A stretch of 64,000 bases of DNA from Cyathus striatus (taxonomy: Eukaryota; Basidiomycota; Agaricomycetes; Agaricales; Nidulariaceae), in NCBI GenBank assembly GCA_025738555.1, contig JAOVFP010000005.1, forward strand, positions 6,262,001 through 6,326,000, in the 5' to 3' direction. The position numbers were made by a program, and so were the translations under genes. A model generated the notes under the pieces. That model did not search any database, was not told the DNA's origin, and saw only the letters and a list, made by a program, of their open reading frames with translations. Below, piece after piece: positions 1 to 64,000 of the stretch (its first letter is position 1; every line of letters starts with the position of its first letter).

Positions 1-300
1 ACCGTGCCACCGCTTCATCGCGTCCCTTCCCCTTTCGCTTCTGGCTTTCTCGTTCTTTCGCGGCTAATTGCTTTTTCTTGTCGACTTCTCATCGAAGATA
101 TACAATGTCATCGACTTTCGCGGCTTGATCCTCTTTCATTCGAACGCCTTCCTCTTGTAGTGTAGAGTTTTCGTTCTTCAATTCGTCGCGGTCATTCAAG
201 ACGGGGGCGAGGCATTCTTCCAGGCTTTTCGCAGACTCAAGTAATCCTTCCTGCCTATCAACATGTTTAGAACGAAAGTGTAATGAGGAACTGTGAACGT
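1..300 (-). pseudogene. Coiled-coil family C, copy 1 (partial relic)
   Basis: The minus strand encodes the charged helical exon shared by six copies in this window, beginning EGLLESAKSLEECLAPVLND and rich in Glu, Lys and Arg. The window edge cuts off its 3' end. The conserved Trp codon after the VYLR segment reads TGA at 89-91, so this copy is terminated. Its neighbourhood up to about 489 matches 59450-59949 closely, including the segment that replaces the N-terminal exon, so the two are copies of one rearranged unit. Function unknown; a coiled coil is inferred from composition only. Confidence 0.6.
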
Positions 301-818
301 ACTCATCACCACTCCAGTGTATGAGTGAGGAGAGAGAAAGTACCACCTCTTGAGAGTTTATATCTATGGTAGCCCGCCGATCCTTTGAATTGTGTGGCGC
401 GTGTACTGAATTGGGGTGGGGTCTCTTCGACAACGAGGGTATAATCGACCAATAGGACTAAGTGGATCATTATTGGTCCACTGGTTACACTGTTCGTGAG
501 GAGCAACGTCGTATCGTCCGCTCTTACAATCACGCACCGATCACTATCTGGTACCCTTGACTTGGAATACTGCAAGCACACGCTATACTCCAAGGCTCCT
601 TACTGCACTCGAGGTTATAGCCTTCTGATTCGTGGCTTGTCTCTAATTCCCCCTGGTCGGCCGTAACGTTAATCTGTTATCGGCTGATAGGCGAATGCGG
701 TGACCCCCCCTTCGGTGGTATCATTCAAGAACCTCAGGCCACAGGGTCATACCAAATATACCACATCGGCCTACCACTGCTTATCGACCAACGAAGGCGA
801 AAATGCAGCATCAAAGCG
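301..818. other. Duplicated non-coding segment and methyltransferase upstream region
   Basis: Bases to about 489 repeat the sequence at 59760-59949. Homology then stops abruptly, which marks a duplication breakpoint. From 490 to 818 I see no convincing gene; the short open frames on both strands look fortuitous. Confidence 0.5.
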
Positions 819-827
819 TATATATAG
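819..827 (+). promoter_or_regulatory. TATA box of the methyltransferase gene
   Basis: TATATATAG lies 72 nt before the ATG at 899, a normal distance for a basidiomycete TATA promoter with a short leader. Confidence 0.55.
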
Positions 828-898
828 TCTGGCAACCTATACCATGAACATTCCAAAATCCGCCCTTGCCTTCAAAATACCAAGGATTCAAAGCAGCT

Positions 899-1877
899 AT
901 GACGTCCAGCAACCCAACGACTAAACCATTCGATTCATCTGGATGGTCTGCATCCACGTACAACGCAAACGCGTCCTTCGTATACTCTGCCGCCTTCACT
1001 TCACCGGTTCTGGACCTTCTAGCGACAACACCTGGAGAACGAATCCTGGACGTGGGCTGCGGTAGTGGCGAGTTGACTATCCAGCTTGCAAAACTTGTCG
1101 AGCAGCAAGAAGGCGGTATAGCTGTCGGCACAGACAACAGCGAAAGCATGGTATATCACATCTTGTCCAGCTCGAAACACGAAAATTGACGGGGTTTCAG
1201 ATCCAAAAGAGCAGGAAAAATGGACTTAAACACGCCTTCGTATGTGACGCACATGCATTACAACTTCCAGACGAAATCTCCCAAATAACCACAACATTCG
1301 ATGTGGTGTTCAGTAATGCAGCATTGCACTGGTGTAAACGTGACCCTCCGGCTGTCATTGCAGGAGTACGGCGCGTTCTAAAGACTGGAGGAAGGTTCGT
1401 TGGCGAGATGGGTGGTTTCATGAATTGCATAGGTGTGTAGCGCGTTGCCTCCAAGAAGCCGGAGCCTAACGATTAACCAGGTGTGCGCTCAGCGCTTCAA
1501 GAATCTCTAACGCGCAGAGGTTACGATTTTAACGAACTGGATCCTTGGTATTTCCTATCGGCTGAAGACTACACAAAGGTCGGTCAGCGCTCAAGCTATC
1601 GACATGATAACACTAACTGGTAACATAGCTGCTCGTTGCTGAGGGATTCAATGTGGAACACGCAGCCTTGGTTCCACGTGTAAAACCACTACCAACAAGC
1701 ATCTACGGTTGGCTGCAAACGTTTGCAAGGGGATCCATCTTCCGAGATTTCAAGGAAGAAGAGGCTCATGAGATCATGAGAGAAGTTGAGGATAAGTTGC
1801 GTATCGATTGTCAAGATTCCAACGGAAAGTGGGCGATGATGTATGTGAGACTAGGATTTGTAGCAGTAAAGCAGTAG
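899..1877 (+). CDS. Class I SAM-dependent methyltransferase, intact, four exons
   Basis: Four exons (899-1150, 1201-1432, 1481-1578, 1629-1877) join in frame across introns of 48-50 nt to give 276 residues. Motif I is ILDVGCGSGELT near residue 47; the acidic ribose-binding residue lies in GTDNSESM; VCDAHALQLP and FDVVFSNAALHW supply the post-II region, and VLKTGGRFVGEMGG the later strand. The fold and the NAALHW motif recall trans-aconitate or small-molecule methyltransferases of the Methyltransf_25/31 type; the substrate cannot be told. The start is the first ATG after the TATA box, and the pseudogene copies align from the same place. At least four degraded relatives follow at 2283-4140 and 13800-15165, so this is the surviving member of an expanded group. 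A cytosolic enzyme is expected because no signal peptide is visible. Confidence 0.85.
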
Positions 1878-2282
1878 TAGATTCGAAGGGTAACATAGAT
1901 AAGTGATGGTAAAGTAAGATCCTATGTCCTGCACGATAAAAGGGAGAAAGATAGATAAGTCAGATCCTAGAATACAAATTGTAAACGACAGCAGGGACTG
2001 CTAAGGCAAAGTAAAATCTGTACCTGAAACAGGACGCCAGGAGGTGGGTGTTCGAAGGCGGCAGCTCTGTACTACTTCTTTCATTAGATCTTCCGCTACT
2101 AAAGCTAAAAAGCAAAACCTACCGATATACCGTCCTCTGCGATAGTTGCGATCGGCACGCGAGAGCCTTCGCGTTCCCATTCCAGATGTCCGGATGCATT
2201 CCTATTATAGGAGTACAGATTTGGCAGCACATCGTTCCGGGATAGATATTACTGGCGTTGAATCAGGTCCATGGGAGGAAAC
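1878..2282. other. 3' flank of methyltransferase, repeated downstream of its relics
   Basis: The first 170 bases after the stop recur after the pseudogenes at 3430-3610 and 14430-14630, so the duplicated unit included 3' flanking DNA. The rest, to about 2280, shows no gene I can support. Confidence 0.45.
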
Positions 2283-2360
2283 CAGAAGTAGGACGATAAT
2301 CCACCCGTCGCATTCGTATGCGATGTACACGCATTACAGCTATCAGACAAGATTACCACC
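2283..2360 (+). pseudogene. Short methyltransferase exon-2 relic
   Basis: This stretch matches the exon-2 piece encoding the VCDAHALQLPD region of the intact gene (about 1235-1275), with the reading frame lost soon after. It is an isolated fragment and shows that more than one round of duplication and deletion took place. Confidence 0.45.
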
Positions 2361-2462
2361 TAATCAAGGCTATAAGGCTGCATGAAGTATATTAATAGTC
2401 TGACAAGCTACATCATGAACAACTTAACGAACCGCTTCGTTACTTAAGATCCCAAGCAGCTA

Positions 2463-3412
2463 CGATATCCAGCAACGCCACGACGATCATTGAACCATTT
2501 GATTCGACTGGATGGTCCGCATCTACATGCGACGCAAACGTGTCCTTCGTGTACTCCGCCGCCTTCATTGCTCCAGTTCTGGAACTCCTAGCTGCAGTTC
2601 CTAGAGAGCGTATCTTGGACGTGGGTTGCGGCGGTGGCGAGCTGACGACCCAACTAGCAAAGCTCGTCGAGCAGCAAGAAGGCGGATAGCTGTCGGTATG
2701 GACAACAGCGAAAGTATGGTATGTCACATTCTACCCTATTCAGAACATGAAAACAGACGTGGTTCGAGATCCAAAAGAGCAAGGAGAACGGGCTCAAGCA
2801 TGTCTTTGTATGCGATGTACACACATTACAACTTCCAGACGACATCTCCCAGATAACCATCACGTTTGACGTGGTGTTTAGCAATGCCGCGTTGCACTGG
2901 TGTAAACGCGATCCTCCAGCTGTATTTACAGGAGTACCGTGCGTTCTGAAGGCTGGAGGAAGATTCGTTGGCGAGATGGGGGCTTCATGAACTGCATAGG
3001 AGTGTATCACGTTGCCTTTAAGTACAGAGAGGCTAACGACATAACCAGGTCTACGCTCAGCGCTCCAAGAGTCTCTAAAGTGCAGAGGTTATGATTTCAA
3101 GGAGCTGGATCCTTGGTATTTCCCATCGGCTGAAGACTATACAAAGGTCAATTCAGTGCGCAAACTATCGACGTGGCATAGCACTAACTGGCGACATAGT
3201 TGCTCGTTGCTGAAGATTTCAAGATAGAGTATGCAGCCTTAGTTCCACGCGTAACGCCTCTGAGAACAGGGATCTACGAGTGGCTACAGACGTTTGCAAG
3301 AGGATCTGTCTTTCGAAATTTCAAGGAAGAAGTGGATAAGATTATGAGAGAAGTCGAGGACAAGCCACGTATCGATTGCCAGGATTCCAATGGGGGATGG
3401 GCGATGGTGTAA
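2463..3412 (+). pseudogene. Methyltransferase pseudogene, full-length copy
   Basis: The copy retains all four exons and intron positions of the gene at 899 but is broken at several points. The start codon is changed from ATG to ACG. One base is missing near 2687, shifting exon 1 after LAKLVEQQEGG. Another base is missing near 2980 in the segment matching GEMGGF. Exon 4 ends early at a stop after DSNGGWAMV. Motif I is still readable as ILDVGCGGGELT. It cannot encode the enzyme. Confidence 0.8.
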
Positions 3413-3619
3413 GTGAGGCTAAGATTTGTGGCAGTAAACCAGTAGTAGAATCGAAAGTATCGTAATGGTAAATGTTGATCTGCGACAATAAAGTAAGCTG
3501 CTATCGCATGAGAAAGGAGAAACGATGAGTAAGCAAGATCCTAGAGTAAAAGAAAAGGGGTAAATGACGGCAGGCACTGGTTAAGGTAAAGTAATTTCAT
3601 ACGCAAGACAGGACACCAG

Positions 3620-4140
3620 GAGGTGGCATTTGCGCTGATGCATAAGTGATCCTTTGGCTGCCATTGCGGGGGCACGATGTATTCTAAAGAGCACAGGACG
3701 GTTCGTTGACGAAGGTGGTTTTATAGATTTATACGTATTATATGTCTTCTCGAGTACAAATCCAACATGACAGCAGAGATTATCCGGGTGTGCGCTCAGC
3801 GCCCCACAAACCTCTAAGGTGTGGAAGGTATAGGCTTCACCTACCGAAGACCATACAGTTATGTCATTTAAGCGCCCAATTTGTCGACATGGTATAGCAC
3901 TGACTGGTGACATGGCTTCTCATTCCTGATAGCTCCAAGGTGGGGAATGAAACCTAGACCCCACGCATACACCTCTACCAACAGTCATCCACGGCCACCT
4001 CCCATTTTCTGCAATATCAAGGAAGTTAGGCGAGAGGCCGCGGGCGCGAGACTAAGTAAGACCGGCTTCGTATTGACTTCAAGGATTCCAGGGGGAGGTG
4101 GGCCAGATGTATGCGAAATACGACGTGGGTTGTAAAGCGT
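3620..4140 (+). pseudogene. Methyltransferase relic (late exons only)
   Basis: Decayed matches to the end of exon 2 (DPLAAIAGARCILKSTGRFV, compare the intact DPPAVIAGVRRVLKTGGRFV), exon 3 and exon 4 are visible, with many stops and frameshifts. The same relic in the same order recurs at 14640-15165, so it was already degraded when the block was duplicated. Confidence 0.6.
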
Positions 4141-4495
4141 GTGGATGTCGAAATTTGAGTACTTGAGTTCATATCTATGTTGGTGAACCTTTGACGTGGA
4201 ACATTTATGGACTATTCCCAGTGAAAAGATACGATTGTGTTGTGAAAGAGGGTTTGAACCAAGCGACCTCTGTCACGGTCACAGGCACAAGTGTGACAGG
4301 TAACCATACAGTAAGCCGTGACAAATATCTCTCTTACATCGGAACTCCGACAACTCCAATTTCACTCTGCGTTTAATTTGCTCTGCGTGTATTTGAAAAA
4401 TTACGAATGCAACTAACCAGACCATTTCACATCTTACCACTGAAACCCCTGGAAGGCCCTAGCTAAGGGAAGGATTTGAATTTCAGTCTTGGGAT

Positions 4496-6045
4496 AACCA
4501 TGCTAAGACCACGCTGTCGTACAACGGCATCTACACGTCTGACTGGCCTGATGGTTCTACCTACCCCGAGGACTACGTGCGTCCCCCTTCCCTTATACTT
4601 GATTCACCCCGTCTTGAATTCTAATCGGACAATTGTAGAACGTCCCATCATGCATTACATCACCTAACAGTGAGCTAACCCTTTCCCAAATTCCACTATA
4701 CACTATATTCACGTACACATTACCAGTGCACACGCAGAACCAGTCTATGGCAGCCGGAACTGCATTCGCCATCTCCTACGTTGTGCGTCCTACACTTGTC
4801 TTGGAATCAGCGCCCGTGCTGATGTTGTTTTGCAGAGCGACATTAAACAAGTAACACCTGATAACCTTGCAGTGTTCAGTGTTCGTTACCAGTATGTCTT
4901 TTCCTTTCCCTTCAAATCCGCGAACTAGAACTGAAAAATCCAAAGCACACCATGAAAGCGCGTAACATCGTATTCCGTTCCGGCAGCAATGCCCGCATGC
5001 CCCGACGGAGGATGTATCTGTGCTGTATGTCCCCCTCCCCTCCCCTCCTTTCCCCTACCATTTTAATCATACTATATAGTGGGGATGGGTTCCAAACGGC
5101 TGCGGCCAACCAAACATGTACCATCAAGCCTTCAAATGCAAAGTAACAGGCGCAACATCCACAGCACCCATCGCATCGCCTCAGCCTCCAGTATGGTGCG
5201 AAGATGACCCAAGTAAATGCGTTACTGGAGCCAAGCAGATGATTTACTGGAATCAGCAGGATGGGAATAATATTGAAGTTGATGGGTACGATTTGAGTGG
5301 GGAGTTTAAGAGTCCGGTGTATAATTCCAAGTGTGGGTTTGCGGATGGTGCGCAGAATGATATTTTTGGGAGTGGGTCTTCGGGTAGTAGGACTTCGAGC
5401 AGTGAATCCTCTGCCTCATCTGCCTCCTCTGCCTCCTCTGCCTCCTCTGCCTCTGCATCTCCTGCCTCTTCGTCAAGCAGTGGATCTTCGAGTAGTGGAT
5501 CGTCAAGTGGATCGTCTGGCGGCGATTCTTCCAAAGCCTCAGGAAGCTCGAGTCCCAGCTCTGCCTCCCCCGCCTCTGCCTCCTCTTCCAGCTCTTCTTC
5601 CGCCTCCCCTAGCGCAGTCGTGGCAGCAGCAGCAAGTGACCCTCCCATCTCATCTACCACCTCTTCCCCCTCTGGTTCATCTAGCTCTAACTCCAATTCC
5701 AATAATCTCAACCCTGGCTCTGGTTCTAGCTCCAGCCCCTCCTCCAGCTCCTCTGCATCGCTTCCTTCAGCGTCCTCTACTTCTTCAACACCCTCTACTT
5801 CCACCCCAACTTCATCGACATTATCTACCTCATCCACTACCTCTGTCTCAGCTACATCAAGCAAAAGCAACGCACCGCAATGCAAGCATCAGCACCGCCA
5901 GCGCCGTCGTCGGTCCCCCGTGCCGGAGCCTGGGCCTGCTCCCGTCCCTGCTCCTGCTCCGGAGCCAGTGGCAATTTCCCCCCCTCAGAACCTCGTATCT
6001 AGGATGAGGCAGTACCACAGGAGAGCAGCTTCTCATTCTTGGTAG
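4496..6045 (+). pseudogene. AA14-like LPMO copy I, 5'-truncated
   Basis: The copy begins inside exon 5 of the intact gene at 15695 and keeps exons 5 to 10, ending with a 322-residue last exon (5080-6045) that has no internal stop. Upstream, the sequence joins directly to a segment ending in CTTGGGAT; the matching 756 bp of the intact locus (15470-16225), holding the promoter, signal peptide, mature N-terminal His and exons 1-4, is missing. Copy III at 38911 has the same joint. Without the N-terminal His, which is a copper ligand in LPMOs, it cannot be an active secreted enzyme. Confidence 0.8.
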
Positions 6046-6577
6046 ATTCCCCCTCCCAGTTCACAGTTCATTAATCCCGGCCAGACTGGGGTTGATCGTG
6101 CCGTGCATGTATTTATTGGGCATGGGGAGCTGGATTCTATTACCTCCTGCCTTTCCTCTAGGTTTTCACGGCGCCACGCGCTTCCTGCTTATCATCTCTC
6201 TGCTGAATTCGTCATAGCTCGCATCTTGACGATGTCAGAGGCTGCGCCTCTGTATACCCCTCCCTCCCTTTTACCTTACCACCGCCCAGAAGTTAGTGGT
6301 GGTGGTGTTTCCTAGATGCTTTTATTATCCTAGATTCCGTTTTTTCCCCGACTTGAAGGTGTCTGTCCGTGGATCGGATCGGGTTGTGCTGTATTGTACT
6401 TAGCTAGGTTAGTTAGGATACTTGCTGATACCTTTCTTGTTGTGCATCTATTGGATAGGTGATGTAGTTAATGGTTGTTGGTTCTTTTTGGTGTGATTTG
6501 TGAGGGTGCGTGTATATAAACTTGGTGGTATCCAGCGTCCATCCATTCGAGTGAGAAATAGAAATAGATTCCTGAAG
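6046..6577. other. Region between LPMO copy I and family H copy I
   Basis: This conserved 3' flank is present in all three LPMO blocks (also 17738-18244 and 40420-40940). It holds no gene I recognise, and short frames here differ between copies. Confidence 0.45.
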
Positions 6578-7614
6578 TTACAATACATCACCCTCCCCTG
6601 CAATCCCACCCAAAAAATCCAGTGTTCGATGGAAAAGCTCATCAAAATCATCAAGGAGGCCCCAACGATCAAGCAGCGTCGCCACATCCTCCTCTTCTAG
6701 TCCTAGCACACTATCCACCCCATTCGCACGTCTCCTACTCCGACTCATAGACACACGCTCTTCTTCCAGCCACACCTCAAGCACCTCTTCCCCACCCACT
6801 ATAATACTGCGCAGACGCGCTATATCAGTCTGTGTAAGTGGTGTAGACTTGTATGTAACGTCCAGGACGAGGTCGACCCCAGCGCCTTCGTCTGGATCCC
6901 AGATTTGACGTTGGAGAACTGCGAGCCAGGCCTGGTCTAGGTCGTCTAGGAAGTCAATGAGTTCTGTGAGAGTTGAGCGGGGGTCTGCTTCTAGGGCTGC
7001 TGGTGTGTTTACGTTTGGCGTTGTTGAGTCCGGGGAAGTGTCCATTGCGTCTTCAGTACGGTCTTCTGGGGCGATTGGGGAGGCTGTGAGAGGGTATCCA
7101 CATACTGCTCCGAGAACGTCGCCTGTTAGTCGGAGCATGTATGTTGTGCGTAGGCTGGTGCTGGGATCAACGGGGGGAATTTGGAGGATGAAGGAAAGGA
7201 GGTGTCGGGCGGCTGAGAGGTAGGCATGTAGTGTTTTAACTAAGGACGTTGGTTGTGATCTAGCATTTTACCACCGTATAGAATTGATAATCCCTGTACA
7301 TAGATTCTCTTCAGTCCCGTAAGAGAAAGAGATACCAAGCAGGCGTACGTCATATTATCAAGAAATACCAGAAAAAGCGAGAATCAATACGACAATATAA
7401 AAACATACGTGAAAGCCATGAAAGATCATGCACTCGAAAGGAGTACAAACCGCTTCTTATATCCCCTCGTCAGTTCCAGGAACTTTTCGTCTAGGTACGT
7501 TGTAAGCCGACGTTCTTGCGCCGACGTGAGCGGTCGTGTTCGGAGGGGTTTCTTGGATACGAAGCCATTGGTTTCGATATGAGGTTCAAGAGGACGAGGT
7601 ATCTCTGGGGCCAT
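6578..7614 (-). CDS. Family H conserved protein of unknown function, copy I
   Basis: Exon 1 starts at the ATG at 7614 (MAPEIPRPLEP) and runs through PLTSAQERRLTTYLDEKFLE and GYKK. The large last exon, 7239-6578, encodes LHAYLSAARHLLSFILQIPP, MLRLTGDVLGAVCGYPL, an acidic Pro/Ser-rich linker, DFLDDLDQAWLAVLQRQIWD and a helical C-terminus. A small middle exon near 7283-7315 is needed to keep frame; its limits are uncertain. No signal peptide or membrane segment is visible. The alternation of helical blocks suggests a soluble alpha-helical protein. I do not recognise the family. The same gene occurs at 11088-12121 (broken), 18245-19294 (best preserved) and 40941-41982. Confidence 0.5.
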
Positions 7615-7689
7615 TGTAAGTTTGCAGATAGATTTGTCGTCGTCGGTGTGGAGAAAATCCCTAAGCGAACGTTGTATATGTATTCCAAC

Positions 7690-7941
7690 ACCTTCCACCT
7701 ACACGTGATCACACATATAAAAGCCCGACCCACTTTTTCACCTTTCTTCACCGTCGATGCAGCAGTCGTGTTGCACTCTGTGGTTGTCTTCCACGACCTT
7801 CGGAGTAACGGAGCGATGGGAGAGCGAACTCGTGCGTATCTATCTCGGTCTCGATTTGGATGGGTATTGCGTGTCTTGGAAGAGGGAGTCTTTGGATTCT
7901 TTGGTTGTGCGGAATTTTTTTTACTGACAGCCATTCTCTGA
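7690..7941. other. Conserved region open on both strands, with CACGTG and TATA motifs (copy 1)
   Basis: A CACGTG box at 7702-7707 is followed by TATAAAAG near 7718-7725. On the plus strand an ATG near 7758 opens a 56-residue frame (MQQSCCTLWLSSTTFG, then RWESELVRIY). On the minus strand a frame starts at 7934 (MAVSKKNSAQPKNPKTPSSK). Both frames persist in the copy at 42100-42324. The plus frame is broken by sequence changes in the copies at 13262-13466 and 19430-19627; the minus start is lost in the 13-kb copy. Either strand could be the gene, or the region may be only the promoter of family H. Confidence 0.35.
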
Positions 7942-8788
7942 AGGGATGTACAATTTATGTGTTTTTATGAATGTATATTGTTTCGTGTTTTTTCTTGTTG
8001 AAGGAACAAGAAATTGAGATCTTACGGAACCGGAAAATCAGTCGTTGATGTCGAATGTTGAAATTCAAACTTTGCACTCTCTCCAATCGCCGTTTATGCA
8101 ATTGCGCACGTTGACCGGAGTCTGGCATGTAATCTATTCAACAGATTACATATCACATACTTACGCTGGTTACTATGAGATTTAGGTATCTAAATGCCTA
8201 TATCTTATTAGACACGTAGGTAATCTCCCGTAAAAGCACCCACCCTCACTAATACCGGGCAGGATATAGCTCAACGTTGACTAGCTGAAATCCCAAATGT
8301 CATCAGTACTAGCCAGGTTATTGTTGCGGTCGCCATTTGAGCAAAAGAAACAGAGATGAGTAATATCTACAGGTCCGATATCGTGAAGACGAAGATCAGA
8401 ACACGTTAATATGGCCTCGTTCTGGGTTTGGATCTAGGCGGTGATATTAGAGGACATCACCTATGGGAGGAGAGGATTTGCGTGGTCACAAGCAATATCA
8501 AGAACAGCGATCTGTGTTGCAGAGAATGACCAGGTACAAAGATATGACAGAAATACACTTCAAGAATGATACATAGCGGTACATTGAGCTTCAATCATTC
8601 AAGGGTATAATATAAGTTGGGGGTATCTTCCACAGCCTTCTCTGGTCCGTTAGCGAATCAACCAACGCACCAGGAATATCAACAGCTCACCATAATACCA
8701 ACTCACACTACGAGACCTTCTTTCTCTTCGACGTCCTGACCGTTTTGCTCTCCACATCTTGTAGCGACCTCCTCGAAATAGTATTTTC
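7942..8788. other. Duplicated spacer
   Basis: Close matches lie at 29240-29768 and 42325-42960. At 29240 the same spacer is joined directly to the family V exon instead of to a coiled-coil copy, which marks a deletion there. No gene is seen. Confidence 0.45.
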
Positions 8789-9520
8789 CTACTTGAAACG
8801 TGAGCCCGGTAACATGAGAAAAGCCAACAAACGAACCGACAACGGAGGTTCTATCTGCAACGACTCATCCGGGTCCTGATGAGAAGGCTTTGAATGAGCC
8901 GACTTCTTGACAAGTACTTTGTTCTTAAGGTGAAGCAGTCTTATCTATGAAGTGTTAGTATTGTCACCTAGCACGCGAAAGCCACATGATTACGGACCTG
9001 CTTGTCGTACTCGGCGTTTTCTTCCTTCAGCTTCCCGAGCTCTTCGTAGTTCTGCTTGAGCTGCTGATTCGTATCACCCTCCTTCATCCACCGTGCCACC
9101 ACTTCATCGCGTCCCTTCTCCTTTCGCTTCCGGCTTTTTCGTTCTTTCGCAACTAATTGCTTTTTCTTGTCGACTTCCCATCGAAGATGCACAATGTCAT
9201 CGACTTTCGCGGCTTGATTCCCTTTCATTCGAACGTCTTCCTCTCGTAGTGTAGAGTTTTCTTTCTTCAATTCGTCGCGGTCATTCAAGACGGGGGCGAG
9301 GCTTTCTTCCAGGCTTTTCGCAGACTCAAGTAATCCTTCCTGCCTATCAACATGTTGAGAACTAAAGTGTAAAGAGGGATTGTGAACGTACTCACCACCA
9401 CTCTAGTGTCAATACTGCTCCCCCTCGACCTTTGTACGACACCACAAATCTCTTTGACAGCGCGCTTCAAACTAACGCCAGGTGTATTCTTGTCAATCTT
9501 CCCTAACTTCTTCGACAGTT
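8789..9520 (-). CDS. Coiled-coil family C, copy 2 (only copy with an open core)
   Basis: A middle exon (9339-8998, 114 codons) and a last exon (8944-8789, 51 codons plus TAG) are open and joined by a 53-nt GT-AG intron. The middle exon runs from EGLLESAKSLEE through REEDVRMKGNQAAKVDDIV to KLKEENAEYDKQ, with the dense charged pattern of a coiled coil. The Trp codon mutated to TGA in four other copies is intact here (LRWEVDKK). A preceding exon ending SSIDTRVV (donor at 9395) is clear, but its upstream start is not: the frame does not run cleanly back to an ATG. Unknown function; no membrane segment is seen. It lies upstream of a CHAT tail, and copies 4, 5 and 6 also flank TPR-CHAT genes. Confidence 0.5.
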
Positions 9521-9605
9521 TCTGCCCTCTTCTCAGGCGCGTTCACTTCCTCATCTGAGAAGAAATCTACAAAGAGTTAAATCGGTGTTCCCTTCGGTTG
9601 TCGAC

Positions 9606-10328
9606 ATGAATGGCACGTATCGCGAAGCTTACACACCCACTATCACGGCTCTGACGAAGAGTCTATCTAAGCACCACCAGCATCAGCATCAGGAGTTCAA
9701 GGGATTGCTTGCCGTTAGCGAGCCAGAAGCTCCCGGTTTTTCACCTATCCCAGGTACAGCTCAAGAAAATATCATCCTGAAGGAGATATTCGGCTCATTT
9801 TCTCAAACATTCCGTAGCCTGGAAGGCGTCGAAGCAACAGTGAAGAGCGTCTTGGATGCCATGCCTTTGCACAGCTGGATCCATCTCTCCTGCCACGCTC
9901 TCCAGAACGACAGCCCTCTCAATAGTGCATTCTATCTCCATGATGGACAGCTGTCCCTTGGAGATATAATTAAACATCCACTTCCTCATTCACAATTTGC
10001 ATTCCTTTCGGCATGCGAGACGGGGAAGGGAGACAAAAAGCTCTCTGAAGAAGCAATTCATCTTGCGGCGGGTATGCTGGCGGCGGGATATACCAGCGTT
10101 GTTGCAACTATGTGGTCGATCAGTGACAACGATGCCCCGTGGGTTGCAAAAGAATTTTATTCGTACATATTACAGAAAGAGAACAATGGCTCTGCAGAGT
10201 ATAATTATCCAGATTGTACTAGAGCAGCGTCTGCACTTCATCATGCCATAGGACGCTTTCGGCTTCAGGTTGGCGATGACGAAGGTGGCCTCCGACTTTG
10301 GGTTCCATATATTCATGTAGGTATTTAG
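9606..10328 (+). pseudogene. CHAT-domain tail of a TPR-CHAT gene joined to another sequence (ORF still open)
   Basis: An open frame of 240 codons begins at ATG 9606 with MNGTYREA, which is not TPR-CHAT sequence but the region beside coiled-coil copies. It then enters the CHAT domain at YTPTITALTKSLSKHH. The caspase-like dyad survives: His in SWIHLSCHALQ and Cys in FLSACETGKG, followed by GYTSVVATMWSI. Everything before this point (TPR array, linker, first CHAT strands including RIWWCPTGPL) is missing. The joint lies at GCGAAGC/TTACACACCC. I class it as a truncated copy, but a short CHAT-only protein could be made if it is transcribed. Confidence 0.7.
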
Positions 10329-11087
10329 GCAGACCAGTGGTACTGTGGTACGAAACAAACGTCAGACTCTTTCTTAAGTTTTTGATGAGCTTCGTGCGAG
10401 AAGCGGCGGCAAGCCCTAATCCAGAGACGAGGATTATCGAACCTCAGAAACTAACTCTAACCATAAAATCTGCAAGCGACTTATCCATCTTTTCAAAAGG
10501 TGTTGTCTTGGAAGATGAAATCGGAGAATAGCAATTACATCATTGGTTACTAGCTTTACTTTGGTATAGAGGCACTTAATTGATAATGCTAATACTTATT
10601 CCAAGCTCTCCCTGTGGTCCAGCGACATGCAGCAGTACTAAGCCGGTTATTCTGAACATCGACCTTGCTCAAGGTCATCTGTTCTCTGATTTCATCCCCA
10701 TACCACCCGCTATAAGTAGACCTCCGAAGAAGTGGAATCTCCGCAGGAGTCCCTACAATGACCATCTGACATCGGTATATTTTCTCTCTTCCGCCGGCCT
10801 GACTCGGGCCTGGGCTCGTATCATAAATAGGCTTAGTGACCAATGTGGTAGATTATCGGTGCGAGGTACTCCAATTTGGAAGCTCAAAAATGTCAAGGTG
10901 ACAACCCGATATTTATATTCCATATTGAATATCAAGTCAGAATGAGGATCACCAGCAATTTCATTTATAAATTAGTGGTATGATGAGGTATAACTGGATG
11001 TGTGTGTATATAAACTTGGTAGTATCCATTGTGGGTAGGGCGACACATCCATCCATTTGACTGAGATATATAAATACATTCCTAAAG
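10329..11087. other. Unassigned region after the CHAT tail
   Basis: Two plus-strand frames (ending at 10531 and spanning 10580-10945) are open but match nothing I recognise, and nothing else in this window is homologous to most of this stretch. It may be unique sequence brought in at the CHAT breakpoint. Confidence 0.3.
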
Positions 11088-12121
11088 TTACAATACATCA
11101 CTCCTCGTCTCAACCTTCATCCAGAAAATCCAGTGTCCGATGAAAAAGATCATCAAAATTGCCAAGGAGGCCCCAGCGATCAAAAGCGTCACCACATCCT
11201 CTTCTCCCAGTCCTAGCATACCATCCCCATTCGCACGTCTCCCACTCACACTCGACTCATAGACACGCGCTCTTCTTCCAGCCACGCCTCCAGCACCTCT
11301 TCACCGCCCACTATAATACTGCGCAGACGCGCAATGTCAGTCTGCGTAAGTGGTGTAGACTTGGATGTAATTGTAGCGTCCGGTACGAGGTCGACTCCAG
11401 TGCCTTCATCCGGGTCCCATATTCGACGTTGGAGAACTGTGAGCCAGGCTTAGTCTGGGTCGTCTAGGAAGTCAATGAGTTCTGTCAGAGTTGAGTGGGG
11501 GTGTGTTGAAGTTTCCCCGTTCTGATTTGGCGCTGTTGAGCCCGGGGAAGTGTCCATTTCGTCTTCGGTGTGGTCTTCTGGTGCGGTTAGGGACGCGGTG
11601 AGCGGGTATCAACATACTGCTCCTAGAACGTCGCCCGTTAGTCGGAGCATGTATGCTGTGCGTAGGCTTGTGCTAGAATCTGCGGGGGGAATTTGGAGGA
11701 TGAAGGAGAGGTGTCGGGCAGCTGAGAGGTAGGCGTGTAGTGTTTTGACTGAGGACGTTGATTGTGATCTATCATTTTACCACAATACAGAACTCATAAT
11801 CCCTGTACATAGATTATCTTCAGTCCCGTAAGAGGAAGAGATACCAAGCAGACGTACGTCATAATATCAAGAAATATCAGACAAAAACGAGAATCAATAC
11901 GACAATATAAAAACATATGTGAAAGCCATGAAAGGTCATCTAGTCGAAAGGAGTACAAACCGCTTCTTATATCCCCTCAGTTCCAGGAACTTCTCGTCTA
12001 GGTACGCTGTAAGCTGACGTTCTTGCACCGAGGTGAGCGGTCGTGTTAGGAGGGGTCTCTTGGGTGCGAAGCCATTGGTTTCGATAGGAGGTTTAAGAGA
12101 ACGAGGTATCTCTGGGGCCAT
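11088..12121 (-). pseudogene. Family H, copy II (broken)
   Basis: Exon 1 from ATG 12121 is still open and well conserved (MAPEIPRSLKPPIETNGF). The last exon carries an in-frame stop where the other copies read DLDQAWL (here DPD-stop-AWL, near 11450) and frameshifts toward the C-terminus, so the final helices are read in another frame. It lacks an LPMO neighbour, so the duplication here took only the family H part. Confidence 0.65.
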
Positions 12122-12265
12122 TGTAACTTTGAAGATAGATTTATCGTTGTTGACTCGTTGGTGTGGACAAGCAGATCCCTAAGCGAACTTTGTACATATT
12201 TCACAACACCTTCCACCAGCACGTGATCTCATCTATAGTATAAAAGCCCGACCCACTTTTTCACC

Positions 12266-12411
12266 TAGACCGGAAGCCGGTCGGTTACGTGAAAGCACGT
12301 GATATGAACGATTGAATCGTGTCGATATACCGACCGGTCCAACTCGTCGATTTTTAGCGTACTAAACCTTACGCGCAAGATGTTTCCTTTTTTGGATTTT
12401 CGAAGGCTCTC
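12266..12411 (+). repeat. Left terminal inverted repeat, 146 bp
   Basis: It is identical to the reverse complement of 13116-13261. It contains CACGTGAT and ACCGACCGGT palindromic pieces that could serve as transposase sites. Confidence 0.85.
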
Positions 12412-13115
12412 GCGCGTCATCCATCTCTCTTGAGTCTGGTCCATCTTTCCTTTTTACTTCCTCCTTCCTCCTTCCCCTCTTCCACAAGGCCCAATCTCTG
12501 CGAAATATGATACAGCATCGACATCCTAATGCGTTCTACTGCCAAATGGGTCTCCTACAAGCAAGAACTAGTTCTCAATCGTATCATTCAGCAGACCAGC
12601 CATAGTCTGTACATATGCGATGGTACGAGGCCTATAGTTGGCCATGCCCCACCAGCAAGATCCTTGGGCTGTATCAGGATATCTTATGGATACTAGGGAG
12701 GACATGGAGGAACAGGTAAAGGAGGAGTTGGAAGTTGGATATGCTGTTCTGTTGGATTTGACGGGGTGATGATGTCAGGTTTGTTCACTTTCAGTCTGAG
12801 TTTTTGTAGTTTATAGTGCTATAGTGTGGCCAAAATGTAGTAATAATATGTTTTTTGAAATGATTCTTCTGGTACACAAGAGTGTAATTCAGCCAGCAGT
12901 CTGTAGAACTGATGTAGTATACTACTGTACATGGTGAAGCCAAATTAATTCGCAATTTTTGGCTATTTTACTACCGTTTTCTCTTTTTTTCTTTAGTATC
13001 TTTAACTAAGGTATATCAAGAGGGTACATATGTATCGTAATTGGAGGAGGGGATGGTGATTATATGGTGTAAGTTAGAGGGGTGCAAGGCGAGACGGCGC
13101 GCAAGCAACTTGCGT

Positions 13116-13261
13116 GAGAGCCTTCGAAAATCCAAAAAAGGAAACATCTTGCGCGTAAGGTTTAGTACGCTAAAAATCGACGAGTTGGACCGGTCGGTAT
13201 ATCGACACGATTCAATCGTTCATATCACGTGCTTTCACGTAACCGACCGGCTTCCGGTCTA
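13116..13261 (-). repeat. Right terminal inverted repeat, 146 bp
   Basis: It is the reverse complement of the left end with no mismatch found by eye. Inside 13116 the two ends diverge completely. Confidence 0.85.
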
Positions 13262-13270
13262 TTTTTCACC

Positions 13271-13466
13271 TTTCTTCACCGTTGATGCAGCAGTCGTGTT
13301 GCACTTTGTGGTTGTCTTCCACGACCTTCGGAGTAACGGAGCGATGGGAGAGCGAACTCGTGGTATATATCCCGGTCTCGGCTGGGATGGGTATTGCGTG
13401 TCTTGGAAGAGGGAGTCTTTGGATTCTTTGGTTGTGCGGGATTTTTTACTGACAGCCGTTCTCTGA
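13271..13466. pseudogene. Two-strand conserved region, copy 2 (split by the transposon)
   Basis: It matches 7745-7941. The transposon separates it from the TATA/CACGTG region and from family H copy II. The minus-strand start is changed from ATG to ACG, and an indel near 13355 breaks the plus-strand frame. Confidence 0.4.
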
Positions 13467-13799
13467 AGGGATGAACAATTTATGTATTTTTATGGATATA
13501 TATTGTTGTGCGCTTTTGCTGATTGAAGGAATAAGATATTGGGATCTCATGGAACCGGAAGACAAGCTGATGTCGAATGTTGGAACTTTGCATTCTCTCC
13601 GATCACCGTTTATGCAATCGCGCACATTGACCGGACTTGCGTTGTCGCTGCGATAGCCTACGTCAGCATGTTGCGCCACTATACTCTAGGTTACTTATCA
13701 CTCTGCTTCTCTCTGGCCACCTAAGGGTGTGCTATAGCCTATCATAGACGGCAGCTAGATAGTAAGAGCTATGCCCATCTCATCTCCCTTCATCTTATT
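13467..13799. other. Partial duplicated spacer joining to methyltransferase relics
   Basis: The first 170 bases match the start of the spacer at 7942. Homology then ends, and a methyltransferase relic begins near 13800. No gene is seen. Confidence 0.4.
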
Positions 13800-14415
13800 T
13801 CCAGATCCATAAGAGCAAGGAGAACGGGCTCAAACATGCATTTGTATGCGATATACACGCATCACAACTTCCAGACATCTCCCAGATAACCATCACGTTT
13901 GAGTAAACGCGATCCTCCGGCCGTAATTGCAGGAGTGCCGTGCGTTCTGAATGCTGGAGGAAGATTCGTTGGCGAGATGGAGGCTTCACGAACTGCATAG
14001 GTGTGTATCGTGTTGCCTTTAAGTGCAGAGAGGCTAACAACCTAACCAGGTCTACGATCAGCGCTCCAAGAGCCTCTAAAGTACAGAGGCTATGATTTCA
14101 AGGAGCTGGATCCTTGGTATTTCCCATCGGCTGAAGACTATACAAAGGTCAATTCAGTGCTCAAACTATCGACGTGGCATAGCACTAACTAGCGACATAG
14201 TTGCTCGCTGCTGAAGGTTTCAAAGTACAGTATGCAGCCTTAGTTCCACGCGTAACGCCTCTGCGAACGGGGATCTACGAGTGGCTACAGATGTTTGCAA
14301 GAGGATCTGTCTTTTGAAATTTCAAGGAAGAAGAAGCGGATAAGATTTTGAGAGAAGTCGAGGACAAGCTACGTATCGATTGCCAGGATTCCAATGGGGG
14401 ATGGGCGATGGTGTA
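13800..14415 (+). pseudogene. Methyltransferase pseudogene, exons 2-4
   Basis: It starts within the intron-1/exon-2 region and resembles the pseudogene at 2463 more than the intact gene. A deletion near 13902 removes the DVVFSNAALHW segment, and exon 4 has a stop after RGSVF. Exon 1, with SAM motif I, is absent. Confidence 0.7.
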
Positions 14416-14639
14416 AGTGAGGCTAAGATTTGTGGCAGTAAACCAGTAGTAGAATCGAAAGTATCGTAACGGTAAATGTCGATCTGCGACAGTGACATAA
14501 ACTGCTATTGCATGAGAAAAGGAGAAACGATGGGTAAGTAAGATCCTAGAGTAAAAGAAAAGGGGTAAATGACGGCAGGCACTGGTTAAGGTAAAGTAAA
14601 TTCATACGCAAGACAGGACACCAGGAGATGGCATTTGCG

Positions 14640-15165
14640 CTGATGCACAAGTGATCCTTTGGCTGCCATCTCGGGGGAACGTCGCATTCTAAAGAGCACA
14701 GGACGGTTCATTGACGAAGGTGGTTTTATAGACTTATACGTATTATGTGTCTTCTCGAGTACAAATCCAAGATGAAAGCAGAGATTATCCGGGTGTGCGC
14801 TCAGCGCCCCACGAACCTCTAAGGCGTTGAAGGTATAGGCTCCACCTACCGAAGACCATACAGATATGACAGTTAAACGCCCAAGTTGTCGACATGGTAT
14901 AGCACTGACTGGTGACAATTGATATGGCTTCTCATTCCTGATAACTCCAAGGTGGGGAATGCAACCTAGATTCTACGCGTACATCTCTACCAACAGCCAT
15001 CCAAGGCCACCTCCCATTTTCCGAAATATCAAAGAAGTTAGACGAGAGGCCGCGAGCGCGAGACTAAGTAAGACCAGCTTCTCTTCAAGGATTCCAGTGG
15101 GAACTGAACCAGATGTATGCCAAATACGACGTGTGGTTGTAAAGCGTGTGGATGTCGAAATTTGA
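14640..15165 (+). pseudogene. Methyltransferase relic, second copy of the 3620-4140 relic
   Basis: It is closely similar to 3620-4140 in sequence and order, including its stops, so it was copied after it had decayed. It is followed by the same 300-bp segment that leads into the LPMO gene. Confidence 0.6.
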
Positions 15166-15499
15166 GTACTTGAGTTCATATCTATGTTGGTGAATCTTTG
15201 ACGTGGAACATTTTTGGACTATTTCCAGTGAAAAGATACGACTGTGTTGTGAAAGAGGGTTTGAACCAAGCGACCTCTGTCACGGTCACAGTCATAAGTG
15301 TGACAAGTAACCATACAGTAAGTCTCTTACATCGGAACTCCAACAACTCCAATTTCACTCTGCGTGTACTTGAAAAATTACGAATGCAACTAACCACACC
15401 ATTTCACATCTTACCACCGAAACCGCTGGAAGACCCTAGAGGGAAGGATTTGAATTTCAGTCTTGGGATGCCATTGATTGTGCGGATCGGAAGGAGATG

Positions 15500-15694
15500 G
15501 CATAAAAAGTTTAAGTATCGCTTGCCCCTCCCTCTCTTACGTCCTCCGTCCTCCCCTCCGCTCTTTTCAGCCTTCCGCTCTTTAGCTCGTTCCCTCCCAG
15601 GGCCGGCGCCCACATTCTTTAATTCTTCTCTACGACCTCCTCAATTCGCAACACCCTTCGACTTTCTTAGTTTTACGCGCAAATCTTATCAACC
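15500..15694 (+). promoter_or_regulatory. Promoter of the intact LPMO gene
   Basis: ATAAAAA at 15502-15508 is a plausible TATA box. It is followed by a long CT-rich tract (about 15525-15600), common at fungal core promoters, and the ATG is at 15695. This whole segment is absent from LPMO copies I and III. Confidence 0.45.
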
Positions 15695-17737
15695 ATGCGC
15701 ACATCCTCTACATCGACGCTCGTCGTCGCATCTGCCCTCTTTGGGGTAGCCAATGCCCACTTGGCAGCATGGCACAAGGGCATGTTCTGTCTCAACGTGC
15801 GTCTTCTCTCCAATCCCTTATCGCGCTCGAAACTAAATTTTTGAAATAGGGCTCAACGGGCATAGTAGACTTGAACACTGCAAGCCCTGTAACGCCCCTC
15901 TACCAACTCTCCAAGAATGACTGGTGGTGTACGTCCCCCCCTCCATTGTACATTGTTCAACATGGCTTATCATGATCATTATTCGGTTCATTTTAGTCCA
16001 CCACATCAACGGGGTAAGCGCCCGTGTTCAACCAACCATCACCATCAACTTTTTTCCTGACATTTTCTGACATTTCTGTTGTTGATGACAGTGCGACAAC
16101 TTTCCCCCTGCAGACGGCGACTTTCTAGAACTGTAAGTATCCATCCATCCCTGCATTCCCTTACACCCAACTGACAAATGTGAAACAGACCTGCGGGAGG
16201 AGACTTTACGGTTGAGATTGCGTCTAACCGTGCTAAGACCACGCTGTCGTACAACGGCATCTACACGTCTGACTGGCCTGATGGTTCTACCTACCCCGAG
16301 GACTACGTGCGTCCCCCTTCCCTTATACTTGATTCACCCCCGTCTTGAATTCTAATCGGACAATTGTAGAACGTCCCATCATGCATTACATCACCTAACA
16401 GTGAGCTAACCCTTTCCCAAATTCCACTATACACCATATTCACGTATACATTACCAGTGCACACGCAGAACCAGTCCATGGCAGCCGGAACTGCATTCGC
16501 CATCTCCTACGTTGTACGTCCTACACTTGTCTTGGAATCAGCGCCCGTGCTGATGTTGTTTTGCAGAGCGACATTAAACAAGTAACACCTGATAATCTTG
16601 CAGTATTCAGTGTTCGTTACCAGTACGTCTTTTTTCTTAATTCCGCGAGCTAGAACTGAAAAATCTAAAGCACACCATGGAAACGCGTAACATCGTATTC
16701 CGTTCCAGCAGCAATGCCCGCATGCCCCGACGGAGGATGTATCTGTGCCGTACGTCCCCCTCCCCACCCCCCTCCCCCCTTCCTAACCACATTAAACACA
16801 GTGGGGATGGGTCCCAAACGGCTGCGGCCAACCAAACATATACCACCAAGCCTTCAAATGCAAAGTAACAGGCGCAACATCCACAGCACCCATCGCATCG
16901 CCCAAGCCTCCGGTATGGTGCGAAGACGACCCAAGTAAATGCGTTACTGGGGCCAAACAGATGATTTATTGGAATCAGCAGGATGGGAATAATATTGAAG
17001 TTGATGGGTATGATTTGAGTGGGGAGTTTAAGAGTCCGGTGTATAATTCAAAGTGTGGGTTTGCGGATGGTGCACAGAATGATATTTTTGGGAGTGGGTC
17101 GGGTAGTAGGACTTCGAGCAGTGGATCCTCTGCCTCATCTGCCTCTGCCTCTCCTGCCTCTTCGTCAAGCAGTGGATCTTCGAGTAGTGGATCGTCAAGT
17201 GGATCGTCTGGCAGCGATTCTTCCAACGCCTCAGGAAGCTTGAGTCCCAGCTCTGCCTCCCCTGCCTCTGCCTCCTCTTCCAGCTCCTCTTCTGCCTCCC
17301 CTAGCGCAGTAGTGGCAGCAGCAGCAAATGACCCTCCCATCTCATCTACCACCTCTTCCCCCTCTAGTTCATCCAGCTCCAGCTCCAATTCCAATAATCT
17401 CAACCCTGGCTCTAGCTCTAGCTCCAGCCCTTCCTCCAGCCCCTCCGCATCGCTTCCTTCAACATCCTCTACTTCAAGACCCTCTACTTCTTCCACCCCA
17501 ACTTCGCCCACTCTATCTACCTCATCCGCCCCCTCCGTCTCAGCTACATCAAGCAAAAGTAACGCAGGGCAATGCAAGCACCAGCACCGCCAGCGCCGCC
17601 GTCGGTCTCCCGTGCCCGAGCCTGAACCTGCTCCCGTCCCTGCTCCTGCTCCGGAGCCAGTGGCAATTTCCCCCCCTCAGAACCTCGTATCTAGGATGAG
17701 GCAGTACCACAGGAGAGCAGCTTCTCATTCTTGGTAG
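15695..17737 (+). CDS. Secreted AA14-like lytic polysaccharide monooxygenase, intact, ten exons
   Basis: Ten exons (15695-15796, 15850-15928, 15997-16013, 16092-16132, 16189-16306, 16370-16400, 16458-16513, 16567-16622, 16671-16749, 16802-17737) join in frame to give 504 residues. A signal peptide of 21 residues ends in GVANA, so the mature protein begins [10 protein letters not shown], with the His expected to form half of the copper brace. AA14-like signatures follow: [43 protein letters not shown] and [11 protein letters not shown]. Family members act oxidatively on xylan bound to cellulose; here this is inferred. After about residue 300 comes a long Ser/Ala/Pro-rich, probably O-glycosylated tail ending in basic QHRQRRRR and PAPAPEP stretches, with no cellulose-binding module or evident anchor signal. 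Assignment to AA14 rather than a sister family rests on motif recognition. Confidence 0.8.
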
Positions 17738-18244
17738 ATTCCCCCTCCCAGTTCGCAGCTCATTAATCCCGGCCAGACTGGGGTTGATCGTGCCGTGCAT
17801 GTATTTATTGGGCTTGGGGAGCTGGATTCTATTACCTCCTGCCTTTCCTCTAGGTTATCACGGCGCCACGCGCTTCCTGCTTATCATCTCTCTGCTGAAT
17901 TCGTCATAGCTCGCATCTTGACGATGTCAGAGGCTGCGCCTCTGTATACCCCTCCCTCCCTGTTACCTTACCACCTCCCGTGGTGTTTCCTAGATGCTTT
18001 TATTATCCTAGATCCCGTTTTTCTCTCGACTTGAAGGTGTCTATCCGTGGACCGGATCAGGTTGTGCTGTATTGTACTTAACTAGGCTAGTTAGGATACT
18101 TACTGATACCTTTCTTGTTGTTGTGCATCTATTGGATAGGTGATGTAGTTAATGGTTGTTCATTCTTTTTTGGTGTGATATGTGAGGGCGAATATTTGAA
18201 TGAGAAATAGAAATACATTACAATGGTCATAGACAGGGCTAAAG
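17738..18244. other. Region between the LPMO gene and family H copy III
   Basis: This duplicated flank matches 6046-6577 and 40420-40940. No gene is seen. Confidence 0.45.
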
Positions 18245-19294
18245 CTACAATACATCGCTTCTCGGCTCAACTTCCCCCGCAAACCCACCCAAAAAATCCA
18301 GCGTCCGATGGAAAAGTTCATCAAAATAGCCAAGGAGGCCCCAGCGATCAAGAAGCGTCGCCACATTCTCCTCTCCTAGTCCTAGTACACCATCCATCCC
18401 ATTCGCGCGTCTCCCACTCCGACTCATAGACACACGCTCTTCTTCCAGCCACACCTCAAGCACCTCTTCCCCACCCACTATAATACTGCGCAGACGCGCT
18501 ATATCAGTCTGTGTGAGTGGTGTAGACTTGTATGTAACGTCCAGGACGAGGTCGACTCCAGTGCCTTCATCCGGGTCCCATAGTTGACGTTGGAGAACTG
18601 CGAGCCAGGCTTGATCCAGGTCGCCTAGTAAGTCAATGAGTTCTGTGAGAGTTGAGCGGGGGTCTGCTTCTAAGGCTGCTGGTGTATTCACGTTTGGCAT
18701 TGTTGAATCCGGGGAAGTGTCCATTGCGTCTTCGGTGAGGTCTTCTGGGGCAGTTGGGGAGGCGGTGAGAGGGTATCTGCATACTGCTCCGAGAACGTCG
18801 CCTGTTAGTCGGAGCATGTATGTTGTGCGTAGGCTTGTGCTGGGATCCACGGGGGGAATTTGGAGGATGAAGGAAAGGAGGTGTCGGGCGGCTGACAAGT
18901 AGGCATGTAGTGTTTTAACTGAGGACGTTGGTTGTGATCTATCATTTCACCACAATACAGAATTGATAATCCCTGTACATAGATTCTCTTCAGTCCTGTA
19001 AGAGAAAGAGATACCAAGCAGACGTACGTCATAATATCAAGAAATACCAGACAAAAGCGAGAATCAATACGACAATATAAAAACATACGTGAAAGCCATG
19101 AAAGATCATGCACTCGAAAGGAGTACAAACCGCTTCTTATATCCCCTCGTCAGTTCCAGGAACTTTTCGTCTAGGTATGTTGTAAGCCGACGTTCTTGCG
19201 CCGAGGTGAGCGGTCGTGTTCGGAGGGGTTTCTTTGATGCGAAGCCATTGATTTCGACAGGAGGTTCAAGAGGACGAGGTATCTCTTGGGTCAT
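18245..19294 (-). CDS. Family H conserved protein, copy III (best preserved)
   Basis: Exon 1 is 19294-19131 (54 codons plus two bases; MTQEIPRPLEP to RGYKK) with donor GTTTGT. The last exon is 18918-18245 (224 codons including stop). A 32-nt middle exon ending near 18955 would keep the frame and encode RIYVQGLSILY; this is a proposal, since the donor GTGGTG is weak. The protein would be about 290 residues: helical blocks around YLDEKFLEL, LSAARHLLSFILQI, LRLTGDVLGAV, LGDLDQAWLAVLQR and DLLDRWGLLGYFDELFHR, separated by an acidic linker. No catalytic motif or localisation signal is seen. The repeated head-to-tail pairing with the LPMO gene reflects block duplication rather than a known functional link. 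Confidence 0.55.
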
Positions 19295-19429
19295 TGTAAG
19301 TTTGCAGATAGATTTGTCGTCGTCGTCGTTGGCGGTGTGGAGAAGCAGATCCCTAAGCGGACTTTGTACATATTTCTTCATATCTTCCACCTACACGTGA
19401 TCTCACCTATAGAAACCCGACCCGCTTTT

Positions 19430-19627
19430 TCACCGTTCTTCACCGTCGATGCAGCAGTCGTGTTGCACTCTGTGGTTATCTTTACGACTTTCGGAGTAAC
19501 GGAGCGATGGGAGAACGAACTCGTGCGTATCTATCCCGGTCTCGACTTGGATGGGTATTGCGTGTCTTGGAAGAGGGAGTCTTTGGATTCTTTGGTTGTG
19601 CGGAATTTTTTTTACTGACAGCCATTC
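19430..19627. pseudogene. Two-strand conserved region, copy 3, cut by the gypsy element
   Basis: It matches 7745-7932. The plus-strand frame is broken near 19480 (stop after WLSLRLSE). The minus-strand start MAVSKK is still present at its right edge. The retrotransposon inserted 5 bases upstream of that start, so downstream sequence resumes at 29240. Confidence 0.4.
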
Positions 19628-20683
19628 TGTGACGCTAGCGTGACCGAAGTAACGGTATCGTCACACGAGAGAAGAGAGAAGCTTAGATGAGCAATAGACT
19701 GTTTAAGTGCTATCGTCGTTAAAACCTGGAGAGAGAAGTACAGGACTACCTAGGGGGTTTATATACCTGTAGACTAGTGAGGCTGTACACTACTGGAACA
19801 TCTATCTACTACTCCAGGAATAAGAATAGGGGAAGTCAAACCTAGGTGTTTTGTGGTGCCAAGAAAATGATTATAGTGTGTGAATATTATTTTGTATTGT
19901 CCTAGGTTTGACAACCCCTGATACAAATGAATGTAAAATGAAGACAGCTAATACTTGGTCTTAGTGGAGTTAAGTTGGAGAATGAACTCTGTTGATATGA
20001 GCTGAATGGACAATGTTCTGTGATTGTAGATTAATCATTAGATAGAGATTGTGTTTTCCACTACTCCCACAATGATTCCTTTAACCATGCCTCACATATC
20101 TGAACAACAGCAACATGAAAAGGCACTATTAGAAGTATTTATGGTATATACTGTAGCTGAAGAAGAGGCTAGATTAACATGGTGTTTGTATGAACTTGAG
20201 TGGATGCTGGGGGCTTGCAAGGTTTACTGGTATCCAGTGTGGCTCTTAGAGACAAGAGTTGTTCTTCAAAAGATTGAAGTGGTTGTTGAGTCGTAGAAGA
20301 TGTGTTAATGAGAGGAAAAGGGAGCTCAGCCATGTATTAGAGATTGTACCATAGAGCAATTACAAGGTAAATGTATTATTACCATTGGTGTCATTGAGCA
20401 ATGTGGAACAAACAGTGACGGGAAAATTCAAATTCCAAGTCACTGACTGAGTGCTTACTTGGATCTTGCAATGATACAGGAATTAAAACCGTCAGCTGTA
20501 CCTGTGGGAAGTTATTTCATTTCATGGTTTGATTGTATTGTAGTTTTGTATTGCCAGGTTTGACTTCCCCTAATGAGTGAGATGGCACGGTATAAGTATA
20601 TAGAGGGAAGATGTATATGGTGGTAAAGTCACGTGAGATCGGACTTTACACATCTGTAACTAGTCAGTCGCAGAACCACTACA
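19628..20683 (-). repeat. 3' LTR (left side), interrupted by a DNA transposon
   Basis: Without the nested element and one copy of its target duplication it is 309 bp. It differs from the right LTR by ten substitutions, all at CpG sites, and by an 11-bp tandem unit (ACTAGTCACAA type) absent here. Confidence 0.9.
19825..20574. mobile_element. Non-autonomous DNA transposon nested in the LTR, 3-bp target duplication
   Basis: The element spans 19828-20571 (744 bp). Its ends are perfect 16-bp inverted repeats starting AGGGGAAGTCAAACCT, and AAT lies on both sides; the uninterrupted right LTR shows the empty site AAGAATGAG. A 3-bp duplication suits PIF/Harbinger or CACTA superfamilies rather than Tc1/mariner. 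A plus-strand frame at 20051-20296 (MPHISEQQQHEKALLEVFMV region) could be a fragment of a captured or parental gene; I cannot identify it. Confidence 0.75.
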
Positions 20684-21938
20684 TATGCCCTCCTCATTGG
20701 TTAGAATAACAGATGAATTATAAAACAAGGGGATGGGGTCGTCTGTTCCCTTTCTTGTTGCCATGAGTTGGGTAAGGATCATAGTGGGGTTTCTTATGGG
20801 GTTGAGAGCCGTCCTCAACATTATGTTGAGACTTGTAGAAGCATTGTTCCATAATGCTAAGTTGTTCTTTGTCAAGAGTACCATCAGGTAGAATGAGTCA
20901 TAAGTTCCTTAATTGGTCATAAATGTGCGGATCCGTTTTCTTGTGAGCATCTTGGATCCTGATGCCACCAGGTCCGCTTGCAGCTGGTGAAGGCAATATC
21001 CATCAGTTAAGGTCTGGATTGAATGTAATGAATTTGCTTCTGGATTCTGGATGGGCATTGAAGATGGTTGCAAAGTCTTGGTAGCCAAGAGGTATGGGTC
21101 CCCATCATTTATGATGAACAAGGGAGTTGAACTTGAGATAAGAGATGACCATGTACAGGTTGACTGAGAATATGTTTTCATGTTGGTCTTTTATGAACCA
21201 AATGTCAATGTTGGTGTTGTTGAGAAAGCTCTGTACTCCGGAGTCTGCGAATTTTGGTTGTGCTGATGAAATTCAAAGTTCCTCATTGTGTACATAGGAC
21301 ACGCTGAAGGAAACTGGTGCAGGAGTGGAAGAGGTGAGGTTGGAGTTGGATGGTGGTCGAGGTGCTATGTGATTATGTGTTGGGAGTGTAGTGGATGTTG
21401 CTGTATTGATCACCAGATTGGAGGGATGTGTCACTTTAGGGATGTGTGGTAGCGAGTGTATGATTTCATGAGTGGGAGTTGCTGTATCTGCAGTGGTAAT
21501 AGCACCATTGCTTGACTCGGGCACTTGGTGTTCGGCTGCAGTAGAACTCATGTTCTCGAGTTTAGAAGCTAGTAGAGTTACAGCTTTTAGGTGAGTGTAT
21601 AGTCTGTGTAGGAAGATTATGGGCACACCATCTTCCATAGGGATGTTGTCATCCAGGGTTAGATTGTTTACTCCCTTATCGAGTGTGGAGGGATTTTCTG
21701 AGCATACATCGTTTTTCAGTGAGAGTGGGGAAGATGAGCTGGCTTCAGTATTGTCAGTCATGTCAGTATTTTGGTCTTGACCAAATGAGTTATAGTAGGA
21801 CTTTGATGTGTAAGAATAGGGTGAAGGGTCTGATGAAGGGGATTGGTCAGTTATATATATGTGTCCTAAAGAAATTTGAGCCTCATCTGGAATTACTCCA
21901 GTGCCAGGCAGCAATTCTGAGATATTGTCGATTCCTAG
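20684..21938 (-). other. C-terminal extension after the chromodomain and 3' non-coding part of the gypsy element
   Basis: On the minus strand the polyprotein frame continues for more than 200 residues beyond the chromodomain to a stop at 21273. This stretch is rich in Ser, Thr and Asn. A further frame (21181-20909) follows. Nothing here matches an envelope or any domain I recognise. Confidence 0.4.
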
Positions 21939-23636
21939 TTTGTCAAAGTATTCTTGTAGAGCATTTAGGTGATCTATTTTGTCATAGGGGAGCCAGGAGG
22001 AGTCTCCAGCTTTCCATTGTATTAGAAATTGTGCCTCTTTCTTTGATCTGGAGTGATCTTTAATTATGTCAATGGCCCACTCGGGCTTGTGATCTGCATC
22101 ATTGAGATTCCAGATTTGGTTGTCGAGGTGCCTGGGGAAAAGCTGGTTGTCGTTTGGCATGTGTACATGTAGTACTGAGGAGTGGAATACATCATGTATT
22201 CCTCTCTTCTTCATTGTCACTGGTAAGTCTAACTGGTATGAATTGTTCTCAAAGTCCTTTAATACTTTGTAGGGGCCTATGAACTTTGGTACAAACTTCC
22301 TGGCTAATCCTTTGGGTATTGTGATGTGTTCTGTGGAGACATATACCATGTCTTTGGTAGTGATAGGTGACCACTGTCTCTTTATATTGGCTGTTCTGAT
22401 TTGTTTTAGTCTGTGGAATAGAATGCTGTCATGGGCTGACATTATCGTATTTTTAAGACGTTGTGCAAACATTCTTATGCCAACGTGTTCGGACTTGTCT
22501 TGGGTTTCCCATATGAACGATCTTGGCATTCATCCCGTGTTCAGGAAGAATGGTGTGTATCCAGTTGTTTCAGAATGTGCTGAGTTTATTGCAAATTCTA
22601 CTGCTGGTAGTCTGCTAACCCAGTCTTTTTGTTTAGTTGATATCAAGGTTTGTATCATAGTGGTGATTGTTTTATTGGCACATTTGGTTGCACTGTCAGA
22701 CTGTGGATGGTAAGCGCTAGACATTCTTAGCTTTGTTCCTATTAATTCATGCAATGTTCTCCAGAATATGCTTGTAAATAGGACATCTCTATCACTTACT
22801 ATGTTTTTTGGTAGGCCATGGTGTTTATAGACTTTGGCGAATACTAACTCTGCAATTTCTTTTGCCTTATAGTTTGCACAGCTTGGTACCAGGTGTACCA
22901 TGCCTGTTAATAGGTCTATGATTACTGTGATTTCATTGTACGTGCCATTTCTGTCTTCAGATGGGGGCAGTGGTCCAACGAAGTTGATGCCTATCAATTC
23001 CCATGGTTTTGTGGGTATTTCGAGAGGGTTCAATAATCCTAGAGGCTTCTGGTGGTTCGGTTTGCTTCATCTGCAAGTCATACATGTGTCGCAGTACGCC
23101 TGTGTGTCTTTTATTATGTCTTTCCACCATACATAGTCTCTAAGGTATGTTATTGTCTTTCTTGCTCCTAGATGTGCTAATATAGAATGTGCTTCTGCTA
23201 TTACTAGTTCTCTGGCACTTCTGCCATTGTTTAGGATGATCTTGGGTATGCATAGGACTTTTCTATCTTTCAATTTAAGGAATACTAATTGTTTGTTGGG
23301 TATTGAGCTAGTAACTTCGAAGTTTTTGTACCCTTTGGGATGTTCTAATATATCAGTGAAGGACTTGTCTTCTTGATATTGTCCTTTAAGTAAGTTGAGT
23401 AAATTTGCACCCTCTGTTCCTTCGCTAATTGCATCTAGTAACATAGGTGCTGTGGAAAGGAATACATCATTGTTCGGTTCGTAATTGGCCAATGCCAATG
23501 CTTCAGGATTGCGTGGAGGTGTTGTTTGGTTGGTTGGTTCATTCTCAGTATGTTGTATTGCAGGTTCCGTGCCTTCTGTAGTACTCACGCCCTCCCATCG
23601 TTCTGTAGGGCCTTTAAGAATGACATGGCCTTTCAT
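21938..23636 (-). pseudogene. Integrase and chromodomain region of gypsy pol
   Basis: The zinc-binding HHCC module is readable (HSILAHLGARKT, CDTCMTC). The core follows: Asp in VIIDLLTGMVHLV and Asp in IVSDRDVLF are present, but the third catalytic position, in SATKCANK, is Lys at 22683-22685 instead of Glu. A TGA stop separates FFLNTG from MPRSFIW. The C-terminal SH3-like part (FVPKFIGPYKVLKDF) leads to a chromodomain-like block (PEWAIDIIKDHS to WLPYDKIDHL, about 22085-21938), which in this clade guides insertion into particular chromatin. Confidence 0.85.
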
Positions 23637-24035
23637 ACATTTTGCAAATTATTTTGACATTTCGGGTCAGCCTGTCTCTGTGGGTTCAGGTTGTTTTTGT
23701 GGGTGCCTGGTGTGTGTAGCTGTGCCCTCCAAATCAATGGTGAGAGGCATTGTTATTAATGTTGATTCAAGTATGTCATTATTGATGATATTGTGATAGG
23801 TGTATTCACTCCTGGTGTGTACTGTGCTGGGAGCATTGTTCGAGTATATCTGCAAGAGTGCATCTGGGACTATGTTGTCAGTACTAGGGACATATATAAT
23901 TTCAAAGTTGAATTCCCCAACCTTTTCAATCCAACATGTTTGGCATGGGGAGAGTTCTTTTTGGTGCAGGAAGTGCACAAGAGGTTTATGGTCCGTGTAC
24001 CAGCATAAATGTATTCCTTGTAAGAGGTTGCAATA

Positions 24036-25060
24036 TCAGAGCATTGTTTCAAGTCTGGCCAGGAACTCTATTTCGTGGACCAGATATTTTTGTTGTGTGA
24101 CATTCAGTTTCACAGAGTAGAAGGTGGCTACTTTAGCTGTTTGCCAGTCCTCACCTTGGGAGATTACACCACCAATACCTGAGAGGCAGCCGTTGGTGAT
24201 GATGTTTACTGGTGGAGCATCCTTACCATATACGAGGGGTATATGGTGGTGTTTGCAGTGTATTGTAGCGAGATTCTGGATGTCTTGGAATGTGCATTGG
24301 TGCATATATTCCCATTGAAACGGAACTTGGTCGCTTGTTAGCTCATGTAATATACCCATAGGTATATGAATACAATCTATGTCATCAGTGAGATATCCTG
24401 CTGCACCTAGGAAACCCTGAGCAGGTCACGATTAGTGGGGGGTTTCCATCAGGCCAGCACATCAACTTTGTCAGGATCCATGCAGATTCTGTCATTGTCG
24501 ATGATTCTGCCTAGTATATGAAGTTCTGGCTGTAAGAACTTTAGTTTCTTTTCACTAAGGTAGAATTGATTTTTGCTAAGTATATCTATTACAGTTTTAA
24601 CATGTTCTACGTGTTCTGATAATGTATCAGAGTATATTATAATATTGTCAAGATATATGTCCATGAAGCAGCCAATGTATGGTGAGAATAGGTTATTTAT
24701 AACTGATTGAAAGGTGGCGGCTGCATTACAGTCTCCTTGCTGTATAACTAAACTAACCATTGTGCCATTAGAAGTATTCATGGCTGAGTTAGGCACATCT
24801 TCTGGGTCAATATGGATTTGTTTGTAGGTGTCTTGTCTGTCAACAAGTGAGTGGTATTTTGCACATGCCACTCATCTTAAGATGCTGTCAATTTCAGGTA
24901 ATGGGGATGAGAGTTTGTGCATGTTCATATTTTGTTCTTGTAAGTCGACAACTGTTCATAATCTTACTGGTTCATCTGAGTTACCCGGTTTCTTTAGGAG
25001 AAGCATGGGGACTGCATTATGTCCCATTGTAGATTTCCATCATCCTGTTTTCACATAGAC
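24036..25060 (-). pseudogene. Reverse transcriptase and RNase H region of gypsy pol
   Basis: The RT thumb and palm are recognisable (LVDRQDTYKQIHI, GDCNAAATFQSVINNLF). The catalytic box, normally two Asp, reads YLDN with Asn at 24644-24646. RNase H (24359-24036) begins normally, but its first acidic residue, in IITNG, is Asn at 24192-24194. Several TGA codons interrupt the frame between protease and RT. These are the most informative inactivating changes and all are CpG to CpA or TpG. Confidence 0.85.
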
Positions 25061-25640
25061 ATTGTGCTTTTTGTTCCAAAGTGGTCTCAAGCCTTTAGGA
25101 CACTTGGAGGGGCAGAATGAGTACTGTTTATGAGGATCCTTGAGGGGTATCCTATGGTTTATTTCACAGAGAGGAGGTAAGGGTGTTTCAGATGCCTTTT
25201 TACAAAGTGGTAAGGAATATTCTAATAACTCTTGTCTAGCAGTATCTACTGTTTGTTGAAATATTGCTACTGCCTGCAACAATAATTTCGCCGTCCTTGG
25301 GCCATGGATGGGAAGTGCTTCTTCGCTCCCAATGGTAATGCATGGTGGGTTAATACCAATTGACACTTTATGCTGGAATAGCCATGGTGTACCCAAGATC
25401 AGATCATAGTTTGATATGTTAATAATGTCAAAGTACCTTTGTTCTTTCATGGTCGAGTATTCAAAGCTGACCATGGTACCGTGGTTAGATTTTGTGTGAG
25501 AACCCTGTACTGCTAGTTGAATATTGATAGGGACCATAAGTTCTATCGTGCTTACCTTGAGTTGGTCTGCTAACTTTGTTGACATAAAATCTCCTAGCGA
25601 ACCAGAGTCCACTAGTGCTCATACTGGATGTCCGTTTATG
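25040..25640 (-). pseudogene. Aspartic protease region of gypsy pol
   Basis: ALVDSGSLGDFMSTKLA carries the DSG-type catalytic Asp of retroviral-like proteases, and YDLILGTPWL is the conserved second half. A TGA immediately before ALVDSG breaks continuity with the upstream frame. Confidence 0.8.
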
Positions 25641-25702
25641 TGGACTGCAATAACAATTGGTTTGGGAATATGGTGGGTGACATCTTTGATGACCATCGCA
25701 TT

Positions 25703-28700
25703 TCATTGGATTGCAGGGTACATGTCATGCTCCACTTGTTGTCTATTTAATTCAATGACCAGGTCATATCCTTTTCTTTCGTCAAGTTTAATCCTATTAT
25801 TGACATTCATTAGTTCGATAGTTTCATTGTAAATGTCTGTGATAGCAATTTCTTGGGCTGTGAGAGGATCGAAGAGGTAATGTAGTAGGTTTTCTTCATC
25901 CTCGAAGTTGTTGATAGTTTTGATTAATTTGAGATATGCTTTTCTCACAGCTTTCCAGTACCAGTTGATAATATTAAATTTACTGTTTCGAAGGTGTTTA
26001 CCTGGTATGTCGGTGTAGAAGGTCAGTTCTTTGTCTTTTATGGTGTAGGTATCTTTGAACACATTTGTTAGACAAACACAGAACCGATGTTTGGGTTCCG
26101 TATTGTGAGTGTTTGGGTTATCACCTGGGTATGGGGCACCAAGACTTAATGTGCATTCCACATTCCAAGCAAATATATTGTGTGTGGGATCAAGTGTACC
26201 AATTATTGGTGTGCCATTTGTTTTGAATTGTGGATCTTTGTCTTTCATTGGTCTAAATTGGGATCCTAATAGTTGTCTGTGCACTGTTTTAAATTGGGAT
26301 AGATACCATTTGTCTAATCTAAAGCCAGGTTTGTGCATCAATTGAACAGGTAAAATAACTGATTCATATTCTAGTTCTTCATCTATTATGATATAGTATT
26401 CACCGTGTCCAGATAGGTATACTAGAAATCAGGGCAAGTCACCTTTTCGTGGTGCCGTGGATTGGCTGTTAAGATAGTGATTGAGATAATGTTCCCATGC
26501 ATGTCCTAACTGGGATGCACGAGGGGGTCTTACTGGAGCATGGTTGAATGATGGGACTTCGAGAGTACCATGTACTTCATTGTGTGGTAAGTCATCCTCA
26601 TCAATACAGTGGTCTTTATTATCTACCTCTATTTCAATTTTAGTCCTATGGTTATTATTATAAGTCTTCAGGCATTGTTTCCTAGACTTATGGGTTATTT
26701 TCTTAATGTAGTATTCTCCTGGTTGGCAGTATTCAATATTGCCGAGTTCCAGTGAGTCAAGATTTTCAGAGTTAATGGCTAGTTCTCTGAGTTGTTCACT
26801 GTTGTCATAATGTACATCTAGGTTATAGTTATGAATGCCTGGGGGGCCTCCACTAGAAGGTCCAGGTACAGAGGCCTTCTTAGGGCATTGTCTTGCAATG
26901 TGCCTGGCCTCTTTACAGAAGAAGCATTTTCCTTCATTTTGAAGGTTATCTTTTTCCCTGTCTGTGAGTTCTTGTCTATGGTTGTTTTGTGGTTTGAATT
27001 TATGTTGTTGGCATTCTACAGGTGATTCTCTTTGTAGGTGTTGTCTGTTGGAGGAGTATCCAGGTGTATGGTTTGTTTTCTTTCCGAAGCTCCTGTTTTT
27101 TTCTTGGCTATGATTTCTAGATTGCCTGTGGGGTTGATCACCTCACCTATTGTCTCATTGATTGTCTGAAGAGGATCGTTGTCCATGCAAGTGGTCACAG
27201 GACTTGGATCGAAACTTAGGCTGGTGATGTCGCCTCGGGCTGCCATTTCTGCATGAATTCTTTCATTCGAACTCATATTCCATTTCAGCAATTTCTTTGA
27301 GTTTGGCTGCATTTGCAATAGTATCAAAGCTTGAGACTTCTTGGTTGATTTTTTGTTGAACAAGTTGTCCTTGTGTTTCTGGTCTCAGGCCACACCATAG
27401 TGCATGTACCTTTTCACATTCACTGATATCGCCTATGGTAAGTATAAGATCATTTAATTTGGATAAGTACCATTTGATACTTCTATCTCCTTGTCTTAGG
27501 GTTTCTAATTTATTTCTCTGTTGTTCCCTAAAGTTGAGTGGGAACACATGGTTAAATAGTCCAGTAAAGAACTCTTCTAGATTCATTCTACTAATGTTGT
27601 AGGCTACTTCACATGTATAATAAGTGTATGCTCATTCTTTTAAATAATGGGATAGGGTGAGTATTTGCCTTTCTGGTTCTACTTCACCACTTGAAATATA
27701 ATCACAGCTTTCAATAACGAAGCGGTAGAAGGTTTGAATGTTCGGAGTGCTGTTGTATGGGTTAGGAGGTAGAGGTTTGATGAGGGAGTGTTGCTTCCTT
27801 CTTTGTCGCCTCTTGTGTTCCTTTCGACGGTGCTTCGAAGTGCTTCATTTGCAGGCGTGGTGGCACCCATGGCTGCTGTGGCTATGGTTGCTTTCATCTG
27901 AGGAGCTGGGGTCGCTGTCTGATGGATACCCCACAGGTTTGTTGTTAATTTATCTTACTACTCGGAATGCATCTCTGAGGAAACTGTCTGGGTTGATTTG
28001 GTGGGATGGCTTCAGGTTGCATTCTGCCTCCTTATAGGTCTGTCCAAAGTTTACTGCTGTTCGGATACAGTTGGTCATACCTGAGGATATCAGAACCAAG
28101 CATTCATGCACATAGTCTTGTGCATAAGCAGTGGGTTCATATCATGTGCGAGTATTGTTCCTTTTGTGTTGGTTCCTGTGTTCTGTGTCTGGGCGTGTAT
28201 CATTCCTTGCATTTCTATTGATGTTGTAATTCTCAAGTAGGGCTTGTTGTGCCTCAATATCTAATTCTTCATTTTCAATATTAACACTACCCCAGTTTGT
28301 GGGGTCGATTGCTTTTCCTTTGTTATGCAAGGGACCTTCTCCTTGGTCCACTGTGGTTGACTCGGTGTCCTGGGTGGCCATGTTGTGATTTACTGTTCTA
28401 ATTTCTTCAAGGTCTTGTGGATTAATGATTCTTGCCTCATTTTCATTATCAATCTGGTTTATAATAGTACTATTATCATTACTATTTACATCAGTATTAT
28501 TGCTACTGATGTTACTGAGTAGACTAGAGACAGGGGTTGCTGTCCCTTCTGAGTTGATGTCGGTTGGTGGACCACTTTGGTCCTTTTGTGCAGTGGGCAC
28601 TTCCTCGTTCGAGGGTGAGAATGGGTTGCTGGGGCTGTTGACGACCCCAGACGCCTGAGGCTGGTTCTCCTCGGGTCCCAAGCTGATAGAGTTAGAACGA

Positions 28701-28774
28701 GAAATTGAAGGCTCACCTGTTTGCTCGGTCTGAGAACCTTGCTGGGTGCGGAGATTATAAGTGTGGGATGGCAT
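25703..28774 (-). pseudogene. Gag region of gypsy element, with CCHC zinc knuckle
   Basis: It starts at MPSHTYNLRTQQ (28774) and passes a disordered N-terminal part to a capsid-like helical block (NLEEFFTGLFNHVFPLNFRE to LQRKINQE type sequence, 27586-27263). A zinc knuckle CFFCKEARHIARQC lies near 26925. The stretch 26341-25703 links to the protease. Frameshifts and stops split the frame into at least four pieces. Confidence 0.75.
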
Positions 28775-28914
28775 GTCGAATAAAGTGGTTTGCTAGTCTT
28801 GAGGAAGTCTTGGTTGATCAGACCAAGGGGATCTGTCATCTGTGGGACGAGTGTTAAGCGAGTCAAGTAAGTCAAGTAAGTCGAGTCGAGATAGTGGGGG
28901 TGCAGTCAAAAATA

Positions 28915-29234
28915 TGTGATGCTAGCATGACCAAAGTAATGGTATTGTCACACGAGAGAAGAGAGAAGCTTAGATGAGCAATAGACTGTTTAAGTGCTAT
29001 CGTCATTAAAACCTGGAGAGAGAAGTACAGGACTACCTAGGGGGTTTATATACCTGTAGACTAGTGAGGCTGTACACTACTGGAACATCTATCTACTACT
29101 CCAGGAATAAGAATGAGCGAGATGGCACGGTATAAGTATATAGAGGGAAGATGTATACGGCGGTAAAGTCACGTGAGATCGGACTTTACACATCTGTAAC
29201 TAGTCACAAACTAGTCAGTCGCAGAACCGCTACA
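28915..29234 (-). repeat. 5' LTR (right side)
   Basis: The 320-bp LTR is the upstream one for the minus-strand element. It has TG/CA ends and the target duplication CATTC follows at 29235-29239. Six of its CpG sites are decayed relative to the left LTR. Confidence 0.92.
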
Positions 29235-29770
29235 CATTCTCTGAAGGGATGTACAATTTATGTGTTTTTATGAATGTATATTATTTAGCGCTTTTTCTAG
29301 TTGGAACAAGAAATTGAGATCTTATGGAACCGGAAAATCAGTCGTTGACGTCGAATGTTGAAATTTAAACTTTGCACTCTCCCATCGCCGTTTATGCAAT
29401 CGCGCACGTTGACCGGAGTCTGGCATGTAATCTATTCAACAAATTACATGCCACATACTTACGCTGGTTACAGCACAATATGAGATTTAGGTATCTAAAT
29501 GCCTATATCTTATTATACACGTAGGTAATCTCCCGTGAAAGCACCCACCCTCACTAATACCTGGCAGGATATAGCTCAACGCTGACTAGCAGAAATCCCA
29601 AATGTCATCAGTACTAGCCAGGTTGTTGTTGCGATCGCCATTTGAGCAAAAGAAACAGAGAGGAGGAGTAATATCTATAGGTCTGATAACGTGAAGACAA
29701 AGATCAGAACATGTTAATATGGCTTTGTTCTGGGTTTGAATCTAGGCAGTGATATTAAAGGACATCACCT
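29235..29770. other. Duplicated spacer after the gypsy element
   Basis: It continues the locus interrupted at 19627 and matches 7936-8460. It joins the family V exon at GACATCACCT/TCCAGG, where the 8-kb copy instead continues into the coiled-coil gene. Confidence 0.5.
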
Positions 29771-29945
29771 TCCAGGTTGTATTGCGTACGTACCGCAGGG
29801 AAAGAAGAGGAATGGGTTTGTTGTCGTTTCGCGTGAGGAAGAGGTGATACTAAGAAAGAAGAACTCAGGCATGCTTGACATTCGACTTTGACCATACTGA
29901 TTCAGCGTTCAGGATGATTAGCATAAGTCATCGCAGCTCAAGCTT
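29771..29945 (+). pseudogene. Family V exon, copy 1 (decayed)
   Basis: It matches the exon at 35690-35865 but has frameshifts around 29850-29875 and lacks a clean splice donor. No ATG or second exon is seen. Confidence 0.4.
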
Positions 29946-29984
29946 GAAGCTTTGAAGCTTCAACAACGGTCTAAAGGCCGATTT

Positions 29985-30524
29985 AGGGGCAGCCGATAGT
30001 GCTGCTGTAGTAAAGTGGCAGTGAAGCAAAATTTTACATCACTGTGAATCACTGCCACTTTACTGCACACAGCGCAGTACTGTGTAGTTGCTGTGACTGC
30101 ACTTCAAGATTTTCAGGATCTGTCACACTTCACATTATGTCGCAGTCCCTGTGAAGTCCCCCGTGTTGGATTTTAAAGCACCTGCCCACTTCCGCTAGCT
30201 AGCGCTCTAGAGCGTTTCATCCGTCCCTTGACAGGATCCTATTTCCTAAAGCAGTAGTTTAAAGAGAACGCCTTGTGAGCGCCTGTCACATCACAGTGCT
30301 TCACATTATTTCACAGCGACTTTACCGCACTCTGCGACAGTACTAGCACTACACCTGATTAACAGCATGATCTTGAAAGACTCAAATGTATCACTCACTG
30401 GCGCTCAACTGCTGCTCTATATAAACGGATTGCTGCACCACTAGTACTATATCAGTCTCCGTCGACCTCCCAGACCCAGTTTCTCAAAAAAAATCTCCCA
30501 GGCTTCTCCCAGGCATATCGCAAC
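29985..30524 (+). promoter_or_regulatory. Upstream region of TPR-CHAT 1
   Basis: A 15-bp perfect inverted repeat (30009-30023 and 30050-30064, AGTAAAGTGGCAGTG) can form a hairpin with a 26-nt loop. TTCACA/TGTGAA-type words recur through 30020-30340. The TATA box is TATATAAA at 30418-30425, 100 nt before the ATG. The same promoter precedes copies 2 (44430-45023) and 3 (54107-54345, lacking the hairpin part). Confidence 0.5.
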
Positions 30525-33500
30525 ATGTCTCAAACAGAACCAGGTAGGAGACCCATATGTTCACAATTCGCAGTTGCTTAAGGCGCGGGTCTACGATAGC
30601 TTTTACAGATCCACAAACCTTGAGGAGATTATATGAATCAATGTTAAAGTTACCAGATGATGATGTCTCAAAACCTTTATATCTCCAAGCAGTCGGTATC
30701 GAGTGCTACACGTCCAACCAACAGTTGAACAGTTTGGACATTTCTGAGTGGTCTATACAAGCATTCCAGTTGGCTGTCATACTTACTCCTCAACACAACC
30801 AAGAGCTGCGAATCTCCATACTTATGTCACTTGGCCGGGCTTTCAAACAACGTTACGACCTGAGCGGACGTGTCGAAGATCTAAATCAGGCCGTTTCCAC
30901 ACTACAGGAGGGCGTTGATTTAACCCCAGAGAATGATCCGTCGCTTCCTAATCAGCTAGCGGGCCTCGGATATGCTCTCCAGACTCGATTCCAGCAAACT
31001 GAAGAACTACGAGATCTCATGGAAGCTATAGAACTTTATCAGATGGCTGCTTTCCTTACACCAGAAGGAAGTCGCTCCCGATTTGAGATTCTCTTCAATC
31101 TCTCATATGCCTTGGTCCGCAGATTTGATCATACACATGAACTAAGCGATGCGGATGAAGCAATCGAAATCATGCATGACCTCGTCAATGATATGAATCC
31201 AGAACATCCGCGATATTTTTTATCTCTGAACGGCCTTGCCTGGATCTTGGAAGCCCGCTTTGATTATAGCGGAGACTTGAGAGACGTAGGCCAAGCTATC
31301 GATATTCAGCGTAAAACAGTCGAGAATAGGCCCAATGACCCCGGTTCTCTGACGAATCTGGGTAGGGCGCACAAAATATATTTCATGCAAACCGGGGAGC
31401 TACCACATATCCACATGTCCATTGAAGCTCATCGGAAGGCGCTGTCACTGGCAGAAGATGATCATTTGCCTACCATTCTTATAAATTTGGGAAGGTCGCT
31501 TGTATGTCGCTTTCTCACGACAGGTAATGTTGACGATGTTGAAGAGGCCATAGCGCTTGAACAGCGCGGTATTCAGATCTGTAGAGATGATGATCCAAAA
31601 GTGCGACAGTTCTACACTGCTCTGGGTGACCTGTTTAACCTTCGCTCTTCACTTACAAATGATTTGCGTGATATGCGTGAAGGGGCCTGGGCGCACAGAG
31701 AAGCGGTGATTCGAACACCTATTGGACACAGAGATTTGCCTAAATTCCTCTACAACCTAGGAAATTCTATGGAAACAGTATTTCATGGTACTAGAAACGA
31801 GTCTGATCTCTCTGAAGCAATCTCGTTTTACAAAGAAGCTCTTTCTCTAATTTTCGATGATAGTATTACACAGGTGGAATGCCTGACTAATCTAGGAAGG
31901 GCGTTGTGCAATAGATATAGGCTTGCACACCAGCAACACGACCTCGATGATGGTCTCAGCACGTTAAGGAAGTCTGTTACACTGTGCCCGCCGAATCATA
32001 TTCAATTTCCACATAGTCTTTTCCAACTTGCAGATGCATTGGAAATTCTGTTCAAAAATGAACACCAACTCGAGACCATAGATGAAGCAATCTCACTTGT
32101 GGAATGGGCGATAGATATCATTCCTGAAGGTAACGCTGCGTTGCCCTCCCTGCTTAGTAGATTGGGAGATTTATTCTTTGTTCGATTCAATACTACTACA
32201 CACAACAATGATGACATTGAAAGAGCTATGTCGTTATATCGCCAAGCTACACAGATGCCTGCTATATTCCCATCAATACGTCTAATTTGCTGGCAACAGT
32301 GGGGGTCGCTGTGTCTTCCCGAGGACCCAGAACAAGCCCTTCATGCATTCGAAATTATTTTTAATGTCATCGTCCCACAATTGGCATGGATTGGACGTAC
32401 TATGGAACAACGATATCTCTTACTGGAAACTCTGGCGAAAACTGTGAGCCAGGCAACAGCTGTAGCTATCCGATACGGACAACTTCACGTGGCTGTGGAG
32501 TGGCTAGAACAAGGTCGCTCAATAGTATGGAACCAAGTTAATAGTTTCCGCTCACCCTTAGACGATCTTCGAAAAGTGAACTTGGCCCTTTGTACGGAAC
32601 TAGAAAAGATAGCGATCGCTTTGGAAGAAGCTAGTATGCGAACAAACTCATCCGATTTGTTAGGAAGTAGTATGGCGCGCAATATCTCCATTCAAGATGA
32701 CGTCCTTCGGCATCAAGGTCTTGCAAAGCAATGGGATTCATTACTTTGTCAGGTTCGCAGCATAAGTGGCTTCGAACATTTTCTCTATCCAATACCGTTT
32801 CCTGAGCTGGTTCTGAAACTACCACTGTCTGGTCTAGTAATAGTAGTTAATGTCGACCCATTTTCTTGTGATGCTTTGGTTCTTACCCGTGACATATCAT
32901 TAGAGAGCCAGGCTAATATCGTCCCCGTCCGCTTGCCTCGATTCTACAAGAGAGCAGTCATTCTGCGCGAAAGATTACATAAACTACTTTCCGGTCCTTC
33001 AACTCGGACAAGAACTGCACGCAAAGGTCGTCTTGCTATAAATGAGAAGGACCGATTTTCCATCAAGGAGCTCCTTCGGGAATTGTGGTACGAGATCGTG
33101 AAGCCCATCCTTGATGTGCTTAAGCTAGAGGTAAGTAACCCTTTGGTTCCAACTTCCATGGCCGTTACGATGAACATGAATATCACAGTCTACATCCAAT
33201 CCCCCTCGAATATGGTGGTGCCCAACTGGCCCTCTCGCTTTTCTTCCTCTTCATGCCGCTGGCGATTACTACTACAATGATAAAACTCAAAATCCTGGAT
33301 CAAATATCATGGAATATGCGATTTCATCTTACACACCCACTATCACCGCTCTGACGAAGAGTCTATCTAAGCACCATCAACAACAATATCAGGAGTTCAA
33401 GGGATTGCTTGCCGTCAGCGAGCCAGCAGCTTCCGGTTTTTCACCTATCCCAGGTACAGCTCTGGAGATTAAATACCTGAAGCAGATATTCGGCACATTT

Positions 33501-34034
33501 TCTCAAACATTCCGTAGCCTGGAAGGCGACGAAGCAACAGTGAAGAGCGTCCGGGATGCCATGCCTTCGCACAGCTGGATCCATCTCTCCTGCCACGCTC
33601 TCCAGAACGACAGCCCTCTCAATAGTGCATTCTATCTCCATGATGGACAGCTGTCCCTTGGAGATATAATTAAACAACCACTTCCTCATTCACAATTTGC
33701 ATTCCTTTCGGCATGCGAGACGGGGAAGGGAGACAAAAAGCTCTCCGAAGAAGCACTTCATCTTGCAGCGGGTATGCTGGCGGTGGGATATACCAGTGTC
33801 GTCGCAACTATGTGGTCGATCAGTGACAACTGTGCCCCGCAGGTCGCAAAAGAATTTTACTCGTACATATTACAGAGAGAGGACGAGAGCTCTGCAGAGT
33901 ATAATTATCCAGATTGTACTAGAGCAGCGTCTGCACTTCATCATGCCATAGGACGCTTTCGGCATCTGGACCTGGCTGGCGATGACGAAGATGGCCTCTT
34001 GCTTTGGGTTCCGTATATCCATGTAGGCATTTAG
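30525..34034 (+). CDS. TPR-CHAT protein 1, intact, three exons
   Basis: Exons 30525-30543, 30609-33130 and 33189-34034 join in frame to 1128 residues starting MSQTEPDPQTLRRL. Residues about 10-640 are degenerate tetratricopeptide repeats with the recurring pattern LGxxLxxRF, then DLxEAI. A linker with EWLEQGRSIVWNQVNSF follows at about 650-680. The CHAT domain includes RIWWCPTGPLAFLPLHAAG near 855, the likely catalytic His near 983 (WIHLSCHA) and Cys near 1023 (FLSACETGKG). CHAT domains are caspase/separase-like cysteine proteases; in bacteria TPR-CHAT proteins act as regulated proteases (for example with type III-E CRISPR effectors). A fungal role in recognition or cell death is inference. 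No signal peptide or membrane segment is seen, so it is probably cytosolic. The short first exon is confirmed by identical splice sites in all three copies. Confidence 0.9.
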
Positions 34035-34767
34035 GAATTTAAATAAGTACACATTTTTCATATTTTGGTATACCTTGAGTAAGTATGTGGTTCCCATAGA
34101 AGGTATCTTGCTTCAATCCAATTTTTACGCTGGTGGGACACTGCCGACTTCTAACAATTTTATCTACCTTCGAGTTTCATTAGATGCGCTGGCATGCGGC
34201 GCTGCTCCGTGAAAGCACTCACCTTCACCAACGCCGAATTGAGTGCGGCTCTAACTCAACTTTTGCTGTTAGCTAGCGATTCCACATGTCATCTTTCGTG
34301 GTCGCCGCCTGAGGCTTGAGCAAGAGACACCGAAAGGAGGCGCGATGTCTGCATGATCATTATCGCAAGAATAACGTTCAGACACGGTAACATGACCCTC
34401 CGTCCAGGTGCAGACCTATGCAACGACATTAGAGAATATCAATTATGGCAGGGGAGGATTTGCGCGGTCACAAGCAATATCAAGAACAGCGATCTATGTT
34501 GCAGAGAACGACCGAGTACAAAGATATGACAGAAATACACTTCGAGGATGATAAGGAGCGATACATTGAGTTCCAATCGTTCAAGGGTATAATATAAGTT
34601 GGGGGTATATTCCATAGCCTTCCCTGGTCCGTTAGTGAATCAACTAACGCACCAGGACTATCAACAGCTCACCATAACACCAATCCACACTACGAGACCT
34701 TTCTCTTTGACGGCCTGACCGTTTTGTTCTCCACATCTTGTAGCGACCTCCTCGAAGTAGTATTTTC
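34035..34767. other. Duplicated 3' flank of TPR-CHAT genes
   Basis: It recurs after copies 2 (48518-49250) and 3 (58427-59159), then leads into a coiled-coil copy on the opposite strand. No gene is seen. Confidence 0.5.
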
Positions 34768-35510
34768 CTACGTGCAACATGAGCCCGGTAATATGAGAGA
34801 AGGCAACAAACGAACTGACAACGGACGCTCAATCTGCAACGACTCGTCGGGGTCTTGATGAGACGGCTTTGAATGAGCCGATTCCCCGACAAGCACTTTG
34901 TTCTTAAGGCGAAGGAGTCGTATCTATGAAGTGTTAGCATTGTCACCTAGCACACGAAAGCCACAGGATTACAGACTTGCTTGTCGTACTCGGCGTTTTC
35001 TTTCTTCAGCTGCTCGAGCTCAAGCTCGAGCCCATCATACTTCTGCTTAAGCTGCCGATTCGTATCACCCTCCCTCATCCACCGTGCTACCGCTTCATCG
35101 CGCTCCTTCTCCTTTCGTTTCTGGCTTTTTCGTTCTTTCGTCGTTAATTGCCTTTTCTTGTTGACTTCTCATCGAAGATGCACGATGTCACTGACTTTCG
35201 AGGCTTGATCCTCTTTTATTCGAACGTCTTCCTCTCGTAGTGTAGAGTTTTCTTTCTTCAATTCGTCGCGGTCATTCAAGACGGGGGCGAGGCTTTCTTC
35301 CAGGCTTTTCGCAGACTCAAATAATCCTTCCTGCCCATCAACATATTTAGAACGGAAGTGTAATGAGGAGCTGTGAATGTACTCACCACCACTCCAGTGT
35401 CAATACTGCTCCCCCTCGACTTTTGCACGACACCACGAATCTCTTTGATAGCGTGCTTCAAACTAACGCAAGATGTATCCTTGTCAATCTTCCCCAACTT
35501 CGACAGTTTC
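34768..35510 (-). pseudogene. Coiled-coil family C, copy 3
   Basis: The exon layout matches copy 2 (last exon 34923-34768; middle exon 35330-34977, 118 codons). The Trp codon after DIVHLR is TGA at 35169-35171. Otherwise the middle exon is open, with a short extra Leu-Glu repeat before QLKKENAEYDKQ (from an expanded GAGCTCGAGCT motif). Confidence 0.6.
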
Positions 35511-35689
35511 TGCCCTCTTCTCAGGTGCGTTCACTTCCTCATCTGAGAAGAAATCCACGAAGAGTTGAACCAGTGTTCCCTTCAGTCGTCGACATGAGTG
35601 GCAAGTATCGCGAAGCGTCGCGTCTCGCTCCATGCGGTTTCTACACCTTCTATGTCCTTTATATATCTTCATGTAAGTAAGCTGTGATA

Positions 35690-35865
35690 GTTCCAGGTTG
35701 TATTGCATACGCACCGCAGGGAAAGAAGAGGAATGGGTTTGTCGTCTTTTCGCGCGAGGAAGAGTTGATACTAGGAGAGAAGAAACATGCATGCTTGACA
35801 TTCGACTTTGACCATACTGATTCAGCGTTCGGGATGATTAGCGTAAGTTATACGCAGCTTAAGCT
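35690..35865 (+). other. Family V conserved exon, copy 2
   Basis: The plus-strand frame reads VPGCIAYVPQGKKRNGFVVF, then SREEELILGEKKHACLTFDF and HTDSAFGMIS, and ends at a good splice donor GTAAGTT. Acceptor-like TGATAG precedes it. The conserved copies at 44228 and 50180 keep the frame. No downstream exon is visible and I do not recognise the protein; probably one exon of a gene left behind when the block rearranged. Confidence 0.4.
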
Positions 35866-37214
35866 TTGAAGCTGCTGGCCAACTTGGGCCAATACGTTAC
35901 TATGAATCATTGCCATTTTACTGCACCTTAGGCAGGGTAGTTCTTGCTTAGTAAGCTTCAGGCCTACCCCGTTCACCTTGCCCACAGCACTCCCCAGCAT
36001 CTCGATCACCCGCGTATGGCTCACCTCGCCCTGGAATGCTGCATATGTCTCGATGCAGGTGGTTCATGAGCTGCATAGGGATCCATCGTAAGCATTGTGC
36101 TGCATCTGCGAAAGCTGCAATTCTGTCTATGCAAGATAAGTTACCGTTCATGTAAGTAATCTCTCATTTATGTCTTTCAGCTTAGCCTGATGCTCTACCA
36201 GCTACGATATCCGCATGTGGCTCATCGCATTATATTGCTTCCTCCTCGTAAGTTCATAGATACAGCTCTCTACGAGCAAATGCTAACATACTCCTTTAGC
36301 CGCTTCAAATTTACAAACCACTTGGCTGGTTAACTATCCCCTATTCAGGTGCCCCATTCTCCCAGGTGCACAGGTGCTACTTCTCCACATTTCCTCGTCT
36401 CTCGCCCCGCTGCAGATGAAGAGTTCGTTCGCCTCAAAATCTTCAAACTTCTCCACCCCGCGTCTCCATCATTCTGCCCGTCCCCCTCGCACTGCTAATG
36501 CCAAACTCTACGACCCCAACACAAACCTATTCCCATTCGCCATACTGCAATGCCTGAGCTGTTGTGAGACGCAATCGGCAGTTCCCATCTCCCCCGCTAT
36601 GCTTCTTTCTCTCCGTCTCTCTCCCAGTCCACTACTTCTCCTTCCAGTGCTTCCCGTGATTCTCATCCCAGAGAACGAAACTGAATGCTTGCCGAGCCAC
36701 AACTGCCCCCCTCCTACCACATCCCCATCCCCAGCAATAACCCCCTCCCTGTCCTGACCGCTCTCCTTATTCAGACACTCTTCTCCCCTCTGCCACCCCT
36801 GCCTCCGCCTCTCCTCCTCCAGGCAGTTATCCAATCCTCCTAGGTGCACAAGTGCTGCTCCTCCTCATCTCCTCGTCCCTCGCCCCACTGCAGACGAAGA
36901 ATTCACTGGCCTCAAAATCTCAAACTCATCCACCTCGCGACCCTACCATTCTGCTCGTCCCCCTCGGACTGCCAATGCCCAGCTCCTCTCCTACTCTACT
37001 CCCTTCCTTTTATTCTGCCAATCCCTCTTCTCCCTTTTCCCTCCCCTTTCTCCTTCCCTGCTTCCCCTCCAGTGCTCCCCCAATCATGATTCCCTTCCCC
37101 TTCTTCTTTCCCTTCTCGCCTTTCCACTCACTCTCCACGCAGAACCCGTGCATGTCTCCCTCAAGTGTAGATCGCCTGCTGTGGGTGATATCAGCCACTA
37201 GTTCCAGTATTATA
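35866..37214. other. Duplicated non-coding stretch with pyrimidine-rich tracts
   Basis: It matches 50345-51650 with small indels. Around 36590-37140 it is strongly CT-rich, giving long Pro/Ser/Leu frames in several phases that differ between the two copies. I see no convincing gene; part may be the promoter and early exons of the hydrolase that follows. Confidence 0.4.
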
Positions 37215-38393
37215 TGATTACGACATACCTTACGGCGACGTGGAGCTAAAGACACCAGATGGCTTCATTCTTCGTTGTTACCTCTTAACACAGAGGAAGA
37301 GATTGGAGTTCGACCACCCCGAGGCCGCAAGTTTGCCGGGTGAGGAGAACGAGACAGACGAGGAGATATGCAATACATTTCCGTGTAACATGTTAGTCGG
37401 TCTAACTACTCCGGAACACGACAGTTCATGTCTAAGCGTCGTACAGTGATAATATTCCACGGAAATGGGGGAAATCATGGTCACCGTATTTCTCTTGCGC
37501 GAGTCTTTTTCATGAAAATGAGATGTAATGTGTTCATGCTGTCATATCAAGGGTATGCTCCTCTGCCGCATCTAGTACTGCCCTTCCTGACAGTTCCTTA
37601 GTTACGGATAATCCGAGGGCTCACGTTCAGAAAAGGGCATGAACACCAGCTTGATCACTGTGTTGTTATACCGACGTGTCTTCTCGTAGGCCTGCGCATT
37701 GATGCTCAAGCTGCACTGGGTTACATCACATCTGATCCCTACCTCCCAAAACACCTATTGTATGTATATTGTACTTCTCCTGTTGTCAGAGTGAAACCTT
37801 TTTCATTTGTAGATCCTCTTTGGGCAGTCTGTTGGCGCAGTCGCTATCGACCTTGCAAGTCGAAATCCTTCCAAAGTCAGTTAATCACTCTTTTATGATG
37901 TCTACAGTACCAACATTTACTTGCGTTCAGATTTCAGCTTTGATTCTCGAAAACATGTTCACTTCCCTCCCCGAAGTCGTACCTCACGCTCTCCCCCTCC
38001 TTGGCCCGTTTTCTTTCCTGTCACCAGAAATGGGACTCAATTGACAAGATCCTTCTTATTCCAGCAACAACTCCTGTCCTAATGCTCAGTGGAGCTGCGG
38101 ATGAGCTCATTCCGAAGGGTCATATGCGCTCCCTATGGGAAGCTGTCGCAAAACGCGGAGAGAAAAAGACCACTGGCGGAAGCGACTATAAAACTGGTCT
38201 TGAGAGGGCGAAGTTCATGGAGTTTGAGAATGGTGGTCATAGTACGAATCGTTTTTCTTTCTTTAAACAATTGTTGATAAACGCTTCGCAGATGATACTT
38301 GCGTACAGATGGGCTACTGGACCACCGTCGCCGAATTCGTAGCTAGCTTCGGCACACCTTCGTCTTCCATGCAGAAATTGGGATCTTCAAACT
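37215..38393 (+). pseudogene. BEM46/ABHD13-like alpha/beta hydrolase pseudogene
   Basis: Readable exons encode YDYDIPYGDVELKTPDGF, FHGNGGNHGHRISLARVFF (oxyanion-hole HGNGG), LRIDAQAALGYITSDPYLP, the nucleophile elbow FGQSVGAVAIDLASRNPSK, ALILENMFTSLPEVVPHALP, the acid segment LMLSGAADELIP and the His segment MEFENGGH followed by an intron and DTCVQMGYWTTVAEFVASFG. This is the order of BEM46-type membrane-associated serine hydrolases. A 2-base loss near 38015 shifts the frame between GPFSFL and HQKWDS, a residue is missing after QSVG, and an expected N-terminal membrane anchor is not clear. A shorter second copy lies at 51650-52100. Confidence 0.7.
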
Positions 38394-38579
38394 AGATGCT
38401 CCGAAGTTCATGCTTTACAGCCAGCGATCTATTAATTTTTGACTCGTTTTATAATAGGTGTCACTGTACAAGGCAAGTCTGACTATTAGCTCCAGCCTCC
38501 AGGGATGCGGCTCTCTCTGCAATTGACACTGGCACCACCCTTGTTGGTGGGAGACTGGATTGTATTCTCGCCCTCATTT

Positions 38580-38810
38580 ATAATGGAGTCTCCCAATATT
38601 ACTTCTTCGCCTGCCCTCTCATTAGGCTCGCTCAATCCCAGACACCCCGACCAAACGTCGAGATCCAGAAGCAGCACGAAACTTGCAGATGATGTAACCA
38701 GCCTAACGTCTTTTAATCCATTCTCTGAAGAGGATGAGAACGACCAAACATCATATACCTTAGTCACGTCCTTATTTTCTAGAATGAAAAATACTTGCTC
38801 TGCGTGTATT
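38580..38810 (+). pseudogene. FAB1: N-terminal fragment of a FAB1-type phosphatidylinositol-3-phosphate 5-kinase
   Basis: The frame MESPNITSSPALSLGSLNP leads to LTSFNPFSEEDENDQTSYTL and VTSLFSRMKNT, which resembles the beginning of fungal FAB1 proteins, upstream of the FYVE zinc finger. It then runs into the LPMO upstream repeat and stops at 38813. Assignment is from memory of the family and is strengthened by a second FAB1-like fragment at 52110-52700 in the sister duplication block. Confidence 0.45.
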
Positions 38811-38910
38811 TGAAAAATTACGAATGCAACTAACCAGAACATTTCGCATCTTACCACTGAAACTCCTGGGAAGACCCTAGAGGGAAGGATTTGAATTTCA
38901 GTCTTGGGAT

Positions 38911-40419
38911 AACCGTGCTAAGACCACGCTGTCGTACAACGGCATCTACACATCTGACTGGCCTGATGGTTCTACCTACCCCGAGGACTACGTGCGTCCC
39001 CCTTCCCTTCTACTTGATTCACCCCCGCCTTGAATTCTAATCGGACAATTGTAGAACGTCCCATCATGCATTATACCACCTAACGGTGAGTTAACCCTTT
39101 CCCAAATTCCACTATACACCGTATTCACGTACACATTACCAGTGCACACGCAGAACCAGTCCATGGCAGCCGGAACTGCATTCGCCATCTCCTACGTTGT
39201 ACGTCCTACATTTGTCTTAGAATCTGCGCCCGTGCTGATGTTGTTTCCAGTCTGACATTAAGCAAGTAACACCCGATAATCTTGCAGTCTTCAGTGTTCG
39301 TTACCAGTATGTCTTTTTCTTAATTCCGCGATCTAGAACTGAAAAATCCAAAGCACACCATGGAAACGCGTAACATCGTATTCCGTTCCAGCAGCAATGC
39401 CCGCATGCCCCGACGGAGGATGTATCTGTGCCGTACGTCCCCCTTCCCTCCCCCCCTCCCCCCATCCCACTAACCACCTTAAACACAGTGGGGATGGGTC
39501 CCAAACGGGTGTGGCCAACCAAACATGTACCACCAAGCCTTCAAATGCAAAGTAACAGGCGCAACACCCACAACCCCCGTCGCATCGCCTCAACCTCCGG
39601 TATGGAGCGAAGACGACCCAAGTAAATGCGTAACTGGGGCCAAGCAGATGATTTATTGGAATCAGCTGGATGAAAATAATATTGAGGTTGATGGGTATGA
39701 TTTGAGTGGGGAGTTTAAGAGTCCGGTGTATAATTCAAAGTGTGGGTTTGCGGATGGTGCGCAGAATGATATTTTTGGGAGTGGGTCGAGTAGTGGGTCT
39801 TCGGGTAGTAGGACTTCGAGCAGTGAATCCTCTGCCTCATCTGCCTCTGCCTCTCCTGCCTCTTCGTCAAGCAGTGGATCTTCGAGTAGTGGATCATCTG
39901 GCAGCGATTCTTCCAACACCTCAGGAAGCTCGAGTCCCAGCTCTGCCTCCCCTGCCTCTGCCTCCTCTTCCAGCTCCTCTTCCGACTATAGCGCAATAGT
40001 GGCAGTAGCAGCAGCAGCAAATGACCCTCCCAGCTCATCTACCACCTCTTCCCCCACTGGTTCATCCAGCTCCAACTCCAATTCCAATAATCTCAACCCT
40101 GGCTCAAGTTCTTGCTCCAGCCCCTCCGCATCGTCTCCTTCAACTTCCTCTGCTTCTTCAACACCCTCTACCTCATCCACCCCAACTTCGTCCACTTTAT
40201 CTACCTCATCCTCTACCTCCGTCTCAGCTACATCAAGCAAAGCAGCGCACCGCAATGCAAGCACCAACACCGCCAGCGCCGTCGTCGATCCCCGTGCCCG
40301 AGCCTGAACCTGATCCCGTCCCTGCTCCTGCTCCGGAGCCAGTGGCAATTTCCCCCCCTCAGAACCTCGTATCTAGGATGAGGCAGTACCACAGGAGAGC
40401 AGCTTCTCACTCTTGGTAG
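38911..40419 (+). pseudogene. AA14-like LPMO copy III, 5'-truncated and frameshifted
   Basis: It begins at the same exon-5 point as copy I (CTTGGGAT joined to AACCGTGC), so the deletion predates the duplication. Exons 5-10 are recognisable; the last exon starts at 39489. A one-base change near 40236-40250 shifts the Ser-rich tail, and the frame ends at 40307 after VVDPRARA, whereas the other copies continue to the end matching 40419. It has no signal peptide and no N-terminal His. Confidence 0.8.
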
Positions 40420-40940
40420 ATTCCCCCTCCCAGTTCGCAGCTCATTAATCCCGGCCAGACTGGGGTTGATCGTGCCGTGCATGTATTTATTGGGCATGGG
40501 GAGCTAGATTCTATTACCTCCTGCCTTTCCTCTAGGTTATCATGGCGCCATGCGCTTCCTACTTATCATCTCTCTGCTGAATTCGTCATAGCTCGCATCT
40601 TGACGATGTCAGAGGCTGCGCCTCTGTATACCCCTCCCTCCCTTTTACCTTACCACCTCCCGTGGTATTTCCTAGATGCTTTATTATCCTAGATCCCGTT
40701 TTTCTCTTGACTTGAAGGTGTCTATCCGTGGATCGGATCGGGTTGTGCTGTATTGTACTTAACTAGGCTAGTTAGGATACTTACTGATACCTTTCTTGTT
40801 GTTGTGCATCTATTGGATAGGTGATGTAGTTAATGGTTGTTGGTTCTTTTTTGGTGTGATTTGTGAGGATGCATATATATAAACTTGGTGGTATCCAGCG
40901 TCCATCCATTCGAATAAGAAATAGAAATAGATTCCTGAAG
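40420..40940. other. Region between LPMO copy III and family H copy IV
   Basis: This is the third copy of the flank at 6046-6577. No gene is seen. Confidence 0.45.
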
Positions 40941-41982
40941 TTACAATACATCACCCTCCCTTGCAATCCCACCCAAAAAATCCAGTGTCCGATGGAAAAG
41001 CTCATCAAAATCGCCAAGGAGGCCCCAACGATCAAGCAGCGTCGCTATATCCTCCTCTTCCAGTCCTAGCACACCATCTATCCCATTCGCACGTCTCCCA
41101 CTCCGACTCATAGACACACGCTCTTCTTCCAGCCACACCTCAAGCACCTCTTCCCCACCCACTATAATACTGCGCAGACGCGCTATATCAGTCTGCGTAA
41201 GTGGTGTAGACTTGGATGTGGCGTCCAGGACGAGGTCGACTCCGGCGCCTTCATCCGGGTCCCATATTTGACGTTGGAGAACTGCGAGCCAGGCTTGGTC
41301 CAGGTCGTCTAGGAAGTCAATAAGTTCTGTCAGAGTTGAGCGGGGGTCTGCCCCTGTGGCTGCTGGCGTGTTCCCGTTTGGCGTTGTCGAGTCTGGGGAG
41401 GTGTCCATTGTGTCTTCGGTGTGGTCTTCTGGGGCAGTTAGGAAGGGTGTGAGAGGGTATCCGCATACTGCTCCGACGACGTCGCCTGTTAGTCGGAGCA
41501 TGTATGTTGTACAGAGGCATGTACTGGGATCCACGGGGGGAATTTGGAGGATGAAGGAAAGGAGGTGTCGGGCGGCTGAGAGGTAGGCGTGTAGTGTTTT
41601 AACTGAGGACGTTGGTTGTGATCTAGCATTTTACAGCAATACAGAACCGACAATCCCTATACATAGATTCTCTTCAGTCCCGTAAGAGAATGAGATAACA
41701 AGCAGACATACGTACGTCATAATATCAAGAAATACCATATAAAAGGGAGAATCAATATGACAATATTAAAACATACGTGAAAGCCATGAAAGATCATCTA
41801 CTCGAAAGGAGTACAAACCGCTTCTTATATGCCCTCGTCAGTTCCAGGAACTTTTCGTCTAGGTACGTTGTGAGTCGACGTTCTTGCGCCGACGTGAGCG
41901 GTCGTGTTCGGAGGGGTTTCTTGGGTGCTGAGCCATTGGTTTCGATAGGAGGTTCAAGAGAACGAGGTATCTCTGGGGCCAT
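40941..41982 (-). CDS. Family H conserved protein, copy IV
   Basis: Exon 1 from ATG 41982 (MAPEIPRSLEP) and the last exon (about 41600 to 40941, with DFLDDLDQAWLAVLQRQIWD) are both open and well conserved. The putative middle-exon donor is changed from GTGGT to GCTGT near 41636, so splicing may be altered or use a GC donor. It may be functional or a very young pseudogene. Confidence 0.45.
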
Positions 41983-42079
41983 TGTAAGTTTGCAGATAGA
42001 TTTGTCGTCGTCGTCGTTGTTGTCGGTGTGGAGAAGTAGGTCTCTAAGCGAACTTTGTACATGTATCCCAACACCTTCC

Positions 42080-42324
42080 ACACACACGTGATCTAACCTA
42101 TGAAAACCCGACCCACATTTTCACCTTTCTCCACCGTCGATGCAGCAGTCGTGTTGCACTCTGTGGCTGTCTTCCACGACCTTCGGAGTAACGGAGCGAT
42201 GGGAGAGCGAACCCGTGCGTATCCATCCCGGTCTCGGCTGGGATGGGTATTGCGTGTCTTGGAAGAGGGAGTCTTTGGATTCTTTGGTTGTGCGGAATTT
42301 TTTTTACTGACAGCCATTCTCTGA
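42080..42324. other. Two-strand conserved region, copy 4
   Basis: The CACGTG box at 42086 is kept, but the TATA word is weakened to TATGAAAA. Both the plus-strand 56-residue frame (from about 42140) and the minus-strand frame (MAVSKKNSAQPKNPKTPSSK, from 42317) are open. Confidence 0.35.
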
Positions 42325-42959
42325 AGGGATGTACAATTTATGTGTTTTTATGAATGTATATTGTTTCGCGCTTTTTCTCGTTGAAGGAACAAGAAATTGA
42401 GATCCTATGGAACCGGAAAATCAGTTGTTGACGTCGAATGTTGAAATTCAACTTTACTAATACTGGGCAGGATATAGCCTAATGTTGACTGGCAGAAATC
42501 CCAAATGTCATCAGTACCAGCCAGGTCGCTGTTGCGGTCGCCATTTGAGCAAAAGAAACAGAGATGAGGAGTAGTATCTACAGGTCTGATATCATGAAGA
42601 CGAAGATCAGAACACGTTAATATGGCCTCGTTCTGGGTTTGAATGCGGCCTAAGCAGTGATTTTAGAGGACATCACCCATGGGGGAGAGGATTTGCGTGG
42701 TCACAAGCAATATCAAGAACAGCGATCTGTGTTGCAGAAAACGACCAGGTACAAAGACACGACAGAAACACACCCCAAGAATGATACATAACGATACATT
42801 GAGTTCCAATTGTTCGAGGGTATAATATAAGTTGGGGGTATCTTCCACAGCCTTCCCCGGTCCGTTAGTGAATCAACCAATGCACCAGGATTATCAACAG
42901 CTCACCACAACACCAACTCATACTACGAGACCTTTCTCTTTGACGGCCTGACCGTTCTG
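42325..42959. other. Duplicated spacer before the solo LTR
   Basis: It matches 7942-8750 with a deletion near 42450. No gene is seen. Confidence 0.4.
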
Positions 42960-43332
42960 TTTTCTGTTGATATGAAACGGACCTAACGTCCGTATCACCG
43001 TAAATGCGTGAACATGCATTCCCCTTTTTCCTTTAATCTACCCATTCATCCCATTCTCCCTTTACATACATTTCTCTTTATACCATTATACTATGGCCAC
43101 TCGTATTTACATATATATACGTACCCTTAGACATAGATACACCTCAGTCGTTATATCGCACTATAACACTGAGGTGAGACTTTAGATTACTTTCTATTCA
43201 TAGCACATACTAACACTACATGTAGTTTATCATTAACCACTACGTGTACAGGTACAGAGTCGTTATATCGCACTATAACACTGAGTTTATCATTAACCAC
43301 TACGTGTACAGGATATTCCTTTCTACATTTTC
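42960..43332. mobile_element. Solo LTR, probably Copia-type, 5-bp target duplication
   Basis: The insert 42965-43327 (363 bp) begins TGTTGATATGAAACGGACC and ends TTTCTACA, flanked on both sides by TTTTC (42960-42964, 43328-43332). The other coiled-coil blocks lack it (compare 8735-8755). TGTTG starts are usual in Copia LTRs. Inside, CGTTATATCGCACTATAACA and TTTATCATTAACCACTACG each occur twice, a short internal duplication. It is the product of LTR-LTR recombination. Confidence 0.8.
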
Positions 43333-43368
43333 CATGTCTTGTAGCGACCTCCTCGAAGTAGTATTTTC

Positions 43369-44060
43369 CTACTTGAAACGTGAGCCCGGTAACATGAGAA
43401 AAGCCAACAAACGAACCGACAACGGAGACTCTATCTGCAACGGCTCGTCCAGGTCCTGATGAGAAGGCTTTGAATGAGCCGACTTCTTGAAAAGCACTTT
43501 GTTCTTGAGGCGAAGGAGTCGTATCTATGAAGTGTTAGCATTGTCACCTAGCGCACGAAAGCCACAGGATTACAGACCTGGTTGTCGCATTCGGCATTCT
43601 CTTCCTTCAGCTTCTCGAGCCCTTCGTACTTCTACTTGAGCTGCCGATTCGTATCACCCTCCCTCATCCACCGTGCCACCACTTCATCGCGTTCCTTCTC
43701 CTTTCGCTTCGGGCTTTCTCGTTCTTTCGCCGCTAATTGCTATTTCTTGTCGACTTCTCATCGAAAATGCACAATGTCATCGACTTTCGCGGCTAGATCC
43801 TCTTTCATTCGAATGCCCTCCTCTCGTTGGTGGGGTTTTATGTCCTCAATTCGTCGCAGTCATTCAAGACGGGGGTGAGGCGTTCTTCCAGGCTTTTTGC
43901 AGACTCAAGTAATCCTTCCTGCCCATCGACATGTTGAGAACTAAAGCTTAAAGAGAGACTATGAACGTACTCATCACCACTCCAGTGTCAATACTGCTCC
44001 CCCTCGACCTTTGCACGACACCACGAATCTCTTCGACAGTTTCCGCCCTCTTCTCAGGTG
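43369..44060 (-). pseudogene. Coiled-coil family C, copy 4
   Basis: The last exon ends at TAG 43369-43371. The conserved Trp codon is TGA at 43758-43760, and the segment matching NSTLREEDVR is altered near 43830-43850. The N-terminal exon is shortened by a deletion near 44035. Confidence 0.6.
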
Positions 44061-44227
44061 CGTTCACTTCCTCATCTGAGAAGAAATCTACGAAGAGTTG
44101 AATCGGTCTTCCCTTCAGTCGTCAACATGAGTAGCAAGTATCGCGAAGCCTCGGGTCTCGTTCCATGCAGTTTCTACACATTCCATGTCCTTTATATATC
44201 TTCATGTGAGCAAGCTGTGATAATTCC

Positions 44228-44392
44228 AGGTTGTATTGCGTACGTACCGCAGGGAAAGAAGAGGAATGGGTTTGTCGTCTTTTCGCGTGAGGAAGAGGTG
44301 ATACTAGGAGAGAAGAAACTCATGCATGCTTGACATTCGACTTTGACCATACGGATTCAACGTTCAGGATGATTAGCATGAGTCATACGTAG
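44228..44392 (+). other. Family V conserved exon, copy 3
   Basis: CIAYVPQGKKRNGFVVFSRE is intact, but after GEKKLMHA a stop replaces the CLTFDFDHTDS segment because of a short insertion near 44320. Confidence 0.4.
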
Positions 44393-44429
44393 CTCAAGCT
44401 TGAAGCTTTGAAGCTTCAACGTTCAATGA

Positions 44430-45023
44430 CAGTCCAACGGCCGACTTGGGGGCAACCGATAGTGCTGCCGTAGTAAAGTGGCACTGAAGCAAAATTTTAC
44501 ATCACCGTGAATCACTGCCACTTTACTGCACACAGCGCAGTACTGTGTAGTTGCTGTGACTGCACTGCAAGATTTTCAGGATCTGTCACACTACACATTA
44601 TGTCGCAGTCCCTGTGAAGTCCCCCGTGTTGGATTTTAAAGCACTTGTTCACTTCCGCTAGCCAGCGCTCTAGAGCGCTTCATCCGTCCCTTGACAGGAT
44701 CCTACTATTTCCTAAAGCAGTAGTTTAAAGAGTGCGCCTTGTGAGCGCCCGTCACATCACAGTGCTTCACCTTACTTCACATTATTTCACAGTGACATGA
44801 AATTTCACCTCACAGCGACTTTACTGCACTCTGCGACAGCACTAGCACTACACCTGATTAACAGCATGATCTTGAAAGACTCAAAAGTATCACTCACTGG
44901 CGCTCAACTGGTGCTCTATATAAACGGATTGCTGCATTACTAGTACTATATCAGTCTCCGTCAACCTCCCAGACCCAGTTTCTCTCAAAAAATCTCCCAG
45001 GCTTCTCCCAGGCCTATCGCAAC
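44430..45023 (+). promoter_or_regulatory. Upstream region of TPR-CHAT 2
   Basis: It is the same as the region before copy 1. The hairpin arms (44467-44481 region) have one mismatch. TTCAC words are more numerous than in copy 1 (44740-44830). The TATA box TATATAAA is at 44917-44924, 100 nt before the ATG. Confidence 0.5.
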
Positions 45024-48000
45024 ATGTCTCAAACAGAAACAGGTAGGGGATGCATATCCTCACGATTCACATATACTTAAGGCGTGGGTCTACGATAGCT
45101 TTTACAGATCCACAAACCTTGAGGGGATTATATGAATCGGCGTTAAAGTTACCGGATGATGATGTCTCAAAACCTTTACATCTCCTAGCAGTCAGTATCC
45201 AGTGCTACAAGTCCAACCAACAGTTGAACAGTTTGGACGTTTCAGAGTGGGCTATACAAGCGTTCCAGTTGGCTGTCATACTTACTCCTCAACTCGACCA
45301 AGAGCTGCGAATCTTCATACTTAGATCACTTGGCCGGGCTTTCATGCATCATTACGACCTGAGCCGACGTGTCGAAGATCTAAATCAGGCCATTTCTACA
45401 CTACGGGAGGGCATTGATTTAACCCCAGAGAATGATCCGTCGCTTCCTGATCAGCTAGCGTGCCTCGGATATGCTCTCCAGACTCGATTCGAGCAAACTG
45501 AAGAACTACGAGATCTCACGGAAGTTATAGATCTTCATCGGATGGCTGCTTTCCTTACTCCAGAAGGAAGTTGCTCCCGATTTGAGAGTCTCTTCAATCT
45601 CTCATCCGCCTTGTACAGCAGATTTGATTATACACATGAAATAAGCAATGCGGATGAAGCAATCGAAATCATGCATGACCTCGTCAATAATATGAATCCA
45701 GAAGATCCGGAATATTCCTCCACTCTCAACAACCTTGGCTGCATCTTGAAAGCCCGCTTTAATTATAGCGGAGACTTGAGAGACGTAGGCCAAGCTATCG
45801 ATATTCAGCGTAAAACAGTCGAGAATAGGCCCAATCACCCCGGTTCTCTGACGAATCTAGGTGACGTGCATCGAACACATTTCATCCAAACCGGGGAGCT
45901 ACCACATATCCACATGTCCATTGAAGCTCATCGGAAGGCGCTGTCACTGGCAGGAGATGATCTTTTGCCTACCATTCTTTTCAATTTGGGAATATCGCTT
46001 GGATGTCGCCATGACGCGACAGGTAATGCTGACGATCTTGAAGAGGCCATAGCGCTTGCACAGCGCGGTATTCAGATCTGTAGAGATGATGATCCGAAAG
46101 TGCGACGATTCTACAGTCATCTGGGTAATCTGTTTTACCACCGCTCTACACTTACACAAGATTTGCGTGATATGCATGAAGGGGCCCGGGCGCACAGAGA
46201 AGCGGTGAAAAGAACACCTATTGGACACAGAGATTTGCCTGGATTCCTCAACAACCTAGGAAATTCTATGATAAGGCTATTTCACACTACGGGGAACGAG
46301 TCTGATCTCTCTGAAGCAATCTCGTTTTACAAAGAAGCTGGTTCTCTAACTTTCGATGATAGTATTCGACAGATGTGCTACCAGAGTAATCTAGGGGACT
46401 CGTTGTGCAGTAGATATGAGCTTTCGCACCAGCAATCCGACCTCAATGATGGTCTCAGCGCGTTAAGAAAGTTTATTACACTGTACCCGCCGAATCATGC
46501 TAATCTTCCAGAACATCTTCACCAACTTGCAGACGCTCTGGAAATTCAGTTTGAAAATGAATGCCAACTCGAGACCATAGACGAAGCAATCTCAGTTATG
46601 GAATGGGCAATAGACATTACTCCTGAAGGGAACGCTGGGTTGCCCCTCCTGCTTGATGGATTGGGAAGTTTATTTTTTACTCGATGCAAAACAACACTGA
46701 GCAATGATGACATTGAAAGAGCTGTTTCGTTATATCGCCAAGCTACACAGACGCCTGTTGGATCCCCATTAATACGTCTACGCAGCGGGCGAAAGTGGGG
46801 GTCGCTGTGTTTTCTGGACCCAGAGCAAGCCCTTCATGCATACGAAATTATTTTTAATGACATCGTCCCACAATTGGCATGGATTGGACGTACTATGGAA
46901 CAACGATATCTCTTACTGACAACTCTGGCAGACGTTGTGAGCAAGGCAACAGTTGTAGCCATCCTATATAAACAACTTCACAAGGCCGTGGAGTGGCTAG
47001 AACAAGGTCGCTCAATAGTATGGAACCAAGTTAATAGTTTTCGCTCACCCTTAGACGATCTTCGAAAAGTGAACCCAGCCCTTTGTATGGAACTAGAAAA
47101 GATAGCGATCGCTTTGGACAAAGCTAGTATGCGAACGAACTCATCTGATCTGTTAGGTAGTATGGCACGCAATATCTCGATCCAAGATGACGTCCTTCGG
47201 CATCAAGGTCTTGCAAAGCAATGGGATTCATTACTTTGTCAGGTTCGCAGCATAAGTGGCTTCGAACATTTTCTCTCTCCAATACCATTTCCTGAGCTGG
47301 TTCTGAAACTACCACCATCTGGTCTAGTAATAGTAGTTAACGTCGACCTATTTTCTTGTGATGCTTTGGTTCTTACCCGTGACACATCATTAGAGAGCCA
47401 GGCTAATATCATCCCCGTCCGCTTGCCTCAATTCTACGAGAGAGCAGTTATTCTTCGTGAGAGATTATATAAACTACTCAATCCGAAGTCAGTTCGCACA
47501 AGAACTGCACGCAAAGGTCGCCCTGCTATAAATGAGAAGGACCAATTTTCCATCAAGGAGCTCCTTCGGGAATTGTGGTACGAGATCGTGAAGCCCATCC
47601 TTGATGTGCTTGATCTAGAGGTAAGTAACCCTTTGGTTCCGTGGGCGTTACGATGAACATGAATATCACAGCCTACACCCAATCCCCCTCGAATATGGTG
47701 GTGCCCAACTGGTCCTCTCGCTTTTCTTCCTCTTCATGCCGCTGGCGATTACTACTACAATGATGAAACTCACAATCCTGGATCAAATATCATGGAATAT
47801 GCGATTTCATCTTACACACCCACTATCACGGCTCTGACACAGAGTCTATCTAAGCACCACCAGCAACAACATCAGGAGTTCAAGGGATTGCTTGCCGTCA
47901 GCGAGCCAGGAGATCCCGCCGGTTTATCACATATCCCAGGTGCAGCTGAAGAAAATAACATCCTGAAGCACATATTCGGCTCATTTTCTCAAACATTCCG

Positions 48001-48517
48001 TAGCCTGGAAGGCGACGAAGCAACAGTGAAGAACGTCCGGGATGCCATGCCTTTGCACAGCTGGATTCATCTCTCCTGCCACGCTCTCCAGAACGACAGC
48101 CCTCTCAATAGTGCATTCTATCTCCATGATGGACAGCGGCTGTCCCTTGGAGATATAATTAAACAATCACTTCCTCATTCACAATTTGCATTCCTTTCGG
48201 CATGCGAGACGGGGAAGGGAGACAAAAAGCTCTCCGAAGAAGCAATTCATCTTGCAGCGGGTATGTTAGCGGTGGGGTATACCAGCGTCGTCGCAACTAT
48301 GTGGTCGATCAATGACCACTATGCCCCGCGGGTCGCAGAAGATTTTTACTCATACATATTACAGAAAGAGGACGAGAGCTCTGTAGAGTATAATTATCCA
48401 GATTGTACTAGAGCAGCGTCTGCACTTCATCATGCGATAGGACGGTTTCGGCTTCGGGTTGGCGATGATGAAGATGGCCTCTTGCTTTGGGTTCCGTATA
48501 TTCATGTAGGCATTTAG
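45024..48517 (+). CDS. TPR-CHAT protein 2, intact, three exons
   Basis: Exons 45024-45042, 45108-47620 and 47672-48517 give 1125 residues, with intron lengths 65 and 51 nt. Architecture is as in copy 1: TPR array, linker GRSIVWNQVNSFRSPLDDL, CHAT with intact His (WIHLSCHA) and Cys (LSACETGKG). Framework words between repeats (DVGQAIDIQRKTVENRPN, TGELPHIHMSIEAHRKAL, RGIQICRDDDPKVR) are nearly identical to copy 1, whereas residues inside each LGxxLxxRF helix differ, for example NLGDVHRTHF against NLGRAHKIYF. The differences look selected rather than random decay, since no stop or frameshift has appeared. Confidence 0.9.
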
Positions 48518-49250
48518 GCAGTTAGATAAGTACACATTTCTCATATTTTGGTATACCCTGCGTAAGTATGTGGTTCCCATAGAAGGTATCTTGCTTCAAT
48601 CCAAATTTTACGCTGATGGAACGCTGCCGACTTCTAACAATTTTATCTACCTTCGAGTTTCACTAGATGCGCTGGCATGCGGCGCTGCTCCGTGAAAGCA
48701 CTCACCTTCACCAACACCGAATTGAGTGTGGCTCTAACTCAACTTTCACTGTTAGCTAGCGATTCCACATGTCATCTTTCATGGTCTCCGCCTGAGGCTT
48801 GAGCAAGAGACACCGAAATGAGGCGTGATGTCTGCACGATCATTATCGTAAGAATGACGTTCAGACACGGTAACATGATCCTCCGTCCAGGCATAGACCT
48901 ATGCAGCGACATTAGGAAATATCAGTTATGGCAGGGGAGGATTTGCGTGGTCACGAGCAATATCAAGAATAGCGATCTGTGTTGCAGAGAATGACCAAGT
49001 ACAAAGACTTGATAGAAATACACTTCAAGAATGATACGTAGCGATACATTGAGTTCCAATCGTTCAAGGGTATAATATAAGTTGGGGATATCTTTCACAG
49101 CCTTCTCTGGTCCGTTAGCGAATCAACCAACGCGCCAGGATTATCAGCAGCTCACCATAACACCAATTCACGTTATGAGACCTTTCTCTTTGACAACCTG
49201 GCCATTTTGTTCTCCACGTCTTGTAGTGACCTCCTCGAAGTAGTATTTTG
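48518..49250. other. Duplicated 3' flank of TPR-CHAT 2
   Basis: It matches 34035-34767. No gene is seen. Confidence 0.5.
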
Positions 49251-50041
49251 CTACATGCAACATGAGCTCGGTCGTATGAGAGAAGGCAACAAACGAACCG
49301 ACAACGGAGGCTCAATCTGCAACGACTCGTCAGGGTCTTGATGAGACGGCTTTGAATGAGCCGATTTCTTGACAAGCACTTTATTCTTAAGGCGAAGCAG
49401 TCGTATCTATGAAGTGTTAGCATTGTCACCTAGCGCACGAAAGCCACAGAATTACAGACTTGCTTGTCGCACTCGGCGTTTTCTTTCTTCATCTGCTCGA
49501 GCTCGAGCTCGAGCCCTTCATACTTCTGCTTGAGCTGCCGATTCGTATCATCCTCCATCCACCGTGCCACTGCTTCATCGCATTCCTTCTCCTTTCGCTT
49601 CCGGCTTTATCGTTCTTTGCCGCTAATTGCTTTTTCTTGTCGACTTCCCATCGAAGATGCACAATGTCGCTGACTTTCGCGGCTAGATCCTCTTTCATTC
49701 GAACGTCTTCCTCTCGTAGTGTAGAGTTTTCTTTCTTCAATTCGTCGCGGTCATTCAAGACGGGGGCGAGGCACTCTTCCAGGCTTTTGCAGACTCAAGT
49801 AATCATTCCTGCCCATCAACATGTTTAGAACGAAAGTGTAAAGAGGAACTGTGAACGTACTCACCATCACTCCAGTGTCAATACTGCTCCCCCTCGACCT
49901 TTGCACGACACCACGAATCTCTTTGACAGCGCGCTTCAAACTAACGCCAGGTGTATGCTTGTCAATCTTCCCCAGCTTCTTCGATACAGTTTCTGCCCTC
50001 TTCTCAGGCGCGTTTACTTCCTCATCTGAGAAGAAACGCAC
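49251..50041 (-). pseudogene. Coiled-coil family C, copy 5
   Basis: The Trp codon is intact, and the N-terminal part is the most continuous of all copies (FFSDEEVNAPEKRAETVSKK, then LGKIDKHTPG). However, the middle exon (49808-49460) has lost single bases near 49790 and 49618, so the coiled coil is frameshifted twice. Confidence 0.6.
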
Positions 50042-50179
50042 GAAGAGTTGAACCGGTGTTCCCTTCAGTCATCGACATGAGTGGCAAGTATTGTGAAGCG
50101 TTGCATCTCGTTCCATGCAGTTTCTACATATTCCATATCCTTTATATATCTTCATGTAAGTGAGCTGTGCATGTGATAG

Positions 50180-50345
50180 TTCCAGGTTGTATTGCGTACG
50201 TACCGCAGGGAAAGAAGAGGAACGGGTTTGTTGTCATTTCGCGCGAGGAAGAGGTGACACTAGGAGAGAAGAAACATGCATGCTTGACATTCGACTTTGA
50301 CCATACTGATTCAGCGTTCGGGATGATTAGCGTAAGTTATACGCA
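50180..50345 (+). other. Family V conserved exon, copy 4
   Basis: It is fully open: VPGCIAYVPQGKKRNGFVVI, then EEEVTLGEKKHACLTFDF to FGMIS and donor GTAAGTT. It is followed by a short stretch matching the hairpin repeat of the TPR-CHAT promoter (50395-50450). Confidence 0.4.
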
Positions 50346-51649
50346 GCTTAAGCGCTTAAGCTTTGAAGCTGCTGGCTAACTTGGGCCAACTGATCAGTGA
50401 AGCGAAATTTTACGTTACTATGAATCACTGCCATTTTACTGCACCTTAGGCAGGGTAGTTCTTGCTTAGTAAGAGGCCTCTGACCACAGCACTCCCCAGC
50501 ACCTCGATCACCCGCGTATGGCTCACCTCGCCCTGGAATGCTGCATATGTCTCGATGCAGGTGGTTCATGAGCTGCATAGGGATCCATCGTAAGCATGGT
50601 GCAGCATCTGCGAAAGCTGCAATTCTGTCTATGCAAGATGAGTTACCGTTCATGCAAGTAATCTCTCATTTATGTCTTTCAGCTTAGCCTGATGCTCTAC
50701 CAGCTACGATATCCGCATGTGGCTCATCGCATTATATTGCTTCCTCCTCGTAAGTTCATAGATACAGCTCTCTACGAGCAAATGCTAACATACTCCTTTA
50801 GCCGCTTCAAACTTACAAACCACTTGGCTGGTTAACTATCCCCTATTCAGCAGCCAGCTAGAGTTCGTTCGCCTCAAAATCTTCAAACTTCTCCACCCCG
50901 CGTCTCCATCATTCTGCCCGTCCTCCTTGCATTGCTAATGTCAAACTCTACGACCCCAACACAAACCTATTCCCATTCGCCATACTGCAATGCCTGAGGC
51001 CTGAGCCGTTGTGAGACGCAATCAGCAGTTCCCATCTCCCCCGCCATGCTTCTTTCTCTCCGTCTCTCTCCCTGTCCACTACTTCTCCTTCCTGTGCTTC
51101 CCGTGATTCTCATCCCAGAGAACGAGACTGAATGCTTGCCGAGCCACAACTGCCCCCCTCCTACCACATCCCCATCCCCAGCAATAACCCCCTCCCTGTC
51201 CTGACCACTCTCCTTATTCAGACACTCTTCTCCCCTCTGCCACCCCTGCCTCCGCCTCTCCTCCTCCAGGCAGTTACCCAATTCTCCTAGGTGCACAAGT
51301 GCTGCTCCTCCTCATCTCCTCGTCCCTCACCCCACTGCAGACGAAGAATTCACTGGCCTCAAAATCTCAAACCCATCCACCTCGCGACCCTACCATTCTG
51401 CTCGTCCCCCTCGGACTGCCAATGCCCAGGTCCTCTCCTATTCTACTTCCTTCCTTTTATTCTGCCGATCCCTCTTCTCCTTCTCCTTCCCCTTTCTCCT
51501 TCCCTGCTTCCCCTCCAGTGCTCCCCCAATCATGATTCCCTTCCCCTTCTTCTCTCCCTTCTCGCCTTTCCACTCTCTCCACGCAGAACCCGTGCATGTC
51601 TCCCTCAAGTGTAGATCGCCTGCTGTGGGTGATATCAGCCACTAGTTCC
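50346..51649. other. Second copy of the non-coding, CT-rich stretch
   Basis: It is homologous to 35866-37214, with a deletion near 50850. No gene is seen. Confidence 0.4.
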
Positions 51650-52101
51650 AGTGTTATCTGATTACGACATACCTTACGACGACGTGGAGCTAAAGACACC
51701 AGATGGCTTCATTCTTCGTTGTTACCTCTTAACACAGAAGAGATTGGAGTTCGACCACCCCAAGGCCGCAAGTTTGCCGGGTGGGGAGAACGAGACAGAC
51801 GAGAAGGTATGCAATACATTTCCGTGTAACGTGTTAGTTGGTCTAACTACTCTGGAACACGACAGTTCATGTCTAAGTGTCGTACAGTGATAATATTCCA
51901 CGGAAATGGGTGAAATCATGGTCATCGTATTTCTCTTGCGCGAGTCTTTTTCATGAAAATGAGATGTAACGTGTTCATGCTGTCATATCGAGGGTATGCT
52001 CTTCTGCGGCAACTAGTACTGCCCTTCCTGACAATTCCTTAGTTACGGATAATCCGAGGGCTCACCTTCAGAAAAGGGCATGAACACCAGCTTGATCACT
52101 G
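51650..52101 (+). pseudogene. BEM46/ABHD13-like hydrolase, 5' fragment
   Basis: It encodes DYDIPYDDVELKTPDGFILR and the HGNG segment near 51900, then is cut at GCTTGATCACTG/TTCACC and joined to FAB1-like sequence. The catalytic Ser, Asp and His exons are absent. Confidence 0.65.
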
Positions 52102-52109
52102 TTCACCTA

Positions 52110-52700
52110 CTATATCCGGATCCAAGCCAATGGTGGAGTTTACAGTTACGAAACCTATCAACATTGAGGCTCCCACCAGCTCGATACAGTTCCCAGTTGG
52201 CTCTCATAATTTCCTTGATAGCCCCAGAGCGACCAGCAGATCACGTCCCGGAGCGGCACCTTACGGTGATTTAGAGGTCACAACCCCATTTATCCGTAGT
52301 CATGTACATAGTAGGCTTGACTGTGTGGTGAATGGGGAACCAGGTTGGCGAACACGGCGAGAAAGCACTGCGTAAGTGGCTATGCCATTAGCATACTACT
52401 GTATCGGTTCTAATGCTTCACTAGCTACGCCTAGGAACGAAACCTTACCTCTATGCTTTATCTCAAAATCATGTTGCGCCAGATGCTAACCAGTGAACAA
52501 AATCCTAACACTAAGGATTGGGAAGAATCATTGTTGTGTATGGCACTTCGGATAGCTCGCGAAATGACCTTACAGCACTTCCTCATCAACAAGGGGAAGA
52601 CATGGATGTAAGACGTTACATGAAGATTAAAAGGATTCCCGGCGGTACACCCAATGACTCAGAATATGTTAACGGAGTTCATTATCCCGTCACTGACATC
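52110..52700 (+). pseudogene. FAB1: Internal fragment of FAB1-type lipid kinase
   Basis: Recognisable pieces are HSRLDCVVNGEPGWRTRRES, then LRQMLTSEQNPNTKDWEESL, then (after a frameshift near 52560) GEDMDVRRYMKIKRIPGGTP and NDSEYVNGV. The last is the characteristic entry to the CCT/chaperonin-like domain of FAB1/PIKfyve. No kinase domain follows; after 52690 the sequence is something else. Confidence 0.6.
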
Positions 52701-54106
52701 GTCTCTGCCTCCTCCAAGCATGTGGGTGTTCTGCGCATCGATAAATTGCCATTGCGTATGCCGTTGGGTCGGAGCAGGAGGTTTAAACAAATTATGCAGA
52801 TATGCTCTCATTATGTAGGCCATTTACCATCGAAGATGGAACAGTGAGTGGGATCATCTCTTTGGTGGAAATGAGACAAACGCCAGATCCGATATTCTTT
52901 AGGTCACCGTCAACAGATCACAAGGCTCCTTTCCCAGCTTTATTCTGTGCCTTGACGATACATTGTAATCCGTAAACACAGAAAAAGGAACCTGGACAAT
53001 GTATCGGTCATCCGCATGTACAATGACGAATCAATACCACTTACCTCGTATCGCCTCCCAAGGATAACAATCACCCTCCTGCTCGATAACGACTCCCTCC
53101 GCGGCGACCTCTCATGCTCATCCACGCTCTGAACATCATCCAACTTCCTCCCTCCAGCCCCACTACGTCCTACCGTGTCCCATCTCCAGCTCCAAGCTGC
53201 TCTCGTTTATCGGCATCATATCCGCACCAGGGTGTTCCAATACAACCGTGGCCTCCCCAGCCTGGTGCTCGTGCAACTTGCATACGCCACAGATGACTTT
53301 GTTTGGTGGATTTATGCCTAATGCGCGCTCGATCCAGCATCGTGGATCAGTGGGTTTGTTCACGTTCCGCCGGCCGCCACTGGGCTTGGTTGTTGTGGAG
53401 GTGTCGACTTCCTCGTCGAGCTTGCTGCGGGAGTAGTCTTCTACGCCATCTTTGATGGCTGTTGCCAGCAGGATGAAGGCGAGCGGGAGGACGGGCCGAT
53501 GGCGATGGAGCCTACAGCTGCGCCGGAGACAGGGAATGATGGGGGTGTTAGTGGGTGGTAATTGGGGAACAGCGGGATATATGCTGTACTATGGTGAGTT
53601 GATGACGAGAGAGCAGGAATAGGTTTGTTGCTCTGTTTACTGTATTAGTGCAGTAAGAAGGTATAATAGTATGAAACACACCATCTGAAGTGCTCATACA
53701 TGTTCTTCAGTATGAAGGCTAAGATGGTGTACTCTAAGGGGACATCAGGCCTCAGGACCCGCCCCCCTAACAATGGCAAGAACCAAAGGGACTCACTTGT
53801 CGTCCTGATTTTTTCATGAGATACTGATCAACGTGACATTCCTCTTCTGGTTTCTCCCCGCCACCGATGCCCATTGCTAGGCGCAGGCGGGTGAGATGGG
53901 GGTGAGGCCTTGAGGGGTCTTCGCCGGAGGCTGGAGACTGGAGGATGGGGCACGCTGCACAGGTGATAACAGAGAGAGGAGTTAGTGAAGTTCCAGTGTT
54001 GCAACATCGAACGTTAACTGAACTGTCCTACTTAGTCAGACCTGTTCCCAATTTGGATTCAAGGCCCTTCCCGCGGGTCCAACTGCCATGCCTACGGTGC
54101 ACCTTA
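52701..54106. other. Unassigned region between FAB1 fragment and TPR-CHAT 3
   Basis: Open frames on both strands between 52940 and 53440 (for example minus DPRCWIERALGINPPNKVIC, plus MTLFGGFMPNARSIQHRGSV) are suggestive but I cannot assign them. The stretch is not duplicated elsewhere in the window. From 53450 to 54106 nothing coding is evident. Confidence 0.3.
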
Positions 54107-54345
54107 CTTCACATTATATTAAATTTCACCTCACAGCGACTTTACTGCACTCTGCGACAGCACTAGCACTACACCTGATTAACAGCATGATCTTGAAAGA
54201 CTCAAAAGTATCACTCACTGGCGCTCAACTGGTGCTCTATATAAACGGATTGCTGCATTACTAGTACTATATCCGTCTCCATCGACCTCTCAAACCCAGT
54301 TTCTCAAAAAAAAATCTCCCAGGCTTCTCTCAGGCATATCGCAAC
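54107..54345 (+). promoter_or_regulatory. Upstream region of TPR-CHAT 3 (shortened)
   Basis: Homology to the other two promoters begins abruptly at CCTTACTTCACATTAT, so the upstream hairpin is missing. The TATA box TATATAAA is at 54238-54245. Confidence 0.5.
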
Positions 54346-57300
54346 ATGTCTCAAACAGAAACAGGTAGGAGACGCATATGTTCACGATTCGCAGGTGCTT
54401 AACGCGCGGGTCTACGATAGCTTTTACAGATCCACAAACCTTGAGGAGATTATATGAATCGGCGTTAAAGTTACCGGATGATGATGTCTCAAAACCTTTA
54501 CATCTACTAGTAGTTGGTATCCAGTGCTACACGTCCAACAAACAGTTGAACAGTTTGGACGTTTCCGAGTGGTCTATACAAGCATTCCAGTTGGCTGTCA
54601 TACTTACTCCTCAACACGACCAAGAGCTGCGAATCTTCATACTTAGATCACTTGGCCAGGCTTTCATGCAACATTACGACCTGAGCCGACGTGTCGAAGA
54701 TCTAAATCAGGCCGTTTCCACACTACGGGAGGGCGTTGATTTAACCCCAGAGAATAATCCGTCGCTTCCTGATCAGCTAGCACTCCTCGGATATGTTCTC
54801 CAGACTCGATTCGAGAAAACTCAAGAATTACGAGATATCACGGAAGCTATAGATCTTTATCGGATGGCTGCTTTCCTTACTCCAGTAGGAAGTTGCTCCC
54901 AATTTCAGATTCTCCTCGGTCTCTCATCCGCCTTGGGCAGCAGATTTGATCATATACATGAACTAAGCGATGTGGATGATCATGAAGCAATCGAAATCAT
55001 AGGGTCTACGATAGTTTTTACAGATCCACAAACCTTGAGGACATTATATGAATCGGCGTTAAAGTTACCGGATGATGATGTCTCAAAACCTTTACATCTC
55101 CTAGTAGTCGGTATGCAGTGCTACGCGTCCAACCAACAGTTGAACAGTTTGGACGTTTCCGAGTGGACTATACAAGCGTTCCAGTTGGCTGTCATACTTG
55201 CTCCTCAACACGACCAAGAGCTGCGAATCTCCATACTTAGATTACTTGGCCGGGCTTTCATACAACATTACGACCTGAGCCAACGTGTCGAATATCTAAA
55301 TAAGGCCGTTTCTACACTACGGGAGGGCGTTGATTTAACCCCAGAGAATGATCCGTCGCTTCCTGATCAGCTATCGTACCTTGGAAATGCTATCCTGACT
55401 CGATTCGAGCAAACTGAAGAACTACGAGATATCACGGAACTTATAGAACTTCATCGGATGGCTGCTTTCCTTACACCAGAAGGAAGTCGCTCCCGATTTG
55501 AGATTCTCATCGATCTCTCATCTGCCTTGGATAGCAGATTTGATTATACACATGAACTAAGCGATGCAGATGAAGCAATCGAAATCATGCATGACCTCGT
55601 CAATAATATAAATCCAGAAGATCCGCTATATACTTTATCTCTAAACAACCTTGCCTGCACCTTGGGAGCCCGCTTTCATTATAGCGGAGACTTGAGAGAC
55701 GTAGGCCAAGCTATCGATATTCAACGTAAAACAGTCGAGAATAGGCCCAATGACCCCAATGCTCTGACGAATCTGGGTAGCTCGCACCAAGCATATTTCA
55801 TACAAACCGGGGAGCTACCACATATCCACATGTCCATTGAAGCTCTTCGGAAGGCGCTGTCACTGGCAGGAGATGATCTTTCACCTGCCATTCTTATGAA
55901 TTTGGGAGTATCGCTTGGATGTCGTTTTCTCGTAACACGTAATGTTGACGATCTTGAAGAGGCCATAGCGCTTGAACAGCGAGGTATTCAGATCTGTAGA
56001 GATGATGATCCAAATATGCGACGGCTCTACACTGATCTGGGTGTCATGTTTGACTTTCGCTCCGTACTTACACAAGATTTGCGTGATGTGCATGAAGGGG
56101 CCCGGGCGCACAGAGAAGCGGTGATTCGAACACCTATTGGACACAGAGTTTTGCCTGGACTCCTCAACAACCTAGGAATTTCTATGCAAAAACTATTTCG
56201 CGCTACGGGGAACGAGTCTGATCTCGCTGAAGCAATCTCGTGTTACAAAGAAGCTCTTTCTCTAATTTTCGATGATAGTATTGATCAGATGTACTACCTG
56301 AGTAATCTAGGGGGCGCGTTGTGCAGTAGATATAAGCTTGCACGCCAGCAATCTGACCTCGATGATAGTCTCAGCGCGTTAAGAAAGTCTGTTACACTGT
56401 GCCCGCCGAATCATGCTCGACTTCAAATTAATCTTTGCCAACTTGCAGACGCGTTGAAAGTTCTGTTCGAAAATGAACACCAACTCGAGACCATAGACGA
56501 AGCAATCTCAGTTATGGAATGGGCGATAGACATCACTCCTGAAAGGAAAGCTGGATTGCCCTCCTGCTTGGTAGATCGGGAGGTTTATTCTTTGCTCGAT
56601 ACGAAATGACACAGAGTAATGACGACATTGAAAGAGCTTTTTCGTTATATCGCCAAGCTACACAGATGCCTGCTGGATCCCCATTAACACGTCTAATCAG
56701 CGGGCAACAGTGGGGGTTGCTGTCTCTTCTCGTGGACCCAGAACAAGCCCTTCATGCATTCGAAATTATTTTTAATGACATCGTCCCACAATTGGCATGG
56801 ATTGGACGTACTATGGAACAACGATATCTCTTACTGGCAACTCTAGCGGACATTGTGAGCTTGGCAACAGCTGTAGCCATCCGATATGAACAGCTTCACA
56901 TGGCCGTGGAGTGGCTAGAACAAGGTCGCTCAATAGTATGGAATCAAGTTAATAGTTTCCGCTCACCCTTAGACGATCTTCGAAAAGTGAACTCCGCCCT
57001 TTGTACGGAACTAGAAAAGATAGCGATCGCTTTGGACGAAGCTAGTATGCGAACAAACTCATCCGATTTGTTAGGAAATAGTATGGCACGCAATATCTCC
57101 ATTCAAGATGACGTCCTTCGGCATCAAGGTCTTGCAAAGAAATGGGATTCATTACTTTGTCAGGTTCGCAGCGTAAATGGATTCGAAAAATTTCTCTGTC
57201 CAATACCGTTTTTTGAGTTGGCTCTGAAACTACCACCGTCTGGTCTAGTAATAGTAGTTAATGTCCACCCAATTTCTTGTGATGCTTTGGTTCTTACCCG

Positions 57301-58426
57301 TGACACATCATTAGAGAGCCAGGCTAATATCGTCCCCGTCCGCTTGCCTCAATTCTACGAGAGAGCAGTCATTCTTCGCGAGGGATTATATAAACCACTT
57401 TCCAATCGGTCAGCTCGCACAAGAACTGCACGCAAAGGTCGCCCTGCTACAAGATTTTCCATCAAGGAGCTCCTTCGGGATTTGTGGTACGAGATCGTGA
57501 AGCCCATCCTTGATGTGCTTAAGCTAGAGGTAAGTAACCCTTTGGTTCCGTGGGCGTTACGATGAATATGAATATCACAGCCTACATCCAACCCCCCTCG
57601 AATATGGTGGTGCCCAACTGGTCCTCTCGCTTTTCTTCCTCTTCATGCCGCTGGTGATTACTACTACAATGACAAAACTCAAAATTCTGGGTCAAATATC
57701 ATGGAATATGCGATTTCATCTTACACACCCACTATCACGACTCTCACACAGAGTCTATCTAAGCACCACCAGCAACAGCATCAGGAGTTCAAGGGATTGC
57801 TTGCCGTCAGCGAGCCAGCAGCTTCCGGTTTTTCACCTATCCCAGGTACAGCTCGGGAGATTAAATACCTGAAGCAGATATTCGGCTCAGTTTCTCAAAC
57901 ATTTCGTAGCCTGGAAGGCGTCGAAGCAACAGTGGAGAACGTCCGGGATGCCATGCCTTTGTACAGCTGGATCCATCTCTCCTGCCACGCTCTCCAGAAC
58001 AACAGCCCTCTCAATAGTGCATTCTATCTCCATGATGGACAGCTGTCCCTTGGAGATATAATTAAACAGCCACTTCCTCATTCACAATTTGCATTCCTTT
58101 CGGCATGCGAGACGGGGAAGGGAGACAAAAAGCTCTCTGAAGAAGCACTTCATCTTGCAGCGGGTATGTTAGCGGTGGGGTATACCAGCGTCGTCGCAAC
58201 TATGTGGTCGATCAATGACGACTATGCCCCGCGGGTCGCAGAAGATTTTTACTCATACATATTACAGAAAGAGGACGAGAGCTCTGCAGAGTATAATTAT
58301 CCAGATTGTACTAGAGCAGCGTCTGCACTTCATCATGCCATAGGACGCTTTCGGCATCTGAACCTGGTTGGCGATGACGAAGATGGCCTCTTGCTTTGGG
58401 TTCCGTATATCCATGTAGGTATTTAG
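54346..58426 (+). pseudogene. TPR-CHAT 3: internal duplication and a frameshift
   Basis: Exon 1 54346-54364, intron to 54429 and exon 2 follow the other copies. At about 55001 the sequence returns to the 3' part of intron 1 and repeats the first TPR block: 54409-55000 is duplicated as 55002-55588. The former intron piece is read in frame as GSTIVFTDPQ. A single C is missing near 56563 (CCCTCCTGC against CCCTCCCTGC), so the frame stops at 56609; the rest continues from 56606 in another frame, through intron 57530-57580 to the intact CHAT end (WIHLSCHA, LSACETGKG) at 58426. Apart from that one base the gene is open, so it is either newly dead or affected by a sequencing error. Confidence 0.8.
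55002..55588 (+). repeat. Tandem duplication of the first TPR block in TPR-CHAT 3
   Basis: It repeats 54409-55000, including the last part of intron 1 with its acceptor TTTTTACAG. The first unit has an extra 6 bases (GATCAT) near its end. The two units differ at several helix positions. Confidence 0.8.
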
Positions 58427-59159
58427 GCATTTAAATAAGTACACATTTTTCATACTTTGGTATACCCTGCGTAAGTATGTGGTTCCCATAGAAGGTATCT
58501 TGCTTCAATCTAATTTTTACGCTGATGGAACACTGCCGACTTCTAACAATTTTATCTACCTTCGAGTTTCACTAAATGCGCTGGCATGCGGCGTTGCTCC
58601 GTGAAAGCACTCACCTTCACCAACGCCGAATTGAGTGCGGCTCTAACTCAACTTTCACTGTTAGCTAGTGATTCTACATGTCATCTTTCGTGGTCTCCGC
58701 CTGAGGCTTGAGGAAGAGACACCGAAAGGAGGCGCGATGTCTGCACGATCATTATCACAAGAATGACGTTCGGACACGGTAACATGACCCTCCGTCCAGG
58801 TGCAGACCTATGCAGCGACATTAGAAAATATCAGCTATGGCAGGGGAGGATTTGCGCGGTCACAAGCAATATCAAGAACAGCGATCTGTGTTGCAGAGAA
58901 TGACTAAGTACAAAGACATGACAGAAATACACTTCAAGAATGATATGTAGCAGTACATTGAGTTCCAAGCATTCAAGGGTATAATATGGGTCGGGGGTAT
59001 CTTCCACAGCCTTCCCTGGCCCGTTAGCGAATCAGCCAACGCACCAGGAATATCAACAGCTCACCATAACACCAACACACACTACGAGACCTTCCTCTTT
59101 GACGGCCTGACCTTTTTGTTCTCCACGCCTTGTAGCGACCTCCTCGAAGTAGTATTTTC
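58427..59159. other. Duplicated 3' flank of TPR-CHAT 3
   Basis: It matches 34035-34767 and 48518-49250. No gene is seen. Confidence 0.5.
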
Positions 59160-59770
59160 CTACTTGCCTGGTAATATGAGAAAAGCTAATAAACGAACCG
59201 ACAGCGGAGGCTCTATCTGCAACGACTCATCCGAGTCCTGCTGAGATGGCTTTGAATGAGCCGACTTCTTGACAAGCATTTTGTTCTCAAGGCGAAGGAG
59301 TCGTATCTATGAAGTGTTAGCATTGTCACCTAGCACACGAAAGCCACAGGATTACAGACCTGCTTGTCGTACTCCGCGTTCTCTTTCTTCAGCTGCTACA
59401 GCTCCAGCCCTTCATACTTCTGCTTGAGCTGCTGATGCGTATTACCCTCCCTCATCCACCGTGCTACCGCTTCATCGCGTTCCCTCTCCTTTCGCTTCCG
59501 GCTTTCTTGTTCTTTCGCCACTAATTGCTTTTACTTGTCGACTTCTCATCGAAGATGCACAATGTCATCGACTTTCGCGGCTTGATTCTCTTTCGTTCGA
59601 ACGTCTTCCTCTCGTAGTGTAGAGCTTTCTTTCTTCAATTCGTCGCGGTCATTCAAGACGGGGGAGAGGCGTTCTTCCAGGCTTTTGCAGACTCGGGTAA
59701 TCCTTCCTGCCCATCAACATGTTTAGAACGAAAGCGTAAAGAGAGACTATGAACGTACTCATCACCACTC
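59160..59770 (-). pseudogene. Coiled-coil family C, copy 6
   Basis: Two nonsense codons lie in the coiled-coil exon: TGA for Trp at 59546-59548 and TAA shortly downstream (59532 region). The last exon carries a 20-base deletion after TACTTG near 59165. The upstream part equals copy 1 at the start of the window. Confidence 0.6.
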
Positions 59771-59970
59771 CAGTGTATGAGTGAGGAGAGAGAAAGTACC
59801 ACCTCTTAAGAGTTTATATCTATGGTACCCCGCCGATCCTTTGAATTGTGTGGCCCGTGTACTGAATTGGGGTAGGGTCTCCTCGACAACGAGGGTATAA
59901 TCGACCAATAGGACCAAGTGGATCATTATTGGTCCGCTGGTTACACTGTTATATGAAGTTCCAAGTGTTG
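59771..59970. other. Duplicated flank shared with the window start
   Basis: It matches 300-489. Homology ends at 59949, the right edge of the large duplicated region. Confidence 0.5.
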
Positions 59971-60304
59971 AAAAAGTCGCCGCCGCCGTAATTCGGTTGT
60001 GCCGTGGCCGTATCCACACTGCATAGTCAGAATTGCTGTTTTTTCTTGCTCATGCTGTATAAAATGTGTAATATATTATATTCTATACATTTTGGCGCTT
60101 TTATGCGAGATATATTCTATGTTTTTGCTATGTTTCATAAAAAGTTGCCGCCGCCGTAATTCAGTTGTGCCGTGGCCGTATTTACACTACATAGTCAGAA
60201 TTACTATTTTTTCTTGCTATGTTGTATAAAATGTGGACTATATTATATTCTATACATTTGGCGCTTTTATGCGAGATATATTCTATGTTTTTGCTATGTT
60301 TTAT
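59971..60304. repeat. Two-unit tandem repeat, period 168 bp
   Basis: Units at 59971-60138 and 60139-60304 start AAAAAGT(C/T)GCCGCCGCCG and share GCGCTTTTATGCGAGATATA. They differ by roughly a dozen substitutions and short indels. No coding potential. Confidence 0.75.
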
Positions 60305-60649
60305 CATTTGAAGAATTTTCCCACGCTCCCCCACGCACTGTTCAGCTTTCCGAGAACACACCGAATCTACCAAATAAATGTTGGTTCAAAAATATTGCAT
60401 CTCTTTGTGATAAAATGCACTCTATCTTGAAATACATAATAATACAAAGTATACTGGGCACGTAAGGGATCATATTTACTATATTGAAAATTAAATAAGC
60501 TCATATATCATTCAACTCATTACATTGAATTTGTGATATAACTTTTATCTCTTACTTAATCACAGCTTTACTTGTACACTATTAGTTCTGTCCTACAACC
60601 CAAAAATCGTCATGAGAATACGTAGCATGCATCAGGAATTGGTAGATTT
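60305..60649. other. AT-rich intergenic stretch
   Basis: I see nothing coding or repeated here. Confidence 0.4.
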
Positions 60650-60744
60650 ACTTGTGGGGACTTGTAGCAGCTTGTAGCAGCTTGTAAGGGCCCTTACAAG
60701 CTCTACAAGTATCCTAATCGGGACACTCACAAGTCTTCACAAGT
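60650..60744. repeat. ACTTGT-rich imperfect palindrome
   Basis: At the centre, CTTGTAAGGGCCCTTACAAG (60681-60700) is a perfect palindrome, extended to 24 bp at 60679-60702. On both sides ACTTGT/ACAAGT words repeat (left at 60650, 60660, 60670; right at 60704, 60728, 60739), so the whole 95 bp can fold as a long imperfect hairpin. Such word-rich inverted ends are common at DNA transposon termini. Confidence 0.6.
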
Positions 60745-60922
60745 TATTGTCGGCTAGACACAAGTTCCCATTATTTGATCGGTCCGATAGCCCACACTTA
60801 GCATAAACCATCTTCCACTTAGGAGATCTTAGCTTACTCATAGGATAACTAGGCTTAGCAATAGAATAAGTCCAAATAATTCAAATATATGTATTAGACT
60901 AAAATTAACTAAGCACAATTAT

Positions 60923-63837
60923 CTACTGCTCATCGCAATCCACAGGGATAGGACTGCTAGGGGTATAAATCATACTATGGTTGTTTTTAAAATCATCAGT
61001 CTCTGACTCCGTTTCCGAATCAGCCTCCAACTCTGGGCGTAGAGCCACCTCCTTGGGGATCAAATAGACACCGCATGCAAGTGCGATGTCGTTCCACAAC
61101 TCATCTTTGATGCTTCTTACAACATGCATGTATTCCTTGACACTTCTCTCGATATTTTCATTCTTGAAAATGTGCTTTTCAAAGGAACCTGAAGCATAAC
61201 AATTGAAAGCTTGCTCAACCTATGTAGTACATGAGTATGAGTAATATTATAGTATGGTTCAGGAAGATGAGGAAAACTTACTGCAGCAGCTCCCAATGCA
61301 ACGAGCCCCCTGGGATATTCATAATAGCCAGAAGCTGCCATGGATCTCCAGAAGGGGCCAATGGTTTCTACCATAAAGATGGACTGAAAGAATTGACGTG
61401 GTTTCTGACAGGTGGCATAAGCTTCATAACCAAGGTCAAAGCCAAGCTAAAAGTTCTCGCACCTTGTACCCAACGTCACCAACCTTCATGCCAAAGGGAT
61501 TGGCGTCCCTATAGAAAGCTGGCCCACGTTTCTTGAACACGTATGGTATGTATTTTAAGACTTGGTCCGATGTCATATCTTGAAAGTGTTTCTTCACGGT
61601 GTTAAGTGCTGCCTTCCGAATCATAGACTGTGCATCTTGCATACGGTTGTAAGCCTAACGATATATCAAAACATATCCCTTACAGAAGAAAGAAATGACT
61701 ACTCACTTTCTGATATACAGGGCACGCATCTCCAGTTACAGTGTAATTTGCAAACGAAACAACAGAGTTGACAACACGTTCAACTGTTGATTCCAGAAGG
61801 TCTCCTTTTTGTGTCATGTAACAGGGATCACTTGTGAGATAGAGCTCATAGCAGAGCTGGGGAACAACTGTCCTCTTCCAGTGATGAACGATAAACCCAG
61901 GCAGGTTCTTCTCTTCAGATGCTTCGCTAATCGAGCCTTCTGTCTTGATACTTGAAGCTGAGCCGTCTGATTTGACCAGTGGAGCTGTTACCTTGACAGG
62001 AGTTTCGAACACCCTGAAGCCCAGAGTAGAATTCCCAGCTAGAGGTTGATGTCGTTGTATGGTCTTGGGGGTTGTAATACCAGGTAAGGGCCCACCTTTT
62101 GTTGTCTTATTCATTGGGCTGGGAGAAGGAGCACCGGAATGATATGGAGAAGGACGAGTGGATGGACTAAAGTCACTTGGAGATCCCAGGAAAGGATCAC
62201 AGTACAAGAAGCCGAGCTGGAAATGCAAGTGGTTAGAATACTATGTAATAGTCAAGATGAAATGAAATACGAGTACATACTTTCTTCTTTGGGTCATCCT
62301 GGAATATGGGGTCATCGAGGAAAGCAGTGAACTACGAGTGAACATTAGCTCTGAATCACCATAAATTCAAACTGTAAGACATGACTAACCTCATTTCTAG
62401 GCTTTTTACCTGGGCCTGGTCTGGTCCAAGTAGAAATAGGTGTTTGGATCTTTGAAGAGATGTGAACTGGAGTTGGATTCTCTATGAATGCTACCATCTA
62501 ATTATAAGTGAATCAATGAGTGCTGTACTTGGATGGCTAAAAATAAAGTAAGCACTCACTGCATTATTGCGAGAAGCTGTATTGCAATATCCACCAGACT
62601 TGAAATCACCAGAGTCCGCATCCTCATTGCTCAAGCCACCAGATTGAATATTTTTTGAATGAGGAAGGTCGTCCTTTATTATAGATGGAAGGATAGTGCG
62701 GGCTTGGTGATACAAAACTTGATCAAGACCACTTAAGCGATCATCATGTCTAATGAACCCATCAGTGATATGTAAAAAGAAGCTTGAGTTATAATTAGCG
62801 ACACTAACCGCATCACTGTGTTACCACTAGTCTGAGTCTGAGTCTGAGTCTCTTCATTTCCTCCCTCATCACTCTCGCTTTCAACTGTCTGGAGGTTCAA
62901 GTTATGGTTAGAAAAGGTAAGTCCATTTTGTTCTTTGCTCACCGGCTCTTTTTCATACTCTGCATAGGACTCATTAGAACCATCATACCCAACCGTCATC
63001 ATGGTCTCAATAGACCCATCATATCCTTCATCCCTAGCTGTCGGCAGCGCTGAGGCCTCATTGGACCCATTCATGTATCCAGCAGAGGCCCCGTTATCAT
63101 ATCCTTCATAGCCTGTTGGCAGCGCTGAGGCCTCATTGGACCCATCATATCCAGCAGAGGCCGCATTATCATATCCCTCATAACCAGCGGCCAGTGCAGA
63201 AGCCTGAATTTCAGCACCATAGCCTGTTGGCAGCGCTGAGGCCTCATTGGACCCGTCATATCCAACAGAGGCCCCATTATCATATCCTTCATAACCAGCG
63301 GTCAGTGCAGAAGCCTGAATTTCAGCACATACAGAATCCTCAACATTTTCAAGTCTGTTATAATCGCGAAGGTTATTCACAGCTGAAATCCCATCTCGCG
63401 TGTTAAGAGTCAAGATATTAGCTTCGATTTTTTTCTGAAGTGCTTCACTGAATGCTTCCAACCGTAGGATTTTAGCATCAAGTTCCTGTTCCTTCTTTTT
63501 CTTCTTCTCCATTTGAGCAGGAGTAGAATGAGTTCGGGTCGACATGTCAGGACTGCCAGGGGTTACAGGCTTTGAGATTCTATCAGGCATGATGCGACGC
63601 TCGGGGACTGGTGCTTTCCGTGTAGGCCCCTGCATATAGTTAAGTAGGTGATACTTCTCATAACCTTTAACTGACATACATTGTTCGTAATATCTACAGG
63701 AGTTTCTTCATCCTCTGCCTGTAAGCAGAGAGGTGGTAAGTGGCAAGCCTTTATATTAATAATCATATCAAACTCACTATTCGTTTGCGTTTAGAACTTT
63801 TCACTATAGAACCTTTTGTTTTTCCACCGCGAGCCAT
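60923..63837 (-). CDS. DUF6532-like protein, intact, ten exons
   Basis: Exons on the minus strand (63837-63778, 63718-63680, 63629-62809, 62749-62560, 62497-62390, 62331-62281, 62216-61707, 61654-61463, 61383-61282, 61219-60923) all join in frame with GT-AG introns to 789 residues. The N-terminus is basic (MARGGKTKGSIVKSSKRKR), a possible nuclear signal, followed by a coiled-coil-like EKKKKKEQELDAKILRLEAF. Residues about 140-250 are tandem repeats of ASALPTGYEGYDNGASAGYD type. A Pro/Ser-rich middle leads to a C-terminal domain from about 530: WKRTVVPQLCYELYL, YNRMQDAQSMIRKAAL, PRGLVALGAAAVEQAFNCYA and YMHVVRSI. This order fits DUF6532, an Agaricomycete-expanded family of unknown function; the assignment is from memory. 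It is outside the duplicated region. Confidence 0.75.
63005..63345 (-). repeat. In-frame minisatellite in the DUF6532-like gene
   Basis: On the minus strand the words AEIQASAL, AGYEGYDN and GYDGSNEASALPT recur two to four times. The DNA units are nearly identical (compare 63180-63225 with 63285-63330), so they expanded recently and keep the reading frame. Confidence 0.8.
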
Positions 63838-64000
63838 GACAGAGGTTTGCAAGTAAGGGAACACAGCAAGATGGGGGAGAAAACACAGAAACGCAGAGAT
63901 AGAATGGGGAGAAATCGGAGAGACAGGAGGGGGAGAAATCGGAGGATTGTATTAGCAGCAATTGCGGGTAATGTGAGTAGCATTTTTTCTGGTTATATGC
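63838..64000 (-). promoter_or_regulatory. 5' flank of the DUF6532-like gene
   Basis: In gene sense it is rich in pyrimidines (runs of CTCCCCCTCC type at 63890-63950), a common feature of fungal core promoters. No TATA box stands out. Confidence 0.35.

What the first reader, a model, noticed from the sequence alone, without database searches (positions are those of the whole stretch)
30525..58426. TPR-CHAT array with variation focused on TPR helix positions: a candidate recognition-protease system
In the three long copies the framework is almost constant (DVGQAIDIQRKTVENRPN, TGELPHIHMSIEA, RGIQICRDDDP, RSIVWNQVNSFRSPLDDL and the CHAT dyad), while the x positions of each LGxxLxxRF helix differ. 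Examples: NLGRAHKIYF / NLGDVHRTHF / NLGSSHQAYF; NLGRSLVCRFLTT / NLGISLGCRHDAT / NLGVSLGCRFLVT; LGDLFNLRSSL / LGNLFYHRSTL / LGVMFDFRSVL. These residues line the inner groove of a TPR superhelix. This looks like diversifying selection on a ligand surface coupled to a conserved caspase-like effector, comparable in logic to NLRs or to bacterial TPR-CHAT proteases. Immunity or allorecognition is my inference.
Basis: partly seen in the sequence, partly recalled or inferred. Interest (0 to 1): 0.88.

Follow-up and report, generated by a model that had tools for sequence, protein, structure and literature searches.

The report
Fungal TPR–protease receptor array
A bird's-nest-like fungus carries a cluster of closely related protease genes whose presumed binding groove is evolving under strong selection for change while the protease stays constant, as expected of a non-self recognition system whose trigger and target are still unknown.

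Summary
Confirmed and extended. The window holds three TPR–CHAT genes (two intact, one frameshifted) of an array near the end of contig C5 in a Cyathus-like fungus. Twelve of 28 array copies or fragments examined look intact, on contigs C5 and C21. These overlap end to end, probably as two unmerged haplotypes: edge genes pair at 97.6–99.5%, while 15 of 17 interior copies match the other contig at 89–92%.

At the five canonical concave TPR positions the dN/dS ratio is 1.80 by counting and 3.35 by codon model; at other TPR residues the model gives 0.65. Of 26 positively selected TPR sites, 20 lie on those positions (65 of 571 residues). The result survives separate trees per segment (3.00) and disjoint pairs, and recurs at protein level among three Cyathus striatus proteins. 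The CHAT exon is conserved (median 0.26), with the His/Cys dyad in 23 of 23 uninterrupted exons. The model matches Csx29 and separase.

Best reading: NOD-less receptor–proteases sensing fast-changing or non-self ligands. Ligand, substrate and cell death are untested. Closest parallel: coral TPR–CHAT arrays. Allorecognition is possible, not shown.

The parts
30525..34034 (+). TPR-CHAT copy c1, intact, 1131 aa: exon 1 30525-30543, exon 2 (TPR superhelix + linker) 30600-33130, exon 3 (CHAT) 33189-34034
   Evidence: joined open frame with GT-AG introns; same exon layout as the annotated C. striatus protein P0001; tblastn
45024..48517 (+). TPR-CHAT copy c2, intact, 1128 aa: exons 45024-45042, 45099-47620, 47672-48517
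   Evidence: Pfam TPR_10, TPR-S and CHAT (108 bits, cut-off 24)
54378..58426 (+). TPR-CHAT copy c3, broken: N-terminal part duplicated in tandem (54408-55000 / 55002-55588), 1-nt frameshift near 56.56 kb, CHAT exon uninterrupted. Exon-1 ATG lies just upstream, near 54352 by spacing
9628..10328 (+). CHAT-exon fragment without its TPR exon, preceded by DNA (8337-9628) like that downstream of the other copies
   Evidence: genome row C5:6271627-6272325
29770..36348 (+). duplication unit carrying c1; 90% identical to 44224-50850 carrying c2
   Evidence: self-BLAST
44224..50850 (+). duplication unit carrying c2
   Evidence: self-BLAST
39525..40307 (+). exon of an AA14 lytic polysaccharide monooxygenase, a co-duplicated neighbour (like frames at 5116-6045 and 16961-17737); not part of the receptor
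   Evidence: Pfam PF22810, 104.9 bits for this copy; duplication blocks

Best explanation
The array encodes intracellular one-protein receptors. About thirteen TPR helix pairs form a superhelix whose concave groove binds a variable ligand, most likely an extended peptide or helix of a non-self or pathogen protein. Binding changes the shape of the fused caspase-like CHAT protease, which then cleaves a shared substrate and triggers a defensive response, probably cell or compartment death. Tandem duplication, exchange of modules between copies and positive selection on the groove generate new specificities; the protease half is kept constant. Shown here: architecture, dyad, predicted fold, array, selection on groove positions, and gene content that differs between C5 and C21 (probably two haplotypes). 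Inferred: ligand binding, activation, substrate and outcome.
Against: No gasdermin or other substrate was found; the Pfam gasdermin search rang in no genome, controls included, so it is uninformative. There are no expression data. Only 12 of 28 array copies or fragments examined look intact. The CHAT exon also gives a weak M7/M8 signal (2dlnL 20.7), though no site passes 0.95. Gene conversion leaves low-support trees. For the window's own intact pair c1-c2 synonymous divergence is also raised at concave codons (dN 0.56, dS 0.34, from 11.7 synonymous differences; other TPR dN 0.104, dS 0.085). Some non-concave positions (3, 6, -1, 16, 30, 31, 35) also exceed 1. The model gave no coordinates, so groove mapping is by register.
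Confidence: 0.7

Rival explanations
1. Pathogen or parasite receptor (virus, bacterium, invading mycelium): an arms race drives the groove, and haplotype differences are a by-product of gene birth and death. (A sub-case of the best explanation.)
For: Selection on the groove, many broken copies; the three C. striatus array proteins compared have no partner above 86.3% among ten G000 full-length proteins.
Against: Nothing here identifies a pathogen ligand; the data do not separate this from allorecognition.
Confidence: 0.45
2. Allorecognition: the array is a somatic-incompatibility locus, and different haplotypes carry different receptor sets that react to gene products of other strains. (A sub-case of the best explanation.)
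For: End-to-end overlap of C5 and C21; edge pairs 97.6-99.5% identical but 15 of 17 interior copies with no cross-contig partner above 92.0%; an interior stretch of the window without a C21 match. Basidiomycete incompatibility is described as poorly understood, with 3-5 loci likely (PMC8229728, passages).
Against: The two haplotypes would have to coexist in one dikaryon. Only two haplotypes were seen. Patches of interior flanking DNA are 97% alike (L010 versus C21:217267).
Confidence: 0.2
3. Relaxed constraint in a decaying tandem array: groove residues vary because nothing holds them.
For: Many broken copies; groove residues are structurally free in any TPR.
Against: Relaxation gives omega near 1, not 3.0-3.35 with 2dlnL 176-256 against 1. 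Core positions and the CHAT exon remain under purifying selection. The non-array pair L029/L030 shows TPR dN 0.037 / dS 0.084 and no significant groove excess, 6 of 55 versus 26 of 437, p 0.15.
Confidence: 0.06
4. Separase- or TTC28-like housekeeping protease family, duplicated without a recognition role.
Against: Sequence identity to the listed separase chains is 10-13%; array structure, groove selection and contig-specific copies are not expected of housekeeping genes.
Confidence: 0.04
5. C5-end and C21-start are a segmental duplication rather than two haplotypes.
For: The assembly is unnamed and its phasing unknown; 1852 of the 3000 bases at the C5 end are a dispersed repeat; one other TPR-CHAT pair on C2 and C7 (L029/L030) looks like a true duplicate.
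Against: The overlap begins at base 1 of C21 (= C5:5826165) and ends at the last base of C5 (= C21:681123); only C21 matches the whole C5 end; C5 sequence further out has no C21 match. That is what two unmerged haplotypes at contig ends look like.
Confidence: 0.15

Closest known systems
Coral (Acropora) TPR-CHAT domain-containing proteins in haplotype-non-syntenic regions (PMC12314368, passages)
   Same: N-terminal TPRs plus one CHAT, large tandem expansions, copy number differing between the two haplotypes of one individual
   Different: Animal, TTC28-like. In the passages I saw, Ka/Ks was run on other families of those regions (P450, sulfotransferase, phospholipase); I saw no site-wise test on TPR positions. 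Here the selection is resolved to the TPR groove.
Fungal gasdermin-controlling CHAT receptors (Clave et al. 2022, not held; seen here only through passages of the reviews PMC12881547 and PMC10197012)
   Same: TPR-bearing CHAT protease in a fungus, proposed sensor-protease in one chain
   Different: Those are gene clusters with a gasdermin; a gasdermin could not be tested for here. Demonstrated in the ascomycete Podospora; this is an array in a basidiomycete.
Csx29 / Craspase TPR-CHAT protease (type III-E CRISPR)
   Different: 12% identity; works with an RNA-guided partner; groove diversification not known to me (recalled)
Fungal NLRs with WD40/ANK/TPR sensors
   Same: positively selected residues on the repeat surface, expansions, birth and death (PMC10197012 passages)
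   Different: Pfam found no NACHT or NB-ARC domain in the window protein; effector and sensor are directly fused

Membership tests
CHAT proteases (Pfam PF12770) | CHAT profile match above the curated cut-off | tested here: met
   c2 CHAT part 108 bits against cut-off 24; c3 CHAT exon 108.1 bits
CHAT proteases (Pfam PF12770) | catalytic His and Cys | tested here: met
   both residues (dyad assignment recalled) in 23 of 23 uninterrupted CHAT exons aligned; interrupted exons (L025, L026, L028) and the window fragment were not in that alignment. In 60 homologues H985 is invariant and C1025 at least 90%
CHAT proteases (Pfam PF12770) | proteolytic activity | not testable with these tools
   no assay
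Fungal NLR | central NACHT or NB-ARC domain | tested here: not met
   Pfam scan of the c2 TPR and CHAT exon frames found only TPR families and CHAT at E up to 0.01
Gasdermin-controlling fungal CHAT receptors | TPR (or other repeat) fused to a CHAT protease | tested here: met
Gasdermin-controlling fungal CHAT receptors | gasdermin gene beside the protease gene | tested here: inconclusive
   PF04598 gave no match here, and none in the 14 control genomes either
Coral/TTC28-like TPR-CHAT family | long N-terminal TPR array and single C-terminal CHAT | tested here: met
Coral/TTC28-like TPR-CHAT family | orthology to TTC28 | not tested
   no tree with animal sequences was made
Separase | cohesin-cleaving protease with separase sequence signature | tested here: inconclusive
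Fungal allorecognition (het/vic) locus | incompatibility reaction between strains differing at the locus | not testable with these tools
   needs strains
Fungal allorecognition (het/vic) locus | balanced or trans-species polymorphism | tested here: inconclusive
   two probable haplotypes and a few C. striatus proteins only

The most novel reading that the evidence does not exclude
This 0.65-0.68 Mb region is a somatic-incompatibility or innate-immunity supergene of a mushroom-forming fungus. Conserved outer genes flank an interior where each nucleus of the dikaryon carries its own set of directly fused sensor-proteases, with specificity written in five residues per TPR and sensors swapped onto a common executioner.
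Probability: 0.2. Interest if true: 0.93.

Novelty: new variant of a known kind. Interest (0 to 1): 0.74.

Why it matters
Non-self recognition in basidiomycetes is described as poorly understood (PMC8229728, passages). This gives a concrete, mapped candidate with a testable prediction: specificity sits at five positions per TPR in the groove. Together with the coral TPR-CHAT arrays it suggests that the TPR-CHAT architecture may have become a fast-evolving receptor-protease repertoire in fungi and animals alike. It also turns a sequence-only impression into a quantitative signal (omega about 3 at the groove against 0.65 elsewhere in the TPRs).

Tried and rejected
Relaxed constraint as the sole cause was rejected by omega above 1 at the groove and a conserved core. 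A mutational hotspot at groove codons is not supported over all pairs, where the synonymous rate there (0.180) is close to that of the other classes (0.148-0.172); in the single pair c1-c2 it is higher at the groove (0.34 against 0.085), so this was not excluded for every pair. A recombination artefact was addressed with segment trees and disjoint pairs. Gasdermin search by Pfam was uninformative. Species identity was left open: the best hits are Cyathus striatus, but a non-array TPR-CHAT gene is 93-94% and a gene about 150 kb outside the array 63% identical to it, so G000 may be a congener or a distant strain. Crucibulum, of the same family by recall, appears in the best 120 of 572 hits only at 29-32%. 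The idea that the interior shares nothing between the contigs was rejected: flanking DNA of L010 is 97% like C21:217267-219034, partly a unit repeated at 92-97% in both contigs; a 1.4-kb linker+CHAT tract is 98.65% alike; L014-L007 and L018-L019 reach 96.3% and 94.4% in the TPR exon. One DNA query (L017:1-3000) turned out to be largely a dispersed repeat and was not used. Literature searches listed reviews and coral papers; I saw no description of a basidiomycete TPR-CHAT array or of groove selection in what I read.
Full report
WHAT IS THERE. The window is a 64-kb piece (G000:C5:6262001-6326000) of a 107-Mb, 24-contig fungal genome. Between 30525 and 58426 lie three TPR-CHAT genes on the + strand, in duplication blocks about 90% identical. 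Copy c1 (30525-34034) and copy c2 (45024-48517) each have a 19-nt first exon, a TPR exon and a CHAT exon, and read 1131 and 1128 aa. The annotated Cyathus striatus protein P0001 has the same layout. Copy c3 is broken: its N-terminal part is duplicated and its TPR exon is frameshifted near 56.56 kb. A CHAT-only fragment lies at 9628-10328.

THE ARRAY. The CHAT exon gives 94 match rows in the genome. 32 rows are at least 79% identical and all lie on C5 5.93-6.38 Mb or C21 0.15-0.58 Mb; the other 62 are at most 52% identical. The TPR exon gives 75 rows with the same split (53 of 176 candidates scored, so a lower bound). I fetched 24 array loci besides the three window copies and the window fragment. 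Of these 28, twelve look intact: c1, c2, L002, L006, L011, L014, L020 on C5 and L003, L004, L005, L012 (1395 aa), L015 on C21. Ten of them were checked as joined frames among 22 tried; L003 and L020, whose second intron reads as GC-AG, by their exon ends. The closest database proteins are five from Cyathus striatus, all on a contig of 1,040,768 bases. A gene about 150 kb outside the array has its two best relatives on a contig of that same length, so the locus is probably syntenic in that genus.

TWO HAPLOTYPES, PROBABLY. C21:1-3000 matches C5:5826165-5829218 at 94-96%. The last 3 kb of C5 match C21:678113-681123 over their whole length at 88%, the last 123 bases exactly; 1852 of those 3000 bases are also a dispersed repeat, but only C21 matches all 3000. 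C5:5784001-5787000 has no C21 counterpart. Two contigs that overlap from the first base of one to the last base of the other look like two unmerged haplotypes of one chromosome, 651 and 681 kb long in the overlap. The outermost array genes pair up as alleles: L001/L003 99.3%, L002/L004 99.5%, L006/L007 97.6%, L019/L020 98.8% in the TPR exon. Of the other 17 of 25 copies compared, 15 have best cross-contig matches of 89.0-92.0%; L014 and L018 reach 96.3% and 94.4%, both to edge genes. Window 60301-63000, apart from a dispersed 330-bp repeat, matches only itself and an 84% stretch on C11, nothing on C21. Against a total lack of homology: L010's upstream DNA is 97% like C21:217267-219034, and L026 and L005 share a 1.4-kb tract of linker plus CHAT at 98.65% while their TPR parts are 87.7% alike, which reads as a sensor-effector module exchange.

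SELECTION. TPR exons of 11 copies without internal stops give 55 pairs, median dN/dS 0.70 (0.24-1.25); their CHAT exons 0.26 (0.14-0.59). I set the TPR register from the L7-G8 motif in each of 13 helix pairs of the AlphaFold model of P0001 (mean pLDDT 85.8, pTM 0.71). Over all pairs the canonical concave positions 2, 5, 9, 12 and 13 (recalled from TPR literature) have 0.324 non-synonymous and 0.180 synonymous differences per site, ratio 1.80; helix-A core 4, 7, 8, 11 has 0.24; other helix-A positions 0.84; helix B 0.44-0.49. Single positions vary: 9 is 1.16; positions -1 and 16, on the same face, are 1.58 and 1.37; but 3, 6, 30, 31 and 35 also exceed 1. None of 20,000 random five-position sets reached the non-synonymous rate of the concave set. 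In a partition codon model omega is 3.35 at 65 concave sites, 0.65 at 506 other TPR sites and 0.57 in the remaining 279; 2dlnL is 256 against omega 1 and 380 against equal omegas. Without using the partition, M2a beats M1a by 236 and M8 beats M7 by 367; 29 of 850 sites pass 0.95, and 20 of the 26 inside the TPR superhelix are concave (odds ratio 37, p 1e-15). The CHAT exon gives 7.8 and 20.7 with no site above 0.95.

ROBUSTNESS. Tree support is low, as expected with gene conversion. With the 10 full-length copies and six segments each given its own tree, omega is 3.00 against 0.64, 2dlnL 176 against 1, and 14 of 18 selected sites are concave. Random disjoint pairings give concave dN/dS 1.28-3.62 and 0.45-0.72 elsewhere; 47 of 55 single pairs have concave dN>dS, against 5 of 55 elsewhere in the TPRs; a site bootstrap gives 1.43-2.97. 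The window pair c1-c2 alone is less clean: concave dN 0.56 and dS 0.34, other TPR 0.104 and 0.085. In three C. striatus array proteins, 40-53% of concave and 13-16% of other TPR residues differ. A control pair of non-array TPR-CHAT genes (L029/L030) has TPR dN 0.037, dS 0.084 and a non-significant groove excess, 6 of 55 against 26 of 437. The allele-like pair L002/L004 has TPR dN 0.002, dS 0.013.

HOW IT MOST LIKELY WORKS. A directly fused receptor-protease: the groove recognises a ligand, the CHAT domain is released to cleave a common substrate, and the cell or compartment dies or signals. Groove diversification, array turnover and module exchange supply new specificities. Everything after the anatomy and the selection signal is inference; published support for the logic comes from fungal CHAT proteases that activate gasdermins (reviewed in PMC12881547 and PMC10197012, passages) and from Craspase (recalled, and titles).

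WHAT IS NEW. TPR-CHAT proteins, their fungal role with gasdermins and positive selection on repeat sensors of fungal NLRs are known. Large TPR-CHAT expansions differing between haplotypes are known from corals (PMC12314368, passages), and a TTC28-like expansion from Montipora (PMC9145168, passages). In the searches listed I found no report of a basidiomycete TPR-CHAT array with selection resolved to the TPR groove; most subscription-journal papers and all bioRxiv preprints lie outside that library. Hence a new variant of a known kind, with allorecognition as the boldest reading the evidence leaves open.

Noticed in passing
L026:2795-4200 and L005:5695-7105: 1.4-kb tract of linker plus CHAT 98.65% identical between copies on different contigs, with 87.7% identity upstream: an apparent effector-module exchange.
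   Followed up: partly
window 5116-6045, 16961-17737, 39525-40307: AA14-type lytic polysaccharide monooxygenase frames with long Ser-rich tails (Pfam tested on the third only), co-duplicated with a minus-strand frame without Pfam match (6578-7138, 18245-18898, 40941-41534).
   Followed up: partly
window 21273-25612, minus strand: Ty3/gypsy-type retrotransposon pieces (RVP_2, RVT_1, Integrase_H2C2, SH3_Tf2-1) in separate open frames between array units.
   Followed up: no
L001 versus L003; L006 versus L007; L019 versus L020: In three of four edge allele pairs one contig has an intact TPR exon and the other a broken one.
   Followed up: partly
L002, L004 (intron 1) and L003, L020 (intron 2): Introns with GC rather than GT at the donor site in otherwise intact copies.
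   Followed up: no
L029 (C2) and L030 (C7): A single-exon 1188-aa TPR-CHAT gene present twice outside the array; each copy is 93-94% identical to one C. striatus protein.
   Followed up: partly
G000:C5:5772784-5790492: Small tandem family of a gene of unknown function outside the contig overlap (71-74% DNA identity between copies), with relatives on the C. striatus array contig.
   Followed up: no
window 60301-60630: A 330-bp stretch that belongs to an element repeated tens of times across the genome (83-97% for the full-length matches), next to a tandem pair at 59971-60138 / 60139-60304.
   Followed up: no
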